Of a stretch of 64,000 nucleotides of DNA, positions 1 to 64,000 are shown one piece after another; positions within the stretch are counted from its first letter, which is position 1, and every line of letters begins with the position of its first letter. This stretch comes from an uncultured Archangium sp. (lineage in GTDB: Bacteria; Myxococcota; Myxococcia; Myxococcales; Myxococcaceae): positions 62,001 to 126,000 of the forward strand of contig CAIVGN010000006.1 of assembly GCA_903905455.1 (NCBI GenBank), given 5' to 3'. The notes beneath the pieces were generated by a model. That model was given only the letters and a program-made list of their open reading frames with translations, had not been told where the DNA came from and did not search any database. The position numbers were made by a program, and so were the translations under genes.

Positions 1-29
1 GGTGCTGGCGATGTTGCAGCGCAGGGAGG

Positions 30-680
30 TCACGGCTCCGGCGGCCGCCGCGACAGGCCCGTGACGCCCCAGCGCCCCGTCACCCAGCCGGGCGAGGTGA
101 GGGTCTCCTTGCGCGCGATGGTGATCACGTCGCAGTTGCCGGGGTTCGCCAGGTCGTCGAACTCCTCGACCGGCAGGTGCAGGTAGCGCATCGCGAAGCA
201 GCGAATGGTCAGGCCGTGGGTGACGATCAGCACGTGCTCGGCGGCCTTGCGCTCGACCTGGCGCATCATCGTCTCCAGGAACGACGAGGTGCGATCGAAG
301 CAGTCGGCCGGGCTCTCGCCGCCCTCGAAGCGGTAATAGAACCAGCCGTGCGTGCGGCGCCTGGCCTCTTGCGCCTCGTACTCCGCGTAGCCGTGCTCCA
401 CCTCGCGCAACCGCGGGTCTTCGAAGATACGCACCTCCTTCGATTCGAGGCCGGCCCCGGAGAGGATGCCCTGCAGCGTCAGCCGGGTGCGCGTGTACGG
501 CGAGGTGTAGATGAGCGCGTCCTGCAGGTACCCGCGGCCCAGCGAGGCGCCGACGGCGCGGGCCTGCTGGTGACCGCGCTCGGTGAGGCCGATGGTGTGA
601 TCGCCGACGTCCTTCGAGACGACGTGGCCCACGTTCGCGAGCGATTCCCCATGGCGAACGAGCTTGATGGTGAGCGACAT
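30..680 (-). CDS. Histidine phosphatase (phosphoglycerate mutase-like)
   Basis: 216 aa, a member of the RHG histidine-phosphatase superfamily. The signature LVRHGES lies at residues 7-13, so His10 would be the phospho-accepting histidine. The second active-site histidine is His155 in VTHGLT, and Arg63 in SPYTRT fits the phosphate pocket. These enzymes form a phosphohistidine intermediate and act on sugar phosphates, nucleotides or phosphoproteins; the substrate cannot be told from sequence. There is no signal peptide, so it is probably cytoplasmic. The ATG start is followed within nine codons by the RHG motif, as usual for the family. It is divergent from the methyltransferase at 741 and shares about 60 bp of upstream DNA with it. 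Confidence 0.85.
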   Translation of the reverse strand: MSLTIKLVRHGESLANVGHVVSKDVGDHTIGLTERGHQQARAVGASLGRGYLQDALIYTSPYTRTRLTLQGILSGAGLESKEVRIFEDPRLREVEHGYAEYEAQEARRRTHGWFYYRFEGGESPADCFDRTSSFLETMMRQVERKAAEHVLIVTHGLTIRCFAMRYLHLPVEEFDDLANPGNCDVITIARKETLTSPGWVTGRWGVTGLSRRPPEP

Positions 681-740
681 GCCGCCCACTTTGCGACAGG
701 CGTGGCGGGGAGCGCCTCCTAATAATAGGGAGCGCAGCCG

Positions 741-1391
741 ATGCGACGAGCGCTGGTCAGGCAGGTGACGGAGGTTCGAGACGCGCCGCTGTGTCCCGAG
801 CTCCGCCTGCGCGTCGCGCCCGAGCCCCTGGCGCCCTGGGAAGCGACCGAGCGCCTCGAGGGGAGCGTGCAGCCGCCTCCGTTCTGGGCACACGCGTGGC
901 CCGGTGGACTGGCGCTGGCGCGGCTGGTGCTCGACGGGCCCGAGCTGGTGCAGGGCCTCCGGGTGCTCGACTTCGCCTCGGGCTGCGGGGTGTCGGCGAT
1001 CGCCGCGGCGCGCGCGGGGGCCTCGGAGGTGCTGGCCACCGAGCTCGATCTCTTCGCCCTGGCCGCCGTGGCCGAGAACGCGGAGCTCAACGGGGTGTGC
1101 GTCGCCTCGAGCAGCTCCGACGTCATCGACACCGACGCGGGCTGGGACGTGGTGCTGGTGGGCGACGTCTTCTACGAGGACGAGCTCTCGCGGCGCATCG
1201 AGCGCTGGTTGCGCGTGCTGCACGCCCGGGGGGCGCAGATCCGCATCGGCGACCCCGGCCGCTCGTTCCTGCCGATGAAGAGCCTCTCGTGCGTGGCCAC
1301 CTATGCCGTGGCGCCGGTGCCCGCGTGGGACAGCGTGCTCGACCGCCCCGCGCGCATCTGGACCTTCGGCGCTTCGGCCCCGGCGCGCTAA
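741..1391 (+). CDS. SAM-dependent methyltransferase, METTL20/ETFB-lysine methyltransferase-like
   Basis: 216 aa class I methyltransferase. The SAM-binding motif I is VLDFASGCGVSAIAAARAG (about residues 75-93), followed by an acidic motif II (ATELD) and a GDVFYE motif in the position of the protein-methyltransferase post-I motif. GDPGRSFLP near residue 173 is typical of the METTL20/PrmA-like group often labelled predicted nicotinamide N-methylase. That group methylates lysines on electron-transfer flavoprotein beta or related proteins; the substrate here is inferred only. The ATG at 741 is preceded by an AGGGAG ribosome-binding site at a good distance. It probably heads a four-gene run with the YkgJ-like, lipoprotein and phosphoesterase genes. 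Confidence 0.75.
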   Translation: MRRALVRQVTEVRDAPLCPELRLRVAPEPLAPWEATERLEGSVQPPPFWAHAWPGGLALARLVLDGPELVQGLRVLDFASGCGVSAIAAARAGASEVLATELDLFALAAVAENAELNGVCVASSSSDVIDTDAGWDVVLVGDVFYEDELSRRIERWLRVLHARGAQIRIGDPGRSFLPMKSLSCVATYAVAPVPAWDSVLDRPARIWTFGASAPAR

Positions 1392-1403
1392 AGGGTCGCC
1401 GCG

Positions 1404-1784
1404 ATGTCCCTCGAGGCGCTGTGCCAGGCGTGTGGGTTGTGCTGCGACGGCAGCCTGTTCTCGCGCGTGCCGCTGGGGGTCGAGGAGCGCGTGCCCGAGG
1501 GGGCGCTCGCGGTGGTCACCAACGACCGTGGCGGCCGCCACGTGCCGCAGCGCTGCGCGGCGCTCGCGGGTACCGTGTGCCAGGTGTACGCCCAGCGGCC
1601 GCGGGCCTGTCGTCGCTACGAGTGCCTGCTCTTCGGGGCGTTGCGCGAGGGCGAAGTGTCGCTCTCGGAGGCCGTCGACGTCGTGCAGCGGGCGCAGGGG
1701 CTCGTGGCCGCGGCCCGCGTCGACCCGGACCGGCGGGCCGAGCGCGAGGAGTTCCTCTCGTTCCATTTCGGGCGGCGCCCGTGA
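1404..1784 (+). CDS. YkgJ-family cysteine cluster protein
   Basis: 126 aa. The N-terminus carries CQACGLCCDGS (Cys7, 10, 13, 14), the hallmark of the YkgJ/UPF0153 family, followed by CQVYAQRPRACRRYEC about residues 57-72. These cysteines are thought to bind a zinc or iron-sulfur centre; the reaction of the family is not established. It lies 12 bp behind the methyltransferase. Its stop overlaps the GTG start of the next gene (GTGA), so the two are probably translated together. Confidence 0.8.
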   Translation: MSLEALCQACGLCCDGSLFSRVPLGVEERVPEGALAVVTNDRGGRHVPQRCAALAGTVCQVYAQRPRACRRYECLLFGALREGEVSLSEAVDVVQRAQGLVAAARVDPDRRAEREEFLSFHFGRRP

Positions 1785-2566
1785 GGTGGCTCGCGGCGCT
1801 CTCGTGCCTGCTGCTGGCGTGCGGTCCGACCGAGGAGATGCGCGCGTGGGCCGAGCGCCGGGCCACGCTCGAGCGGCGCCAGGCCGAGTTGATGGCCCTC
1901 GAGCACGACGACGCGGAGGCCGCGCGACGCCGGGCTGCCTGGAAGGAACTCCAGGGCTCCCTCGACGTCGCCGCCTTCGTGCGCGAACACGAGGTCGACG
2001 CGAAGGTCTTTGGCGAGCCGGGGAAGGTCCGCGTCGCGCTCTCGGGGACCAGCGAACATTGCCGCGACGAGCTCACCAAGCTGCAGGCCGTGCGTTGGCT
2101 GCTCTCTCGCTGGCGACTGAGGCTCGAGGGCGAGCGGTGCGAGTGGGAAGGCACGAGCGATGCCGTGTTGCCCGAGCTCGAGCGTGCGCTGGTGCTCCCC
2201 CCCGCGCGCTTCACGCCGCCCGAGCGGTCGCTGTGCTCGCGCGGGCGCGAGGCCGAGCAGGCTCGCGTCAGAGACCTCGAGGTCGACGTCGCGCGCAGGG
2301 AAGGGCGCCTGGGCGTGCTCGCGTCGCTCGGTCACCTGGCACGGGCCGGTGCGCTGGTGACGCAGCTCCAGGGGGTCTCCGCGCCGTGTGATCTCCCCAT
2401 CCTCGAGCGGGAGCTGGCCCAGGACCACCGGGGCGCGCTGCTCGAGATCTCGGAGCAGCGGCTCGTTCACCCGCTCGAGCCGCGTGGAGACCCCCGGCTG
2501 CGCGCGCTCGTCGAGGTCAGCTCGTTCGGGCTCGAGTGGCGCTGTGCGCCGGTCGAACCGCAGTAG
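1781..2566 (+). CDS. Hypothetical lipoprotein with coiled-coil character
   Basis: 261 aa from a GTG start that overlaps the previous stop codon. The N-terminus is a short lipoprotein signal: hydrophobic LAALSCLLLACG with a lipobox Cys near residue 14. The following 40 residues are rich in Ala, Glu and Arg (ERRATLERRQAELMALEH) and look helical or coiled-coil. The rest has scattered cysteines and no motif I recognise. It is probably membrane-anchored in the periplasm. No function is assigned. Its end overlaps the proposed start of the phosphoesterase gene. Confidence 0.6.
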   Translation: MRWLAALSCLLLACGPTEEMRAWAERRATLERRQAELMALEHDDAEAARRRAAWKELQGSLDVAAFVREHEVDAKVFGEPGKVRVALSGTSEHCRDELTKLQAVRWLLSRWRLRLEGERCEWEGTSDAVLPELERALVLPPARFTPPERSLCSRGREAEQARVRDLEVDVARREGRLGVLASLGHLARAGALVTQLQGVSAPCDLPILERELAQDHRGALLEISEQRLVHPLEPRGDPRLRALVEVSSFGLEWRCAPVEPQ

Positions 2567-4709
2567 GGTCAGGCCCCTGCGCCTCTTCGCTCTCCTCACG
2601 CTCCTGGCCCCCGTCGCCCACGGCGCGGCCCTCACGCGCGGCCCGTTCCTCCAGCTCGCCGAGGCGCGGGAGGTGACGGTCGTCTTTCACACCGACGTGC
2701 CCAGTGCCGGCGCGGTGCGCTTCGGAGCGCTCGGTGGGCCGCTGGCGGGCATGGTGAGCGAGGTGGTCCCGAATACGGTTCACGCGCTGCGCCTGACGGG
2801 GCTGACGCCTTCGACCCGCTACGCCTACGAGGTGGTGGTCGATGGGCAGGTGCTCTCCGGTGGGGAGGCGCTCCGGTTTCGCACCTCGCCTCCGCTGGGC
2901 AGCGCCGAGCCGTTTCGTTTCTTCGCGTGGGGTGACTCGGGCACCGGCGACGTCGCGCAGCTCCAGGTCGCCGAGCGGCTCGCAGCCGAGGTCGGCGACG
3001 CGACCTTCTCGCTCATTCTCGGGGACATCGTCTATTACGCGGGGGAGCCGCAGCTGTACGACGCGCGGTTCTTTACGCCCTACGCGCCGCTGCTGCGACG
3101 CTCGGTGGTCTGGCCGACCATCGGGAACCACGACATGGCCCTCGACCCGCTGGGGGGGCCGTACCGCGACGCGTTCCATCTCCCGACCAACAACCCCGCA
3201 GGCTCCGAGCTGTACTACTCGTTCGACTATGGCGACGCGCACTTCGTGTGCCTCGACACGCACGTCAGCGGTCACGCCGCGGGTTCAGCGCAGCTGACGT
3301 GGGCCGCCGCTGATCTCGCCGCCTCGAGTGCGAAGTGGAAGATCGTCTTCTTCCACGTGCCTCCGTACTCCGGCGGCACGCACGCCGATGACCCCGGGGT
3401 GCGCGACGCCATTCTCCCGGTGCTCGAGGCCGCTGGCGTCGACGTCGTCTTCTCGGGCCACTCGCACGTCTACGAGCGCAGCTTCCTCTTGCGCAGCAAC
3501 GCCATCGTGCAGGGTGACCGCGCGAGCTACGTGAAGAACATTCCCGGGGCGGGCACGCTGTACGTCGTCAGCGGCACGGCAGGGCAGCGCGGTGTGCTCT
3601 CCAACCCGGCGCACCCGCTGATGGCCTTTCAAGCCGGCAGCGTGCTCGGCGTGAGCGTGGTCGACGTGAGCGGTGATGCGCTGCGCGGCTACTTCCTGCA
3701 GGCCGATGGCACCGCGGTGGATCTCTTCAGCCTCTCGAAGGGCGCGGACGTGACCGCGCCCCGGCTGCTGGGCGTGCGCGCGAACTCGGAGTCGCAGCTC
3801 GAGGTGTCGTTCGATGAGCCGGTGCTCGGCGCGGATCATCCCACGGCCTTCGAGATCGTGCCTCCGGTGACGGTGCGCTCGGCGCAGGTGGGGAGCGACC
3901 GCCGCACGGTGCTCCTGCAGACCGACGCGCACCAACCCGGGACCTACGAGCTGCGCGCGGCGGGCGTGCATGACGACGCGGGCCTTTCTTCCTCGCAGGG
4001 GGCTGCCTACGTCGTCCGCGAGGTGATCCCGCTGACCTCGGATCTCACGCGCTTCGTGGTCGACACCGCGCCCCCCGAGTGGAGCGCCGCCGGCTTCGAT
4101 GACTCGGCCTGGCTCGAGGCCCCGTTGCCGCTGGGCGTGGGCCTTCCCGGGGTCACGCTCTTCGCGCGGTTGCACTTCCCGCTCCCGGTGGCGCGCGCGT
4201 CGATGCGTCGGCTGCTGCTCGAGCTCGACTACGACGACGGCTTCGTCGCCTCGCTCAACGGGGTCGAGGTGCTGCGGCAGAACGTGCCCGCAGGTCAACG
4301 CGGCGCCACCCTCGCCAACGGCCTGCGCACCGCGGGCCTGGTGCAGCACTTCACGCTCGCGCAGGCGCCCGCCTCGCTCCTCCACGAGGGGGACAACGTG
4401 CTCGCGCTCGAGGTGCACGACGCGACCGGTGGTTTCTTCCTCAACGCGCGGCTGCGCGCCGAGCTCGACGAGCGGCAGGTGACGGACGCGGGGTTCACCG
4501 ACGCCGGACTCCCCGTGGCCGATGCGGGGGCGGGGCTCGACGCGGGCCTTCGCGACGCGGGGCTGGCGGTCGATGCGGGGCCCCTCGCCGTGGACGCCGG
4601 TCCTGCGCCCGCGGCGACGAGCAGCAGCTGTGGGTGCGCGCAGCTCGACGCCGCGGCCCTGGTGTTGCTCGCCGCGCTCACCTGCCGCCGCGCGAGAGGG
4701 CCTGGGTGA
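2544..4709 (+). CDS. Secreted purple-acid-phosphatase-like metallophosphoesterase with MYXO-CTERM anchor
   Basis: About 721 aa if it starts at GTG 2544, which gives a basic n-region and a signal peptide ending at AHGA; the start is uncertain. An N-terminal fibronectin-like domain (about 30-115) precedes a calcineurin-like phosphoesterase domain with metal ligands in WGDSG, LILGDIVY, IGNHDMA, FFHVPPYSG and FSGHSHVYERS. A beta-rich region follows, then an Asp-Ala-Gly-rich linker. The last 30 residues show the MYXO-CTERM pattern: SSSCGCAQ, a hydrophobic helix, then CRRAR. This C-terminal signal sorts proteins to the outer surface in Myxococcota and is a good taxonomic clue. It is predicted to hydrolyse phosphate esters outside the cell; the substrate is unknown. 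Confidence 0.85.
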   Translation: MRRSNRSRVRPLRLFALLTLLAPVAHGAALTRGPFLQLAEAREVTVVFHTDVPSAGAVRFGALGGPLAGMVSEVVPNTVHALRLTGLTPSTRYAYEVVVDGQVLSGGEALRFRTSPPLGSAEPFRFFAWGDSGTGDVAQLQVAERLAAEVGDATFSLILGDIVYYAGEPQLYDARFFTPYAPLLRRSVVWPTIGNHDMALDPLGGPYRDAFHLPTNNPAGSELYYSFDYGDAHFVCLDTHVSGHAAGSAQLTWAAADLAASSAKWKIVFFHVPPYSGGTHADDPGVRDAILPVLEAAGVDVVFSGHSHVYERSFLLRSNAIVQGDRASYVKNIPGAGTLYVVSGTAGQRGVLSNPAHPLMAFQAGSVLGVSVVDVSGDALRGYFLQADGTAVDLFSLSKGADVTAPRLLGVRANSESQLEVSFDEPVLGADHPTAFEIVPPVTVRSAQVGSDRRTVLLQTDAHQPGTYELRAAGVHDDAGLSSSQGAAYVVREVIPLTSDLTRFVVDTAPPEWSAAGFDDSAWLEAPLPLGVGLPGVTLFARLHFPLPVARASMRRLLLELDYDDGFVASLNGVEVLRQNVPAGQRGATLANGLRTAGLVQHFTLAQAPASLLHEGDNVLALEVHDATGGFFLNARLRAELDERQVTDAGFTDAGLPVADAGAGLDAGLRDAGLAVDAGPLAVDAGPAPAATSSSCGCAQLDAAALVLLAALTCRRARGPG

Positions 4710-4768
4710 TTTCGCTGAGTGCGCCGCACCGGTACTCCACGGGGCGGATTGCCTGGCCCACCTCGCCC

Positions 4769-4795
4769 CGCTCGCTCGCTCGCTCGCTCGCTCGC
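4769..4795. repeat. Tetranucleotide microsatellite (CGCT)6.75
   Basis: Six full CGCT units and a partial seventh lie in the 189-bp gap between the phosphoesterase and the zinc-ribbon membrane protein. The rest of the gap (4710-4898) holds no gene that I can support. Tetranucleotide tracts can change length by slippage; here the tract is in a non-coding stretch upstream of 4899. Confidence 0.8.
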
Positions 4796-4898
4796 CTCGC
4801 GTCGTCGTCTCGAGCGAGGCACAGGGCCTTCCGAAAGAGCCGACTCGTTCGGGGGACCGCTGCTTGCGTGGGTGCGGGGGTTCTGAGACACCCGAGGG

Positions 4899-5291
4899 AT
4901 GTCGCCGCAGCCCACTACCGTTCGCGTCGGCGTCATGGACTCGGCGAAGCCCGGCCTGGTGCTGACGGTGCCGGTGACGCAGCTGGGGCCTGGCGCGCGT
5001 GCCTGGCGGGGCCTCAAGCGGATGGCGCTGGTCTCGGGCATCGGGGTGGTGCTGGTGGCGGTGCCGTTGCTGCACGTGTGCGGCGCGGTGGTGGCGCTCA
5101 TCGCCGGGCCCATCGCCGGCGTCTTCGCGTGGCGGGCGCGCGCGGTGCTGGGGGCGTGTGAGATCGCGTGCCCGAAGTGCAGCCAACCGGTCCTGGTGCC
5201 CGACCAGCTGCCCGGGTGGCCCGCGCGGGTGCACTGCGCAAAGTGCGGCGCGATGGTCGAGCTCCAGCTCGGGGAAGCGGCGCCGTCGTGA
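4899..5291 (+). CDS. Membrane protein with C-terminal zinc ribbon, unknown function
   Basis: 130 aa. Two hydrophobic segments (about residues 43-62 and 64-78) form a membrane hairpin. It is followed by a cysteine motif CPKC (about 90-93) and CAKC (about 111-114) spaced as in a zinc ribbon. A soluble N-terminus of 40 residues precedes the membrane part. I do not recognise the family. The stop codon overlaps the GTG start of the next gene, suggesting co-translation. Confidence 0.55.
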   Translation: MSPQPTTVRVGVMDSAKPGLVLTVPVTQLGPGARAWRGLKRMALVSGIGVVLVAVPLLHVCGAVVALIAGPIAGVFAWRARAVLGACEIACPKCSQPVLVPDQLPGWPARVHCAKCGAMVELQLGEAAPS

Positions 5292-5830
5292 AGCGCGCGC
5301 TCGCCCTCGCGGTGTTGGTGCTGGCGGCGGCGGTGCTGGTCTTCGGCGCCACCCACTACGATCCGCGCCGGCCGCGGCCCGAAGGGTGGGAGGCGCCGTG
5401 GCGCGCGCTGCCCCTCGAGCCGGAGACGTCGTGGGCTCCCGATGCGCTCAAGCGCGGGGTGGTGCAGCGGCTCTTCGCCCAGGCCACGGACGAGCTGACC
5501 GAGTGCTCGCAGGAGTACTTCCGCGCGAAGGTGGCCGACGTGGTGCCGCTGGAGCTGCTGCTCGAGGCCGGGGCCGAGGGCGTGCGCCTGGCCTACGTGG
5601 TGACGCCGCCGCGCGCTGACTTGCCCGCGGGCCTGTTGCCCTGCCTCGAGCGCGCGATCGAGAAGAGCAAGCCGGTGGCGGGCCCCGGGTTGGCGCCGGG
5701 CACGCGCTGGCGGCTCGGGCTCTCGTTCCTGCTCAACCCCGTCAGCGACCTGCCGTCACCCCCGTGGTGGGAGCGTTTCGTGCCCGCGTCGTGGCGCTCG
5801 GGAGGCTCGTCCGGCATCCACGTCGGTTGA
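5288..5830 (+). CDS. Hypothetical protein with N-terminal membrane anchor
   Basis: 180 aa from a GTG start overlapping the previous stop (GTGA). Residues 2-22 are a basic start plus a hydrophobic helix (ALALAVLVLAAAVLVFG), either an uncleaved anchor or a signal peptide. The remainder is soluble with two cysteines (near residues 76 and 118) and a C-terminal Trp/Pro-rich stretch. No known domain was seen. It probably works with the preceding zinc-ribbon membrane protein. Confidence 0.5.
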   Translation: MKRALALAVLVLAAAVLVFGATHYDPRRPRPEGWEAPWRALPLEPETSWAPDALKRGVVQRLFAQATDELTECSQEYFRAKVADVVPLELLLEAGAEGVRLAYVVTPPRADLPAGLLPCLERAIEKSKPVAGPGLAPGTRWRLGLSFLLNPVSDLPSPPWWERFVPASWRSGGSSGIHVG

Positions 5831-5885
5831 TCCGACCCTGCGCGTTCAGCGAGGGAAAAGACGTACCGAGGGGCGGTTTCCCTGT

Positions 5886-7247
<1,362 letters not shown>

Positions 7248-7258
7248 GCAGCGCCGCT

Positions 7259-7320
7259 CCCTGCCTCCGATGGTCCGGGGCAGGGCGCGAGGCCGGCGTC
7301 GCCTGCGAAGGTGGGCGACG
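7259..7320. terminator. Possible bidirectional terminator between convergent genes
   Basis: Two inverted repeats lie in the 73-bp gap between convergent genes: CCCTGCC (7259-7265) with GGCAGGG (7279-7285), and CGTCGCC (7297-7303) with GGCGACG (7314-7320). Neither is followed by a clear T-run, so this rests on position and pairing only. Confidence 0.35.
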
Positions 7321-7827
7321 TCAGCGGAGGGTCGCGGGGCCGTAGCCGCGCAGCAACTGTCCGGCCTTCTGCAGCGAGTCCGCCATGAAGGTCATGGAGA
7401 CCCGCTCGGAGGCGACGGGCTGCACCAGCCGGTGCTTCTTCTTTCCATCGGAGAACGAGAGTTGCCAGCGGTTGCCGCTGCTCAGGAAGCAGGCGCCTCC
7501 GAGCGGGTAGCCCAGCAACACCTTGAAGCTCATGTGGTCGACGGTGCCGTTGATGAGCCCGAGCACCCCCAGGGTGGTCGCGGCGATCAACAACACGCCC
7601 ACGGTGCGCAAGACGACGGGCGACTTCTTCTTCAACTCGACGTCGGTGATCGCGCTGCGCTCGACGGTGACCGTCTCGAGCGGGTCGCGAAAGGTGAACG
7701 AGTTGATCCGGCTGTAGCAGAGGTACTTCTCCGTCAGCCGGAGGTCGAAGCGCACGCCGGATCGCGCCTCGATGCTGCAGTCCACGAGCGGAGTTCCAGT
7801 CTCTGAAGGGGCGGGGGTCCAGGCCAT
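7321..7827 (-). CDS. Hypothetical membrane protein
   Basis: 168 aa. A soluble N-terminus of about 70 residues contains DLRLTEKYLCYSRI and is followed by two hydrophobic segments (about residues 73-92 and 101-114). A short soluble C-terminus follows. The N-terminal half resembles a beta-rich PH-like head facing the cytoplasm, but I cannot place it in a named family. It is convergent with the helicase and separated by 79 bp from the TPR gene. Confidence 0.5.
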   Translation of the reverse strand: MAWTPAPSETGTPLVDCSIEARSGVRFDLRLTEKYLCYSRINSFTFRDPLETVTVERSAITDVELKKKSPVVLRTVGVLLIAATTLGVLGLINGTVDHMSFKVLLGYPLGGACFLSSGNRWQLSFSDGKKKHRLVQPVASERVSMTFMADSLQKAGQLLRGYGPATLR

Positions 7828-7906
7828 GCCTGCGCCTCAGTCCAGATCCGCCACGCGCACCAGGCCATTCGACGCGACGGGCCGCAGCCCCGGATGACGA
7901 CTGCAG

Positions 7907-8461
7907 TCAGCGCGTCGGCGCCTGGGCGAGCTTGTGGGCGATGACCTGCGCGAGGAGCTTCGGCTTGAAGCCCAGCGCCGCGGCCTTCGCCCGGGCCTCT
8001 TCGGCGCCGGCCGCGTCACCCTTCATCGCGGCGAGCACCGCCAGGTTGCCGAAGGGCACGCCGTAGCGCGGGTCTCGTTCCAGGGCGGTCTGGAAGTGGG
8101 TGCGGGCGTCGTCGAGGCGGCCCTGCTCGAGCCGCACGGCGCCCAGGGTGTTGCGCGCCGCGGCCAGCGGGTTCGAGGTGTGAAAGCCCACGGCCAGCGA
8201 GCCCAGGGCGCGCTTCCACGCGCTCCCCACGAGGCTGGTCTCGAAGGCGGCCAGCTCGGTCGCGGCGGCGTCGAAGTCGCGCCGGGCGAGCAGGGAGCGG
8301 GCGCGCAGGAACGGCGAAGCCACCCACAGCGAGAGCGCCACCAGCAGCACGCCGAGCGCGGACAGCGACCACGAGACCGCGTCGGGGAGCCGCGGGGAGA
8401 TCGCGAACACGGCGATCATGAAGACGCTCAACAGCAGCCAGTTCCGCGTGGGACGGGTCAT
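7907..8461 (-). CDS. Small TPR membrane protein
   Basis: 184 aa. Two N-terminal transmembrane helices (LLLSVFMIAVFAISP and LGVLLVALSLWVASPF, about residues 9-23 and 36-51) precede a helical repeat region. It contains a TPR unit around residues 108-150: NTLGAVRLEQGRLDDARTHF followed by NLAVLAAMKGDAAGAEEA. TPRs mediate protein contacts; the partner is unknown. The ATG overlaps the TGA of the upstream gene by one base (TGATG), so it is translationally coupled to it. Confidence 0.6.
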   Translation of the reverse strand: MTRPTRNWLLLSVFMIAVFAISPRLPDAVSWSLSALGVLLVALSLWVASPFLRARSLLARRDFDAAATELAAFETSLVGSAWKRALGSLAVGFHTSNPLAAARNTLGAVRLEQGRLDDARTHFQTALERDPRYGVPFGNLAVLAAMKGDAAGAEEARAKAAALGFKPKLLAQVIAHKLAQAPTR

Positions 8462-9134
8462 CACGGCTTTGGAGCGTAGCCGCAGAGCCTGGCGTTGGTG
8501 CGGGTCGCGCGGGCGAGCTTCTGGTGGAGCTCCGTGAACGAGGGCTCGGCGCCCCCCACCTCTTCCATCGGCACGTCCCGGTAGTCGGACAACGGCTCGA
8601 GGGTGCGCAGGCACGCCGCGTCATCCCCTGCGTGGTGCTGGGCGAGCGCGAGATCGTTGCGCACCCACGCCGACTCGAAGCGATCGAGCACCTTCTGGCA
8701 GCGCTCGATCACGGGGGTGAGCGTGGCGACGGCCTCGGAGAAGCGCTTGCGCTGGTACTGCGCGGTGAACCGGGCGCGGGCCTGCTTCACCTCGGCCGCC
8801 CCGCACCCGGCCGGCGGGGTGAGGTAGCGCCCCTCGAACCACGCGCGCGCGCCGCAGTAGGACGCGCATTGACCGGCGTCGACGGCGCTCACCTCGACGC
8901 CATCGGCCGCGGGGACGAGCTTCACCACGCAGGGAAGCGTGGCGTCGGCCACGGTGCCGGTCTGCCCCGCCCACGCACCGTCCAGCTGGCATTGGTGCGC
9001 GTTGGCGCCCAGCACCTCGATGGCGAAGTGGCCCTGGCCCAGCACCAGCGAGCCGTGTCCCCCGGTGAGCACGTAGGTGCCGGCCTTGGGGGCCGGCGCC
9101 GCGCACACCGCGAGGCTGATCAACACCGCATACA

Positions 9135-9135
<1 letters not shown>
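8461..9135 (-). CDS. Hypothetical secreted protein
   Basis: 224 aa with an N-terminal signal peptide (MYAVLISLAVCAAPAPKA). The mature part has seven or eight cysteines, including CASYCGARAWF near residue 89, suggesting disulfides outside the cytoplasm, and a helical C-terminal half. I do not recognise the fold. Its ATG overlaps the stop of the carboxylase gene (TGATG), so it is co-translated with a cytoplasmic enzyme although it is itself probably exported. Confidence 0.5.
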
Positions 9136-10697
<1,562 letters not shown>

Positions 10698-10749
10698 GGC
10701 GTGCGCCGAACTACCACACGACCTTTCGGGCGGCACGAATCGCCTGAGA

Positions 10750-11277
10750 TCAGCCCACCAGCCGTGCCAGCACCCCGGCGGTCAGGCCCAGCGTCGCCCC
10801 GGCCATCACGTCGAGCGGGTAGTGCACCCCCAGGTACACCCGCGAGAAGCCCACCAGCAGGGCGAAGGTCGACGCGAGCAGGCCCAGCCCGCTCCCTTCT
10901 CCGGCCCAGGCCACCGCGAGCGCCACCGAGGCCGCGGTGTGCCCCGAGGGGAACGAGAAGGCGTCGGGGTTCTGCACCAGCGCGGTGAAGCCCTGGATGC
11001 CCACGTTCGGGCGCCGGCGCTTCGAGAGCCGCTTGACCACCTGGGCCAGCAGCGCCGCGCCGCCCGACCCCAGCAGCAACATCCACCCCAGGTGCCGGGT
11101 CTGCGTGGTGTCGGCCAGCAGCAGCACCAGCCCCAGGAAGGTGAGGCTCTGGGCGTCACCGAGGTTGGTGACCGCGCGCATCGCCCGGGTCATCAGCGGC
11201 CGGTGCAGCCGGCCGACCGCCACCAGCAGCGCCTCGTCCCACTCCAGCAGTCGACGGAAGGTCTCCACGGTCGACAC
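10750..11277 (-). CDS. PAP2-family membrane phosphatase
   Basis: 175 aa with four or five transmembrane helices. The three PAP2 motifs are present: KRLSKRRRP (about 83-91), FPSGHT (about 109-114) and [13 protein letters not shown] (about 145-157). The histidines of motifs 2 and 3 form the phospho-transfer site. The family removes phosphate from lipid phosphates such as phosphatidate or undecaprenyl-PP at the outer face of the inner membrane; the substrate is not determined. It sits alone between the carboxylase and a secreted hypothetical protein. Confidence 0.88.
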
Positions 11278-11321
11278 TGTCCCTCAGTCACGGGGCGGGG
11301 CCGTGGAGCCCCTGCAACATT

Positions 11322-12689
11322 TCAGTGACCGGCGTCGGGGGTGAACTTCGCGGTGTCCAGTTGCCACAGCAGGCGCGCCGCGTGCTGGCCCGCGCCCGCC
11401 GAGTCCAGCCACCCCGAGACGCGCTGGCTGGCGAGCAGCAGCGGCCCCAGCTCCGAGCCTGCGGCGACGAAGCCCGCGAGCTCCGGCGACTGGATGGCCT
11501 CGAGCAGCGGCACCTGCGAGAGCCCCCTGGCCACCAGCCGCGGGTCGACCTCGAACTCCAGGCCCCGGGCCTGCCTGCCCGCCGCCGTGGGGAGCGCCGC
11601 CAGGGCCCGGGCCTTCACCTCGGCGTCGTTGCTGAGCACCAGCGTCGAGCCCTCGAGCGACACCGCGAGCGTGCCCTCGCGCAGCGTCAGCGCCTTGAGG
11701 TCGAGCCTGGCCAGCAGCGCGGCGACCGCGGCCGGGTCGGAGACCTCGACCAGCAGGGCGCCCTTGAGGGCAAAGAAGCGCGCCTCCCGGGTGCGCAGGC
11801 CGGTGGTGACGCGCGCGTGGCTCAGCAGCAGCGCGGTGTTGCCCGTCACGTACGGGGCGACCTCCTTCGCCAGCGGGCCGAGCACGGCCGCCCCGGGGAG
11901 CTGGCGCACCACCTGGTCGACCATCGCCGGCACGCCCGACTTCGCGAGGCGCGCGCGCACCACCACCATGCCCGGCGCCGAGAAGGCGCCGAAGGGTGAG
12001 GCCCCGGCCCCGGCGAGCTGGGCGAGCGGGGCGCCCTTGAGCTTCGAGTCGAGCGTCAGCGCGAGGTCCTTCGCGGACAGGGACACCACGCCGGGGGTCG
12101 CGCCGCCGGGGGCGATGAGCTGGACCACCCCCGGGAGCTTGGCGGCGAGCGTGAAGCCCGGGCCCGTCGCCGGCTTCGTCACGGTCCGCGCGAGGCTGGC
12201 GAGGTGCGCCTCCACCGAGCGGCCGTGGCCGTTGATGGCGCAGGACTCGTGGCCACCGAGCACGTAGGCCGCCATCACCCGGCCCAGCGGGTCGCGGGTC
12301 GCGTAGACCGAGACGCCGCCCTCGAGCTTCTCGAAGACCTCGCCCAGGCGCCCCAGCTTCTCGTCGCAGGCCTTGCGGTAGGCGTCGACGTCGCTGACCT
12401 TCACGCAGGCCACCGTGGCGTCGCCCAGCTGGGAGCGGGTGAGGCTCGCGGTGGCGTCGATGCCCACCTGCTTGAGGGCCGCGGGGCTGGTGACGTCGAC
12501 GTTGATCAGCGGGTGCGCGTCGCCGCGCCAGGCCTCGGGACGCAGGAGAGAGGAGCGGGATCCGGCGGCGACGAAGAAGGGCAGCAGCTGATCAGTCGCG
12601 TCGAGGCGGGGCACGAAGGCGACCACCTCCGCGTCGACCGGCGCCCGGGGCGCGGCGAGGAGGCTGATCAGAACGAGCGTCGAAATCAT
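11322..12689 (-). CDS. Secreted hypothetical protein of about 455 aa
   Basis: 455 aa starting with a short signal peptide (MISTLVLISLLAAPRA). The mature protein alternates Val/Leu/Ala-rich strands and helices, has few cysteines and repeated segments such as LTLREGTLAVSLEGSTLVL. It has no catalytic motif that I recognise. The general pattern fits a periplasmic or surface protein of the kind abundant in myxobacteria. No function assigned. Confidence 0.55.
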   Translation of the reverse strand: MISTLVLISLLAAPRAPVDAEVVAFVPRLDATDQLLPFFVAAGSRSSLLRPEAWRGDAHPLINVDVTSPAALKQVGIDATASLTRSQLGDATVACVKVSDVDAYRKACDEKLGRLGEVFEKLEGGVSVYATRDPLGRVMAAYVLGGHESCAINGHGRSVEAHLASLARTVTKPATGPGFTLAAKLPGVVQLIAPGGATPGVVSLSAKDLALTLDSKLKGAPLAQLAGAGASPFGAFSAPGMVVVRARLAKSGVPAMVDQVVRQLPGAAVLGPLAKEVAPYVTGNTALLLSHARVTTGLRTREARFFALKGALLVEVSDPAAVAALLARLDLKALTLREGTLAVSLEGSTLVLSNDAEVKARALAALPTAAGRQARGLEFEVDPRLVARGLSQVPLLEAIQSPELAGFVAAGSELGPLLLASQRVSGWLDSAGAGQHAARLLWQLDTAKFTPDAGH

Positions 12690-12804
12690 CTGGCGATTGT
12701 CGCACGCCACCGCGAGAAAACCCGCCCGCGCCGATTTTCCGGCCCCCGCCTGTTTTCGCAGCGTGTATGGTGCGCGCCCTCTCGTTCTTCACAAGGAGTG
12801 ATCA

Positions 12805-13407
12805 ATGGCCTTCAAGGCATCCAAGATTAAGTCGGGGTTGTTCGAGATCCACGGTCTCGAGGCGTTCATCGAGAAGAAGGTCGCGGACCTCCGCAGCGCG
12901 TTCGGTCTCTCGCCCAAGGCCGCGAAGAAGGTGGCCGCTGCGCCGGCCCCCGTGGTGGCGGCCGTGGTGGCCCCTGCGCCCGCGCCTGCCGCGGCCAGGA
13001 AGAGCGCCCCGGTGAAGAAGCCCGCGCCCGCGAAGAAGAGCGGCCCGGCGAAGAAGAGCGCGCCCGCGAAGAAGGACGTCGCCGCGAAGGCCGACCCCCT
13101 CGCGCTGTTGCTCGGCGCGCTCGACGCGAACGGCAAGAAGGCCGCGTTGATCAAGGCCGGCAGCCAGAAGGACCAGTTGCTGCGCTCGCTCATTCCCCTC
13201 TACGTCGCCAAGGGCGCCTTCGAGGTCTCGTCCGGCACCGCCTCGAAGTTCTGGGCGAAGAACGGCGTGTCGTTCGCCGCGCCCAACGTTGCCAAGGCGC
13301 TGCGCGAGCACGTCGGCTACGCGCGCCGCACCGCGAAGGGGCCGCAGATCACCCCCAACGGCATCAAGTACGTCGAGCAGGCGCTCGGCAAGAAGACCGC
13401 GGCCTGA
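12805..13407 (+). CDS. Histone H1-like basic protein with PAKK repeats
   Basis: 200 aa. Residues 1-45 form a globular helix-rich start (SGLFEIHGLEAFIEKKV). Residues 46-95 are a low-complexity Lys/Ala/Pro tail with several PAKK-type units, like the C-terminal tail of histone H1 and bacterial Hc1-like proteins. Residues 96-200 are another globular part. Such tails bind DNA non-specifically, so a chromosome-compacting or regulatory role is plausible but inferred. The start has a textbook AAGGAG ribosome-binding site (12792-12798), suggesting high expression. A strong hairpin follows the gene. Confidence 0.65.
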   Translation: MAFKASKIKSGLFEIHGLEAFIEKKVADLRSAFGLSPKAAKKVAAAPAPVVAAVVAPAPAPAAARKSAPVKKPAPAKKSGPAKKSAPAKKDVAAKADPLALLLGALDANGKKAALIKAGSQKDQLLRSLIPLYVAKGAFEVSSGTASKFWAKNGVSFAAPNVAKALREHVGYARRTAKGPQITPNGIKYVEQALGKKTAA

Positions 13408-13430
13408 TCCGCAGCCGAGGTCCGAAGGTC

Positions 13431-13465
13431 CTCGCCGGCCCGTGCCCGTCACGGCCGGCGAGTTT
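13431..13465 (+). terminator. Rho-independent-type terminator after the H1-like gene
   Basis: A perfect 10-bp GC stem, CTCGCCGGCC (13431-13440) pairing with GGCCGGCGAG (13453-13462), with a 12-nt loop and followed by TTT. It lies 24 bp after the stop of the H1-like gene. Confidence 0.7.
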
Positions 13466-13480
13466 CATTGCGGGGTCCCG

Positions 13481-13894
13481 ATGATCCACGAAGCGTTGCT
13501 CCGCGCTCTCGCCCCGGGGGCGGTGATGTGGCTCCAGGCCGCGGGCCGCAGCCTGTGGCCGTTGTTGCGCGACGGAGACTCGCTGCGCGTGGAGCGCGTC
13601 GCGGCTGACCAGCTGCGGCCGGGCGACGTGGCGGTGGTGAAGCTGCCGGGCGGGGTGCTGGCGGCCCACGTGGTGGTGGGCACCGCGCCGCTCCAGACGG
13701 CGTCGACCGCGGGCGTGCTCGACCCCCAGCCCCTCGAGGGCCTCGCGCGGGTCACCGGCTTTCGACGTGGCGGCGTGGTGCGGGCCTGGCCCCGGGAGCT
13801 GGGCCTGGGGCTGCGCTTCTGGCCGGGCGCCGCGCGGGTGCTCAAGCAGCTGCCCCTCACGCGGGCCGTGGTGCGGCGCCTGCGCGATCGTTGA
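13481..13894 (+). CDS. S24/S26 signal-peptidase-like protein
   Basis: 137 aa. The segment AAGRSLWPLLRDGDSLRVE (about residues 20-38) matches the serine block of S24/S26 peptidases (consensus GxSMxP). It is followed by LRPGDVAVVKLPGG and LAAHVVVG, the beta strands of the same fold. A clear general-base Lys in the usual position is not obvious, so activity is uncertain. There is no membrane anchor. Such stand-alone LexA-like folds occur near peptide-maturation genes in other genomes, but here it stands apart from the RiPP locus. Confidence 0.55.
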   Translation: MIHEALLRALAPGAVMWLQAAGRSLWPLLRDGDSLRVERVAADQLRPGDVAVVKLPGGVLAAHVVVGTAPLQTASTAGVLDPQPLEGLARVTGFRRGGVVRAWPRELGLGLRFWPGAARVLKQLPLTRAVVRRLRDR

Positions 13895-14089
13895 TCAGCC
13901 GCCGCCGCAGTAGCCCGTGCAGTCCGTCAGCACGTCGCAGCAGTCGGTCTCCGGGCAGTAGACCGGGCGGCCGGTGCTGCAGAGCAACACGTTGGCCTCG
14001 GCGCTGGCCTCGCTGCGCACGCGCGGCGCGGCCCACGCTCGACGCGGGCGCGAGGGCTCGTGGTGGGGGGCGGGCTTCAGTGGGGGCAA
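13895..14089 (-). CDS. Possible small Cys-rich peptide
   Basis: 64 codons from a TTG at 14089, ten bases beyond the stop of the large secreted protein upstream. The C-terminal 28 residues are Cys-rich (CPETDCCDVLTDCTGYCGGG), with six cysteines in the last 29 positions, while the N-terminal part is Pro/Arg-rich and unremarkable. There is no ribosome-binding site at the TTG and no clear signal peptide. The Cys-rich ending is suggestive of a real coding end, but the start is doubtful and this may be only the tail of a decayed gene. Confidence 0.3.
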   Translation of the reverse strand: MPPLKPAPHHEPSRPRRAWAAPRVRSEASAEANVLLCSTGRPVYCPETDCCDVLTDCTGYCGGG

Positions 14090-14099
14090 CGCGGGGATC

Positions 14100-17000
14100 T
14101 CAGAAGGTCGTCGGGTAGGCGCACAGCCGCCCGTCGGCGGTGCCGACGTAGACGCGCTGCAGGCCCGCGGTGGTGTCGAGGGCCGGGGTGCCGATGGCGC
14201 CCGTAGTGGCCACCTTCACCGAGCTCTCGAGGACCCCGGTGGCGAGGTTGAGGCGGCGCAGGAACCCCAGGGAGTCGCCGACGTACAGCTTGCCCGCGGT
14301 GGCGTGAATGCGGGCCGTGGTGGGGTTGGTCACCGCGGTCGTCCACATGCGGGTCGCGGTGCGCGGCGTGACGGTGGTGTCGATGTGGAAGCGCTGCACG
14401 CTGGTGCTGGTGCTGACGATGAAGTCGCTGCCGAAGCTCACCAGGGGGGCGGTGACGGTGCCCACGCCGCTGACCTGCCACTCGAGCGCGCGGGTGCCGA
14501 TGCCGTAGCCGCGCACCACGCCCGCCTGCGAGGCCACCAGCACCTCGTTCACCGCGCCGTTGGACGCGACGCCCGCGGGCAGGGCCCCCAGGTCGCTCAC
14601 GGTCAACAGCGGCGCGGCCGTGGGGGCGAGCACGTTGAGCACCCGCAGCGAGTCGGTGCCGAGGCTGGGCACCCACAGGGTGTTGCTGCCGTAGTCGAAG
14701 TACAGCGCGCCGGTGACCTGGCCCAGGGTGCCGGGCTGGTAGTTGAAGACGCGCGCGCCGGTGTCGGCGCGGAGTCCCTGCACGCTGTTGGTGTTCACCG
14801 TGTTGTTCCGCGTGGCGAAGAACACGAGGTCGGTGGGGTAGAGCGCCTTGAAGGCCGCGTTGGTGGCCACGGCCGAGGCGAACACCGCGGGCGCCTGGAT
14901 GACCTGGCCCAGGGCGACCCCGCCGTTGCCCGTCCAGGTGATGGCGCCGGTGGTGGAGCTGAAGCGGTAGCCGTAGCCGGCCTGGTCTCCCACGAAGATC
15001 GAGGGCTCGGTCTCACCCGCGGGCTTCGCCGCCAGGGGCCGCGCCTGCACCACGCCGCGCGTGAGGCTCGGGCGCCACTTCTCGTTGCCGTTGATCGGCG
15101 CGCCCACGGTGATCACGTTGCCGGTGAAGAAGCTGCCGTTGGTCGACTGGTAGATGGCCTTGCCCAGGTCGATGTACGGCTGCTGCAGCGCCGGCAGGCC
15201 CACCGTGGAGCACCACAGCGCATCCGAGGGGCTCGTGCCCGGCGCCACCACCAGCAGGGAGTTGTTGGGGCTCGAGGCGGGGACGTTGGCCGGCGCGTAC
15301 AGCGCGAACTCGTCGCGGTTGTAGAGCCGGTAGAAGTACGGCGTGCCGTTGGCCAGCCCGTTGTCGGCGAAGGTGCCGTTGAAGCTCCCGCTGTCTTCGT
15401 AGACCACCGTGGCGTTGCCCAGGGCGGTGCCCGCGGGGTAGCGCGTGCCCGGCGTGGGCGCGGTGTTGGGCGCGCCGCCGGTCGAGCGCAGCAGCAGCAC
15501 GCCGTCGTGCAGCGCGGGGTTGCTCCAGGTGAAGTGCACGCGGCCCGGCGTGGCCACCGCCACGGGGATGATGACGTCGGGCACCGGCCGGTTCACCGCC
15601 ACGGTCACCGTGCCCTCGCAGCGGGCGGTGGTGGTGTCGGCGAAGATGACGTGGGCCTTGTGCGAGGTCGGGGTGTTCACCGTCACCGTGCCCACCTGCG
15701 CGTAGTTGATGGTGAAGGTCTGCGCCTGGCCGGGCTGCAGCTGCGCCGCCGTGGAGGCGTTGAAGCGCAGGCCGCGCGGGCTGCTGGAGGTCGTCGAGGT
15801 CCACCCCGCGGGCGGCGAGACCGCCGTGGGGGTCCGGAAGAGGTTCGCGTCGGGCGTCATCAACACCACGCTGCTGATCGGCAGGTCGCTGCCGTTGGCG
15901 AGCGTGTAGCGGATCTGCCTGGCGCCGCTCCCCGACAACACCGCCGAGGGCGAGGGCGTGAGGGTGATCTCCTGGAGCGTCACTTCGCCGCTGCTGACCG
16001 GGTCGCTGGTGAGGGTCGCCCCGCTGCTGTTGACCGCCGTGACCCGGGCCTGGAAGGTGACCTTGTCGCCGGGGTCGCCGGTGATGCGAAAGGTGGAGGT
16101 GAAGGCGGTGGTGGCGTGCGCGGCGAGCGAGTCGACGACGCCGGGGGTCGGGCCGGTGAGCTTGGTCGCGGTGGCGGTGCCGGTGGTGGTGACCGTGGCC
16201 GCGAGCGGGGTCAAGGTCGTCAGCGAGGCCACGTCGTTGTTCGTCGGCAGCACCTGCAGGGTGATGATGCCGTTGTTCACCGTGACCTTCGGGGTGGTGA
16301 GCACCGCCGCGGGGAAGGCGCCCACGTTGACGTCGGTGGAGAGCGCCACGGGCGAGCTCACCGCGGTGTTCTTCGCGCTCGCCGAGAACCGCGCGGTGCC
16401 GCGACCCGTGGCCCGGTAGACCCACGAGAAGGTGGTGCTGGCGTCCTGCGCGAGGTTGCTCACGGACGCCGGCGTGGGCCCGGAGATGAGCGCGAAGGTC
16501 GCCGTGCCGGAGATCACCGGCGCGCTGGGGACGAGGGTGTTCTGCGTCACCGACGAGGTGTTGGTGATGGTCAGCCCGACGGTGAGCTGCTCGGCCACGT
16601 CGAGCGCGCGCGGGGTGGCGGTGATGCGTGACGAGAGCCCGACCAGGGTCCACGTGTCCGCGCCGGCGTGGGTGCGGAAGTTGAGCCGCTTGTTGCAGAC
16701 GTCGAGCACGTCGGTGCGGTTGTTGGTGATGTCCTGGTTGAGCTGGTCGCTCGCCACCGGCACGCCGACCACCCTGACCTCGAAGAGCGCCGCGCGGCCG
16801 GGCTTGAGCCCGAGGCTGGCCGCGGTGCACGCGTCGATGGCGCGAAAGGTGACGCGCCGGTTGCGGCGATCGATGGAGCTCGCGCGCCAGCCCGGGGGGG
16901 CCGTGGCGCCGTCGATGTCGTAGGGCGCGCTGGGGATGCCGATGGTGAACGACTCGATGGTGTCGCGGCTGGTGGCGCCGTTGGTGACGCGGAAGGTGAG

Positions 17001-17117
17001 CGGGCTCACCTCGTCCATCACCGCGACGCCGGCCACGCGATCGATGACCCAGGTGTTCTGCTGCGCAGCGGCGGCGCTCGAGACGAGCAGCGCGAGAGTC
17101 GCGGCAGCACGGATCAC
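14100..17117 (-). CDS. Large secreted beta-sandwich protein with C-terminal PQQ-like propeller
   Basis: About 1005 aa from a GTG that overlaps the upstream stop (GTGA). It begins with a signal peptide (IRAAATLALLVSSAAAAQQ). Residues about 20-560 are successive Thr/Ser/Val-rich beta-sandwich modules of the DUF11/fibronectin kind. A fibronectin-III-like module (ATPGRVHFTWSNPALHDG) sits near 560-660. The last 330 residues show PQQ-like propeller blades: SIFVGDQAGYGYRF, GLRADTGARVFNYQ, KLYVGDSLGFLRRLN and RVYVGTADGRLCAYP. It is probably surface exposed and binds partners or ligands; there are no catalytic residues to name. It is co-transcribed with the lipoprotein at 17114. Confidence 0.7.
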   Translation of the reverse strand: MIRAAATLALLVSSAAAAQQNTWVIDRVAGVAVMDEVSPLTFRVTNGATSRDTIESFTIGIPSAPYDIDGATAPPGWRASSIDRRNRRVTFRAIDACTAASLGLKPGRAALFEVRVVGVPVASDQLNQDITNNRTDVLDVCNKRLNFRTHAGADTWTLVGLSSRITATPRALDVAEQLTVGLTITNTSSVTQNTLVPSAPVISGTATFALISGPTPASVSNLAQDASTTFSWVYRATGRGTARFSASAKNTAVSSPVALSTDVNVGAFPAAVLTTPKVTVNNGIITLQVLPTNNDVASLTTLTPLAATVTTTGTATATKLTGPTPGVVDSLAAHATTAFTSTFRITGDPGDKVTFQARVTAVNSSGATLTSDPVSSGEVTLQEITLTPSPSAVLSGSGARQIRYTLANGSDLPISSVVLMTPDANLFRTPTAVSPPAGWTSTTSSSPRGLRFNASTAAQLQPGQAQTFTINYAQVGTVTVNTPTSHKAHVIFADTTTARCEGTVTVAVNRPVPDVIIPVAVATPGRVHFTWSNPALHDGVLLLRSTGGAPNTAPTPGTRYPAGTALGNATVVYEDSGSFNGTFADNGLANGTPYFYRLYNRDEFALYAPANVPASSPNNSLLVVAPGTSPSDALWCSTVGLPALQQPYIDLGKAIYQSTNGSFFTGNVITVGAPINGNEKWRPSLTRGVVQARPLAAKPAGETEPSIFVGDQAGYGYRFSSTTGAITWTGNGGVALGQVIQAPAVFASAVATNAAFKALYPTDLVFFATRNNTVNTNSVQGLRADTGARVFNYQPGTLGQVTGALYFDYGSNTLWVPSLGTDSLRVLNVLAPTAAPLLTVSDLGALPAGVASNGAVNEVLVASQAGVVRGYGIGTRALEWQVSGVGTVTAPLVSFGSDFIVSTSTSVQRFHIDTTVTPRTATRMWTTAVTNPTTARIHATAGKLYVGDSLGFLRRLNLATGVLESSVKVATTGAIGTPALDTTAGLQRVYVGTADGRLCAYPTTF

Positions 17118-17653
17118 GGCGCCTCCAGGGTGAAGCTCGCGCTCGCCTGCTCCACGCCCTCGTCGAGCGTCGTCACCTGCCAGGTCCCGGACAGCGCCTG
17201 CTCGGAGATCATCGTCGCCGCGACCGGCAGCGTGAAGTTCGCCTGCTGGCCCTCGCCCCGCTTCGCGTCGATCAAGGTCAGCTGCTTCTCCCACGCCAAC
17301 CCCGAGGGGGAAACGAAGACCGCGTGAATCGCCCGCGTTCCCAGCGCTCCGCCCACGATCTCCACGGACACCTCCACGCTCTGCACCTCGCCCAGGGTGC
17401 GCGCCGTCGGAGGCTCGAAGCGCACCCGCACCGCGTGCGTGGCCGGCAGGGGCAGCGGGTCCACGTAGGTCGGCTGCGGGGCGATGAAGAGCACCTCGCC
17501 CACGGGCTCGAGCGCGATGGGGGGCGGGGTCTCGATCACCTCGACGACGGCCGATGACCCATCGAACGAGCGCGCCGCGTCGCTGCAAGCGCCCGCGAAT
17601 ACGGCGATGGTGATCAGGAGCAGCGCTCGACGGCGAAGGGGCACGATGCCCAC
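17114..17653 (-). CDS. Hypothetical lipoprotein
   Basis: 179 aa from a GTG; a second GTG nine bases downstream is an alternative start. Three arginines, a hydrophobic helix (ALLLITIAVFAGAC) and a lipobox cysteine near residue 23 mark it as a lipoprotein. The mature region is beta-rich (VRVRFEPPTA, VEVSVEIVGG, ASASFTLEAP), like a single immunoglobulin-type domain. The stop overlaps the start of the 1005-aa secreted protein, so the two probably form a surface pair. Confidence 0.6.
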   Translation of the reverse strand: MGIVPLRRRALLLITIAVFAGACSDAARSFDGSSAVVEVIETPPPIALEPVGEVLFIAPQPTYVDPLPLPATHAVRVRFEPPTARTLGEVQSVEVSVEIVGGALGTRAIHAVFVSPSGLAWEKQLTLIDAKRGEGQQANFTLPVAATMISEQALSGTWQVTTLDEGVEQASASFTLEAP

Positions 17654-17746
17654 CTTACCGGCTCATCGAAGTCGCACCAGTCCGCGGCCGTGTCGTTCTT
17701 TGGCGGGCCTGTGCGCCTTTCTCTTCCCCCGGCCTACAGACGACAA

Positions 17747-17777
17747 CAGCCGCCCCCGGAAAACCCGGAGGCGGCTG
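17747..17777 (-). terminator. Hairpin terminator downstream of ahcY
   Basis: Inverted repeat CAGCCGCC (17747-17754) and GGCGGCTG (17770-17777) with further inner pairing around an AAAA loop, 26 bp past the ahcY stop. No long T-run follows on the minus strand. Confidence 0.5.
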
Positions 17778-17802
17778 CGTGCAGCGGTTCAGTCCCTGCT
17801 TT

Positions 17803-19140
<1,338 letters not shown>

Positions 19141-19193
19141 GGTGGTTCGTCCTTCTGGGGTTGGGGGGACTGCGTGTTGAACGGCAGAAAAAA

Positions 19194-20195
19194 CTACAGG
19201 GGCTTCTGGGCGGCCCAGGCGTGCCAGGTGACGGACGCGTCGGGGCCTACGGGGTGAAAGGAGTTGGGTACGGCGACTTCGCCCAGCACGCGCAGGCCGG
19301 CCCCGGTCATGAAGCGGCGCACGTCTTCGCTGGAGAAGCCCAGCCACGCGTCGCCGGCCTCGGTGCGCAGCGCGTCGTGCTCGTGGGGCAGGTAGTCCAT
19401 CACCACGAGGTGGCCGCCCTTCTTGAGCAGCCGCGAGAAGCCCTGCACCGCGGCGCCGGGGCGCGAGGCGTGGTGCAAGATGCGGCCGGCGAACACGAGG
19501 TCGGCGCCGCCCGCGCCGTCGACCCGCTGCACCAGGGCCGCGTCGTCGTAGCTCCCGGGGAAGAGGCTCACGTGGTGAAAGCCGCGGGCCGCGACCCGGC
19601 CGGCCACCCGCGCCAGCTGGGCCTGGCTGCGATCGACCGCGATGACCCGGGCGAACAGCGGCGCGAGCACGTCCAGCGAGAGCCCCTCGCCGGTGCCCAC
19701 GTCGACCGCGAGCTGGCGGCCGGGCATCAACAACGAGAGCGCCGCGAGGTGCGCGAGGTGCTCGGGCGAGGCCGGCACCGACGCGGTGGAGTGCACGCTG
19801 GCGAGCTGCTCGAAGTGCGAGCGGCCCTGCTCTTCGCGCGCCGCGACGATGGAGGGCACGCGGGCCAGGCTGCCGTCGCTCAAGGACAGGCGGCGGCCCT
19901 CGGCGAGCGCCTCGCTCAACACCGGGTCGGCGGCCACCGTCTTGAGGTCGGTGCGCAGGAAGAGCCGGGTGCCGTCCTTGCGCGCGTCGAGCAGGCCCGC
20001 TTCGCGCAGCGGCGCCACCTTGCGGCTCATCTGCGGCTGGCTGTCGTCCAGCAGGCTCGCCAGCTCCGAGACCGAGAGCTCCTCTGCTTCACACAGGGCC
20101 AGGAGCTGCAGCCGCCCCGGTTCTGCCAGCAGCCGAAACAGCTCCACCCGGGGCAGGCGGGGCGCGATCGACAGCGAGGGAACCGGCGTGAGCAC
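19194..20195 (-). CDS. ArsR-family regulator fused to SAM methyltransferase
   Basis: 333 aa from GTG. Residues about 17-90 form a winged helix of the ArsR type ([27 protein letters not shown] split around residues 40-66). The C-terminal two thirds form a class I methyltransferase with motif [13 protein letters not shown] (about 165-176) and a late [12 protein letters not shown] strand. Such fusions are thought to sense SAM/SAH state and repress methyl-cycle genes; the position in front of ahcY supports this, but it is inference. The upstream DNA is AT-rich compared with its surroundings and contains an inverted repeat. Confidence 0.82.
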
Positions 20196-20210
20196 GGAGA
20201 AAGCAATAAT

Positions 20211-20258
20211 GTATTCATGCGCAACGACGCAAGTCTATCTAGTTTGATTATGAATTAC
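20211..20258. promoter_or_regulatory. AT-rich upstream region with inverted repeat, possible ArsR-type operator
   Basis: GTATTCAT (20211-20218) and ATGAATTAC (20250-20258) form an imperfect inverted repeat, with one extra base in the right arm, just upstream of the ArsR-methyltransferase start. The stretch is unusually AT-rich for this genome. It could hold the promoter and an autoregulatory site for the ArsR-methyltransferase/ahcY pair. Confidence 0.4.
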
Positions 20259-20412
20259 GGCCACTTGGCGCGGGTAAATCCCGGCTCCGCGCCGAGGGCA
20301 GAAGGACTCCGAAGCACCGGCCCTGGGGGTCGTGGGGAGCGATTTTGCGTCCGCCTCCAGCTCGTTCGGTCAGCACCTCGCGCCGGCCGCTTCGTGACCT
20401 GGGGCGGGAGCG

Positions 20413-21768
20413 CTAGGGAGCGCAACGCTCGAGTCCCCACACCGTGCCTCCCCGCGACCACGCGAGCGGCGTGAAGTCGGAGGTCCCGCGGGCCAGTTGC
20501 ACCTCGTCGGCGCCACCCGGGAGCGCCACCTCGGTGCGGCCGCGGCGATCGACGAGCTGCAGCGTTCCGTTGGGGGCGAGGCCCGCCACGAGGAGCGCGT
20601 CGAGGTAGCCCGTGGCGTGGACCGAGCGCAGCCCCACGGGGGCGGGGAGCGGGAGCGCCGTGAGATCTCGCGTCACGTCGGGGACGTAGGCCCACCCTCC
20701 ATCGGGCAGCGCGGGTCGCAGCCCACCGAGGCCTCCGCTCGAGCGCTCGACCAGCGCGAGGAAGTCTCCGAGCCCGCCGTCGTGCAGCAGCGCGCCGTCG
20801 TCGGTGCGCGTCAGCCCTCCGCTCCACGAGAGCGCCGCGCCGAGCTCCGAAAAGAGGAGCGCGCCGCCATCGTCGGCCCCGAGCACGAGCGGGGCGCCCC
20901 CGTCGAAGGGTGACAGCGCCAGGGTTCCCTCGAGCCCCACGAGCGCCAGCGCGCCGCCCGAGAGCGAGAACCGCGCCACGTCCGTCACCACGCGGACCTC
21001 GAGGCCGCCGTCGGGCGTGAGCGCGCGCAGCTCGAGGCCCGCGTCGCTGCGCCACGCCAGGCGCACCGTCTCTCCCTGGGCTGCGACCTGCAGGCCTTCG
21101 CCACCGACGACGCGGGTGCTCGCCTGCAGCGCGAGGGAGACGCCGCGCCACTGCACCGCGAGCTCGCCGCCCTCGGCCACCACCAGGGCGGTGCCCGCGC
21201 CGCGCGACAGGAACCACCACGGCCCGGTGCGCGCCGTGGTGAGCGGTAGCGCGAGGGAGCTGTCGGTCTCCCCGTCGCAGTCGTTGTCCAAGCCGTCACA
21301 GGCCTGCTCGGTGCGTTCCCAGCGGGGCCCGTATTCCGCGGCGCCGCAGGGGGCGAACGACGCGTTGAGGCACCGCTGCACCGCGCCGCGGCACACCCCC
21401 AGGGTCAACGGGCACGCAGGTGTCTGGGCGACGTTCTCGTCGGTCTGCCCGTCGCAGTCGTCGTCGAGGCCGTTGCAGGCCTCCTCGCTCGGCGGCGTGG
21501 CCCCGGCGCAGTCGAGCCACCGGTGCCCCTCGCAGCGCTGCACGCCGGTCCCCGCGCAGAGGCCGGCGACGGCGCCGCAGGGCCGCGCGTCACCCTCGCT
21601 GCACTCACAGCGGTCGGTGGCCCCGGGCAGGCGGCACATTCCCTCGACGCAGGTGGTGTCGACGGGGCACGCGCCGTCGAGCCCGCACCGCAACCGGCAG
21701 TCGCGCACCTCGGGCACGTAGAGGCGGCACGCCGCGCCGCTCAGCGCGAGGAGCACCAGCACCCTCAC
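20413..21768 (-). CDS. Lipoprotein with two MopE-type metal-binding motifs
   Basis: 451 aa from a GTG overlapping the upstream stop (GTGA). The lipobox is LSGAAC near residue 13. A Cys-rich N-terminal third (about 20-140) contains repeated CxxG-type cysteines. Two copies of the acidic motif are visible, ACNGLDDDCDGQTDENV and ACDGLDNDCDGETDSSL; this pattern is named after the copper-binding protein MopE. The remaining 300 residues look like a beta-propeller or beta-helix with repeated DDGG turns. It is probably displayed on the cell surface and binds metal ions. It is co-transcribed with the PEGA-domain gene upstream. Confidence 0.75.
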   Translation of the reverse strand: MRVLVLLALSGAACRLYVPEVRDCRLRCGLDGACPVDTTCVEGMCRLPGATDRCECSEGDARPCGAVAGLCAGTGVQRCEGHRWLDCAGATPPSEEACNGLDDDCDGQTDENVAQTPACPLTLGVCRGAVQRCLNASFAPCGAAEYGPRWERTEQACDGLDNDCDGETDSSLALPLTTARTGPWWFLSRGAGTALVVAEGGELAVQWRGVSLALQASTRVVGGEGLQVAAQGETVRLAWRSDAGLELRALTPDGGLEVRVVTDVARFSLSGGALALVGLEGTLALSPFDGGAPLVLGADDGGALLFSELGAALSWSGGLTRTDDGALLHDGGLGDFLALVERSSGGLGGLRPALPDGGWAYVPDVTRDLTALPLPAPVGLRSVHATGYLDALLVAGLAPNGTLQLVDRRGRTEVALPGGADEVQLARGTSDFTPLAWSRGGTVWGLERCAP

Positions 21769-22382
21769 CACGCGAAGCTCCCGCTGACGAAGGCCCCGCC
21801 GCCGGTGGGCACGAGGGTCAGCGTGGGCAAGCCCGGCCCGCGGAGCTGGAGGACCAGCACCACCAGCCCCGAGGCGAGGAGCGCGGAGCCGGCCCCGGTG
21901 AAGAACCAGCTCCACGTCTGGGCGCGCAGGCCCGCGGCCTCGCGCTGTTGGCCGCCCTGGTCCCAGCCCCCACCGCGGTCCGTCAGCGCGTTGACCTGCC
22001 GGGCGGCGTCTTCGGCGGCGAAGCGCAACAGCAGCCCCACGGTCAGCGCCGCGCCACCCGCCAGCCCGGTCACCAGCCCGGCGACCGGGAAGGGCGTGGC
22101 CGTGCCCGGGCCCGAGGAGAAGGCCAGCTTCAGGGTGCGCACCTCGCCCTCGGCGATCGAGAAGGTCTGGGTCAGCGTCGGGGCGCCGGCCAGCTCGGCG
22201 CCGAGGGTGTGCACGCCGGGCGCGAGCACCTCGTCCCGGGGCGAGAGGCCCGCAAGGTGGCCGTCGATGGTGATGGCCGCGGCCTCGGGAGAGGTGACGA
22301 TGCGCAGCCGGGCCGGGCGCGGCTCGTCGGCCACCGCCAGCAGCGGGGCGAGCACCAGGAGCATCAGACCGAAGCGGGCCAC
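21765..22382 (-). CDS. PEGA-domain membrane protein
   Basis: 205 aa. It starts at GTG with a signal peptide (MLLVLAPLLAVADE). A PEGA module follows (LRIVTSPEAAAITIDGHLAG ... VLAPGVHTLGAEL, about residues 26-75). Then come two hydrophobic helices (about 100-122 and 160-180). PEGA domains are small extracytoplasmic beta modules that often bind surface structures. It overlaps the MopE-type lipoprotein downstream and is divergent from the ion-channel gene, with 63 bp between the starts. Confidence 0.65.
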   Translation of the reverse strand: MARFGLMLLVLAPLLAVADEPRPARLRIVTSPEAAAITIDGHLAGLSPRDEVLAPGVHTLGAELAGAPTLTQTFSIAEGEVRTLKLAFSSGPGTATPFPVAGLVTGLAGGAALTVGLLLRFAAEDAARQVNALTDRGGGWDQGGQQREAAGLRAQTWSWFFTGAGSALLASGLVVLVLQLRGPGLPTLTLVPTGGGAFVSGSFAW

Positions 22383-22445
22383 GGCACGGACTCTAGGTGG
22401 TTTTCTCTCGCCGCCATCAGCGCAGAGGGAGTCTGCTGCCCGGCC

Positions 22446-23441
22446 GTGCTCCTCGCGCTCGCGCTCAGCCTGACCCTCTGCCAGTCCCCCGAGCGGGTCT
22501 CCGTCGGCCTCCACCTGCGCAACGTGGAGGTCATCAACCTGCAGGAGAACTCGTACCACGCGTCGTTCGTGCTCTGGACGAGCTGGCGCGGCGAGAAGGA
22601 CCCCACCAAGAGCCTGCGCTTCGTGAACCTCCTCGAGGCCTGGGCGCTGACGCTGGCGCCGGTCTACGAGGAGCCCCTGGCCCTGCCCGATGGCCGCCGC
22701 TACCAGCGATTCAACGGCGAGGGCCGCTTCTTCCACAAGTTCGACCTGGGCTCCTTCCCCCTCGACACCCAGCAGGTGGTGCTCGAGCTCGAAGACGCGC
22801 AGCGCACCGAGGCCGAGCTGGTGCTGGAGCTCGACCCCGCAAGCTCCGTGGCGAAGGAACTCCAGGTGCCCGGGTGGGACGTGGGCCCCGCGGTGCTCGA
22901 GGCGGCGCACGTCACCTACCCCGGAGCCTTCGGGCTGGGCGACCCGCAGGCCCGCTCGCGGCTGCGCTTCGGGGTGACCCTCGAGCGCCCGCGCCGCGTG
23001 TTCTTCGTGACCATGTTCCCGCCGATCCTCCTGGTGATGATGTGCTGCTGGTTCATCTTCTTCCTGCGCCCGGTGCACGTGGAGGCCCGGGTGGGCACGG
23101 TGATCACCGCGCTGCTCACCACCGTCTTCCTGCAGCTCGCCTTCACCGATGATCTGCCGTACCTCGGCAACACCGTGCTGCTCGACCAGGTCTTCAACTT
23201 CTCCTACGCGGTGATCACCGCGGTGCTGCTGGAGTGCGTGGTGGTGATGCGCTGGCACGACCGCGCCATCGACCTCGAGGCCGCCCTGCCCACCATGCCC
23301 GAGTCGGAACGCCCCGCCGTCGACGCCGAGCGCCGGGCCGCCCGTACCCGGGCCGAGCGCATCGATGCCCGCTCGAAGTGGCTCTTTCCCCTGGGCTACG
23401 CGCTGGGCTGCGCGGCCATCCTCGCCACGCACCTCTCCTGA
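22446..23441 (+). CDS. Prokaryotic pentameric ligand-gated ion channel
   Basis: About 331 aa from GTG 22446, with a GGAG ribosome-binding site upstream. A short signal peptide is followed by an extracellular ligand-binding domain (about 15-180) containing FPLDTQ at 104-109, the diagnostic Pro-loop motif of the Cys-loop superfamily. As in other bacterial members the loop cysteines are missing. Four transmembrane helices lie at about 185-207, 216-233, 250-268 and 312-330. The second begins ARVGTVITALLTTVF, the pore-lining helix, and LPYLGNTVLLDQ matches the M2-M3 loop. The 40-residue charged M3-M4 loop is intracellular. It is homologous in design to GLIC and ELIC; ligand and ion selectivity are unknown. 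Confidence 0.85.
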   Translation: MLLALALSLTLCQSPERVSVGLHLRNVEVINLQENSYHASFVLWTSWRGEKDPTKSLRFVNLLEAWALTLAPVYEEPLALPDGRRYQRFNGEGRFFHKFDLGSFPLDTQQVVLELEDAQRTEAELVLELDPASSVAKELQVPGWDVGPAVLEAAHVTYPGAFGLGDPQARSRLRFGVTLERPRRVFFVTMFPPILLVMMCCWFIFFLRPVHVEARVGTVITALLTTVFLQLAFTDDLPYLGNTVLLDQVFNFSYAVITAVLLECVVVMRWHDRAIDLEAALPTMPESERPAVDAERRAARTRAERIDARSKWLFPLGYALGCAAILATHLS

Positions 23442-23448
23442 CAAACGA

Positions 23449-23480
23449 AGACCCCCGGCGCCGCGAGGCACCAGGGGTCT
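23449..23480. terminator. Bidirectional terminator
   Basis: AGACCCC (23449-23455) pairs with GGGGTCT (23474-23480), with additional GC pairing inside. It lies between the convergent ion-channel and lipoprotein genes. Confidence 0.6.
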
Positions 23481-23504
23481 GGAAGACGGAGACGCGGCGA
23501 AGGC

Positions 23505-24101
23505 TTACTTGCTGGCGGCGACCTTGGCGGTGATCGTGCCCGACATCACCGAGACCATCTCGTCGAAGGTGAACGTGCCGTCGGAGGTGCTGATGGTGCC
23601 CTTGAGCGTCATGGCCACGTTCGCGCCCGAGGTGCCGAGGTCGCTCACGTTGACCGTCTGCGACACGTCGGCGTCGAGGAAGTCGTCGTACGCGCCCTGC
23701 ACCAGCACCTTGCCCTTGAAGCTCTGGCTGACGCCCACCGCGCTGCCGCCGGTGGTGACGTTCTGGCTGAAGGTCAGGTCGCCGTTGAAGATGGCCACGC
23801 CCACGTTGCTCTTGGCCAGCCCGCAGCCCTTGTAGGTCATGGTCAGCGCGGTGCTGACGTTGCCGCCGCCGATGCTGATGCCCGCGCCGGAGATGTCGGC
23901 GCTGCCGCCCTCGGGACAGTTGAAGGTCACACCGCCCGTGAGGTCGATAGGGGTCGCCGAGGGGTCGGCCTTGCTCTTGGAAGGCCTGGAGGCCGCAAAG
24001 AGGGCCTCGGCGGCGCCCTGCTTGCCGTCGATCTTCGCCCCGGGGCCGCACGCCATCATCGCCAGGCTCGCCACGAACACCGCCAGAACACGCTTCACCA
24101 T
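23505..24101 (-). CDS. Hypothetical lipoprotein
   Basis: 198 aa. The signal MVKRVLAVFVASLAMMACG ends in a lipobox cysteine at residue 18. The mature protein is Gly/Ser/Thr/Val-rich with beta strands (ADISGAGISIGGGNVSTALT, VAMTLKGTISTSDGTFTF) and two cysteines (NCPEGG, KGCG). It looks like a secreted beta-sandwich or beta-helix. It has a clear AGGAG ribosome-binding site. It is monocistronic, divergent from metK and convergent with the ion channel. Function unknown. Confidence 0.65.
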   Translation of the reverse strand: MVKRVLAVFVASLAMMACGPGAKIDGKQGAAEALFAASRPSKSKADPSATPIDLTGGVTFNCPEGGSADISGAGISIGGGNVSTALTMTYKGCGLAKSNVGVAIFNGDLTFSQNVTTGGSAVGVSQSFKGKVLVQGAYDDFLDADVSQTVNVSDLGTSGANVAMTLKGTISTSDGTFTFDEMVSVMSGTITAKVAASK

Positions 24102-24168
24102 GGGAAAGCTCCTGAGAAGAAAGGGTAGGTGCCGACTTGGTTGCCGGCTGCCGGGCGGACGATCCCCC

Positions 24169-24184
24169 AACCCCCGGGGGTTGT
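24169..24184. promoter_or_regulatory. Perfect 16-bp palindrome upstream of metK
   Basis: CAACCCCCGGGGGTTG is a perfect palindrome in the 177-bp gap between the divergent lipoprotein and metK genes. It could be an operator for either gene or part of a leader hairpin. The rest of the gap (24185-24278) shows no SAM-riboswitch pattern that I recognise. Confidence 0.4.
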
Positions 24185-24278
24185 CACTTCCAGACCTGCA
24201 GGCTCCCATTGATGCGATGTGTCGTGCGCGCTAAGGGGCCAGCCCTCTCCGCTTCAAACCCACGAGGAAAGACAAGCC

Positions 24279-25442
<1,164 letters not shown>

Positions 25443-25454
25443 GCGGGAGCCCTC

Positions 25455-26348
25455 ATGGCGAAGTCGAGCAGCAAGAAGCCGAAGTCTCTGACGGCATTGG
25501 CCAAAACGCTCGACACCCGCAAACTCCCTCTCCCTGCAAAGGGAGAGGGTCGGGGTGAGGGGAAGCCCACCGCGGCGCAGCGCGCGTACATCGAAAACGC
25601 GCTGCGCTCGAAGGCGGCCCCGCTCCCGGCAGTCCCTGCCATTTCCGCAGTCCCCAAGGCAGTCCCCAAACCCGTCGCCGCGCTCCCGCTTCCTCCGAAG
25701 CTGCCCCCGAAGCCGGCGCCGGTGGCCCCGCGGCCGATCTCCGCGCCGCAGGCCTCCACGCTCTCGCGGCCCAGCGCGCTCAGCTCGCTGCAGCGCAGCC
25801 CTTCCCCGGTGCCCTCGCGCATGCCCACGGCGACCGCGCCCAAGGCGAGCGCGGTGCCCGGCGCCGACCCCCGGCGTCAGTACCCGCGCGCCGAGATCCA
25901 CGTGCGCAGCAAGTTGTCCCTGGCCGACGACCCGTCGCGGTTCTTCGAGGCCTCGCTGCCGACGGTGAACCTCTCGGTGGGCGGCATGTTCCTCGAGTCG
26001 AGCTTCTTCCTGAAGATGGGCACGCGGCTCCTCATCTCGCTCGAGCTGCCGCAGCGCGGCCGCGCGGTGAGCGTGAAGGGCGAGGTGGTGCGCGTCGAGA
26101 CCAACTCCCGGGGCCAGTCGGGCTTCGCGGTGCGCTTCACCGAGTACCTCGACGGCAGCCAGGTGATCCTGGCGACGCACTTCCTCTCGCCGGTCTTGAA
26201 GGAGTTCCTGGGGCAGTACGCGAAGGAGCACCGCTTCGAGGCCAGCGCCGAATACCTCGCCCACACCGCCGACGTGCTGGCTGCCTGGGAGCTCAAGAAG
26301 GCCGAGCTCGGCGGCGACGTGTGGAACCTCTTCCCGGCGAACTCGTGA
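25455..26348 (+). CDS. PilZ-domain protein with Pro/Ala-rich linker
   Basis: 297 aa. Residues 1-135 are low complexity, Lys-rich then Pro/Ala-rich. Residues about 143-245 form a PilZ domain with the c-di-GMP-binding elements RRQYPRAE (RxxxR type) and NLSVGGMFLES ((D/N)xSxxG). This suggests a c-di-GMP-dependent effector, probably affecting motility or surface properties. A dispersed palindromic repeat is embedded in frame in the N-terminal region, reading KLPLPAKGEGRGEGKP. The gene overlaps the start of uppP (GTGA). The long linker may tether the PilZ head to a partner. Confidence 0.8.
   Translation: MAKSSSKKPKSLTALAKTLDTRKLPLPAKGEGRGEGKPTAAQRAYIENALRSKAAPLPAVPAISAVPKAVPKPVAALPLPPKLPPKPAPVAPRPISAPQASTLSRPSALSSLQRSPSPVPSRMPTATAPKASAVPGADPRRQYPRAEIHVRSKLSLADDPSRFFEASLPTVNLSVGGMFLESSFFLKMGTRLLISLELPQRGRAVSVKGEVVRVETNSRGQSGFAVRFTEYLDGSQVILATHFLSPVLKEFLGQYAKEHRFEASAEYLAHTADVLAAWELKKAELGGDVWNLFPANS
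25526..25549. repeat. REP-like palindromic element inside a coding region
   Basis: CCCTCTCCCT (25526-25535), loop GCAA, AGGGAGAGGG (25540-25549): a perfect 10-bp inverted repeat, followed by a GTCGGGGTGAGGGG extension. Elements of this look are dispersed between genes in many GC-rich proteobacteria. Here one lies in frame within the PilZ gene. Confidence 0.65.
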
Positions 26349-27166
26349 GCCTCTTCGAAGCGATCGTCCTGGGGCTGGTGCAGGGCCTGACCGAGTTCCT
26401 CCCCATCTCGTCGACGGCGCACCTGCGCATCATCCCCGCGCTGGTGGGCTGGGACGACCCGGGCGCGGCCTACTCGGCGATCATCCAGCTGGGCACCGTG
26501 GTCGCGGTGCTGGCCTACTTCGCCAAGGACATCCTCAAGCTGACGCGGGGCTTCGTGCGCGGGCTCGTCGATCGCCAGCCCTTCGGCACCGAAGACTCGC
26601 GGCTGGCGTGGTTCGTGGGCCTGGGCACCATCCCCATCTCGGTGGTGGGGCTGCTCTTCAAGTCGGCGATCAAGACGTCGCTGCGCTCGCTGTACGTGAT
26701 CTCGGCGTCGCTGATCATCCTCGCGGTGGTGCTCTTCATCGTCGAGCGCGCGGCCTCGCACCAGCGGCGCATCGCCGACATGACGCTCAAGGACGGGCTG
26801 ATCATCGGCCTGTGGCAGGCCCTGGCGCTCATCCCCGGGAGCAGCCGCAGCGGCACCACCATCACCGGTGGCCTCGCCCTGGGCCTGCGCCGTGAAGACG
26901 CCGCGCGCTACTCGTTCCTCCTCTCCATCCCCGCCACCACGCTCGCCGGGCTGCTCTCGCTCAAGGACATCATCAGCGATCCAGCGCCGGCCCCGGTGAT
27001 GGCCATGGTGGTGGGCACGGTGGTGTCCTTCGCCGCGGGCCTCGCCACCATCTCGGGGCTGCTGCGCTTCGTGCGCACCCAGTCGATGCTGGTGTTCATC
27101 GTGTACCGGGTGGTGCTGGGCGTGGCGTTGCTGGGCCTGCTGTCCGCGGGTGTGCTCCAGCCGTGA
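26345..27166 (+). CDS. uppP: Undecaprenyl-diphosphatase
   Basis: 273 aa from a GTG overlapping the PilZ stop. This is a multi-pass inner-membrane enzyme that removes a phosphate from undecaprenyl-PP, recycling the lipid carrier of peptidoglycan and other glycans; overproduction confers bacitracin resistance. Signatures are LVQGLTEFLPISSTAHL near the N-terminus (Glu and Ser of the active site) and IPGSSRSGTTIT in the middle. About eight hydrophobic helices are visible. Its stop overlaps the GTG of the next gene. Confidence 0.95.
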   Translation: MSLFEAIVLGLVQGLTEFLPISSTAHLRIIPALVGWDDPGAAYSAIIQLGTVVAVLAYFAKDILKLTRGFVRGLVDRQPFGTEDSRLAWFVGLGTIPISVVGLLFKSAIKTSLRSLYVISASLIILAVVLFIVERAASHQRRIADMTLKDGLIIGLWQALALIPGSSRSGTTITGGLALGLRREDAARYSFLLSIPATTLAGLLSLKDIISDPAPAPVMAMVVGTVVSFAAGLATISGLLRFVRTQSMLVFIVYRVVLGVALLGLLSAGVLQP

Positions 27167-27783
27167 TCCCGCGGGCGACCGCGGTGATCGCCCTCGTCGC
27201 CCTGGGCCTCGCGGGGTTCTTCGTGCAGCGCGGGCCGGTGCTGGTGACGCCCTCCGTGCCCCTCGCCTGGACCACCCACGCGCTCGACGCCGGCCCGGTG
27301 CAGGTCGAGTACGCGCTTTCGGGCGTGGAGTTCCTGCGCGCCACCGACGCCGACGAGCCGGCGCTCGCCTTCGCCGCGCTGCGCCGGGGCGCGCAGCTGA
27401 TCACCCTGGCCGACTTCAACGAGTTCCTCGTCGTCGAGCGCCACGACGGCCGGCTCTGGGCCCTGGGCGAGAGCCAGACCGAGGGGCCCGGGCCGACCCT
27501 CGAGCTGCTCGTCAGCGACGACGACGGCCGCACCTTCGAGCACCGCGCCTCGGTGCCCAAGCCCCACTACCTCGCCACCTTCGAGACGTGGCGGGTGCAG
27601 GGCGACGACCTGTCACTCGTGCTCTCGCTCGACGAGGCGGTGGTGCTCCCCGAGGCCTGGCGCTGGCCGTGGTGGTCGCTGGCCGAGGGGCTGCCCTTCG
27701 AGTTCCCGCGCCCGTCGGTGGGCCCTGGCCGTTTCGTGCTGCGCTCGAAGAACGCTGGGCGGTGGTGGCGCCTCGAGCGTTAG
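27163..27783 (+). CDS. Hypothetical membrane-anchored protein
   Basis: 206 aa from GTG overlapping the uppP stop. One N-terminal hydrophobic helix (TAVIALVALGLAGFFV, residues 5-20) acts as a signal or anchor. The remainder is a soluble beta-rich domain with DDDGRTFEHRASV, a pattern resembling a BNR/sialidase-type turn, but only one copy is visible. Function unknown. It is probably in the same transcript as uppP and the NUDIX gene. Confidence 0.55.
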   Translation: MIPRATAVIALVALGLAGFFVQRGPVLVTPSVPLAWTTHALDAGPVQVEYALSGVEFLRATDADEPALAFAALRRGAQLITLADFNEFLVVERHDGRLWALGESQTEGPGPTLELLVSDDDGRTFEHRASVPKPHYLATFETWRVQGDDLSLVLSLDEAVVLPEAWRWPWWSLAEGLPFEFPRPSVGPGRFVLRSKNAGRWWRLER

Positions 27784-27796
27784 ATTCACCCCTGTC

Positions 27797-28360
27797 ATGG
27801 AAGCCCAGGAGTTCTTCGCGCGCCTCAAGGAGCACCTGCACAGCGCCCCCTCCAGGACCTTCGAGGCGCCCGGCCTCAAGCTCAAGGAGGCCGCGGTGCT
27901 GGCGCCGCTCTTCTGGCGCGGCGGCGAGCCCTTCGCCTACCTCACGCGCCGGCCGATGACGTTGCGCACGCACCCCGGGCAGATCTCCTTCCCCGGGGGA
28001 GGCCGCGAGCCCGCCGACCTCACCCCGCTGCACACCGCGCTGCGCGAGACCCACGAAGAGCTCGGCATCCAGCCCTCCGACGTGGAGGTGCTCGGCCTGC
28101 TCGGCGCCATGCCCACCGTCACCTCGTTCTGGGTCACGCCTTTCGTCGGGGTGGTGCCCGAAGACGTGAAGCTCTCGCCCAACCCCGGTGAAATCGAGGA
28201 GGTCATCGCCGCGCCGCTGTGGCGCCTGCGCCGCGAGAAGCGCCACCTCTACCAGGCCGATCGCGACGTCTTCGTGTGGGACGACGCGCGACACGTGGTG
28301 TGGGGTGCGACCTGGCGGATGCTGGGGCAATTGCTCGAGCACGTCGACGCCGTGCGCTGA
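27797..28360 (+). CDS. NUDIX hydrolase, CoA pyrophosphatase type
   Basis: 187 aa. The NUDIX box is complete: GGGREPADLTPLHTALRE followed by THEELGI (about residues 69-93). It is preceded by LRTHPGQISFPGG, the extension diagnostic of the NudL/CoA-diphosphatase subgroup. These enzymes cleave CoA and related dinucleotides to 3',5'-ADP and 4'-phosphopantetheine using Mg or Mn. Cytoplasmic. Confidence 0.9.
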   Translation: MEAQEFFARLKEHLHSAPSRTFEAPGLKLKEAAVLAPLFWRGGEPFAYLTRRPMTLRTHPGQISFPGGGREPADLTPLHTALRETHEELGIQPSDVEVLGLLGAMPTVTSFWVTPFVGVVPEDVKLSPNPGEIEEVIAAPLWRLRREKRHLYQADRDVFVWDDARHVVWGATWRMLGQLLEHVDAVR

Positions 28361-28432
28361 AACTCCCCCTTCGCTCGCCGGCATGGTCAAGTTCGACCCA
28401 CTCGCGGCGGCACGGCGAGCAGGGGGGCGGCC

Positions 28433-31021
28433 ATGCGACACGCTGCGCTGATTTCGGAGCTGGAGGCCTGCGTCGCCGACAACGGCGTGCGGGTGGTGCT
28501 GCTCACGGCGTCCCGGGGCTCGGGGCTGAGCTCCACGCTCACCGCCTTCGCCGAGGAGATGCGCGGTCGCGGTCACCGCGCCGACGTCGCCGAGTGCGAG
28601 CGCGTGGGGGTGCAGCCCGGCGGGGCGGTCGACGCGCTGCTGCGCTCGCGGCTCGGCGTCGGCGCGGGGCTCACCGGGCAGCCGTTGCTCGCGGCCCTGG
28701 ACACCGCGATGCCCGACCTCGAGCCGCTGGCGCGCGAGTTCCTCGCCTTCGCCATGGGCTTCTCGCGCGACGACTTTCAGACCTCCCGCCTCGACGCGAA
28801 GAGCCGCTGGGAAGGCACGCTCGCCGAGGTGGGCCGCTGGGTGTCGGCGACCTCCGGTGCGTGGACGTGGCTGTTCGACGACGCGGCCTCGGCCGACGGC
28901 GAGGCGCTGCGCCTCGTCGAGCAGTTGGTGCAGGGCGCGACGACGCCGGGCCTCGTGGTGCTCGGCGTGCGCGACGACGAGCGCCCGCTGCTCGACCCGA
29001 AGCTGCGGCTGCTGCGCTCCAGCGGGCGGCTGACCGAGCGCATGCTCCCGGCCCTGCCCAGCGAGGCGCTCCACGCCGCGTTCCCCACCACGGCGGGCGC
29101 GGCCCGGGGCCTGGTGCTCACCGCGCGGCTGCTCCAGTTGATGGGACGCGAAGGCGGGCCGCCGACGACCCCGGAGTCGTTGCTGGGGCCGTACCTCCCG
29201 CAGCTCCCCGGCGACGAGCTCCGGTTGCTCTCGGCGCTCGCGGTGTGTGGCGGCCGGCTGCCGCTGGTCGCGCTCGAGGTGGTGCTGGGGGCGCCGCAGG
29301 CCGAGGTGGTGCGCGCGCTGGAGGCCCGGCTGCTGGTGCGAAGGGGGTCGACGCAGCGCTGCGACGGGGCCGACGAGGTGTGGCTGCGCTTCGCCACCGT
29401 GCCCCTGCCAGTCGAGCCCGCCGAGGCGCGCGCCTGGCTCGCCGCCGCGGGTGGCTGGGCGGAGGCGGTGCTCTTTGGCCAGGGCTCGGCGGCGCTGCGC
29501 CACGTCGCGTTGCCCCAGGCGATCCGCGCGGCCGAGGCGTCGGGTGACGTGGGGCGCGTGAGCCTCGCGTGGGAGCTCGCGGCGAAGCTCGGCGGCGGGG
29601 GCTTCGCGCTGCGCAAGGCCGAGGCGGCGGCCACGGGCACGCGGCGGCTGGTGCTGGGTCGCCTGCTGGCGGAAGACGAGCTGTTCCGCGGCGAGGTGCA
29701 GCGCGCGGTGACCACGGCGGCGAACGTCGGGCGGCTGGCCGCGGTGGGCCCGTCGTCGGTGCCCGAGGCGTGGCTCGAAGCCGTGGCGCGCGAATCGACC
29801 GACGAGCTCGAGCGCTGGGACCGGCTCTCGCCCGAGGAGGCGCTCATCGCCCTGGAGTTGGTGCGGGCCGAGGCGCTCTCGCAGCTGGGCCAGGCCAGCG
29901 AGACCCGCCGGGCCTTCGAGGCCGTCGAGCTGCGGCTGCGCAAGCTCAAGACCTCGCCGGCCTCCGCGGCGCTGTGGCTTCGGCTGGCGCGCACCTGGGC
30001 GTGGTTCGCGGCCGAGGTGCTCTCCGACGGCGCGCTGGCCCGGGGCATCTGCGAGGCCGCTCGCCAGCGGGTGCCGGCGGCGGTCATCTCCTCGAGCACC
30101 TACAGCGTGGCCTTCCTGCGCGCCGAGCAGGTGGCCCATGCCCGGGGCGGCGACCCGGCCCGGGCCCGGAGCCTGGCCGACGAAATCATCGCGCTCTCCC
30201 GCGCGCGCGGCGACACCCGGGAAGAGTGCATCGCCTGGAGCGCCCGGGGGCTGCTGCACCTGCGCGACGGGGCGCTGCTGCCGGCGCGGGCGAGCTTCGA
30301 GCGCAGCCTCGATCTCGCGCGCAACATCGGGTTCCGGCGGCGCGAGGCGGTGGCGTTGCACAACCTCGGCCTCGCGCTGGCCTGCTCGGGTGAATACGGC
30401 GCCTCGCTCGCCTGCCAGGAGCGCTACGTGGCCATCTCCGAGCAGCTGGGCAACCTGCGCGCGCGGGCCTACGGGCCGGCGGCGCAGGCGTTGGTGCTGG
30501 TGCAGCAGTTCGAGACGGCCAAGGCCGAGGTGCTCCTCACCCGGGCCCGGCGCGCCGCCGAAGAGCATGGCTGGCCGGCCCTCATCGCGTGGACGAGGCA
30601 CCTCTCGGGGCTGCTCAAGCTGCTCAAGCACCTCGAGAAGCGCGACACGCTGCTCTTGAGCCTCGCGCGGTCGGACTTCCTCGCCGCCCTCGACCTCGTG
30701 GAAGATCGCCGCGCTGGCTGGTCGGAGGAGCTGGACCCCGCGGAGAGCGGCGCGTTCCTCTGCCTGACCTGGCTGTGCGCCGGCAACCGGGCCCAGGCGC
30801 GGGCCGCGTTGCCCCGGGCCGAGAAGTTCGCCGACGGGAGCGCCGCTTCGCACCACGTGGTCGGCGCGCTGAAGGACCTGCTCGACGGCCGGCCGCCGGC
30901 GGCGAGCACCGCGTGGTTCCGGGCCCACGGCCAGCACCGCGCCCTCGAGCTGTGGACGCGGGTGGCCGGTTCGCTGGGGCTCGCGGTGCCCATCGAGAGC
31001 GACGAGCGCCTCGACCTCTGA
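28433..31021 (+). CDS. Large ATPase-like protein with TPR repeats and degenerate P-loop
   Basis: 862 aa. The N-terminus resembles STAND/AAA regulators: a phosphate-loop-like segment TASRGSGLSST (residues 25-35) that lacks the Walker A lysine, and a Walker B-like WTWLFDDA near residue 150. A helical region follows to about 350. The C-terminal half is built from TPR-like helical pairs, with clear units around FLRAEQVAHARGGDPARA, GLLHLRDGALLPARASFE and ALHNLGLALACSGEYGASLA. It may be a signalling scaffold without ATPase activity. No DNA-binding domain is visible. It precedes sthA by 15 bp. Confidence 0.65.
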   Translation: MRHAALISELEACVADNGVRVVLLTASRGSGLSSTLTAFAEEMRGRGHRADVAECERVGVQPGGAVDALLRSRLGVGAGLTGQPLLAALDTAMPDLEPLAREFLAFAMGFSRDDFQTSRLDAKSRWEGTLAEVGRWVSATSGAWTWLFDDAASADGEALRLVEQLVQGATTPGLVVLGVRDDERPLLDPKLRLLRSSGRLTERMLPALPSEALHAAFPTTAGAARGLVLTARLLQLMGREGGPPTTPESLLGPYLPQLPGDELRLLSALAVCGGRLPLVALEVVLGAPQAEVVRALEARLLVRRGSTQRCDGADEVWLRFATVPLPVEPAEARAWLAAAGGWAEAVLFGQGSAALRHVALPQAIRAAEASGDVGRVSLAWELAAKLGGGGFALRKAEAAATGTRRLVLGRLLAEDELFRGEVQRAVTTAANVGRLAAVGPSSVPEAWLEAVARESTDELERWDRLSPEEALIALELVRAEALSQLGQASETRRAFEAVELRLRKLKTSPASAALWLRLARTWAWFAAEVLSDGALARGICEAARQRVPAAVISSSTYSVAFLRAEQVAHARGGDPARARSLADEIIALSRARGDTREECIAWSARGLLHLRDGALLPARASFERSLDLARNIGFRRREAVALHNLGLALACSGEYGASLACQERYVAISEQLGNLRARAYGPAAQALVLVQQFETAKAEVLLTRARRAAEEHGWPALIAWTRHLSGLLKLLKHLEKRDTLLLSLARSDFLAALDLVEDRRAGWSEELDPAESGAFLCLTWLCAGNRAQARAALPRAEKFADGSAASHHVVGALKDLLDGRPPAASTAWFRAHGQHRALELWTRVAGSLGLAVPIESDERLDL

Positions 31022-31036
31022 GTACGCTCGCGGGTC

Positions 31037-32410
31037 ATGCCCGAGTTCGATCTGGTGGTCATCGGTGGTGGTGCGGCGGGTGAGAAGGGCGCGGCGCAGG
31101 CGGCGTTCTTTGGCAAGAAGGTCGCGCTCATCGAGAAGGAGCCGCACCTCGGCGGCGCGATGGTCAACACCGGCACCTTGCCCTCGAAGACGCTGCGCGA
31201 GACGGCGCTCTACCTTTCGGGCTTTCGGCAGCGGGGGCTGCACGGCGTGGACATGGCGCTGGGGCGGGCCGCGCGGCTCGACGACTTCATGTACCGCCTC
31301 GACCGGGTGGTGACCGGCGAGCGCGCGCGCATGGCGGCGAACCTCGCGCGGCACGAGGTGACGGTCTTCCACGGCGCGGCCTCGTTCGTCGACGCCCACA
31401 CGGTGCAGGTGGGGCCTGCGCAGGTGCAGGGCCGGCACTTCCTCATCGCCACCGGCAGCCAGCCGCACCGGCCCGACTCGTTCCCCTTCGAGCACCCCAA
31501 CGTCTACGACTCCGACGAGATCGTCCGGGTGCACGCGCTGCCCGCGTCGATGGCGGTGGTGGGCGGCGGGGTCATCGGCTGTGAGTACGCCTGTCTCTTC
31601 GCGGCGCTGGGCTCGAAGGTCACCATCATCGAGGCGCGGCCGACGATCCTCGGGTTCCTCGACGGCGAGGTGGTGGGCTGGCTCACCGAGCGCATGCGCG
31701 GCCTGGGCATCGACTTCCGCTTCGAGACGCAGGTGGCGAAGTGCGAGCCGGGCGAGGGCGGGGTGCGGCTCCACTTCGCCGCGGGCGCGCCGCTGGACGT
31801 GGACCTGGCGTTGATCTGCGCGGGGCGCTCCGCGAACACCGCGGGCCTGCAGCTCGAGAAGGCGGGGCTGACGGCGGGCAAGCGCGGGGTCCTCGAGGTC
31901 GACGCGCGGTTCCGCACCAAGGTGCCGCACATCGCAGCGGTGGGGGACGTGATCGGCTTCCCCTCGCTGGCCTCGACCTCGATGGAGCAGGCGCGGGTGG
32001 CGGTCGTCGACTTCTTCGACCTCAAGTACAAGACGCGGGTCGCGCCGCTCTTCCCCTACGGCATCTACACCATCCCCGAAGTGTCGATGGTCGGTGAGAC
32101 CGAGGAGAGCCTGCGCTCGGCGAATGTCCCCTACGTCAAGGGCGTGGCCCAGTTCGGGGACAACGCGCGCGGCTTGATGATCGGCGAGACGGGCGCGCTC
32201 AAGCTGCTCTTCCGCCGCGACGACCTGAAGCTGCTGGGCGTGCACTGCATCGGCGAAGGCGCCACCGAGCTGGTGCACATCGGGCTCACGGCGATGCTCG
32301 CGGGCGCCGGCGCCGACCTCTTCATCGAGGCCTGCTTCAACTACCCGACGCTGTCCGAGGCGTACAAGTACGCCACCTACGACGCACTGCAGAGGAAGGC
32401 ACGGCCATGA
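31037..32410 (+). CDS. sthA: Soluble pyridine nucleotide transhydrogenase
   Basis: 457 aa flavoprotein of the disulfide-reductase fold. The N-terminal FAD motif is VVIGGGAAGEKGA and the NAD(P) motif is AVVGGGVIGCEYA. The redox-active CxxxxC of dihydrolipoamide dehydrogenase is replaced by NTGTLPSKTLRE, the mark of SthA. AAVGDVIGFPSLASTS is the second FAD contact. It equilibrates NADPH and NADH in the cytoplasm. The stop overlaps the next ATG (ATGA). Confidence 0.92.
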   Translation: MPEFDLVVIGGGAAGEKGAAQAAFFGKKVALIEKEPHLGGAMVNTGTLPSKTLRETALYLSGFRQRGLHGVDMALGRAARLDDFMYRLDRVVTGERARMAANLARHEVTVFHGAASFVDAHTVQVGPAQVQGRHFLIATGSQPHRPDSFPFEHPNVYDSDEIVRVHALPASMAVVGGGVIGCEYACLFAALGSKVTIIEARPTILGFLDGEVVGWLTERMRGLGIDFRFETQVAKCEPGEGGVRLHFAAGAPLDVDLALICAGRSANTAGLQLEKAGLTAGKRGVLEVDARFRTKVPHIAAVGDVIGFPSLASTSMEQARVAVVDFFDLKYKTRVAPLFPYGIYTIPEVSMVGETEESLRSANVPYVKGVAQFGDNARGLMIGETGALKLLFRRDDLKLLGVHCIGEGATELVHIGLTAMLAGAGADLFIEACFNYPTLSEAYKYATYDALQRKARP

Positions 32411-32928
32411 GCTGGGACCAGGACCTGTTCAAGAAGACGCTCGACTTCGCGGCGAAGGCGCACGGACCGCAGGTGATCCCCGGCTCGGGGGCCCCCTACG
32501 TGGTCCACCTGGTGAAGGTGGCGACCGAGGTGCTCCGCGCGGCCGATGGCACCTTCGAGGTCGACTTCTCGATGCAGTGCGCGCTGCTCCACGACTGCGT
32601 GGAAGACGCGGGCGTGCAGCTGCCGACGCTCACCGCCGAGTTCGGCGCCCGGGTGGCCGCCGGGGTCAGCGCGCTGTCGAAGAACGAGGCCCTGCCGAAG
32701 GCCGAGCAGATGGAAGACAGCCTGCGGCGCATCCAGGCGCAGCCCCGGGAGGTGTGGCTGGTGAAGCTGGCCGACCGCATCACCAACCTCGAGCCCGCGC
32801 CGCCGCACTGGTCGGCCGAGAAGCGCGCGAAGTACCGGGTGGAGGCGCAGCAGATCTACGACGCCCTGGCGCCCGCCCACGCCGGCCTCGCCTCGCGCCT
32901 GCGGGCGAAGCTCTCGAGCTACGCGTAA
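32407..32928 (+). CDS. HD-domain phosphohydrolase (MESH1/SpoT-HD-like)
   Basis: 173 aa. The metal-binding HD pattern is present: YVVHLVKV (first His), ALLHDCVEDAG (HD, residues about 60-70) and VKLADRITNLE. This arrangement is that of (p)ppGpp hydrolases and the small alarmone hydrolase MESH1. There is no synthetase domain. It could hydrolyse ppGpp, NADPH or a related nucleotide. The overlapping start behind sthA, an NADPH enzyme, is suggestive because MESH1 enzymes can act on NADPH; that link is inference. Confidence 0.78.
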   Translation: MSWDQDLFKKTLDFAAKAHGPQVIPGSGAPYVVHLVKVATEVLRAADGTFEVDFSMQCALLHDCVEDAGVQLPTLTAEFGARVAAGVSALSKNEALPKAEQMEDSLRRIQAQPREVWLVKLADRITNLEPAPPHWSAEKRAKYRVEAQQIYDALAPAHAGLASRLRAKLSSYA

Positions 32929-32940
32929 GCCCCTGGTCGC

Positions 32941-33825
32941 TCACCGCCGCCGCGTCTTCCCCAGTTCCTCGACGAGCAGCTCGACGACCCGCCTGACCCG
33001 GGGAATCTCGAGCGCCGACTTCGCGCACACCAGGTGCAGCTGCGACTTCGCGTTGGGGCCCAGGTCCAGCCCCAGCGGCACCAGGTCCGAGTCCCGGCTG
33101 AAGCGGTGCTGGACCCTTCCCAGCACCATGGCCCCGACGCCCGCCTCGGCCGCGGCCAACTGCACCAGGAAATGATCCGCGCTGAAGGCCGGGGTGAAGT
33201 TGGGGATCGCGGCCTCGAGCTGCGGGTTCGGGGGAATCGCCTCGAACGGAGGGCACCACGCGACCCAGGGCAGGTCCGCGAGCTTCACCTTCCGCGGCAG
33301 CTTGTCCTTCAGGCGCTTGGAGACGAACACGTCGTTCTCGATCTCCAGCGTGTGCACGACCTTCAGGTCGTCGTTCGCCGGGGCCCGCCTGCGCAGCGCG
33401 ATGTCGGCCTCGCCGCGGCCCAGGTCGAGGTACTGCATGCTCGAGAGCAGCTCCAGCCTCAGGCCCGGGTGCTTCTCGCCGAGGAACCCGGCGAAGGGCG
33501 CGAGGAAGTCGAAGCAGATGAAGGGGCTCGAGGTGACGCGCACCAGGCCCCGCGGCGCGCCGTCGTGCGCCTCGGCCGCGCGGTGCAGCTCCCCGGCCCA
33601 CTCGGCCATCTTCTTCGCGGGGCCCAGCAGCCGCTCGCCCGCGCTGGTGAGGGTCGCGCCCTCGACGCTGCGCCGGAAGAGCGTGGCGCCCACGGTGTAC
33701 TCGAGGGCGGCCAGGCGCCGGGTGACGGTGGGTTGCCCCAGCTTCAGCCCCCGCGCTGCGCCGCTCAGGCTCCGGCTCTCGGCGATGGCGAGGAACAGCT
33801 TCGCGTCGTCCCAGGAGATATCCAT
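32941..33825 (-). CDS. LysR-family transcriptional regulator
   Basis: 294 aa. N-terminal winged helix (residues 4-65) with the pattern AAIAESRSLSGAARGLKLGQPTVTRRL split over residues 13-40. The substrate-binding domain follows, from GLVRVTSS at about 95. It is divergent from the metallo-beta-lactamase gene, with an inverted repeat of the LysR type between them, so it probably controls that gene and itself. The effector is unknown. Confidence 0.9.
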   Translation of the reverse strand: MDISWDDAKLFLAIAESRSLSGAARGLKLGQPTVTRRLAALEYTVGATLFRRSVEGATLTSAGERLLGPAKKMAEWAGELHRAAEAHDGAPRGLVRVTSSPFICFDFLAPFAGFLGEKHPGLRLELLSSMQYLDLGRGEADIALRRRAPANDDLKVVHTLEIENDVFVSKRLKDKLPRKVKLADLPWVAWCPPFEAIPPNPQLEAAIPNFTPAFSADHFLVQLAAAEAGVGAMVLGRVQHRFSRDSDLVPLGLDLGPNAKSQLHLVCAKSALEIPRVRRVVELLVEELGKTRRR

Positions 33826-33845
33826 GAACGGATGGTGTCATGCGA

Positions 33846-33868
33846 ATTCAGCCAGTTTCCATCTGAAT
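33846..33868. promoter_or_regulatory. Candidate LysR operator
   Basis: ATTCAG (33846-33851), 11 bases, CTGAAT (33863-33868): a perfect interrupted palindrome fitting the T-N11-A style of LysR-type sites. It is located between the divergent regulator and hydrolase genes. Confidence 0.55.
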
Positions 33869-33914
33869 ATGAATCGCTACCTTCAGCGCGTCTCGAACCC
33901 TGGAGGAAGCACCC

Positions 33915-34835
33915 ATGAAGCACCTGGTCCTGGCCGTGATGGTGGTGGTGATGAGCAGTTGTGCGGTGACGTCGCACGGAGCGCAGCCCGCGAAGCTGGG
34001 GGTGACGAGGTCCACGGCCGACCTCGTGGCGTCCCTTGCTGAGCCGGGCGTGGTCGAGCTGGAGACCGTCAACTCCGCGGACTGGCTGGTCGAGCGAAGC
34101 GGCCTCATCAACCTGGCGAACCCGGTGGCGAAGGACGCCGGCCTGGTCGAGGGCGAGGAGCCCATCCAGGTGTACTTCCACGTGCTGCGCCACCCCACGA
34201 AGGGCACCTTCCTCGTCGACACCGGGGTGGAGACGGCGCTGCGCGACGCGCCTGCGAAGTCGGCGATGAGCGGCCTCGTGCGCAGCGCCATGCACCTCGA
34301 GAAGCTCACGGTGCATGTCCCGCTGGGCGAGTGGCTGGCGAAGGAGGGCCAGGTCGACGGCGTGCTGCTCACCCACCTGCACCTCGACCACATCACGGGC
34401 ATGGCCGACGTGCCGAAGGGCACCCCGGTGTTCACCGGCCCCGGCGAGTCGAAGGACAGCCAGCTGATGTACCTCTTCGTGCAGGGCTCGGCCGACCGGG
34501 CGCTCGAGGGCAAGCCCGCGCTGCAGGAGTGGCAGTTCCAGCCCGACGCGACCGGCACCTTCGACGGGGTGCTCGACGTGTTCGGCGACGGCTCGGTGTG
34601 GGCGCTCTCGGTGCCGGGGCACACGCCGGGGAGCACCGCCTACCTCGTGCGCTCGAAGGCGGGCCCGGTGTTGCTCACCGGAGACGCTTGCCACACGCGC
34701 TGGGGCTGGGAGCACCACGTCGAGCCGGGCACCTTCACCGGCGACGGCCCGCGCGGGGCGGAGAGCTTCAAGAAGCTGCAGGGCTTCGTGGCGGCGCACC
34801 CGGAGGTCGAGGTTCGTCTCGGTCACCAGCGATGA
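33915..34835 (+). CDS. Metallo-beta-lactamase-fold hydrolase, lactonase-like lipoprotein
   Basis: 306 aa. A lipoprotein signal ends at VMSSC (Cys16). The metal site is THLHLDHITG (HxHxDH), with further ligands in GHTPGST and LTGDACHTRWGWEHH. The overall pattern is that of N-acyl-homoserine lactonase/quorum-quenching type MBL enzymes. The location outside the inner membrane and the divergent LysR gene suggest an inducible extracytoplasmic lactonase or esterase; the substrate is inferred only. The end overlaps the convergent PLP-decarboxylase gene by 68 bp. Confidence 0.85.
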   Translation: MKHLVLAVMVVVMSSCAVTSHGAQPAKLGVTRSTADLVASLAEPGVVELETVNSADWLVERSGLINLANPVAKDAGLVEGEEPIQVYFHVLRHPTKGTFLVDTGVETALRDAPAKSAMSGLVRSAMHLEKLTVHVPLGEWLAKEGQVDGVLLTHLHLDHITGMADVPKGTPVFTGPGESKDSQLMYLFVQGSADRALEGKPALQEWQFQPDATGTFDGVLDVFGDGSVWALSVPGHTPGSTAYLVRSKAGPVLLTGDACHTRWGWEHHVEPGTFTGDGPRGAESFKKLQGFVAAHPEVEVRLGHQR

Positions 34836-35991
34836 GCACCTCCGCGGGCAGCGCGTGCCCGAGGAAGTGCAGGGGGCTGAAGCTGTAGCCGTAGGCCCCG
34901 GAGTTCACCACGGCGAGCAGGTCGCCCACGCGCGGCTCCGGGAGCTCGACGTCGAGGCCCAGGGTGTCGAGCGGGGTGCACAGGGGGCCGACCACGCTGC
35001 GGGTGACGCGCGGCGCGGCGGGCCGGCTCAGGTTGATCAACGGCAGCCGCGGGCCGAGCAAGCCCGTGGCGCCGAGGTGGTGGTTCAGGCCGCCGTCGAG
35101 CACGGTGAAGTGCGTGCCCCGCGAGCGTTTCTCGGACACCACGCGCGCGACGTAGAGCCCCGCCGGGGCGACGAGCCAGCGGCCCAGCTCCAGCACCGCC
35201 TCGAGCGCCTGCCCGGTGGCGGCCCGGTAGCGGGTGAGCATCGCCTCGAGGCGCTGGCCCGCGGCCTCGACGTCGAGCTCCTGGCCGTCGCCCAGCACCC
35301 CGAAGCCCCCGCCGAAGTTCACCCGCCGCGCGACGAGCCCGTGTTCGCGGTGCAGGCGCTCGGTGAGATCGAGCGTGGCCGCCACGGCGGTGCCGAAGCC
35401 CCCGACGCTGGTGCACTGGCCGCCGGGGTGCACGTGCAGGCCATCGAAGTCGAGCACCTGCGCGTGGCGGCGCAGCGCTGCCGCCGCGAGCGGGAGCTCC
35501 TCTTCGTCGATGCCGAAGGGGCTGGGGCCTCCGGTCATGGCCACCCGGTACGCCTGCACGCGCAGGCTCGGGTTGAGGCGCAGGCGGATGCGCGCCCGCC
35601 GGGAATGGGTGGCGGCGAGCGCGGCGAGGTCCTCGAGTTCGCGCAGCGACTCCACGCTGACCAGCACCCCGCGAGCGACGGCCTCCGCGAGCTCCAGCGG
35701 CGTCTTGCCCGGCCCGGCGAAGCTGAGCTGCTCCGGGGCCCACCCGCAGGCCAACGCGCGCTCGAGTTCCCCCAACGACGCGACGTCGAGCCCGTCGACC
35801 GCCCCGCGCAGCGCGCGCAGCACCTCGAGGTTCGGGTTCGCCTTGACCGCGTACAGCAGGGTGGCGTTCAGCGCGCGGGCGCGACCCACGCGGGCTCGCA
35901 GCACGTCGAGATCGTAGACGTAGAACGGCGTGCCGTGCCGCTCGGCGAGGGCCTGGGCGCGCTCGGGGCTCAGCTCGAGGCGGGTGCTCAC
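34768..35991 (-). CDS. Fold-type III PLP-dependent decarboxylase
   Basis: 407 aa from GTG. It is an alanine-racemase-like barrel with the PLP lysine in YAVKANPN (about residues 48-55), the phosphate loop NFGGGFGVLG, ELGRWLVAPAG and the C-terminal active-site segment GPLCTPLD. NSGAYGYSFSP is also conserved. This is the diaminopimelate/ornithine decarboxylase family; the specificity is not clear, and related members serve biosynthetic or exopolysaccharide-associated clusters. The terminal 15 residues are Pro-rich and probably disordered. It overlaps convergently with the lipoprotein hydrolase. Confidence 0.87.
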   Translation of the reverse strand: MSTRLELSPERAQALAERHGTPFYVYDLDVLRARVGRARALNATLLYAVKANPNLEVLRALRGAVDGLDVASLGELERALACGWAPEQLSFAGPGKTPLELAEAVARGVLVSVESLRELEDLAALAATHSRRARIRLRLNPSLRVQAYRVAMTGGPSPFGIDEEELPLAAAALRRHAQVLDFDGLHVHPGGQCTSVGGFGTAVAATLDLTERLHREHGLVARRVNFGGGFGVLGDGQELDVEAAGQRLEAMLTRYRAATGQALEAVLELGRWLVAPAGLYVARVVSEKRSRGTHFTVLDGGLNHHLGATGLLGPRLPLINLSRPAAPRVTRSVVGPLCTPLDTLGLDVELPEPRVGDLLAVVNSGAYGYSFSPLHFLGHALPAEVLIAGDRDEPRPPGAPPRSPAAS

Positions 35992-36132
35992 GGCGTGGTT
36001 CCTCGCCTACCGTCGCTCGAGCGCCGCGCGCCCCGGGTGCAGTGCATCGGGGGATTTTGCCACGGGCACGAACGTCCTGGCTGCTTGAGGTGCATCAAGT
36101 CATCGCGAGGCGAGTGGTGACAGGCACGCTCG

Positions 36133-36792
36133 ATGTCCCTCGTGCTCGTTCCAGGTCGCGACGCCACGCTCGCCGCGTGCATCGTCAGGGACCTGGCGGG
36201 CGCCGGCCTGGAGGTGCGCCAGGTCCCCTCGGTGCACGACATGCCGGGCCCGGCCGAGGCGTACCTGCTCGTCGATGGGCAGGGCCATTTCGCCCAGGAC
36301 TCGTGTCGGCAGCTGCGTGACGACGAACACACCAGCGCGGCGCCGCGCATCATCATCTCGGCCAGCCCCGAGGAGCCCACTCGGCTGGGCGCCTTCTTCG
36401 CCGGCGCCGACGATTTCGTGGCCTTTCCCTACCTGGTGCCGGAGTTCGTCCTGCGGGTGCGCGCGTTGCTCCGTCGCGCGGCCGAGCGGGCCGCGCCGGT
36501 GCCCGGCCTGAGCCCGATTCGCGTCGACCTTTCGTCGCGCCGCGCGTGGGTCGACGGTCGCGAGTTGCAGCTCACGCACCTCGAGTTCGAGCTGCTGTGG
36601 CGTCTGCTCGAGCACGACGGCGAGGTGTTGACCCGCGCCCACCTGGTGGAGACCGTGTGGCGCGACACGTCTCCGGGCGCGCGCACCATCGACAACCACG
36701 TGATGCGGCTGCGTACCAAGCTGGGGCCCTCCGGCGAGCTGCTCCAGACCGTGCGCGGGTTCGGGTACCGGCTGATGTGCCCCCCGCGCTGA
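36133..36792 (+). CDS. Atypical response regulator with OmpR-type DNA-binding domain
   Basis: 219 aa. The C-terminal winged helix (about 122-216) is intact: LELTHLEFELLWRL-like helix, LTRAHLVETVWRD and RTIDNHVMRLRTKLG. The receiver half is degenerate. The N-terminal acidic pair is missing, the phospho-acceptor position reads AYLLVDGQG, and the usual KP motif is FPY in DDFVAFPY. It probably works without phosphorylation. No histidine kinase is adjacent. Confidence 0.78.
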   Translation: MSLVLVPGRDATLAACIVRDLAGAGLEVRQVPSVHDMPGPAEAYLLVDGQGHFAQDSCRQLRDDEHTSAAPRIIISASPEEPTRLGAFFAGADDFVAFPYLVPEFVLRVRALLRRAAERAAPVPGLSPIRVDLSSRRAWVDGRELQLTHLEFELLWRLLEHDGEVLTRAHLVETVWRDTSPGARTIDNHVMRLRTKLGPSGELLQTVRGFGYRLMCPPR

Positions 36793-36796
36793 GCGG

Positions 36797-38401
36797 GTGA
36801 CCGTGTCGGGGCCGCCGGCGATGAGCTCCCGCATGCGGTCGATCGTCGCCCTCTTCCCCGTCGCGCTCGTGGCCTGCGCCTCCCAGGGGCCGTCCCCGAG
36901 GGCGCCGGGCGCGCGCACCCCGATGAGCGCCGCGTGCGACGCGGTCGACGGCACCCGCTGCCTGCTGCCCTGGCCGTCGAACACCTTCACCGTGGCCGAC
37001 CCCGCGACGCCGGCGGGCCTGCGGGTGTCCATCGCCTTGCGCTCGCTGCCGGTGCTCGACAACCCCGCGCCGTTGAATCGACTCGATGGGTTCTCGGTGG
37101 CCTCGACGTTGGCGGCCGGCTTTCCCGAGGCGCTCGCGCCGGGCCTCGCGGGGCAGAAGCAGACCACGGCCGTGCGGCTGCTCTCCTTCCGCGCCGACCC
37201 CGAGGTCCCGCTGCGACTGCACGTCGTGGCTGACGGCACCTCCGAGGCCAGCCTGCTGCTCGCCTGCCCGATGCGCCCGCTGGCCTCTGACACCGACTGC
37301 GTCGCGGTGGTGCTCGACGAGGTGCAGCCAGCGCGAGGAGGCCGCTTCGAGACGCCGCGCCCGGTGCAGCTCGCCGTGGGCGTCGCCACCGCGGCCACCG
37401 ACGAAGAGCGCGCGCTGGTCGCGTACCACGCCCCCACGCGGGCGCTCCTGGCCCGTGCGGGCATCGACGGGCAGCGGGTGCTCCGCGCGTGGGACTTCAC
37501 CACGCGCTCGGCCGCCAGCGTCGCCCGGCCCCTGGCCCTGATGCGCGCGCAGGCCCTGGACGCGGTCGACGCCGGCGCGCTCGAGGTGCAGGTGCTCAGC
37601 GCGACGCCGCGCGCGGGGGGCGGGCTCGAGGTGCGCGGGCGCGTCGGTGGGCTGCCCCGCTTCATCAACGACGCCGGGGTGCTCGAACTCGGCGATGAAG
37701 GGCTGCCGGTGATGACCGGCGTGCACGAGGCGCCGTTCCGCGCGGTGCTGCCGGTGGGGAACGGCGCGCTCCCGGTGGTGGTCTTCGGGCACGGCACGGG
37801 GAACTCGGTGAATGACACCGGCCTCGACGACGAGCTGCTGGCGACGGGCGCCGCGAAGCTGAACCTCGAGTTCGCCGGGTGGACCGGCACGTCGGTGCCC
37901 ACCACCTTCCTCGGCTTCGAGCACATCTTCTCGGGCTCCGAGCGCTCCACGGCGGGGCTGGCGCAGTCGTCGATCGACGCGTCGGCGCTCGAGGCCGCGC
38001 TCGGGGCCCAGCTGGGCGCGGTGCTCACCTCGCCGACCCTCGCGGGCCAGCAGAACCCGGCGGCCGGGCGCACCTTCGACGCCGAGCGCCTGGCGTACTT
38101 CGGCAGCTCGCTGGGCGGCACCCTGGACTTCGCCCACGCGCAGGCCGAGCCCCGCATTCACGCCGCGGTGTTGAACGTGCCCGGGGCCGGCTGCGGCCAG
38201 TTCCTGCTGCACGCCGAGCAGTGGGGCCCGCTCGACGTCATCTTCGCGGCGTCGACGCCCAGCGCCATCGACCGCGCGCGAGCAGCTCACCGCGTTCCTC
38301 GGAAGCGTGTGGGCGGGGGCGCCGCGGGTGGTCGAGCCTCCGACCTGCGCCGGCCGGCCGACGGGCTGCGACTTTCGCGACGCGCCGTGAACGACGACTG
38401 A
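36797..38401 (+). pseudogene. Alpha/beta-hydrolase lipoprotein, apparently frameshifted near its end
   Basis: Reads as 534 aa (GTG 36797; Met at 36821 or 36833 are alternatives). The lipoprotein signal ends at ALVACAS, and a nucleophile elbow YFGSSLGGTLDF lies near residue 435. Up to about 38279 the protein looks normal (LDVIFAASTPSAIDRAR). Beyond that the frame becomes Arg-rich (RVPRKRVGGGAAGG), while the +1 frame from 38280 reads EQLTAFLGSVWAGAPRVVEP and stops at 38390. The break falls in a CGCGCGCG run, a slippage-prone site. Either the gene is inactive or there is a sequencing error; even repaired it may be shorter than full family members, lacking the C-terminal His. Confidence 0.6.
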
Positions 38402-38403
38402 TT

Positions 38404-38910
38404 TCAGCGCGGCGGCGTCGGCAGGTCCCCCAGCGCGAAGATCGCGAGGCCCGGCGGCGGCGGTACCTCGGGGTGGCCCATGAGCACCGCGCCGACAGCG
38501 GCCCTCAGGCGCTCGGCGTCTGCCATCGGTGCGTTGGAACCAGAGTCGAAGAGCGCGTACGGCCCCACGACGGTCGGGGGCAGCGGCCCCGCGTCGGCCG
38601 TCGAGGCCAGGGCGATGGTGAGGTAGAGTCCCACGGGCCCCTTCTCGAGGCGCAGCCAGAGCCCCCCGTGCTCGACGCCGATGATGGCCTTGATGTCGTA
38701 GTCGAGCAGCTTGGCTCCCGGAACCAGGGGCGCGACGAAGGCGAGCTCCGCCGCGTTCGCCTCACGGGCGGGCACGGGCGCGGGGCGCGGCTGCTCCGGC
38801 TTCGCGCGGAACAGGCCGCGGACCCGGTCGGCGTGCTGGACGCCGACGATGGCCAGGGCGAGGGGGACGACGACGAGGAGGACCTTCGTGGAGGTGCGCA
38901 GGGGCTTCAT
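38404..38910 (-). CDS. Hypothetical single-pass membrane protein
   Basis: 168 aa with one N-terminal hydrophobic helix (STKVLLVVVPLALAIVGV, residues 7-24) and a Pro-rich linker (EQPRPAPVPA). The C-terminal soluble domain is of unknown type. It lies 8 bp after the DUF5989-like gene and probably belongs to the carbamoyltransferase operon. I do not recognise a family. Confidence 0.55.
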   Translation of the reverse strand: MKPLRTSTKVLLVVVPLALAIVGVQHADRVRGLFRAKPEQPRPAPVPAREANAAELAFVAPLVPGAKLLDYDIKAIIGVEHGGLWLRLEKGPVGLYLTIALASTADAGPLPPTVVGPYALFDSGSNAPMADAERLRAAVGAVLMGHPEVPPPPGLAIFALGDLPTPPR

Positions 38911-38918
38911 CAGGTTCC

Positions 38919-39113
38919 TCAGAACAACGAATAGACGAAGGGTGCGAGCGGGGCGATGGCGTTGATCAGCCACAGCACCAGCGCGCCGAGCAGGAGCACC
39001 CAGAAGAGGGGGATCAACGCACCGAGCCGGTGCTGGCGCAGCATCTTCGCGGTGGTGCGCACCGTCCGCGCGGTGAGCGTGAGGTTGGTGGACCAACTGC
39101 GCGCGCGCGTCAT
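38919..39113 (-). CDS. DUF5989-like small membrane protein
   Basis: 64 aa. A basic N-terminus is followed by a single long hydrophobic stretch (ALIPLFWVLLLGALVLWLI) and the ending APFVYSLF. This ending and the location directly behind a carbamoyltransferase match the DUF5989 family, whose members are short membrane peptides encoded beside NodU/TobZ-type carbamoyltransferases. Its ATG overlaps the carbamoyltransferase stop (ATGA). Function unknown. Confidence 0.72.
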   Translation of the reverse strand: MTRARSWSTNLTLTARTVRTTAKMLRQHRLGALIPLFWVLLLGALVLWLINAIAPLAPFVYSLF

Positions 39114-40924
39114 TGTTTCCACACCAGGGTGTCGTTCATCACCAGCGCGTCCATGTCGGTGCGGGCGAACATCGAGAGCGCCTCGAGGGGCGTCGAGACG
39201 ATGGGGTAGCCGCTGGGGTTGAACGAGGTGTTGAGCACCACGCAGAGGCCCGTGCTCCGCCCCAGGGTCTCGAGCAGCCGGTGGAACCGCGGGTTGTCTT
39301 CGGGGAAGCAGACCTGGGGCCGCGTGGTGTCGTCGACGTGCAGCGCCGCCCGCACCTGCGCGCGCGCTTCGGGCCGCACCGGCACCGCGTACTGCATCCA
39401 CCGGTTGAAGGTGAGGTGCTCCGGCGCGCAGGCGAGCACCTTCGGGGCGTCGCTCGCGGTGATGGAGAACGCGTAGGGGCGGTACAGCGCGCGATCCTTC
39501 ACCGCGCGGCTCAGGCGCTCGGCGAGCACCGGGTCATCGGCGCGGATCAAGATCGACCGGTTGCCCAGGGCCCGGGGTCCCAGCTCGGCGCGGCCCTGGC
39601 ACCAGCCCACGATGCGCCCCTCGAGGATGCGCCTGGCCACCTCGTCGCACAGCGCCCCTTCGTCGGCGAAGACCTGGTGGGCCCAGCGCAGGCCCCGGGG
39701 CTGGGTGTGGCCGCGCTTGAGGTAGCGCAGCACGTGGTCGGGGTTGACGTGCGCGAGCATCTCGATGGCCGGCTGCTCGTCGAAGGCCGAGCCGAGGTAC
39801 GGGGTGTACTGCATCGCCCGGGGCTCGCAGGGGGCGTGCGTGGCCGCGTAGCTCAGCGCGGTGCCCACGCTGGTGCCGCCGTCGCCCGGGTCGGGGGGAA
39901 TGTAGACGTTCCGGAACGGCCCGCGGGTGAGCACCTCCTGGTTGGCCACGCAGTTGAGGCTGACACCGCCCGCGTAGCAGAGGTTGTCGGACGGCACCGC
40001 CGCGCGCAGCGTCGCGCACAGCTCGAGGATCCGCTCCTCGAGCACCAGTTGCACGCTGGCCGCCACGTCGGCGAAGCGCTGCCCCTCGGGATCGAGGCTG
40101 GGCGTGGCCGAAAGGCAGTTCTGCGGGAGCTTGAACTGCTGCGTGCGCGGCGGCCCGAAGGTGGCGACGAACTTGTCCGAGAAGGCGCCCCGGTAGAAGT
40201 CGGCGAAGTGGAAGTAGCGCTGGTCGACCTCGTAGGTGCCGTCGCTCGCGGCGGGGATGATCTGCCGCACCTCGGCGGCGAAGCGGGGCGTGCCGAAGCC
40301 CGCCAGCGCCATGGTGCTGGCCTCGCTGTCGTTGGGCGAGAAGCCCAGGTACGCGGTGAACGCCGAGTACACCAGGCCCAGCGAGTGAGGGAAGGCGAGC
40401 TCGAGCACGCGCTCGACCTTCGGCTGCCCGTCGACCCACGCGCCCCGGTAGAGCGCGGTGCACGCCCAGTCGCCGACCGCGTCGACGATCAAGATGGCCG
40501 ACTCGCGGAAGCCCGACCCGAGGAAGGCCTGCACCGCGTGGCTGTAGTGGTGGCTCAGGTAGGAGACCCGCTCGGGCTCGACGTCGAGCCGCGCCGAGAG
40601 GGTGTTGAGCGACCAGAGCTTCTTGCCCAGCCACGCCTTGATGGCGTTGACGAACTCGCGCCGCGAGCCGGGGAAGGGCGCGAGCGACGCGGTGAGCACG
40701 CGCGAGAACTTGGCGTGGGGGTCTTCGTGGAACACCACCTGGTCGAGATCGCCGGCGCCGATCCCCCCCTGGGCGAGGCAGAACTCGATGGCCCAGGTGG
40801 GAAAATTCGCGTCGTGCTTCTGCCGCGTGAAGCGCTCTTCGGCCGAGGCGGCGACCACCTGGCCGTCGACCACCAGGCACGCCGACGCATCGTGGTAGCC
40901 GTACGACACCCCCAGCACCTTCAT
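39110..40924 (-). CDS. NodU/TobZ-family O-carbamoyltransferase
   Basis: 604 aa. An N-terminal Kae1-like ASKHA domain starts at KVLGVSYGYHDASACLV. The metal-binding HHYSHA motif is at about residues 124-129, and DGGTSVGTAL follows in the ATPase part. The C-terminal YrdC-like domain contains GRAELGPRALGNRSIL and LNTSFNPSGYPIV. The enzyme makes carbamoyl-AMP from carbamoyl phosphate and ATP and transfers the carbamoyl group to a hydroxyl, usually on a sugar or natural product. Overlapping ATGA junctions on both sides place it in one operon with the DUF5989 and ferritin-like genes. Confidence 0.9.
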   Translation of the reverse strand: MKVLGVSYGYHDASACLVVDGQVVAASAEERFTRQKHDANFPTWAIEFCLAQGGIGAGDLDQVVFHEDPHAKFSRVLTASLAPFPGSRREFVNAIKAWLGKKLWSLNTLSARLDVEPERVSYLSHHYSHAVQAFLGSGFRESAILIVDAVGDWACTALYRGAWVDGQPKVERVLELAFPHSLGLVYSAFTAYLGFSPNDSEASTMALAGFGTPRFAAEVRQIIPAASDGTYEVDQRYFHFADFYRGAFSDKFVATFGPPRTQQFKLPQNCLSATPSLDPEGQRFADVAASVQLVLEERILELCATLRAAVPSDNLCYAGGVSLNCVANQEVLTRGPFRNVYIPPDPGDGGTSVGTALSYAATHAPCEPRAMQYTPYLGSAFDEQPAIEMLAHVNPDHVLRYLKRGHTQPRGLRWAHQVFADEGALCDEVARRILEGRIVGWCQGRAELGPRALGNRSILIRADDPVLAERLSRAVKDRALYRPYAFSITASDAPKVLACAPEHLTFNRWMQYAVPVRPEARAQVRAALHVDDTTRPQVCFPEDNPRFHRLLETLGRSTGLCVVLNTSFNPSGYPIVSTPLEALSMFARTDMDALVMNDTLVWKQ

Positions 40925-41619
40925 TCCGAGAGCCTCTTGGTGCGGTTGTTGTCGAACTCCACGTGGCGGGTGGCGAGCTTCCTTCGGGCCACGGCGAAGA
41001 GGAACGGCGCCGCGGCGAAATACACGGCGCTGAGCATCAGCGTGGCCAGGGTGTCGATCGCGCCCTTGCCGCTGCGCAGCCAGGCCTGCCACCTGCGGCT
41101 CCAGCGCACGCGCGCGTACTCGCGGCGCACCTCGGCCGGCGGTGCCCCCAGGCGCGCCAGCAACTGCGCGGTGAGATCCACGTGGCCTTCCTCGTCTTCG
41201 ACGATCTTCAGCAGCGAGGCCCGCAAGGGGTCCGTGACAGGCAGCGCCTGGGCGATGGCGCGGAAGCGGCTCGTCGCGTCTTCCTCTCCGACGTGCACGA
41301 AGGCCAGGCTGCGCCACAGCTCGATGTCCTTTCCGTAGAGATCGTCGCGCTCGTAGTTCGCGGCGGGGATCTCCCGGTCGGTGTACGCCTTGTAGACGTG
41401 GCCGAACTCCTCGGCGTGCGCCTCTTCTTCGAGGCTGTGGGTGAAGAGGATGGCGCGCAGCCGGGGGTCCGCGGAGCGCGCCAGGCCCCGGTGCAGGTGC
41501 CACACCCCGTCGGCCTCGGTGGCCTGGAACCCGCGGATCGCCGCGGCCTTGCGGCCCCGGGAACGCCAGTGGGTCGAAAGGGAGAGCCTCACGCTGAGCT
41601 TCTCGAGGAGTCGCCTCAT
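40921..41619 (-). CDS. Ferritin-like diiron protein
   Basis: 232 aa. Helical, with ligands of the ferritin-like type: THSLEEEAHAEEFGH (about residues 60-74) and IVEDEEGHVDL (about 138-148), giving an ExxH...ExxH pair. The C-terminus has a hydrophobic helix (LMLSAVYFAAAPFLFAVA) that may associate with the membrane. Such proteins can be oxygenases, oxidases or iron stores. It is co-translated with the carbamoyltransferase (ATGA overlap), so a role in the same modification pathway is likely. Confidence 0.75.
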   Translation of the reverse strand: MRRLLEKLSVRLSLSTHWRSRGRKAAAIRGFQATEADGVWHLHRGLARSADPRLRAILFTHSLEEEAHAEEFGHVYKAYTDREIPAANYERDDLYGKDIELWRSLAFVHVGEEDATSRFRAIAQALPVTDPLRASLLKIVEDEEGHVDLTAQLLARLGAPPAEVRREYARVRWSRRWQAWLRSGKGAIDTLATLMLSAVYFAAAPFLFAVARRKLATRHVEFDNNRTKRLSE

Positions 41620-41675
41620 GCACCACCTGCCGCTGAGCGGGGAAACCCCCGACGCTACGCGGCACGAGGCCAATG

Positions 41676-42833
41676 TCAACGCGCTGCTGGCGCGTCCGGC
41701 AGCGCCAACACGCCCGCCGCGAGGCTGTCGCCGATGCGCCGATGGCCGGCGGCGTTGGGGTGGCTGAGATCCCACCGCTGGCCGGGTTTCATGAAGTCTT
41801 CCCAGCGCGAGCCGAGGAACGCGTCGGGGACGCGCAGCGTCGGGAGCCCGGCCTGCTTCGCCGCCGCGAGGACCTGGTCGTAGAGCCTCACGCACACCGG
41901 GTCGTCGAAGCGCTCGAGCACCGGGAGCACCGCCACCAGCGCCTGGAAGTGGTGCTGCCGGCCGAGCAGGGCGAGCCGCTCGAACGAGTTCCGCACCACG
42001 AGGTCGAAGGTGTAGCGCTCGTAGAGCGGCGCGAAGAGCGAACAGGCGCTGCCCGTCTGGGCCATCGCCACCAGCGGCAGGAACCGGAAGGCGAAGAAGC
42101 TGTTGCCCACTCGCCGGTAGCCCCCGTTCTGGAACGACGCCGCGGTGAGCATGGAGGCCACCACCACCAGGTCGGGCTCGTATTGCAGGCCGACCTGCTC
42201 CAGCGCGCGCACCTGCTGCAGCGTGTTGTAGCCCTCGCACGAGACGTTCACGACCTCCACCCGCCGCTCCGGCATCGACGCCTGCAGCTGTGTCTCGAGG
42301 CGGCGAAAGAAGCGCTCGGCGAAGGGCACCGAGGGGTCGTTGGCGATCGACCCGGTGAGCACCACCACCCGGTACACGCCCGCGGGCCTGGGCATGGTGC
42401 GCTCGAGATCGAGCAGCCCCAGGTGGTTGACGCTCACGCCCTCGGGGTCTCCCGCGCCGCGCACCAAAGCGCCGGGGCGGTAGCGGTAGCGCAAGAGCAC
42501 GTCGCTGGTCTGCTCGATGCGGTCGACCGCGCGATCCGCGAAGCGCGCCTGGGCCTCGAGCACCAGCACCGCGCCCACCACCACCAGCAAGAGCGTGCGC
42601 AGCGCCCGGCGCGGCAGGTGCGCGCGCAGCAGCCCCGTGGCGACGAAGCCGACGAGGCAGGCCAGGGCCAGCGGCCGGAACACGTCGGGGAGGTAGAAGT
42701 CAGGGTCGGTGGACTCCCACGCCCACGCGTCGAGCGCCGCGAGCACCCCCAACAGCCCGATGATCGAGCGCTTCCCGAAGACCCACCACGCCGCGAACGG
42801 TGGCCGGCGCGCGGGCTCGTGCACCTCTGCCAT
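41676..42833 (-). CDS. SGNH-hydrolase-like membrane protein
   Basis: 385 aa. Two or three N-terminal transmembrane helices (about residues 21-40, 52-69 and 80-95) precede an SGNH-fold domain. Block I reads VLTGSIANDP (GDS is replaced by GSI, serine kept) and block V reads DLSHPNAAGHRRIG with the Asp/His pair. It may be an O-acyl esterase or acyltransferase acting outside the membrane. It lies 56 bp upstream of the ferritin-like gene and is probably the first gene of the operon. Confidence 0.72.
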   Translation of the reverse strand: MAEVHEPARRPPFAAWWVFGKRSIIGLLGVLAALDAWAWESTDPDFYLPDVFRPLALACLVGFVATGLLRAHLPRRALRTLLLVVVGAVLVLEAQARFADRAVDRIEQTSDVLLRYRYRPGALVRGAGDPEGVSVNHLGLLDLERTMPRPAGVYRVVVLTGSIANDPSVPFAERFFRRLETQLQASMPERRVEVVNVSCEGYNTLQQVRALEQVGLQYEPDLVVVASMLTAASFQNGGYRRVGNSFFAFRFLPLVAMAQTGSACSLFAPLYERYTFDLVVRNSFERLALLGRQHHFQALVAVLPVLERFDDPVCVRLYDQVLAAAKQAGLPTLRVPDAFLGSRWEDFMKPGQRWDLSHPNAAGHRRIGDSLAAGVLALPDAPAAR

Positions 42834-42977
42834 GGGCCGGCACCGTAGACCGGCCTCCGGAGCGCCGCAGCAAGCGCGACCCCCGAGGCGCCGATTCGCC
42901 TACATCAAACCCCTTGCAGAAGGCATGACCTGGATCAATTCCGTCAGGTAGGCTGACTTCTTCTTCCCTGGGGATCC

Positions 42978-45704
<2,727 letters not shown>

Positions 45705-45711
45705 CCCGCGC

Positions 45712-47328
45712 TCAGCGCAGCGACTGCAGCAGGGCTTCGTACGGGCTTCCCGCACGAGGCCCGTCGCCGCGCGGGTGGGCGCCCTTCGCCACGTCGACGC
45801 GCTCGGCGTTGCCCTGGCACCAGGCGTCGGGGGCTTCCACTGCCGCGCGCAACACGGCGGGGTTCGCGCGCAACCAGGCCAGGGCCTCGGCCTGCGGCAG
45901 CGCCCGCGCGACGAGCTCCCGCTGCGCCGCCACCCGCGCCGCCCAGGCCTGCGCGGAGCCCGCGAGCGTCCGGGGCGCGGCCGCGTCGGCGCGTTGCCCC
46001 AGGAGCACCATCATCAACCCCTCGTGACCGAAGGTCGGGTCGTCGGCGGCGAACCGCGTGCCCCCGCGTTCGACCCACGGCCCGCGGGTGCGCAGCCGCT
46101 CGAGTTCTTCCGCGAGGCCGGTGACGTCGACGTCGGCGCGGGCCGCTCGCCAGAAGGGCGTGTCGAGGCGCTCGTTGAACTTGTAGTGCACCGCGAGGAA
46201 CCAGCGCAGCGAGTCCCAGTGGGCGCCGATCTTCGCGTTGGCCGGGCCCAGGTCGGGCAGCCCGCCGTTCGCCGCGGCCACGGCGTCGAGCAGGTAGCCC
46301 AGCTCGATGATCACCATGTGCAGCGCCGTCGACTCGAGGGGCTCGACGAAGCCGTAGGCGTTGCCCACGGCCACGGTGTTGCCCTTCCAGAACTCGCGGT
46401 GGCGGCCGGAGCGGAAGCGCACCACCCACGGCTCGCCCAGGCCCGGGTTCTTCGCCGCGAGCTCTTCCATCGCGCGGCCCTCGTCGAGGAACGCCGACGA
46501 GAACACGTAGCCGCGGTGGTCCTCCGCCTCGACGGGGATGCGCCAACACCAGCCCGCGTTCATCGTCTGCGCGGTGGTGTAGGGCCGCACCAGCCCGCCG
46601 TGGGGCACGTTGGCGACGACGGCGGTGTCGCAGAACAGGCTCGAGGCGTAGCTCTCGAAGTTCGAGCCCAGGGCGCCCTCGATGAGCAGGGAGCGGAAGC
46701 CGCTGGCGTCGACGTAGAGGTCGAACGACAGCCGCCGCCCATCGACCAGGTGCAGCGCCTCGACGCGGCCCTGGTCCGGCGAGGTCTCGACGCGGGAGAT
46801 CTTCCCCTCGACGTGGGTGATGCCGCGCGCGGCCGCGGTCTTCGCGAGGAAGGCCACGAAGGGCGCGTTGTGCAGGTGGTACGCCCACTTGGTGTGGCCC
46901 AGCAGCGAGGTGATGCTGCCGTCGGCCTCGCGCAGGAGCGGGCTCTTGTCGGCCGCCATGAGCAGCGAGGTCAGCGACTGGGCGCGCAAGTGGCCGTCAA
47001 AGGCCGCGGCCTCGATGGGGTTCGCGGGGCCGAAGGGGTAGGTGAAGAAGCCGTCGGGGTCACCCCACTCGAACTTGATGCCCAGCTTCCAGGTGGGCTT
47101 CGCTTCCCGGTAGAGCGCCTCGACGTCGAGCCCCAGCTGCGCGTGCAGGAAGGGGGGCAGCAGCGTGGTGGTGGCCTCGCCCACGCCGATGATGGGGATG
47201 GTCTTGCTCTCCACCACGCTCACCGAAAGGTGCGGGAAGCGCCGCTGGAGCGCCAGCGCGGCGAAGTAGCCCGCGGTGCCTCCGCCGATCACCCCGACCG
47301 TCCGCAGCGCTCCCGCTGGCTTCGACAT
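45712..47328 (-). CDS. Flavin-dependent tryptophan halogenase homologue
   Basis: 538 aa, the usual length. FAD site VIGGGTAG (residues 13-20); candidate catalytic lysine K81 in PTWKLGIKF (equivalent to Lys79 of PrnA); the halogenase signature WCWRIP at 260-265 (WxWxIP); and FVEPLEST at 327-334, which holds the catalytic Glu. The family uses FADH2, O2 and chloride or bromide to make a lysine chloramine that halogenates an indole or other aromatic ring. It starts 2 bp after the stop of a double radical-SAM gene, so it is the last gene of that operon. The likely substrate in this locus is the lone C-terminal Trp of the HGS-repeat peptide (inference). A flavin reductase is not visible nearby. Confidence 0.9.
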   Translation of the reverse strand: MSKPAGALRTVGVIGGGTAGYFAALALQRRFPHLSVSVVESKTIPIIGVGEATTTLLPPFLHAQLGLDVEALYREAKPTWKLGIKFEWGDPDGFFTYPFGPANPIEAAAFDGHLRAQSLTSLLMAADKSPLLREADGSITSLLGHTKWAYHLHNAPFVAFLAKTAAARGITHVEGKISRVETSPDQGRVEALHLVDGRRLSFDLYVDASGFRSLLIEGALGSNFESYASSLFCDTAVVANVPHGGLVRPYTTAQTMNAGWCWRIPVEAEDHRGYVFSSAFLDEGRAMEELAAKNPGLGEPWVVRFRSGRHREFWKGNTVAVGNAYGFVEPLESTALHMVIIELGYLLDAVAAANGGLPDLGPANAKIGAHWDSLRWFLAVHYKFNERLDTPFWRAARADVDVTGLAEELERLRTRGPWVERGGTRFAADDPTFGHEGLMMVLLGQRADAAAPRTLAGSAQAWAARVAAQRELVARALPQAEALAWLRANPAVLRAAVEAPDAWCQGNAERVDVAKGAHPRGDGPRAGSPYEALLQSLR

Positions 47329-47330
47329 GC

Positions 47331-49628
47331 TCAGGCCTCCGGGGCTGGGCCTTCGCCGGCCGCCTCGTCTTCGCTGAAGACCCACGGCGGCTCGGGCACC
47401 GCGTCGAGCTCGTAGAAGCCCCCGCAGAACACGGCGTTGGGGCAGGTGGCGCACACCGGCTTCTTCACCCGGCGCTCGGCGAGGTACTTCGAGAGGTTCA
47501 CCTCTTCGTTGTTCACGAAGATCATGTGCCGCTCGAGCTTCGCCAGGTCGCCCATCAGGTACTGCTCGTAGCCACGCATGAAGCAGAAGGGCAGGTTGAT
47601 GACCTGGAACTTCATGCGGTCCTTCCACGCGTCGATCACCCCGCGGGTGACCTCCGCCGCGCGCTCGGTGTCGGGGGAGTGCCCCCGGGTGGCCCGGCCG
47701 AAGGGCGTGAGGAACTGGATGTTCATCCACCGCAGGCCCAGATCCCACGCGAGCTGCGCGACCTCGGGCAGCTTCTCGGTGTTGCCCCGGGTCAGGGTGA
47801 TGTTGAGCCCCAAGTCCACGTTCGCCGGCTTGTGCAGCAGCGCGTTGCGGATGCCCGCCGTCGTCTGCTCGAAGGCCTCGGCGACGCCCACCTGCTGCGC
47901 GTGGCTCTGCGCGTCGGGGCCGTGCACCGAGAAGAGCAGGGTGGTCAGCCCGCTGCGCACCAGGCGCTTGGCGAAGTCGTCGTAGGCCAGCAGCCGGCCG
48001 TTGGTGGTGACGTTGACCTTGCGGTAGCCGAGGTGCCGCGCGTAGCGCACCAGGGTGATGAGGTCGGGGTGCAGCGTGGGCTCGCCGCCGTCGATGTCGA
48101 GCATCGTCACGCCCTGCGCGCGGTGCCGCTCGAGGTGCTCCCGCTGCCGCTCCGGGTGCCCGTGCAGCTGGGTGCGCGTGCCCACCGCGCAGAAGGTGCA
48201 GTGGTTGTTGCAGACGTAGGTGAGGTTCAGGATCACCTTCTTCGGCCCGGTCGACGACTGCAGCCGCTGGTCGAAGGTCCACTTGAAGCGCACCAACTCC
48301 TCGGGCGACACCGACGCGCCGGGCTGGCTGGGCGTGTGCTGGAAGGCCGGGCCCCAGTCGGCGACCTGCGGCAGCGTGCGGCCCTTCGCCAGCTTCGTGC
48401 CCGGCAGCGGCGTGGCGAACTGCACCGCGGGCCAGGCGCCGTACTCGTCGTAGAGGTCCATGGCCCAGGCGAGCGTGCCGTTGATCTCCTCGGCCGTTTC
48501 GCCGGGCATGCCGATGATGAAGTGAATGAGCAGCGGCACGCCCGCGGCCTGGGCGGCCTGGGCCGCCTGGGTGATGCGCGCGAGGTCGAGCTTCTTGTTC
48601 ACCACCTCGTTGACCACGCGCTGCACGCCGCTCTCGGCGGACACGCTGACGGTGGTGACGAAGGGCTTCATGGCGGCGAAGTGCCGGGCCTCGAGGCCAT
48701 CGGCGCGCAGGCCGTTGGGCACGTCGAAGCGCACCTGCTCCTGCGCCACGGCGGCGAGGAACCCCTCGAAGTGCGCCTCGTCGACGTTGAGCAGTTCGTC
48801 GAGCACCTCGAGCCGCGTGGCCCCGTGGGTGCGCACCAGCGCCTCGATCGAGGCGCGCAGCTTGCCCGCCGAGAGCCGCCGCTGCACCTTGGGGGCGCCG
48901 GGCAACCGGTCGGGGTTCGAGCTGCAGTGCACGCACGAGTACGGGCAGCCGCGGCTGGTGAGCATCGGCAGGGTGCGCCCGTCGATGGGGAACGCCCAGC
49001 CTCCCCGGCCCAGGTGCTTGACCACGCGCTCGCGGAACGCGTCGGCCGCGCGGAGATCGACGAGATCCCAGGCCGGCAGCGGCAGCGCTTCGAGGTCTGC
49101 GGTCTCGCCGCGGTGCACGCCGTCGATGGCCTCGCCGCGGGCCAGGCGCTGCAGCAGCCGCGGCACCGTGGTCTCGGCCTCGTACTTCACCCAGCAGCGC
49201 ACCTCGGGGTAGGCGGCGAGCACGTCCTTCCCCTCGGCGTCCACGTAGTGCTGGCCCGACTGGTAGGCGTCGACCAGCAGCAGCGGGGTGTGGTTCGGCC
49301 GCTGCAACCCGGTGAGCACCTCGCCCAGCACCGGGTCGCGGGCCGGGGGGCGGTGAAAGGGAGAGAAGGTGACGATGATCGCGTCGACCTCGCCGGCGGC
49401 GTCGGAGGCGGCCAGCACGTCGGCCACCGTCGCCCCGAGGAAGGCCCGGCCGTCCACCCAGCTGAGGGTCGAGCGCTCGAGGGCAAAGGCGTCGACGAGC
49501 GACACCTCGTGGCCCTGCTGGCGCAACACCGCCGCCAGCTGCACCGCCCCCAGGTCCGAGAAGTACGGGTAGTCGATGAAGTCGCGCGCCACCGAGACCG
49601 GCGGGTGCACGAGGAGCAGGCGACTCAT
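47331..49628 (-). CDS. B12-binding double radical-SAM protein
   Basis: 765 aa with three parts. Residues 1-200 look like a cobalamin-binding Rossmann domain (LLLVHPPVSVARDF, GAVQLAAVLRQQGHEVSLVD). The first radical-SAM domain (about 215-430) has C228PYSCVHC235 and IIGMPGET. The second (about 463-690) has C473NNHCTFC480 and DIDGGEPTLHP. The C-terminus holds CATCPNAVFCGGF, an auxiliary Fe-S cluster motif of the HxsC/SPASM type. Two complete radical-SAM domains in one chain are very unusual. The ATG overlaps the previous stop (ATGA). It probably performs two steps on one peptide, one perhaps B12-dependent methylation or C-C chemistry. Substrate inferred. Confidence 0.88.
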   Translation of the reverse strand: MSRLLLVHPPVSVARDFIDYPYFSDLGAVQLAAVLRQQGHEVSLVDAFALERSTLSWVDGRAFLGATVADVLAASDAAGEVDAIIVTFSPFHRPPARDPVLGEVLTGLQRPNHTPLLLVDAYQSGQHYVDAEGKDVLAAYPEVRCWVKYEAETTVPRLLQRLARGEAIDGVHRGETADLEALPLPAWDLVDLRAADAFRERVVKHLGRGGWAFPIDGRTLPMLTSRGCPYSCVHCSSNPDRLPGAPKVQRRLSAGKLRASIEALVRTHGATRLEVLDELLNVDEAHFEGFLAAVAQEQVRFDVPNGLRADGLEARHFAAMKPFVTTVSVSAESGVQRVVNEVVNKKLDLARITQAAQAAQAAGVPLLIHFIIGMPGETAEEINGTLAWAMDLYDEYGAWPAVQFATPLPGTKLAKGRTLPQVADWGPAFQHTPSQPGASVSPEELVRFKWTFDQRLQSSTGPKKVILNLTYVCNNHCTFCAVGTRTQLHGHPERQREHLERHRAQGVTMLDIDGGEPTLHPDLITLVRYARHLGYRKVNVTTNGRLLAYDDFAKRLVRSGLTTLLFSVHGPDAQSHAQQVGVAEAFEQTTAGIRNALLHKPANVDLGLNITLTRGNTEKLPEVAQLAWDLGLRWMNIQFLTPFGRATRGHSPDTERAAEVTRGVIDAWKDRMKFQVINLPFCFMRGYEQYLMGDLAKLERHMIFVNNEEVNLSKYLAERRVKKPVCATCPNAVFCGGFYELDAVPEPPWVFSEDEAAGEGPAPEA

Positions 49629-51436
49629 CCCGCGAGCTCCGCCGTGGCCTTGATCGGCTGCATCACCGCGTACCCGTGGGAGCGCACGTAGTTGACGTGC
49701 AGGCCACGGCACGCGTCGACGTGCACGCACTCGGCGCAGCGCAGGCTCTTGGTGAAGTAGTGGTCGAGGATGTAGCGCTTGGTGAAGCGGAACGCCTCGA
49801 GGCGGCCGGCGGGGGTCATCATCGCCGTGTCCAGCGTCGCCAGCTCGGGGCGCGCGTGGGAGGTGACGCACCGGGGCAGGCCCTCGGCGGGCAGCGGCGC
49901 GCGCAGGCCGCGGAAGAACGCGCCCAGCTCCACGTCGTTGGCCTGCGAGTCGGTGAGCCGGTCCCACGTCGGCTGGCGCAGCGTCAGCCGCGCCGGGGCC
50001 TCGGTGAGCGAGGTCAGCCACGGCGCGGTCTCGCGCGTGACGTCGACCAGCACCTCGAAGTCGCCCGGGGCCGCGAGCAGCGCCTGGGCCTGGGCCGTGG
50101 TGTGGGCGAGCACCCGGGCGATGCGCCGCCCGTCGAGCTGCGCGCCCTGGGCGACGACCTCGGTGGGGTCGTCGAGCTCCAGCTCGAGCTCCAGGGTGGC
50201 GGGCCACGCGGCGAGCAGCGTGCGGGCGCGCGCCCACGAGGGGGCCTTGAGCCACAGCCGCTTCACGCCCGCGCGCTGCGCCAGCTCGGCGGGCGCGTTG
50301 ACGGGCACGAAGGCGTCTTCGGGGGCGTTGATCACCTTGCCCTCGGCCTTGAGCTTCTCGAAGAGCGCGGTGCGGCGGTCCTCGGCGCGGGCGCGGCTCG
50401 CGGGGTCACCGCCGAACACCGGGGCCTGCTGCGCTTCCCACTCGGTGTCCACGCGCACGCGGTCGAAGCGCTCGGCGGCCACCTGGTCGCGCAGCGCGTA
50501 GAGCGTGTCGCACAGCGGCTCGAGGTAGCAGTAGTGGCAGCGCTCGGGGTCGCGGCAGTCGAGATCGACGCCGGTCTCCAGCAGCCCGGCGAACTCCTCC
50601 TTGCGGCCGCGCACCTCGTCGTTGAGCTTGTACGGGTCCTGGATCAGCTGCTCGTAGCCCTCGAGATGCTGGGGCGGAAAGCGGTTGAACCACATGTGCA
50701 TGTCGGGGCGCCGGCTGATCTCCAGCGCCTGGAGCAGGTAGGGGCGCATCTCCTTCAAGTCGTAGAACAGCGATTCGCGGCCCTCGTTGAAGGCGCGCCC
50801 GAAGGGCACCACCTGCAGCAGGTCGAACTCGCGCACGCCCCACGAGATGAACAGCTCGAGCATCTCGGGCAGCACCTTGATGTTGCCCTTGTTGATCACC
50901 ACGTCGATGTTGACCACCGGCCGGCCGTCAGCCAGCGCGGCCTTGAGGGCGGTGGTCTCCTGGTCGAACGCGCCCGGCACGCCGACCAGCGCGTCGTGCA
51001 CCCTGGCGTTGGGCCCGTGCAGCGAGAAGGTGATCTCGTTGAGCCCGGCGGCCAGCGAGCGCTGGAGGAACTGGGGGTATGCGAAGAGCCGGCCGTTGGT
51101 GACGGTCTGCACCTTGCGGTAGCCCGCGAGCGTGCCCAAGCGCACGAAGTCGATGAAGTGCGGGTGAATGGTGGGCTCGCCGCCGGAGAGGATCAGCCGG
51201 GTCATGCCCTTGCTGCGCCCGTCGAGGATCTGCTTCTTGATCTCCTCGGTACTTCGGTTGCTGCCGTCGTGGGTGTTCGAGTCGAGGCAGAAGGTGCAGC
51301 CGTTGTTGCAGTCGAAGGTGAGCCGCACCCAGTTGCGTTTTTCGTGGGCGGCGTCTTCGTGGGAAGCGAGGCGCGTGTCGGCGACGCTCTGGGCGTGGGT
51401 TTCCTCGGAGAGCATGAGCCGCGAAGCGTACCCCAC
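49625..51436 (-). CDS. Radical-SAM enzyme with two auxiliary cysteine clusters
   Basis: 603 aa from GTG 51436 (ATG 51415 possible; GGAAGG precedes the GTG closely). The radical-SAM core runs from about 36 to 250 with C43NNGCTFC50 and LSGGEPTIHP, and SLHGPNA in the barrel. A first CX2CX5C cluster is at 300-309 (CHYCYLEPLC). A poorly conserved 230-residue region follows. A second CX2CX5C is at 567-576 (CAECVHVDAC) near the end. The long middle region may be a peptide-binding part. The stop overlaps the start of the double radical-SAM gene. Confidence 0.85.
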   Translation of the reverse strand: MGYASRLMLSEETHAQSVADTRLASHEDAAHEKRNWVRLTFDCNNGCTFCLDSNTHDGSNRSTEEIKKQILDGRSKGMTRLILSGGEPTIHPHFIDFVRLGTLAGYRKVQTVTNGRLFAYPQFLQRSLAAGLNEITFSLHGPNARVHDALVGVPGAFDQETTALKAALADGRPVVNIDVVINKGNIKVLPEMLELFISWGVREFDLLQVVPFGRAFNEGRESLFYDLKEMRPYLLQALEISRRPDMHMWFNRFPPQHLEGYEQLIQDPYKLNDEVRGRKEEFAGLLETGVDLDCRDPERCHYCYLEPLCDTLYALRDQVAAERFDRVRVDTEWEAQQAPVFGGDPASRARAEDRRTALFEKLKAEGKVINAPEDAFVPVNAPAELAQRAGVKRLWLKAPSWARARTLLAAWPATLELELELDDPTEVVAQGAQLDGRRIARVLAHTTAQAQALLAAPGDFEVLVDVTRETAPWLTSLTEAPARLTLRQPTWDRLTDSQANDVELGAFFRGLRAPLPAEGLPRCVTSHARPELATLDTAMMTPAGRLEAFRFTKRYILDHYFTKSLRCAECVHVDACRGLHVNYVRSHGYAVMQPIKATAELAG

Positions 51437-51451
51437 CCACCTTCCGCTCCG

Positions 51452-52333
51452 TCAGAAGACGGCCCGAAACTCGCCCTCGCCGAACTTCGCCACGTAGTCG
51501 GGGCGCACGCCGGGGCACACCGCGCGGAAGGTGCAGCCCTCGCAGCCCGCGACGTACACCCGCCCGGCCAGCCGGCTGTCCTTGAGATCGAAGGTCGCGT
51601 CGGGGCTCACCACCCGCACCCGCTCCGAGCCGGGGTCCCAGGCGTGCGCGGCGAGCGGCCCCAGCTGGCACCGCGGCACGTGCAGCGAGCGCACCTCGAG
51701 CCCCCGGGCCGCCCCCAGCCGCAGCGCCGCGTGGAGCGTGGGCATCACCTCGGCCATGCGCGGCAGCGAGCCGACGTTGTCGCGGTTGCCGTCGGACAGC
51801 GACACGTACCAGAGGTGCACCTCGCGCACGCCCCGGTCGGCCAGCCACGTGAGGGCGTCGGGCAGCCGCTGCCAGGTGTCGTCCTTGATGATCACGTCGG
51901 CCACGAAGGCCAGGGGGCGGGTGACGGCCAGCTCCACCGCGCGGCGCATGAGCTCGAAGGTGCCCTCGCGCCGCACCAGCCGCTCGTAGGCCTCGGCCTC
52001 GTGGGTGTGAATGGAGATGTGCAGCCGGCTCAGGCCCGCGGCGATCAGCCGGTCGAGGTTCTGGGGGTGGGCGAGCAGGAGGCCGTTGGTCTGCACCTTG
52101 ATGTCGGTGAAGCCGAGGCTGCGGGCCGCGCGGACGAGGCCCTCGAGATCGCCCCGCAGCGTGGGCTCGCCCCCGGTGAAGGACACCGCGTCGAAGCCAG
52201 CGGCCCGGCCCTCGCGCAGCGCCCGGACCACCTGCGGCGTGGGCAGCGCCCGGGGCCGCATCTCGGGGCTGATGGTGCAGTAGTCGCAGGCCAGGTTGCA
52301 GTCGTAGCCAAGGATGACGTCGAGCAGCGACAT
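51452..52333 (-). CDS. Short radical-SAM enzyme with C-terminal Fe-S motif
   Basis: 293 aa. The 4Fe-4S site is C12NLACDYC19 and the SAM site is FTGGEPTLRGD. The C-terminus carries CEGCTFRAVCPGVRPDYVAKFG, an auxiliary cluster motif CX2CX5C. The same ending is found in the plus-strand radical-SAM gene at 52863, so the two are paralogues. It is first in a four-gene minus-strand operon and is divergent from the Tat-protein gene, with 73 bp between starts. Confidence 0.88.
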   Translation of the reverse strand: MSLLDVILGYDCNLACDYCTISPEMRPRALPTPQVVRALREGRAAGFDAVSFTGGEPTLRGDLEGLVRAARSLGFTDIKVQTNGLLLAHPQNLDRLIAAGLSRLHISIHTHEAEAYERLVRREGTFELMRRAVELAVTRPLAFVADVIIKDDTWQRLPDALTWLADRGVREVHLWYVSLSDGNRDNVGSLPRMAEVMPTLHAALRLGAARGLEVRSLHVPRCQLGPLAAHAWDPGSERVRVVSPDATFDLKDSRLAGRVYVAGCEGCTFRAVCPGVRPDYVAKFGEGEFRAVF

Positions 52334-52406
52334 TCTGCCCAGTGTAAGACTTGACCAGTGCCGAGCGCAGCCCGTAGCGTGGCGCTTTCACCCGAGGAAT
52401 GAGCCC

Positions 52407-52856
52407 ATGAGCCTGCGCCGCAGAGATGTCGTGACCTGGCTGGGAGTCGGAGCCCTCGCGGCCCCCGCTCTCGCCGCCTCGCCCGCCACCGTCGCGCCTG
52501 CCCGGCAGGTCCACGGGGATCTCCCGTTCCGCAGCCTCGAGCCGGGCATGTCGCTGGCCGGCGTGTGGACCATCGACGCCATCCACGGCCCCATCGAGGG
52601 CGCCATCGCGGTGCACCTGAGCGAAGGCGAGCAGCGCTTCCGCCTCAACGTGCTCAAGCGTGACGACGCGGGCATTCCCGGCGTCGGCCAGTCGCGTTCC
52701 CTCTCGGTCTACGTCTGCAACAGCGGTGGCCCGACCCGCGAAGGTGAAGGCCAGGCCGCCCGGGCGTTGGCCGCGTGGCTCGACCACTACGAGAAGACGG
52801 GCCTCCCGGTGCCGACCCTCGTGACCCTGCGGCAGCACTCCACGGCCCAGCTGTAA
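52407..52856 (+). CDS. Tat-signal secreted protein of unknown function
   Basis: 149 aa. The N-terminus MSLRRRDVVTWLGVGALAAPALA is a twin-arginine signal ending near AAS, so the protein is folded before export. The mature 120 residues form a beta-rich domain (VWTIDAIHGPIEGAIAVHLS, RFRLNVLKRDD) with one Cys (VYVCNSGG). I do not recognise the family. The ATG has a GAGGA ribosome-binding site. It is 6 bp ahead of a radical-SAM gene, so it may be a substrate, partner or receptor for the pathway. It has no His-Xaa-Ser repeat. Confidence 0.6.
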   Translation: MSLRRRDVVTWLGVGALAAPALAASPATVAPARQVHGDLPFRSLEPGMSLAGVWTIDAIHGPIEGAIAVHLSEGEQRFRLNVLKRDDAGIPGVGQSRSLSVYVCNSGGPTREGEGQAARALAAWLDHYEKTGLPVPTLVTLRQHSTAQL

Positions 52857-52862
52857 CCGCCG

Positions 52863-53909
52863 ATGACGCGCGCCACGCTGTCGCTGACCCGCGCGTGCAA
52901 CAACGCTTGCGTCTTTTGCGCCCAGGACGGGCTGCCTCCGCTCGTTGAGGGCGAGGTGCCTTCGCAGCTCGCCCAGCTTCGGGCCCAGGGCGCCACCGAG
53001 CTCACCTTCGTCGGCGGCGAGCCCACCCTGCGCGAAGCGCTCGCCGCGCTGGTGCGCCTGGCGCGCGACGCGGGCTTCGAGCGTGTCGGCCTGCAGAGCA
53101 ACGGCCGGCGCCTGGCGGAGCCGGCCTTGACGAAGGCGCTGGCCGACGCGGGCCTCACCGACGTGCACCTCACGGTGCTGGGCGGCGACGCGGCGGTGCA
53201 CGACTACCACTCGGGTGTCGAGGGGAGCTTCGTCGCCCTGCTGGCGGGCATCGGCGTGGCGCGCGCGCAGGGGCTGCAGGTGGTGGCGAGCACGGTGGTC
53301 ACCCGCTCCAACTACCGGGTGCTCAACGCGCTGCCCGCGCTGCTGCTCTCGCGGGGCGTCAGCGCGTGGCAGCTCACCGCCCCGTTCATCGCCGGCCGGG
53401 CCATCGCCGCCATGGACCGGGTGGTGCCGAGGCTCGCGCTCGCCGTGCCCTACGCCCTGCACGCCCTCGACGCGGCGACGAAGCAGGGGCTGCGCAGCTT
53501 CGCCGGCGGCATGCCCCTGTGCCTGCTGGGACCCTTCGCCGCGCGCGCCCTGCCTTCACGCCCGCGGGCCTTCGCGCCGCCGTGTGAAGGCTGCCCCGCG
53601 CGCGAGCGCTGCCCGGGTGTCGACGCCGTCTACCTCGCGCGCTTCGGCCCCGACGAACTCGCGGCGCCCGCGAAGGCCCCGTTGCCCCCGGCCGCGGCCG
53701 ACGCGGTGTCGCGGCTCTTCACCGGCCCGGGCGAGGCGTGGGTGCCGGAACACGTGAGCGTGCCTGCGCCGCCCGCCGCGGTGCGCGCGGAGCTGGCCGA
53801 CCTGGGCAAGGGCACCCCGGCGACGGCCGAGGTCTCGATGCGCGAGCGCAAGTCAGGCGAGGCGTTGCGCGGGTTGTTCCCCCAGCTCTTCAAGCCGAAG
53901 GACGGGTAG
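52863..53909 (+). CDS. Radical-SAM enzyme with auxiliary Fe-S motif
   Basis: 348 aa. The cluster site is C12NNACVFC19 and the SAM site is FVGGEPTLREA. The auxiliary motif is CEGCPARERCPGVDAVYLARFG at about 241-262. An additional 85-residue C-terminus ends in QLFKPKDG. It is a paralogue of the 51452-52333 protein, with the same CX2CX5CPGV ending. It is the only radical-SAM gene of the locus on the plus strand and is convergent (7-bp gap) with the HxsC-like gene. Confidence 0.88.
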   Translation: MTRATLSLTRACNNACVFCAQDGLPPLVEGEVPSQLAQLRAQGATELTFVGGEPTLREALAALVRLARDAGFERVGLQSNGRRLAEPALTKALADAGLTDVHLTVLGGDAAVHDYHSGVEGSFVALLAGIGVARAQGLQVVASTVVTRSNYRVLNALPALLLSRGVSAWQLTAPFIAGRAIAAMDRVVPRLALAVPYALHALDAATKQGLRSFAGGMPLCLLGPFAARALPSRPRAFAPPCEGCPARERCPGVDAVYLARFGPDELAAPAKAPLPPAAADAVSRLFTGPGEAWVPEHVSVPAPPAAVRAELADLGKGTPATAEVSMRERKSGEALRGLFPQLFKPKDG

Positions 53910-53916
53910 GGCGCTT

Positions 53917-54852
53917 TCAGTCCCGGTCGGCGAGCACGCGGTCGACGATGGGCTGCGGGGGCACGAAGACCGGGTGCAGCTCGCCCAGGTCGTAGTGGTC
54001 GCCCAGCTCGAAGAGGCCGCCGCAGATGTCGTTGAGCGAGCACTTCTGGCAGGCCGCTGACTTCGCGTGCATCCAGTCGGTCTGGCGAATGGTGCCCTTC
54101 TCGTCGAGGAAGTGCACGATGCGCTCTTCCTTCTTCACGATCTTGCGCGTCTCGGTGGAGCAGTGCGCGAACTCGGTCATGTAACAGAGGGGCACGCGCT
54201 CGACGCGGAAGGTCTTCCCGGCGCGGTGCAGCCAGCGCATGGCGCGGGTCAACGAGAGCTCGAAGTCGGCCAGCCGGTGCGCGGTGTCGCGGTTGGTCTC
54301 GGCCCGGCCCATGGACGGGTCGAGGTTGTTCCACACCTGGTGGCTCAACGAGGGGAAGCGCGCGTAGAGCACCCGCACGTTCTCGTCGAGGTGGTCGGCG
54401 TTGAAGCGGTTGATCACCGTGTTGATGTTGATGGTGGCGCCCACCGCGCTGAGGTTCTCCAGCGCGTCCATGGCCTGCGCGTAGCTGCCCTTGACCCCGG
54501 TGAGGAAGTCTTCGACGCCCTCGCGCACGCTGTGGATGCTCACGTGGAAGTGGCGCAGGCCCGCCTCGGCGTACTGCTGCGCCAGGCCCGGGCGCGCGAG
54601 CTGCGAGCCATTGGTGATCATCCGCACGTGCAGCCCCCGCTCGACCGCGTAGCGCGTGATGTCGGGGATGATGGGCGAGAGCGACGGCTCGCCGCCGGTG
54701 AGGATCACCCCGAAGTACTGGCGCTGCGCGAAGTCGTCGATCTCCTTCTTCGCGGTCTCGAGATCGAGCACGTAGCCGCTGGAGGGGTTCGAGCAGAAGC
54801 GGCAGTACTGGTTGCAGTGCCGCACCACCTGCATGTAGCCGAGGTTCGCCAT
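53917..54852 (-). CDS. Radical-SAM enzyme, HxsC-like
   Basis: 311 aa. Cluster site C13NQYCRFC20 followed by SNPSSG (HxsC-type proteins have CNxxCxxCSxPP here), SAM site LTGGEPSLSP, and CQKCSLNDICGGLF near residue 273. The CGGxF ending and the downstream position relative to hxsB and the precursor make this the best candidate for the HxsC maturase, but the double radical-SAM protein ends similarly, so the call is tentative. It is the last gene of the nine-gene operon. Confidence 0.75.
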   Translation of the reverse strand: MANLGYMQVVRHCNQYCRFCSNPSSGYVLDLETAKKEIDDFAQRQYFGVILTGGEPSLSPIIPDITRYAVERGLHVRMITNGSQLARPGLAQQYAEAGLRHFHVSIHSVREGVEDFLTGVKGSYAQAMDALENLSAVGATININTVINRFNADHLDENVRVLYARFPSLSHQVWNNLDPSMGRAETNRDTAHRLADFELSLTRAMRWLHRAGKTFRVERVPLCYMTEFAHCSTETRKIVKKEERIVHFLDEKGTIRQTDWMHAKSAACQKCSLNDICGGLFELGDHYDLGELHPVFVPPQPIVDRVLADRD

Positions 54853-54864
54853 GGGGGGGCCCGT

Positions 54865-55893
54865 TCAGCCCTGCGTGGGGGGCACGGGGACCAGCTCGTC
54901 CCACCCGTAGCGCTTGAGGTAGTTCTTCCACACCCCTTCGCAGGTCGCGTCGTAGCGGCAGGTGCTGCACTCGGGCCGCTTGGTGCGCTGGGCGTCGTCG
55001 AGATCTCCGCGGGTGATGCCCACCATCGCCCCGTCTTCCGAGCGCGCGGCCACCTCGTCGGGCCCCAGCAGCTTCGCCCCGCTGGCCAGCGGCTCGTAGT
55101 GCACGTAGCTCTCGACGTAGCCGCGGTTGAAGTCGGGCAGCTGCGTGGTGGTGCACAGCGGGATGTCCACGAAGAAGGCCTGCACCTTGGGCTCGAGCTT
55201 GCCCTGCACCTCGAGGAACTGCTTCGCCGCGGCGGCGATCTCCGAGTACCGGGGGAAGAGCACGTCGAAGTGCGTGTTGGCCCGGCCGTTGGCCTGCATC
55301 ACGTTGAAGACCACCTGGTCGACGCCCTTGCTGCGCAGGAAGCGGTAGATCTCGAGCAGGTCGGGCAGGTTCTGCCGTGTCACCACCGTGCTGGTGTGCA
55401 GCTCGAGCCCGTAGCGCTTGAAGCGCGTCACCATCTCCAGCCCGCCCACCGTCTGCTCGTAGCTCCCGGGGGTGCGCGTCAGCGACTCGTGCAGCTTCGC
55501 GGTGTGCCCGTGGATGGAAACGTAGAAGCGATTCATCCCCGCGCCGATGAGGATGCGCGCGTACTTCTCGTACGACAGCGTGCGCCCGTTGGTCATCATG
55601 CTGATGCGGCGCACCTTCGCGTCCCTGGCCCACTTCACCCACTGCGCGAGGCGCGGGTTGACCGTGGGCTCACCCGAGGTGAAGCACACCTCTTCGCAGC
55701 CGGGGTTCTGCGCGAGGATCTGCTGCACCACCGCGTCGGTGGTCGCCGAGTTGGTCACCACCCGGCCTTCTCGGTCCTCCTCCATGCAGAAGGTGCAGTT
55801 GTTGTTGCAGGTGGGGCCCGTGAGGATGTGCACGCGCTCCTGCCGCGCGGCGATCCGCTCCTCGACGACCGGCTCGGCGGGCCGGGCGTTCAC
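54865..55893 (-). CDS. Radical-SAM enzyme immediately downstream of the HGS precursor
   Basis: 342 aa from GTG 55893, four bases after the precursor stop; the frame upstream of that is only a shifted reading of the precursor repeat. The cluster site is C29NNNCTFC36 and the SAM site FTSGEPTVNP (SGEP instead of GGEP). The auxiliary motif is CSTCRYDATCEGVWKNYLKR followed by YGWDELVP, shared with the radical-SAM genes at 60265 and 61827. The immediate adjacency to the repeat peptide suggests it acts on it, but this is inference. Confidence 0.87.
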   Translation of the reverse strand: MNARPAEPVVEERIAARQERVHILTGPTCNNNCTFCMEEDREGRVVTNSATTDAVVQQILAQNPGCEEVCFTSGEPTVNPRLAQWVKWARDAKVRRISMMTNGRTLSYEKYARILIGAGMNRFYVSIHGHTAKLHESLTRTPGSYEQTVGGLEMVTRFKRYGLELHTSTVVTRQNLPDLLEIYRFLRSKGVDQVVFNVMQANGRANTHFDVLFPRYSEIAAAAKQFLEVQGKLEPKVQAFFVDIPLCTTTQLPDFNRGYVESYVHYEPLASGAKLLGPDEVAARSEDGAMVGITRGDLDDAQRTKRPECSTCRYDATCEGVWKNYLKRYGWDELVPVPPTQG

Positions 55894-55897
55894 CGGC

Positions 55898-56188
55898 TCA
55901 CCAGCTGCCGTGGCTGCCGTGGCTGCCGTGCGAACCATGGCTGCCGTGGCTGCCGTGCGAACCGTGGCTGCCGTGGCTGCCGTGCGACCCGTGGCTGCCG
56001 TGCGACCCGTGGCTGCAGTGCTGGGCGAGGAACACCTGCCCGTCACCCTGGGGCATCACCACGCGGCCTTCGCGGGCGGCGTCGTGGGCGCTGTCGGAGA
56101 TCTGCCGCTGAAGGACGTCCAGCGCTCCCGACGGCTTCTTGGCGAAGCTGGGCAAGTCAGAGAACTCGTCGTCTTTTTCGATCGGCAT
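55898..56188 (-). CDS. hxsA: HXS-type RiPP precursor peptide
   Basis: 96 aa. Residues 1-56 form a leader with helical Arg/Glu/Ala-rich stretches (LDVLQRQISDSAHDAAREGR about 24-43) and no signal peptide. From residue 57 the sequence reads His-Cys-Ser, then twelve perfect His-Gly-Ser triplets (60-95), then a single Trp (96) and stop. Trp96 is the only tryptophan and Cys58 the only cysteine. The His-Xaa-Ser repeat defines HxsA proteins of the HXS system. Its ATG follows the hxsB stop by 4 bp, and a radical-SAM gene starts 4 bp after its stop. The modified product is unknown. Confidence 0.88.
   Translation of the reverse strand: MPIEKDDEFSDLPSFAKKPSGALDVLQRQISDSAHDAAREGRVVMPQGDGQVFLAQHCSHGSHGSHGSHGSHGSHGSHGSHGSHGSHGSHGSHGSW
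55904..56011 (-). repeat. 12 x 9-bp tandem repeat encoding His-Gly-Ser
   Basis: Twelve contiguous 9-bp units, each CAC/CAT-GGC/GGT/GGG-AGC/TCG on the coding strand, with synonymous differences that are themselves clustered in blocks. This indicates duplication of larger segments rather than simple slippage. It is fully coding, in the frame of the precursor. The copy number is likely to vary between strains. Confidence 0.9.
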
Positions 56189-56192
56189 GGGC

Positions 56193-57689
56193 TCAGGCGG
56201 TCGGCGGTTGGAGGAAGTGCGTACGGGGACGGGAGGTCGTCCACTTCTGGAAGATGTCGAGGACCTTGGGGTCGTCCGTGGAGATGCGCTCGAACAGGTA
56301 GTCCTGGATGCCCTTGTGCACCGCGCAGATGGTGCTCTCGCGGGCGCGCCCGAAGACCGACCCGAACTTCTTGTGGTTGTGGGTCGACTGGGTGCCGCAA
56401 TAGGGGTTGTACGTGCAGTTGATGCAGTCGGGCTGGCCGTCGAGGTTCGAGGCCAACACCATCGAGCGCACCGTGGGGTGGCTGACGATGTCCTTGAAGC
56501 TCGAGCCGGTGACGTTGCCGAGCAGGAAGCTCGAGTCACCCATCTCGTGCAGCATGCGGCCCTCGTCGCAGGTGAACACCTTGCCGTCGTAGTTGAACGC
56601 GAGGCACCCGATGCCCGCGCCCGCCGGCGAGCGGAGATCGAGGAAGTTGGGGTCGTTGCCGAAGAACTTCGAGAGGAAGATCGCCGCGTAGCGCTCGAGG
56701 ACCTGCACGCCCTTGAGGTTCAGCTCGACCATGTAGTCGACGGCGTTGCGGTAGTACTCGAGGAAGTCCTCGCGGGGGTACTCGACGCGGCGGGCCGTCT
56801 TGTCCACCCAGCCGAAGGGGTCCACCGGGCGCAGGAAGAGCGCGCGGCAGCCGAGGTCGACGTAGGTGTCGACGATCTCCTTCCACAGTGGCAGCGAGTC
56901 GCGCGTGGTCGTCAGCAGCGCCTCCACCCGGTACAGCGTGGGGTCGAGCCCGCGGTCCGCGTAGGCCTGGTTGATGCGCTTGATCCACTTGGTCGCGGCC
57001 ATGTGCGCGCTGGCGCCCGGCAGCTTGCGCTGGCCGTCGTGGAGGTGCTCGGGGCCGTCGACGCTGGTGCACAGCTGCACCCGGTTCGCGAGCAGGTACT
57101 CGAGCTTCTCCTCGTCCATCAGGGACATGTTCGTCACCATGGTGAACTCGAGCTGCTTGCCCGCGGTCTTGTTCTTCTCGTTGGCGTAGGCGATGGCGTG
57201 CTTCACCACGTCGAAGGCCACCAGCGGCTCGCCACCCTGGAACTCGATGGTGAGGTTCGGGTTGGGGCTCTGGAGGATGAGGTCGATGGACCGCTCGGCC
57301 GTCTCGCGGCTCATGTCGGTCTCGACCTGGTCCATGCCCGCGCGCGAGGCGTGGCAGTACACGCAGCTCTCGTTGCAGCGCAGGGTGACGATCAGCAGGT
57401 GGAGGTTGGGCCCCTGGGTGAGCGCCTGGCGCCGCTGCCACAGGCGGTCGGCGGCCTTGCGGGTGTCGTAGGTGGCCTTGAAGAAGTTGTTGTCCGTCAG
57501 GCGCTGGTGCAGCGGGGTGCCCGGCTGCACGGTGCCCGTGGCGTAGCGCTCGAACTCTTCGGGGGTCAGCAGCGCCCAGAAGCCTTCGTAGTTGGTGATG
57601 AGCACCTTCTTGCCGACCTGGCGGAAGCGGAAGAAGGCCTGGGTGGTGACGTCGAGCCGGGGCGCGAGCGCGGGGAGCTGGAGGTTCAC
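56193..57689 (-). CDS. hxsB: HXS-system radical-SAM maturase HxsB
   Basis: 498 aa from a GTG overlapping the previous stop (GTGA). An N-terminal 95-residue domain (FFRFRQVGKKVLITNYEG, LTPEEFERY) may bind the leader. The radical-SAM core follows with C105NESCVYC112HAS and FQGGEPLVAFD. The SPASM region holds CLAFNYDGKVFTCDEGRML and CINCTYNPYC. This matches HxsB in length and motifs, including an N-terminal extension, and the gene sits between hxsD and the precursor as expected. It is predicted to install a radical-based linkage or modification on the His-Xaa-Ser repeats; the chemistry has not been established to my knowledge. Confidence 0.87.
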   Translation of the reverse strand: MNLQLPALAPRLDVTTQAFFRFRQVGKKVLITNYEGFWALLTPEEFERYATGTVQPGTPLHQRLTDNNFFKATYDTRKAADRLWQRRQALTQGPNLHLLIVTLRCNESCVYCHASRAGMDQVETDMSRETAERSIDLILQSPNPNLTIEFQGGEPLVAFDVVKHAIAYANEKNKTAGKQLEFTMVTNMSLMDEEKLEYLLANRVQLCTSVDGPEHLHDGQRKLPGASAHMAATKWIKRINQAYADRGLDPTLYRVEALLTTTRDSLPLWKEIVDTYVDLGCRALFLRPVDPFGWVDKTARRVEYPREDFLEYYRNAVDYMVELNLKGVQVLERYAAIFLSKFFGNDPNFLDLRSPAGAGIGCLAFNYDGKVFTCDEGRMLHEMGDSSFLLGNVTGSSFKDIVSHPTVRSMVLASNLDGQPDCINCTYNPYCGTQSTHNHKKFGSVFGRARESTICAVHKGIQDYLFERISTDDPKVLDIFQKWTTSRPRTHFLQPPTA

Positions 57690-57907
57690 GCGGCCTCCTG
57701 GCGCGACTGCACGGTGAGGCCGAGCGCGAAGTTGCCCAGCTCGCGGGCCACGCGCAGTTCCTTGCGGGCGTCGGGGGCCGACAGCTGCACCACCCACGCG
57801 GCCTCGGTCTCGCTCAGCTCGCAGGTGGCGTGCGTGGCGAAGAGCTTCACCGCCTCGTCGACCGCCTTCCCGGCGTAGAGCGACTTGTGGAACGCCAGTC
57901 GCGTCAT
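57686..57907 (-). CDS. Second small HxsD-like protein
   Basis: 73 aa. The pattern YAGKAVDEAVKLFATHATC ... AWVVQL ... VARELGNFALGLTV parallels the HxsD protein encoded just upstream (YPLDALYGAAYIF ... VVVSL ... GEFGNELL). It therefore looks like a reduced HxsD paralogue rather than a PqqD/RRE domain. It overlaps both neighbours (ATGA with hxsD, GTGA with hxsB). HxsD-type proteins may deliver the precursor to the radical-SAM enzymes; two copies would fit several maturases. Confidence 0.65.
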   Translation of the reverse strand: MTRLAFHKSLYAGKAVDEAVKLFATHATCELSETEAAWVVQLSAPDARKELRVARELGNFALGLTVQSRQEAA

Positions 57908-58389
57908 GGCTTCACGGCCTCGGGCGCGGCCACGGCCGGGGTGCCCGCCGCGGCGGCCGGGGTCTTCTTCTTGTACTTCTCCTCCCACGACATCGCGATG
58001 CCCAGCGGGTCTTCGAGGGGCTGGCTGGAGAAGTCGAAGTTGCTCAGGTCGTCGAGCGACGGCGGGCCCATGGCGCCGGCCAGGGCGAGGCTGGTGACCT
58101 GCTCGAGCACCTGGCGGTTCTGCGCGGAGATCTGGTGCCGCCACGCGCAGGAGAGCAGCTCGTTGCCGAACTCGCCGGCCCAGCTCTGCAGCGTGGGCTC
58201 GTCGGCCGGGCCCTTCTTGGGCGAGAGGCTCACCACGACGCGGCCCGCCTCGTCCTTGTCGAGGAAGACGAAGCAGCGGTCGATGAAGATGTAGGCCGCG
58301 CCGTACAACGCGTCGAGCGGGTAGAGCGAAGGGTCGACCGAGAACGTCGCGGTGCCGTTCGAAAGCTGGGTGGTGATGGTGTGGTTCAT
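57904..58389 (-). CDS. hxsD: HxsD-like protein
   Basis: 161 aa from ATG 58389; a GTG at 58485 would add 32 residues and is possible because the ATG has no ribosome-binding site. The conserved HxsD core is at about 16-95: DPSLYPLDALYGAAYIFIDR, VVVSLSPK and GEFGNELLSCAWRHQI. The C-terminal 60 residues are an Ala/Pro/Lys tail. In HXS loci this small protein always accompanies hxsB; its exact role is unknown. It is translationally linked to the second small gene by an ATGA overlap. Confidence 0.75.
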   Translation of the reverse strand: MNHTITTQLSNGTATFSVDPSLYPLDALYGAAYIFIDRCFVFLDKDEAGRVVVSLSPKKGPADEPTLQSWAGEFGNELLSCAWRHQISAQNRQVLEQVTSLALAGAMGPPSLDDLSNFDFSSQPLEDPLGIAMSWEEKYKKKTPAAAAGTPAVAAPEAVKP

Positions 58390-58477
58390 GGGGGCGCTGG
58401 GCGCGATTCCAGGAGTGTCGGAGACCGAGACGAAGGCGGGCCGGCCAGTGTGGCTGGGATCTCGTTCGTACTCAACC

Positions 58478-60268
58478 TCATCCACCCGCGGTCAAACGCA
58501 GCAGCCACTGGTTGCTGGTGGAAGGCCCACAGTCGAGGCGCTCGACCAGGGTGAGGCCCTGCCCGCCAAGGCTCCGGAATGCCTCGGCCGCGGAGTGGTT
58601 TCGGAAGTGCTCGAAGCCCGCCGTGGACCCTTCACCCCGGCGCGCCTGGTGCGGCGAGCGCGCCAGCCCGAAGGCCTCGTTGTCCACCACCAGCAGGGTG
58701 CCCCCCGGTCGCAGGCTCGCGCGCAGCTGCCCCAGCGCCCGGGGCACGTCCACCAGGTGGTTCCACGAGCGCAGCACCAGCACCGTGTCGAAGGTGCCCA
58801 GGGCCAGCGCGCCCAGCGACTCGGCGGTGCCCACGTGGTGAGCGCCCCACCCTCGCCTTGCGCCCAGCGCGGCGATGGCTTCGGCCGAGGGGTCGACGCC
58901 CACGTAGTCCACGGCGCCCGACTGCACCCGGGGCCCGAGCACGTCGTCGTAGGGGCCGCCGCCGCAGCCCAGGTCCAGCACGCGCCCCGCCAGCGCTCCC
59001 AGCAACTCGCGCACCCGCGCGTCGTCGCGAGAGAAGACGTCGTCGAAGCGGGGCTCGTAGAGGCCGGTGCAGCGCTCGCGCTCGGGGCAGCCGGTGCACA
59101 GGGCGCTCCGCGAGAGGGGCACCAGGTCGCGGGCGAAGTCGTCGGGGGCGCTCTTCTTCGAGGCGTCGAAGTACACCTGCCCGCGCTCGTGCTTGATGCG
59201 CGAAAGCTCCACGTCGGAGAAGTCGCGGGTCTGGGTGCGGTAGCGGGCCACCTTGCCCTGGTGCGCGATGAACAGGTGCCGGGCGCGGTCCCACGGGGTG
59301 ACGCCGTCACGCAGCAGCAGGCAGCCCTCGGCGGGCGCCTCGCTCACCGCCTCCAGCGTGTAGTTGAACGAGTTCGAGCGCGCCCCGTGCCGCACCGGCC
59401 GCAGCTCCGCCTCGCCGAAGGCCTCGTGGTAGCCGCGGTACAGCGCGGGGCACGAGCCCTGCTGCGCGCACCCGTCGCACGCGGCCGGCTGCACGCGCGC
59501 CACCTCGTCGACCGGGTGGAAGTCGGCCTCGCTGGTCTCCACCATCGTCGCGAAGTGGTGCGTGCGCAGGTCGGAGTAGCGGTCTTCGAGGCCCGGCAGC
59601 AGGCAGAAGGGCAGGCCGTCGTGCACGAAGCGGCTGCGCGGCGCCCCCTGCGCGAGGCCGTGGGCGATGGCTTCCTGCACCCGGGCCGCGGCGTCGCTGA
59701 CCCGCGGCGTCAGGGCGTCGAAGAGCGCCTTGCCCCCGCCCTTGGGGGTGATCATCGAGAACTTGAGCACCGCGTCGGGGAAGGGGAGCACCGCGTCGAC
59801 CAGCGGAAGCAGGTCGTCGACGTTCTGCTTCACCAGCACCGCGTTGACGGTGAGGTCGAGGCCCTTGCCGGTGAGGTTGCGCAGCGCCTGCATCGCCGGG
59901 CCGAAGGTGTCGGCGCGCACCACCCGCTGGTGCACCTCGGCGGTGCCCCCGTGCAGCGACATGTAGACGTAGCGCAGCCGCGACGCGAGCAGCCGCTCGA
60001 GCACGTCGGGGTAGGCCAGCAGCAGCCCGTTGGTGACCAGCCCGAAGTCCATGCCCAGCCGGGCGACGTGCTCCGCCCACTCGAAGAGCTCGGGGCGCAT
60101 GGTGGGCTCGCCCCCGGAGAGCACCACCATGGTGTGGTCCAGCTCCCGGGCGCGGTCGATCTTCCGGTGCACGTCCGCGGCCGAGCCGTTGACGTGGCGG
60201 TACTCGAGCGTGTGGCAGAAGGTGCAGTTCTCGTTGCAGCCGTAGCCGACCTTGACCAGCGCCTTCAT
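58478..60268 (-). CDS. Radical-SAM protein fused to SAM-dependent methyltransferase
   Basis: 596 aa. The radical-SAM part has C11NENCTFC18 and LSGGEPTMRPE. An auxiliary motif CDGCAQQGSC lies near 262 and a second CX2CX5C (CTGCPERERC) near 415. The C-terminal 150 residues are a class I methyltransferase with VLDLGCGGGPYDD (about 449) and a late LVVDNEAFGLA strand. A one-chain radical-SAM/methyltransferase suggests sequential modification, for example radical chemistry plus N-methylation of a histidine (inference). Its ATG overlaps the stop of the radical-SAM/peroxiredoxin gene (ATGA). Confidence 0.87.
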   Translation of the reverse strand: MKALVKVGYGCNENCTFCHTLEYRHVNGSAADVHRKIDRARELDHTMVVLSGGEPTMRPELFEWAEHVARLGMDFGLVTNGLLLAYPDVLERLLASRLRYVYMSLHGGTAEVHQRVVRADTFGPAMQALRNLTGKGLDLTVNAVLVKQNVDDLLPLVDAVLPFPDAVLKFSMITPKGGGKALFDALTPRVSDAAARVQEAIAHGLAQGAPRSRFVHDGLPFCLLPGLEDRYSDLRTHHFATMVETSEADFHPVDEVARVQPAACDGCAQQGSCPALYRGYHEAFGEAELRPVRHGARSNSFNYTLEAVSEAPAEGCLLLRDGVTPWDRARHLFIAHQGKVARYRTQTRDFSDVELSRIKHERGQVYFDASKKSAPDDFARDLVPLSRSALCTGCPERERCTGLYEPRFDDVFSRDDARVRELLGALAGRVLDLGCGGGPYDDVLGPRVQSGAVDYVGVDPSAEAIAALGARRGWGAHHVGTAESLGALALGTFDTVLVLRSWNHLVDVPRALGQLRASLRPGGTLLVVDNEAFGLARSPHQARRGEGSTAGFEHFRNHSAAEAFRSLGGQGLTLVERLDCGPSTSNQWLLRLTAGG

Positions 60269-61764
60269 TCAGCCGGGGCGAACCGCTGGTGATCGGTGTC
60301 CACGAGGCCCAGCTCGACGGCGGCCTCGGCGGTGGGCTTGGCGTGCCGGCGGATGATCAGCTCCGGGCCCTGCTCGAGTGACCGCGGCGGGGCCTCGAAG
60401 CGGCGGATCGCGTCGAGGATCTGCGCCGCGTGGCTCTTCACGTCGGGCGAGACCAACACGTGGGCCACGGTGCGATCGGGCCCCAGCAGGTAGGTGCTGC
60501 GGCGCAGGCCCTGTCCCGGGCGACGCGCCCCGAAGGCCTCGGCGACGGCGCCGGTGGGGTCCGAGAGCAGCGGGAAGCGCAGCCCGTGCTGCAGCGCGAA
60601 GTCCCGGTGCCGCTCGACGCCGTCGGGGCTGATGCCCACCAGCGTCACCCCGGCGGCCGCGAGATCGTGCAGCCCTGCCTGGAGACTGCAGGCCTCGGCC
60701 GTGCAGCCGGGTGAGCCATCTTCCGGGTAGAAGGCGAGGGCCACCCACTTGCCCTGCAGCGCGCTCGACTTCACGACGCTTCCGTCACCGGCGGGGAGCT
60801 CGAAGGCCGGCGCCACCGTGCCCAGCAGGGCGAACCTTTCGTCCTGCACGATGGCCGTGTCGAGCACCCGGGTGCCGGCCACCGGCTGGAACTCGTCGTG
60901 GCCCACCATCTCGGGGTACTCGCGCCACGGGCCTTCGCACATCGGCTCGAAGCGGCAGGTGGCGCACTGGGGAAAGCGCGTCTTGCTGCGCTCCATGCGG
61001 TCGCGCGCGTAGTCCGGCACCACGAAGTCTTCGTAGACGATCTCCGTGGGGGGAATGAACAGCTCGGACACGAAGCGCTCGTGGCCCTTCATCATGCAGA
61101 AGGGCATCGCCTCGGCCATGCACGGCACCCCGGCGGCCTCCCCGATGCGCAGCGCCTCCTGGAGATACGGCGCCAGCTCGCTCATGCGCGGCACCACGGC
61201 GTTGAAGTACGTCGCGGCGTGGCCGGTGGGGTGCGGGAAGGCGATCTGGAACTGGTCGACCTTCAGCTCCACGAAGAGCCGGGCGAGGTCGGGCAGCAGC
61301 TTCATGTTCTGCTTGGCCGCCACGGTGTTGGTGACGATGCGCTGGCCCAGCGACTTGAGGTTCTTGATGGCCGCGACGATCTGGTTGAACGAGCCCTGCG
61401 AGCGCGTCAGGCCGTCGTGCACGTTGGCCACCGGCGCGTGCAGCGAGGGCGAGAACTCGTTGGCCCCGGCCTTGATCGCCTTCTCGCAGAACTCCTTGTA
61501 GGCGAAGAGCCGGCCGTTGGTCTGCACCTGGATGTTGCGGTACCCCAGCCGGCGCGCGGCCTCGACCAGGTACAGGAAGTCGGGCCGCAGCGTGACCTCG
61601 GCGCCGGTGAACACGATGTCGTCGCAGGTGCGGCGCGACGCCTTGAGCTCCTCGATCACGTCGGGCGTGGGGCGCTCGCCAGTGAAGAGCTTGTCGCCGA
61701 TCACGCAGAACACGCAGTTGCTGTTGCAGGTGTACCCGGTCTTGATGTCCGCGCGGCGCCCCAT
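60265..61764 (-). CDS. Radical-SAM protein fused to a BCP/AhpC-type peroxiredoxin
   Basis: 499 aa. Residues 1-300 form the radical-SAM part: C13NSNCVFC20, then FTGAEVTLRPD where the usual GGEP is GAEV, and CATCRFEPMCEGPWREYPE near 267. Residues about 314-450 are a peroxiredoxin with FYPEDGSPGCTAEACS, peroxidatic Cys354 and resolving Cys359 (BCP spacing). A 45-residue C-terminal tail follows. I know of no common fusion of this type. It may protect the Fe-S clusters from peroxide, handle peroxide from the halogenase chemistry, or oxidise a thiol. It lies 62 bp after the preceding radical-SAM gene. Confidence 0.88.
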   Translation of the reverse strand: MGRRADIKTGYTCNSNCVFCVIGDKLFTGERPTPDVIEELKASRRTCDDIVFTGAEVTLRPDFLYLVEAARRLGYRNIQVQTNGRLFAYKEFCEKAIKAGANEFSPSLHAPVANVHDGLTRSQGSFNQIVAAIKNLKSLGQRIVTNTVAAKQNMKLLPDLARLFVELKVDQFQIAFPHPTGHAATYFNAVVPRMSELAPYLQEALRIGEAAGVPCMAEAMPFCMMKGHERFVSELFIPPTEIVYEDFVVPDYARDRMERSKTRFPQCATCRFEPMCEGPWREYPEMVGHDEFQPVAGTRVLDTAIVQDERFALLGTVAPAFELPAGDGSVVKSSALQGKWVALAFYPEDGSPGCTAEACSLQAGLHDLAAAGVTLVGISPDGVERHRDFALQHGLRFPLLSDPTGAVAEAFGARRPGQGLRRSTYLLGPDRTVAHVLVSPDVKSHAAQILDAIRRFEAPPRSLEQGPELIIRRHAKPTAEAAVELGLVDTDHQRFAPAE

Positions 61765-61826
61765 GGTCGGGCGACTGTAGCCGCAGGCTCCCGCCCACCG
61801 CCATCGAACCCTGACCGGCCTGCGCG

Positions 61827-63146
61827 CTACGGGGCCGGGGCCACCAACCGGTCCTCGGAAGCACGCAGCGCGCGGACGATCGCCGCCAGCAGCCGGGTAT
61901 CGACGGGCGGGCTGCCGGGCGCCGCGCGGTAGCGCACCGTGAAGTGCCGCGTGCGCTCGTACGCGGGGCCCTCGCCGCGCGGCGCGAGCTCCACCACCAC
62001 CTCGCCCGTGGGCGTGGTGCAGCGCAGCAGGTTCGACCCGTCGTGCGCGGCGGTGACCTCGCGCACCGCGTACGGGGCGGACGACGCCTCGCGCACGAAG
62101 AGGGCGCGCAGCGCGGCGGTCAGCGGCCCTTCCACGGCCTCGGCGCGCCGCGGCGCCTCGTGCACCGTCGGCGCGCGGTGCGGCGCGGGGCGCAGCTCGT
62201 CGAACCCGTATTGCTCGACGTAGGCCCCGAACAGCCCGGGGCAGGTCGTGTCGTAGGCGCAGCCCGCGCACGCCGGCGCCTTCAACTGCAGCGAGCGGCG
62301 CTGCGAGAGCTTGTGCATGAAGTCGCCGGTGGGGATCTGGGTCACCGTGGTGACCTGCTCCTCCGACACGTACTGCTCGGCGCCCGGCACCAGGCACGGC
62401 GGGCACGAGATGAGCCGCGCCACGACCCCGGCCCGGTTCATCGACTCCAGCGCCTCGCGCAGCGCCCCGGCGTAGCGGCTGAGCGGCGGGAGCAGGTCGC
62501 GGTACGAGGCCCGGCCCGGCTCGAAGGCCGGCGACGGGCGCACCACGTCGAGGCCCACCTCTTCGGGCCGCAAGGCGATCATCAGCGCCGCGAACTCGGG
62601 CAGCGAGTCGAGCAGGTGGCGGGTCAGCACCCCGTTGACCTTGACCCGCTGCCCCAGCGCGAGCAGCCGCCGCGTGCCCTCCACCGTCTGCTGGAACGCG
62701 CGCGGCGCGGCCACCGAGGCATCGTGCGCCTCGGCGGTGCCGCCCTGGATCGACACCTGGAACCAGGTCACGCCCAGGTCTGCGAGCCAGCGCGCGCCCG
62801 GCGGAGAGGCCGCGACCCGGGCGTTGGTGAACACCGTGCTCGCCTCGTAGCCGACGTCACGGGCGTCGGAGATCAGCGCGCCCAGGTCGCGGCGCAGCGT
62901 GGGCTCACCGCCCTGGAAGAGCACGCGCCGGGCGCCGCGCGCGAAGTGCGCCTCGAGGTGCTCGCGGATCACCTCGCGCGGTACGTGCGGCAGCGACCCG
63001 GCCGCGGCCCCGGCGTTCTCCCAGCCGGTCGAGCAATAGGTGCAGCGGTTGTTGCAGCGCTCGGTGACGAAGATCTCCACCTTCGGCAGCCGCACCACCT
63101 GCTCGAAGCGCGCCGCGGCCTCGTCGGTGGGGTGGGGTGCAGACAC
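61827..63146 (-). CDS. Radical-SAM enzyme, first gene of the nine-gene operon
   Basis: 439 aa from GTG 63146. The cluster site is C31NNRCTYC38 and the SAM site is FQGGEPTLRRD. SIQGGT sits where others have SLHGP. The auxiliary motif is CAGCAYDTTCPGLFGAYVEQ followed by YGFDELRP near 295. A 120-residue C-terminal domain (VREVTAAHDGSNLLRCTTPTG, HFTVRYRAA) is beta-rich and without a known match; it may recognise the peptide. It is divergent from the CC-motif gene, with 76 bp between the starts that should hold promoters for both. Confidence 0.87.
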   Translation of the reverse strand: MSAPHPTDEAAARFEQVVRLPKVEIFVTERCNNRCTYCSTGWENAGAAAGSLPHVPREVIREHLEAHFARGARRVLFQGGEPTLRRDLGALISDARDVGYEASTVFTNARVAASPPGARWLADLGVTWFQVSIQGGTAEAHDASVAAPRAFQQTVEGTRRLLALGQRVKVNGVLTRHLLDSLPEFAALMIALRPEEVGLDVVRPSPAFEPGRASYRDLLPPLSRYAGALREALESMNRAGVVARLISCPPCLVPGAEQYVSEEQVTTVTQIPTGDFMHKLSQRRSLQLKAPACAGCAYDTTCPGLFGAYVEQYGFDELRPAPHRAPTVHEAPRRAEAVEGPLTAALRALFVREASSAPYAVREVTAAHDGSNLLRCTTPTGEVVVELAPRGEGPAYERTRHFTVRYRAAPGSPPVDTRLLAAIVRALRASEDRLVAPAP

Positions 63147-63222
63147 CCGTCGAACGTACCACGCGCGGCGGCCGGCCTCGTCTCGCCCGCGGCTCCCGGC
63201 TACCGTGCACGCGCCCCCGGCC

Positions 63223-64000
63223 ATGCGCGCGCCCCCCGTCTGTACTTCCCCGCGAGATCTCGTCGCCGCGCTGCAGGGCGTCGATCCGGCGCGCCTCACC
63301 ACGGCCCGCGCAGCGCTCGCGGCGCGCCCCATTGAGTACGCGCTGGGCAGCGGGGAGGCCGACGAGGTCGCGCTCTACGCGGGCATCAAGCCCCTCGTCC
63401 GCCAGGTGCTCAGCCCCGCGGAGTTGCCCGCGGCGCGCGCCCGCTTCTCGCAGCTGGGCCTCTCGTGCGGCGAGGCGACGCACCGCGTGGCGCTCCCGTC
63501 GACCGGGGGCGTGGTGCTCTTCGTGAGCCGGGACCCGCGGCGGGTGCAGGAGGCGGTGCGCTGTGAAGCGCTCCCCGAGCACGACCTCGAGCTGGGGCGG
63601 CTCCTCGGCTACCCGCGCTGCTGCGTCGAGGCGTACCTCGAGGTTCCTCCGCCCCGCACCAACGTGCAGGCCTTCGCGGCGGCCGCGGCGAACACCCCGG
63701 GCCGCTTCCTGCCCCGCCTGAACACCATCGACCTCGCCGTCTTTCACTACCTGAGCTGGGTACCGTGCTCGTTCGGCTGCGAGCTCTCGCGGGCCTTCGC
63801 CGACGCCGTGGCCCACCACCTCGGCAAGCGCCACGGCCAGTTCCTCGCGCACCCCGCCCAACCCGCCCGCGCCAGCTGTCCCCCCGGTTGCCGGCACGAA
63901 CGCTTCGTGGAGGCCGTCGACGCAGCGCTCGGCGCGCACCGGTTGCTCGTCTTCGAAGACGTGCAGGTCTCGCTCTCCGGCCGCTTCGACGGCGAGGTGT
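63223..64000 (+). CDS. CC-motif (DUF483-like) protein, cut by the window edge
   Basis: At least 259 codons, open to the edge. The start is ATG 63223 (GTG 63205 in frame is possible). The recognisable block is LGRLLGYPRCCVEAYLE near residues 125-142, containing the GYPxCC motif. It is followed by FHYLSWVPCSFGCELSRAFA near 175-195, with two further cysteines. Proteins with a GYPxCC motif of this kind occur next to radical-SAM genes in other bacteria; their role is unknown. It is divergent from the radical-SAM gene at 63146 and belongs to the RiPP locus by position. Confidence 0.68.
   Translation, partial: MRAPPVCTSPRDLVAALQGVDPARLTTARAALAARPIEYALGSGEADEVALYAGIKPLVRQVLSPAELPAARARFSQLGLSCGEATHRVALPSTGGVVLFVSRDPRRVQEAVRCEALPEHDLELGRLLGYPRCCVEAYLEVPPPRTNVQAFAAAAANTPGRFLPRLNTIDLAVFHYLSWVPCSFGCELSRAFADAVAHHLGKRHGQFLAHPAQPARASCPPGCRHERFVEAVDAALGAHRLLVFEDVQVSLSGRFDGEV

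Follow-up and report, generated by a model that had tools for sequence, protein, structure and literature searches.

An expanded HXS-type locus with a Ser-His-Gly repeat peptide and numerous radical-SAM enzymes, and its scattered relatives in Myxococcota

The Archangium genome studied here carries a locus of 20 adjacent genes, which encode one Ser-His-Gly repeat peptide, 13 or 14 radical-SAM enzymes and a number of tailoring and accessory proteins. The gene set and the peptide very probably constitute one system, whose core is an A4/C4 subtype of the HXS (His-Xaa-Ser) family. We also think it reasonably probable that this system is one multi-enzyme RiPP pathway, in which the Ser-His-Gly array would be densely modified by a chemistry that we infer, and would then be exported.

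Results

Extent and gene content of the locus

The stretch of DNA analysed (the window, 64,000 nucleotides) comes from a contig of 168 kb (bases 62001-126000), the genome being of 8.6 Mb. Genes were called by codon usage and then scanned against NCBIfam and Pfam. A previous annotation made from the letters only (the sequence-only reading) had counted ten radical-SAM proteins with eleven domains, and the Pfam Radical_SAM count between 47331 and 63146 is exactly the same. The arrangement in overlapping units also holds, gene order being tight or overlapping with gaps of at most 127 bp, and the Trp halogenase (386 bits), the methyltransferase fusion, the AhpC/TSA (PrxQ-like) fusion and the twin-arginine N-terminus are all present. 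The limits proposed for the locus (45712-64000) were too narrow, since it extends 8.7 kb beyond the window end, to about 72667, and includes there, besides two DUF483-type domains, three more radical-SAM proteins, which bring the domain count to 16, and probably a fourth. In total 16 of the 50 Radical_SAM domain matches of the genome (Pfam) fall within 24.9 kb of one contig, against 0.14 expected, and a chance clustering of these genes is ruled out (P about 1e-28).

At the window end, which cuts the gene, lies a DUF483-domain protein with a GYPRCC motif (63223..64000, full gene to 64233, plus strand; PF04467 25.2 bits, cut-off 25), whose start was placed at 63223, where the homology to relatives sets in. 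Past the window follow rS9 (64361-66244, plus strand, two radical-SAM domains), rS10 (66241-68205, plus strand, twitch/SPASM type), rS11-DUF483 (68222-70855, plus strand) and rS12 (70847-72667, minus strand, two radical-SAM domains). The Pfam scan gave no match for rS11, in which B12-type radical-SAM features and a DUF483-like GYPACC motif were recognised by eye. A DUF483-type GYPxCC motif is hence carried by two proteins of the locus (63223-64233 and 68222-70855), in the latter fused to a B12-type radical-SAM-like region. At the other border the locus is adjoined by a MopE-type protein (PF11617; 42978-45704, 908 aa, 12 repeats), and proteins of this type are likewise found beside HXS4 genes in G050, G051, L118 and L136. 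A role of this protein in the system by copper binding is only conceivable, as about 25 ORFs of the genome carry the motif.

The HXS core genes

Five proteins in the middle of the locus, all on the minus strand, exceed the cut-offs of NCBIfam models: HxsC4 (radical-SAM maturase; 54865..55893, NF038332 580.3 bits, cut-off 500), the precursor HxsA4 (55898..56188, NF038313 100.4 bits, cut-off 55), HxsB (radical-SAM/SPASM maturase; 56193..57689, TIGR03978 531 bits, cut-off 370), the HxsD-like protein (HxsD_rel; 57686..57907, NF038315 65.2 bits, cut-off 41) and HxsD (57904..58389, TIGR03976 57.8 bits, cut-off 50). These scores identify an HXS core of the A4/C4 subtype. They come from the Hxs model search that the sequence-only reading had proposed, and they bear out its recognition of a His-Xaa-Ser repeat peptide beside hxsB and hxsD homologues. 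That reading would have abandoned the single-system view if HxsB and HxsD had fallen short of their family cut-offs, and both exceed them. It had named no HxsC; an HxsC-family enzyme is present as HxsC4, but with the classical HxsC model TIGR03977 this protein reaches 90.4 bits against a cut-off of 267.9, and the locus is therefore not of the classical two-enzyme HXS form.

HxsB was above cut-off in all 18 HXS4 genomes tested. For HxsD 35 homologues were collected, most of which conserve the tail DDPLGIAMSWEEKY. The predicted structure of HxsD (mean pLDDT 80) has no notable fold match among PDB chains (best Z 7.4), and neither has that of the Tat-type protein described below (mean pLDDT 79, best Z 5.9), so that a peptide-binding role is demonstrable for neither of them. 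Viperin, and with it anti-phage defence, was considered and rejected: matches of HxsC4, HxsB and rS5 are at superfamily level only (29-64 bits), with 52.5 bits for rS5 against the NCBIfam viperin cut-off of 180.

The precursor and its repeat core

HxsA4 ends in QHC(SHG)12SW, the core being C(SHG)12-SW. A motif search of related loci gave 48 homologous precursor ORFs, a number which includes some repeat captures of one genome, and in these the core is almost purely (SHG)n with n from 8 to 58. Changes are rare: Ala may stand for Gly, and a freshwater lineage has arrays which end in SHGQW. The terminal Trp of the counted ORFs is part of the search motif; in unrestricted listings, it also ends every complete array of HxsA4 type beside HXS genes. 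It is the sole Trp of the core. His-Cys precedes the array in most precursors, not in all. Pattern matches in three further genomes (G016, G143 and G185) were discarded as precursors, having other residues or a frame without the Trp end.

The Ser residues of the arrays are encoded by a mixture of TCN and AGY codons with almost no amino-acid change. Such a mixture under an unchanged protein indicates selection on the peptide and not just copying; by the same finding we reject an origin of the repeat from DNA slippage only, both Ser codon families being mixed within arrays of constant protein sequence. The HxsA4 core is under strong purifying selection.

Neighbouring precursor genes occur in tandem at three loci; those of L110 (genome G038) have about 35 and 58 repeats, and the others are in L061 and L058. 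The freshwater lineage (L092-L103) combines the SHGQW ends with rS2, rS5, distant HxsC4-like enzymes and a Tat-type protein whose gene immediately precedes HxsD. Myxococcota-like HXS4 genes are also present in two entries titled Klebsiella pneumoniae (L095, L099) and one titled Parcubacteria (L090), which are probably mislabelled or mixed MAGs.

Additional radical-SAM proteins

Besides HxsB and HxsC4 the window encodes eight radical-SAM proteins, all HxsC-like in at least one domain and all but rS4 on the minus strand. The first, rS1 (47331..49628), has two CxxxCxxC motifs, at 228 and 473; its N-terminal, B12-binding-type half matches ApyD and B12-rSAM models, its C-terminal half the HxsC4 model. 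It overlaps rS2 (49625..51415), assigned by model scans, which has a C-terminal extension with a second Cys motif and is paired with rS1 in Nannocystis. There follow rS3 (51452..52333), which forms one clade across Myxococcota (SH-aLRT 100), rS4 (52863..53909, plus strand), the downstream partner of the Tat-type protein, and rS5 (53917..54852), the best genome marker of the system. Beyond the HXS core, rS6 (58478..60268) is fused to a SAM methyltransferase (PF04055 with Methyltransf_23/11) and rS7 (60265..61764) to a PrxQ-like peroxiredoxin (AhpC-TSA 114 bits; NF038332 155 bits, cut-off 500), and the last is rS8 (61827..63146), which like rS4 was assigned by model scans and tree.

None of rS1-rS9 and rS12 reaches the NF038332 cut-off of 500, the scores being 65-158 bits, and they are therefore HxsC4 paralogues and not members of the HxsC4 family. 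Identity among them is mostly 23-37%. The CxxxCxxC motif is intact, and a C-terminal CxxCx5C motif, also present, suggests one auxiliary cluster. In a tree of 90 radical-SAM domains nearly every family forms its own clade, most at SH-aLRT 97-100; the freshwater sequences nest with rS5 and rS2, and two distant sequences assigned to rS9 do not group together. Since the clades are separate, the paralogues were distinct before the lineages in the tree parted. The majority of the remaining radical-SAM genes of the locus are HxsC4 paralogues of ancient origin. Outside the HXS families their best matches are mostly cofactor enzymes (AhbD, NirJ, PqqE, MoaA and the mycofactocin maturase). In Minicystis rosea (L063, L125) a single open frame of about 987 aa appears to combine an rS8-like domain with both rS9 domains, as a radical-SAM protein of three domains.

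Tailoring enzymes

The first gene of the locus (45712..47328, minus strand, start from codon usage) encodes a flavin-dependent halogenase, MibH-type by sequence. It has the features of the flavin-dependent Trp halogenases, with a PF04820 score of 386 bits, the FAD motif, the catalytic Lys and the WxWxIP motif. Four relatives (G050, G051, L059, L075) have homologues of 54-60% identity within their HXS4 loci, and the motifs GGGTAG, PTWKLGI, GWCWRIP and EPLES are kept with small changes across the five halogenase loci. The best PDB sequence match is 5uao (MibH) with 461 bits, the next structure having 213. MibH chlorinates Trp within a peptide. The enzyme of the locus is nearest to this peptide-Trp halogenase by far, and its activity on peptidyl-Trp is putative. 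Another enzyme, SrpI, brominates the C-terminal Trp of a peptide (PMC12518702).

A protein conserved in the loci of 17 relatives (L050:1560-2654 and 16 others) is a candidate aKG-HExxH beta-hydroxylase; the L050 protein, the sole member tested, has 91.7 bits with TIGR04267 (cut-off 40). Among the 18 HXS4 genomes searched the family is present in 13 and in none of Archangium, the genome of the window included. Archangium has the MibH-like halogenase where HXS4 loci of relatives have the hydroxylase. An aKG-HExxH enzyme has been described to hydroxylate His and Asp of a cyclophane-bearing RiPP (PMC12636437).

The Tat-type protein and twin-arginine precursors

A Tat-signal-type protein of unassigned fold (52407..52856, plus strand) opens with MSLRRRDVV and is usually paired with rS4 or HxsD. 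Its profile matches 35 ORFs, about 30 of them distinct. The twin Arg was recognised by eye only, the protein giving no match with the NCBIfam model TAT_signal_seq and a homologue 14.9 bits against the cut-off of 16.7. In six genomes (G035, G159-G161, G163 and G166; loci L144-L146, L148, L149 and L180) the precursor itself opens with a twin-Arg signal, e.g. LTRRDFL, and export of the product by Tat is therefore likely in those lineages. For Archangium a Tat route would be assumed by extension.

Distribution in Myxococcota and co-occurrence of the genes

HxsC4 is above or near cut-off in many Myxococcota, including Archangium, Nannocystis, Polyangium, Minicystis, Enhygromyxa, Paraliomyxa and Sandaracinus MAGs. 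As to whether the gene set is conserved as a block, the answer is mixed: a second Archangium genome (G051) has all twenty genes together, in rearranged order, but in Nannocystis, Polyangium and others they are dispersed. Nannocystis poenicansa carries rS1 with rS2, rS6 with rS4, rS3 and the Tat-type protein, rS5, and HxsA4 with HxsC4, at separate places. Orthologues of rS1-rS6, mostly of 40-65% identity, are found in unlinked loci of Nannocystis, Polyangium, Minicystis, Enhygromyxa, Paraliomyxa and others; the gene contents of loci refer to the regions fetched, where a blank is not an absence. rS4 is beside the Tat-type protein in most loci. The genes rS7-rS11 and the halogenase are lineage-specific additions outside the universal set, and rS8-rS11 with DUF483 travel as a separate module in Archangium, Minicystis and Byssovorax.

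Three genes (rS1, rS5 and rS6) were followed genome-wide in 156 near-complete genomes of the phylum, many of them MAGs; the links of the other rS genes rest on the fetched loci. The precursor was sought by DNA pattern and, in a subset of genomes, with NF038313, matches being checked by eye. rS5 is present in 15 genomes, 14 of which carry an (SHG)n-W precursor; the pattern found none in the 141 rS5-negative genomes (Fisher P 5e-19, shared ancestry ignored). The exception, G164, is an assembly of 610 contigs and 92% completeness in which no precursor was found. All 11 genomes with a full-length rS6 orthologue are precursor-positive. Strong rS1 orthologues are confined to exactly five genomes, the same five as HxsC4 (P 1e-9, shared ancestry again ignored), and two further genomes have rS1 at 36-38% identity only. 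Positives span seven families (f1, f3, f5, f10, f11, f17 and f18), with many negatives within f1 and f3. The sequence-only reading would have given up the idea of a single system if the radical-SAM genes were scattered in relatives without the repeat peptide: scattered they are, in many relatives, but those followed genome-wide occur almost only together with the peptide, as the figures for rS5 show. This genome-wide co-occurrence is the strongest evidence that the scattered genes form one system.

Discussion

A possible pathway and its alternatives

A dedicated multi-step maturation of the peptide, as first suggested from the letters of the DNA, is supported by the model cut-offs and by co-occurrence, and the modification of the peptide is our inference. 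In the pathway which we propose HxsA4 would be the sole ribosomal substrate. On the sequence evidence its leader peptide carries the core, HxsB, HxsC4, HxsD and the HxsD-like protein form the core maturation set, and the HxsC4 paralogues (rS1-rS9, rS12) and the Tat-signal protein have been inherited along with this set. The HxsD-type proteins may help to present the precursor. HxsB, HxsC4 and the paralogues would act in succession along the array, in an ordered modification of its His, Ser and Gly, with bond formation at the His and Ser of each repeat. On the model of the radical-SAM/SPASM enzymes that form cyclophanes, the best candidate for the first bond would join the His side chain to the neighbouring residue, a cross-link which we regard as doubtful. 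rS1 and rS6 may methylate or otherwise alkylate. The single C-terminal Trp would be halogenated by the MibH-like enzyme in Archangium, and relatives would employ the aKG-HExxH beta-hydroxylase, of an enzyme type known for His hydroxylation in RiPPs. The product would be a densely modified histidine polymer, probably metal-binding if a guess by analogy is allowed, and would leave the cytoplasm via Tat. The fullest version of this proposal can be put forward only tentatively: about a dozen radical-SAM paralogues, derived from one HXS enzyme and conserved in Myxococcota, would each have a reaction of their own on one shared Ser-His-Gly polymer, and the outcome would be a biopolymer of modified histidines in the periplasm, or else a cofactor derived from the repeats, in a chemical class so far undescribed.

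Against a single pathway it may be said that a core built from three kinds of residue looks too plain a substrate for over ten enzymes, and that a repeat number of 8 to 58 implies no fixed structure. Both the many enzymes per few residue types and the variable repeat number would be accounted for if the array were modified and then cut, each Ser-His-Gly unit yielding a single small cofactor or metallophore molecule. PQQ and mycofactocin derive from few residues of a precursor, and the identical tandem units and the likeness of the paralogues to cofactor enzymes suit such an origin. This likeness is however at superfamily level and far under cut-offs, no dedicated peptidase was seen among the cluster genes of the window or the scanned conserved neighbour families, and the C-terminal Trp and the Tat signal on some whole precursors suit a long product better; we hold a repeat-derived small molecule to be a minor possibility.

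The lineage-confined rS7-rS11 and halogenase could serve another substrate, and more generally several peptide pathways might share one neighbourhood, with only HxsB, HxsC4 and perhaps rS5 and rS6 acting on HxsA4; the Tat-signal protein, for example, could be the substrate of rS4, and rS8-rS11/DUF483 could have yet another. The pairing of rS4 with the Tat-type protein in most loci and the movement of rS8-rS11 and DUF483 as their own module point in that direction. Such a mixture is nevertheless improbable, considering that rS1, rS5 and rS6 co-occur with the precursor or HxsC4 across genomes even when unlinked, and that we noticed no other gene resembling a precursor within the locus. Finally, the array, rich in His and with Gly at every third residue, could be a plain metal-binding protein which carries a separate cofactor built by the radical-SAM proteins; the Tat motif of some precursors and the MopE-type repeat protein beside several loci would agree with this. 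The family names of HxsB and HxsC4, which designate peptide maturases, and the peptide substrates of HExxH hydroxylases and MibH-like halogenases speak against it, and we consider it very improbable.

Returning to one pathway on one peptide, if this is the target of all the enzymes, the system may have more radical-SAM enzymes than any RiPP pathway seen before, which is an impression and not the result of a survey. The paralogues would offer a natural series for how one radical-SAM scaffold acquires many reactions. As much of the system is present in cultured genera (Nannocystis, Polyangium, Minicystis, Enhygromyxa) it is testable, and a core of almost pure tripeptide repeats with a single Trp should make the mass-spectrometric reading unusually simple.

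Comparison with known systems

The HXS system (HxsA-HxsD) was reportedly predicted by Haft and Basu in 2011. HxsB and HxsC are mentioned as its putative maturases (PMC9062424), and no product of an HXS system is known in the literature searched. That search, which had most subscription journals outside its coverage, found no paper naming HxsA4/HxsC4, none on radical-SAM RiPPs of Nannocystis, and no description of the enzyme set, the scattered loci, the halogenase, the HExxH partner or the Tat-type protein; novelty is for this reason provisional. The earlier statement that no system of such composition had been described must also be narrowed, since the core pair is already in NCBIfam as HxsA4 (NF038313) and HxsC4 (NF038332, "rare"), but it stands for the enzyme set in the literature found.

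Both NCBIfam models recognise, and so name, the core gene pair of the locus, but they describe two proteins only. The ChlB radical-SAM and aKG-HExxH cyclophane RiPPs (PMC12636437) resemble the HXS4 loci of relatives in pairing a radical-SAM enzyme with an HExxH beta-hydroxylase; there the two are one fused protein, whereas here they are separate genes, found in 13 of 18 genomes and not in Archangium, and HxsB matches ChlB only distantly, at 35 bits. Among the peptide halogenases MibH (5UAO), ChlH and SrpI, the halogenase sequence is nearest to MibH, and SrpI has a C-terminal Trp as its target; they belong however to lanthipeptide, lasso and proteusin pathways and not to radical-SAM HXS sets. 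With the HXS system itself the locus shares HxsB and HxsD scores above the cut-offs, an enzyme of the HxsC family and a His-Xaa-Ser repeat precursor, in adjacent genes. It differs by the A4-type precursor, by at least ten further HxsC-like enzymes and by the tailoring enzymes, so that 13 or 14 radical-SAM enzymes stand here against two in the known HXS relatives. What is provisionally new is the number and the conservation of enzymes around one almost monotonous peptide.
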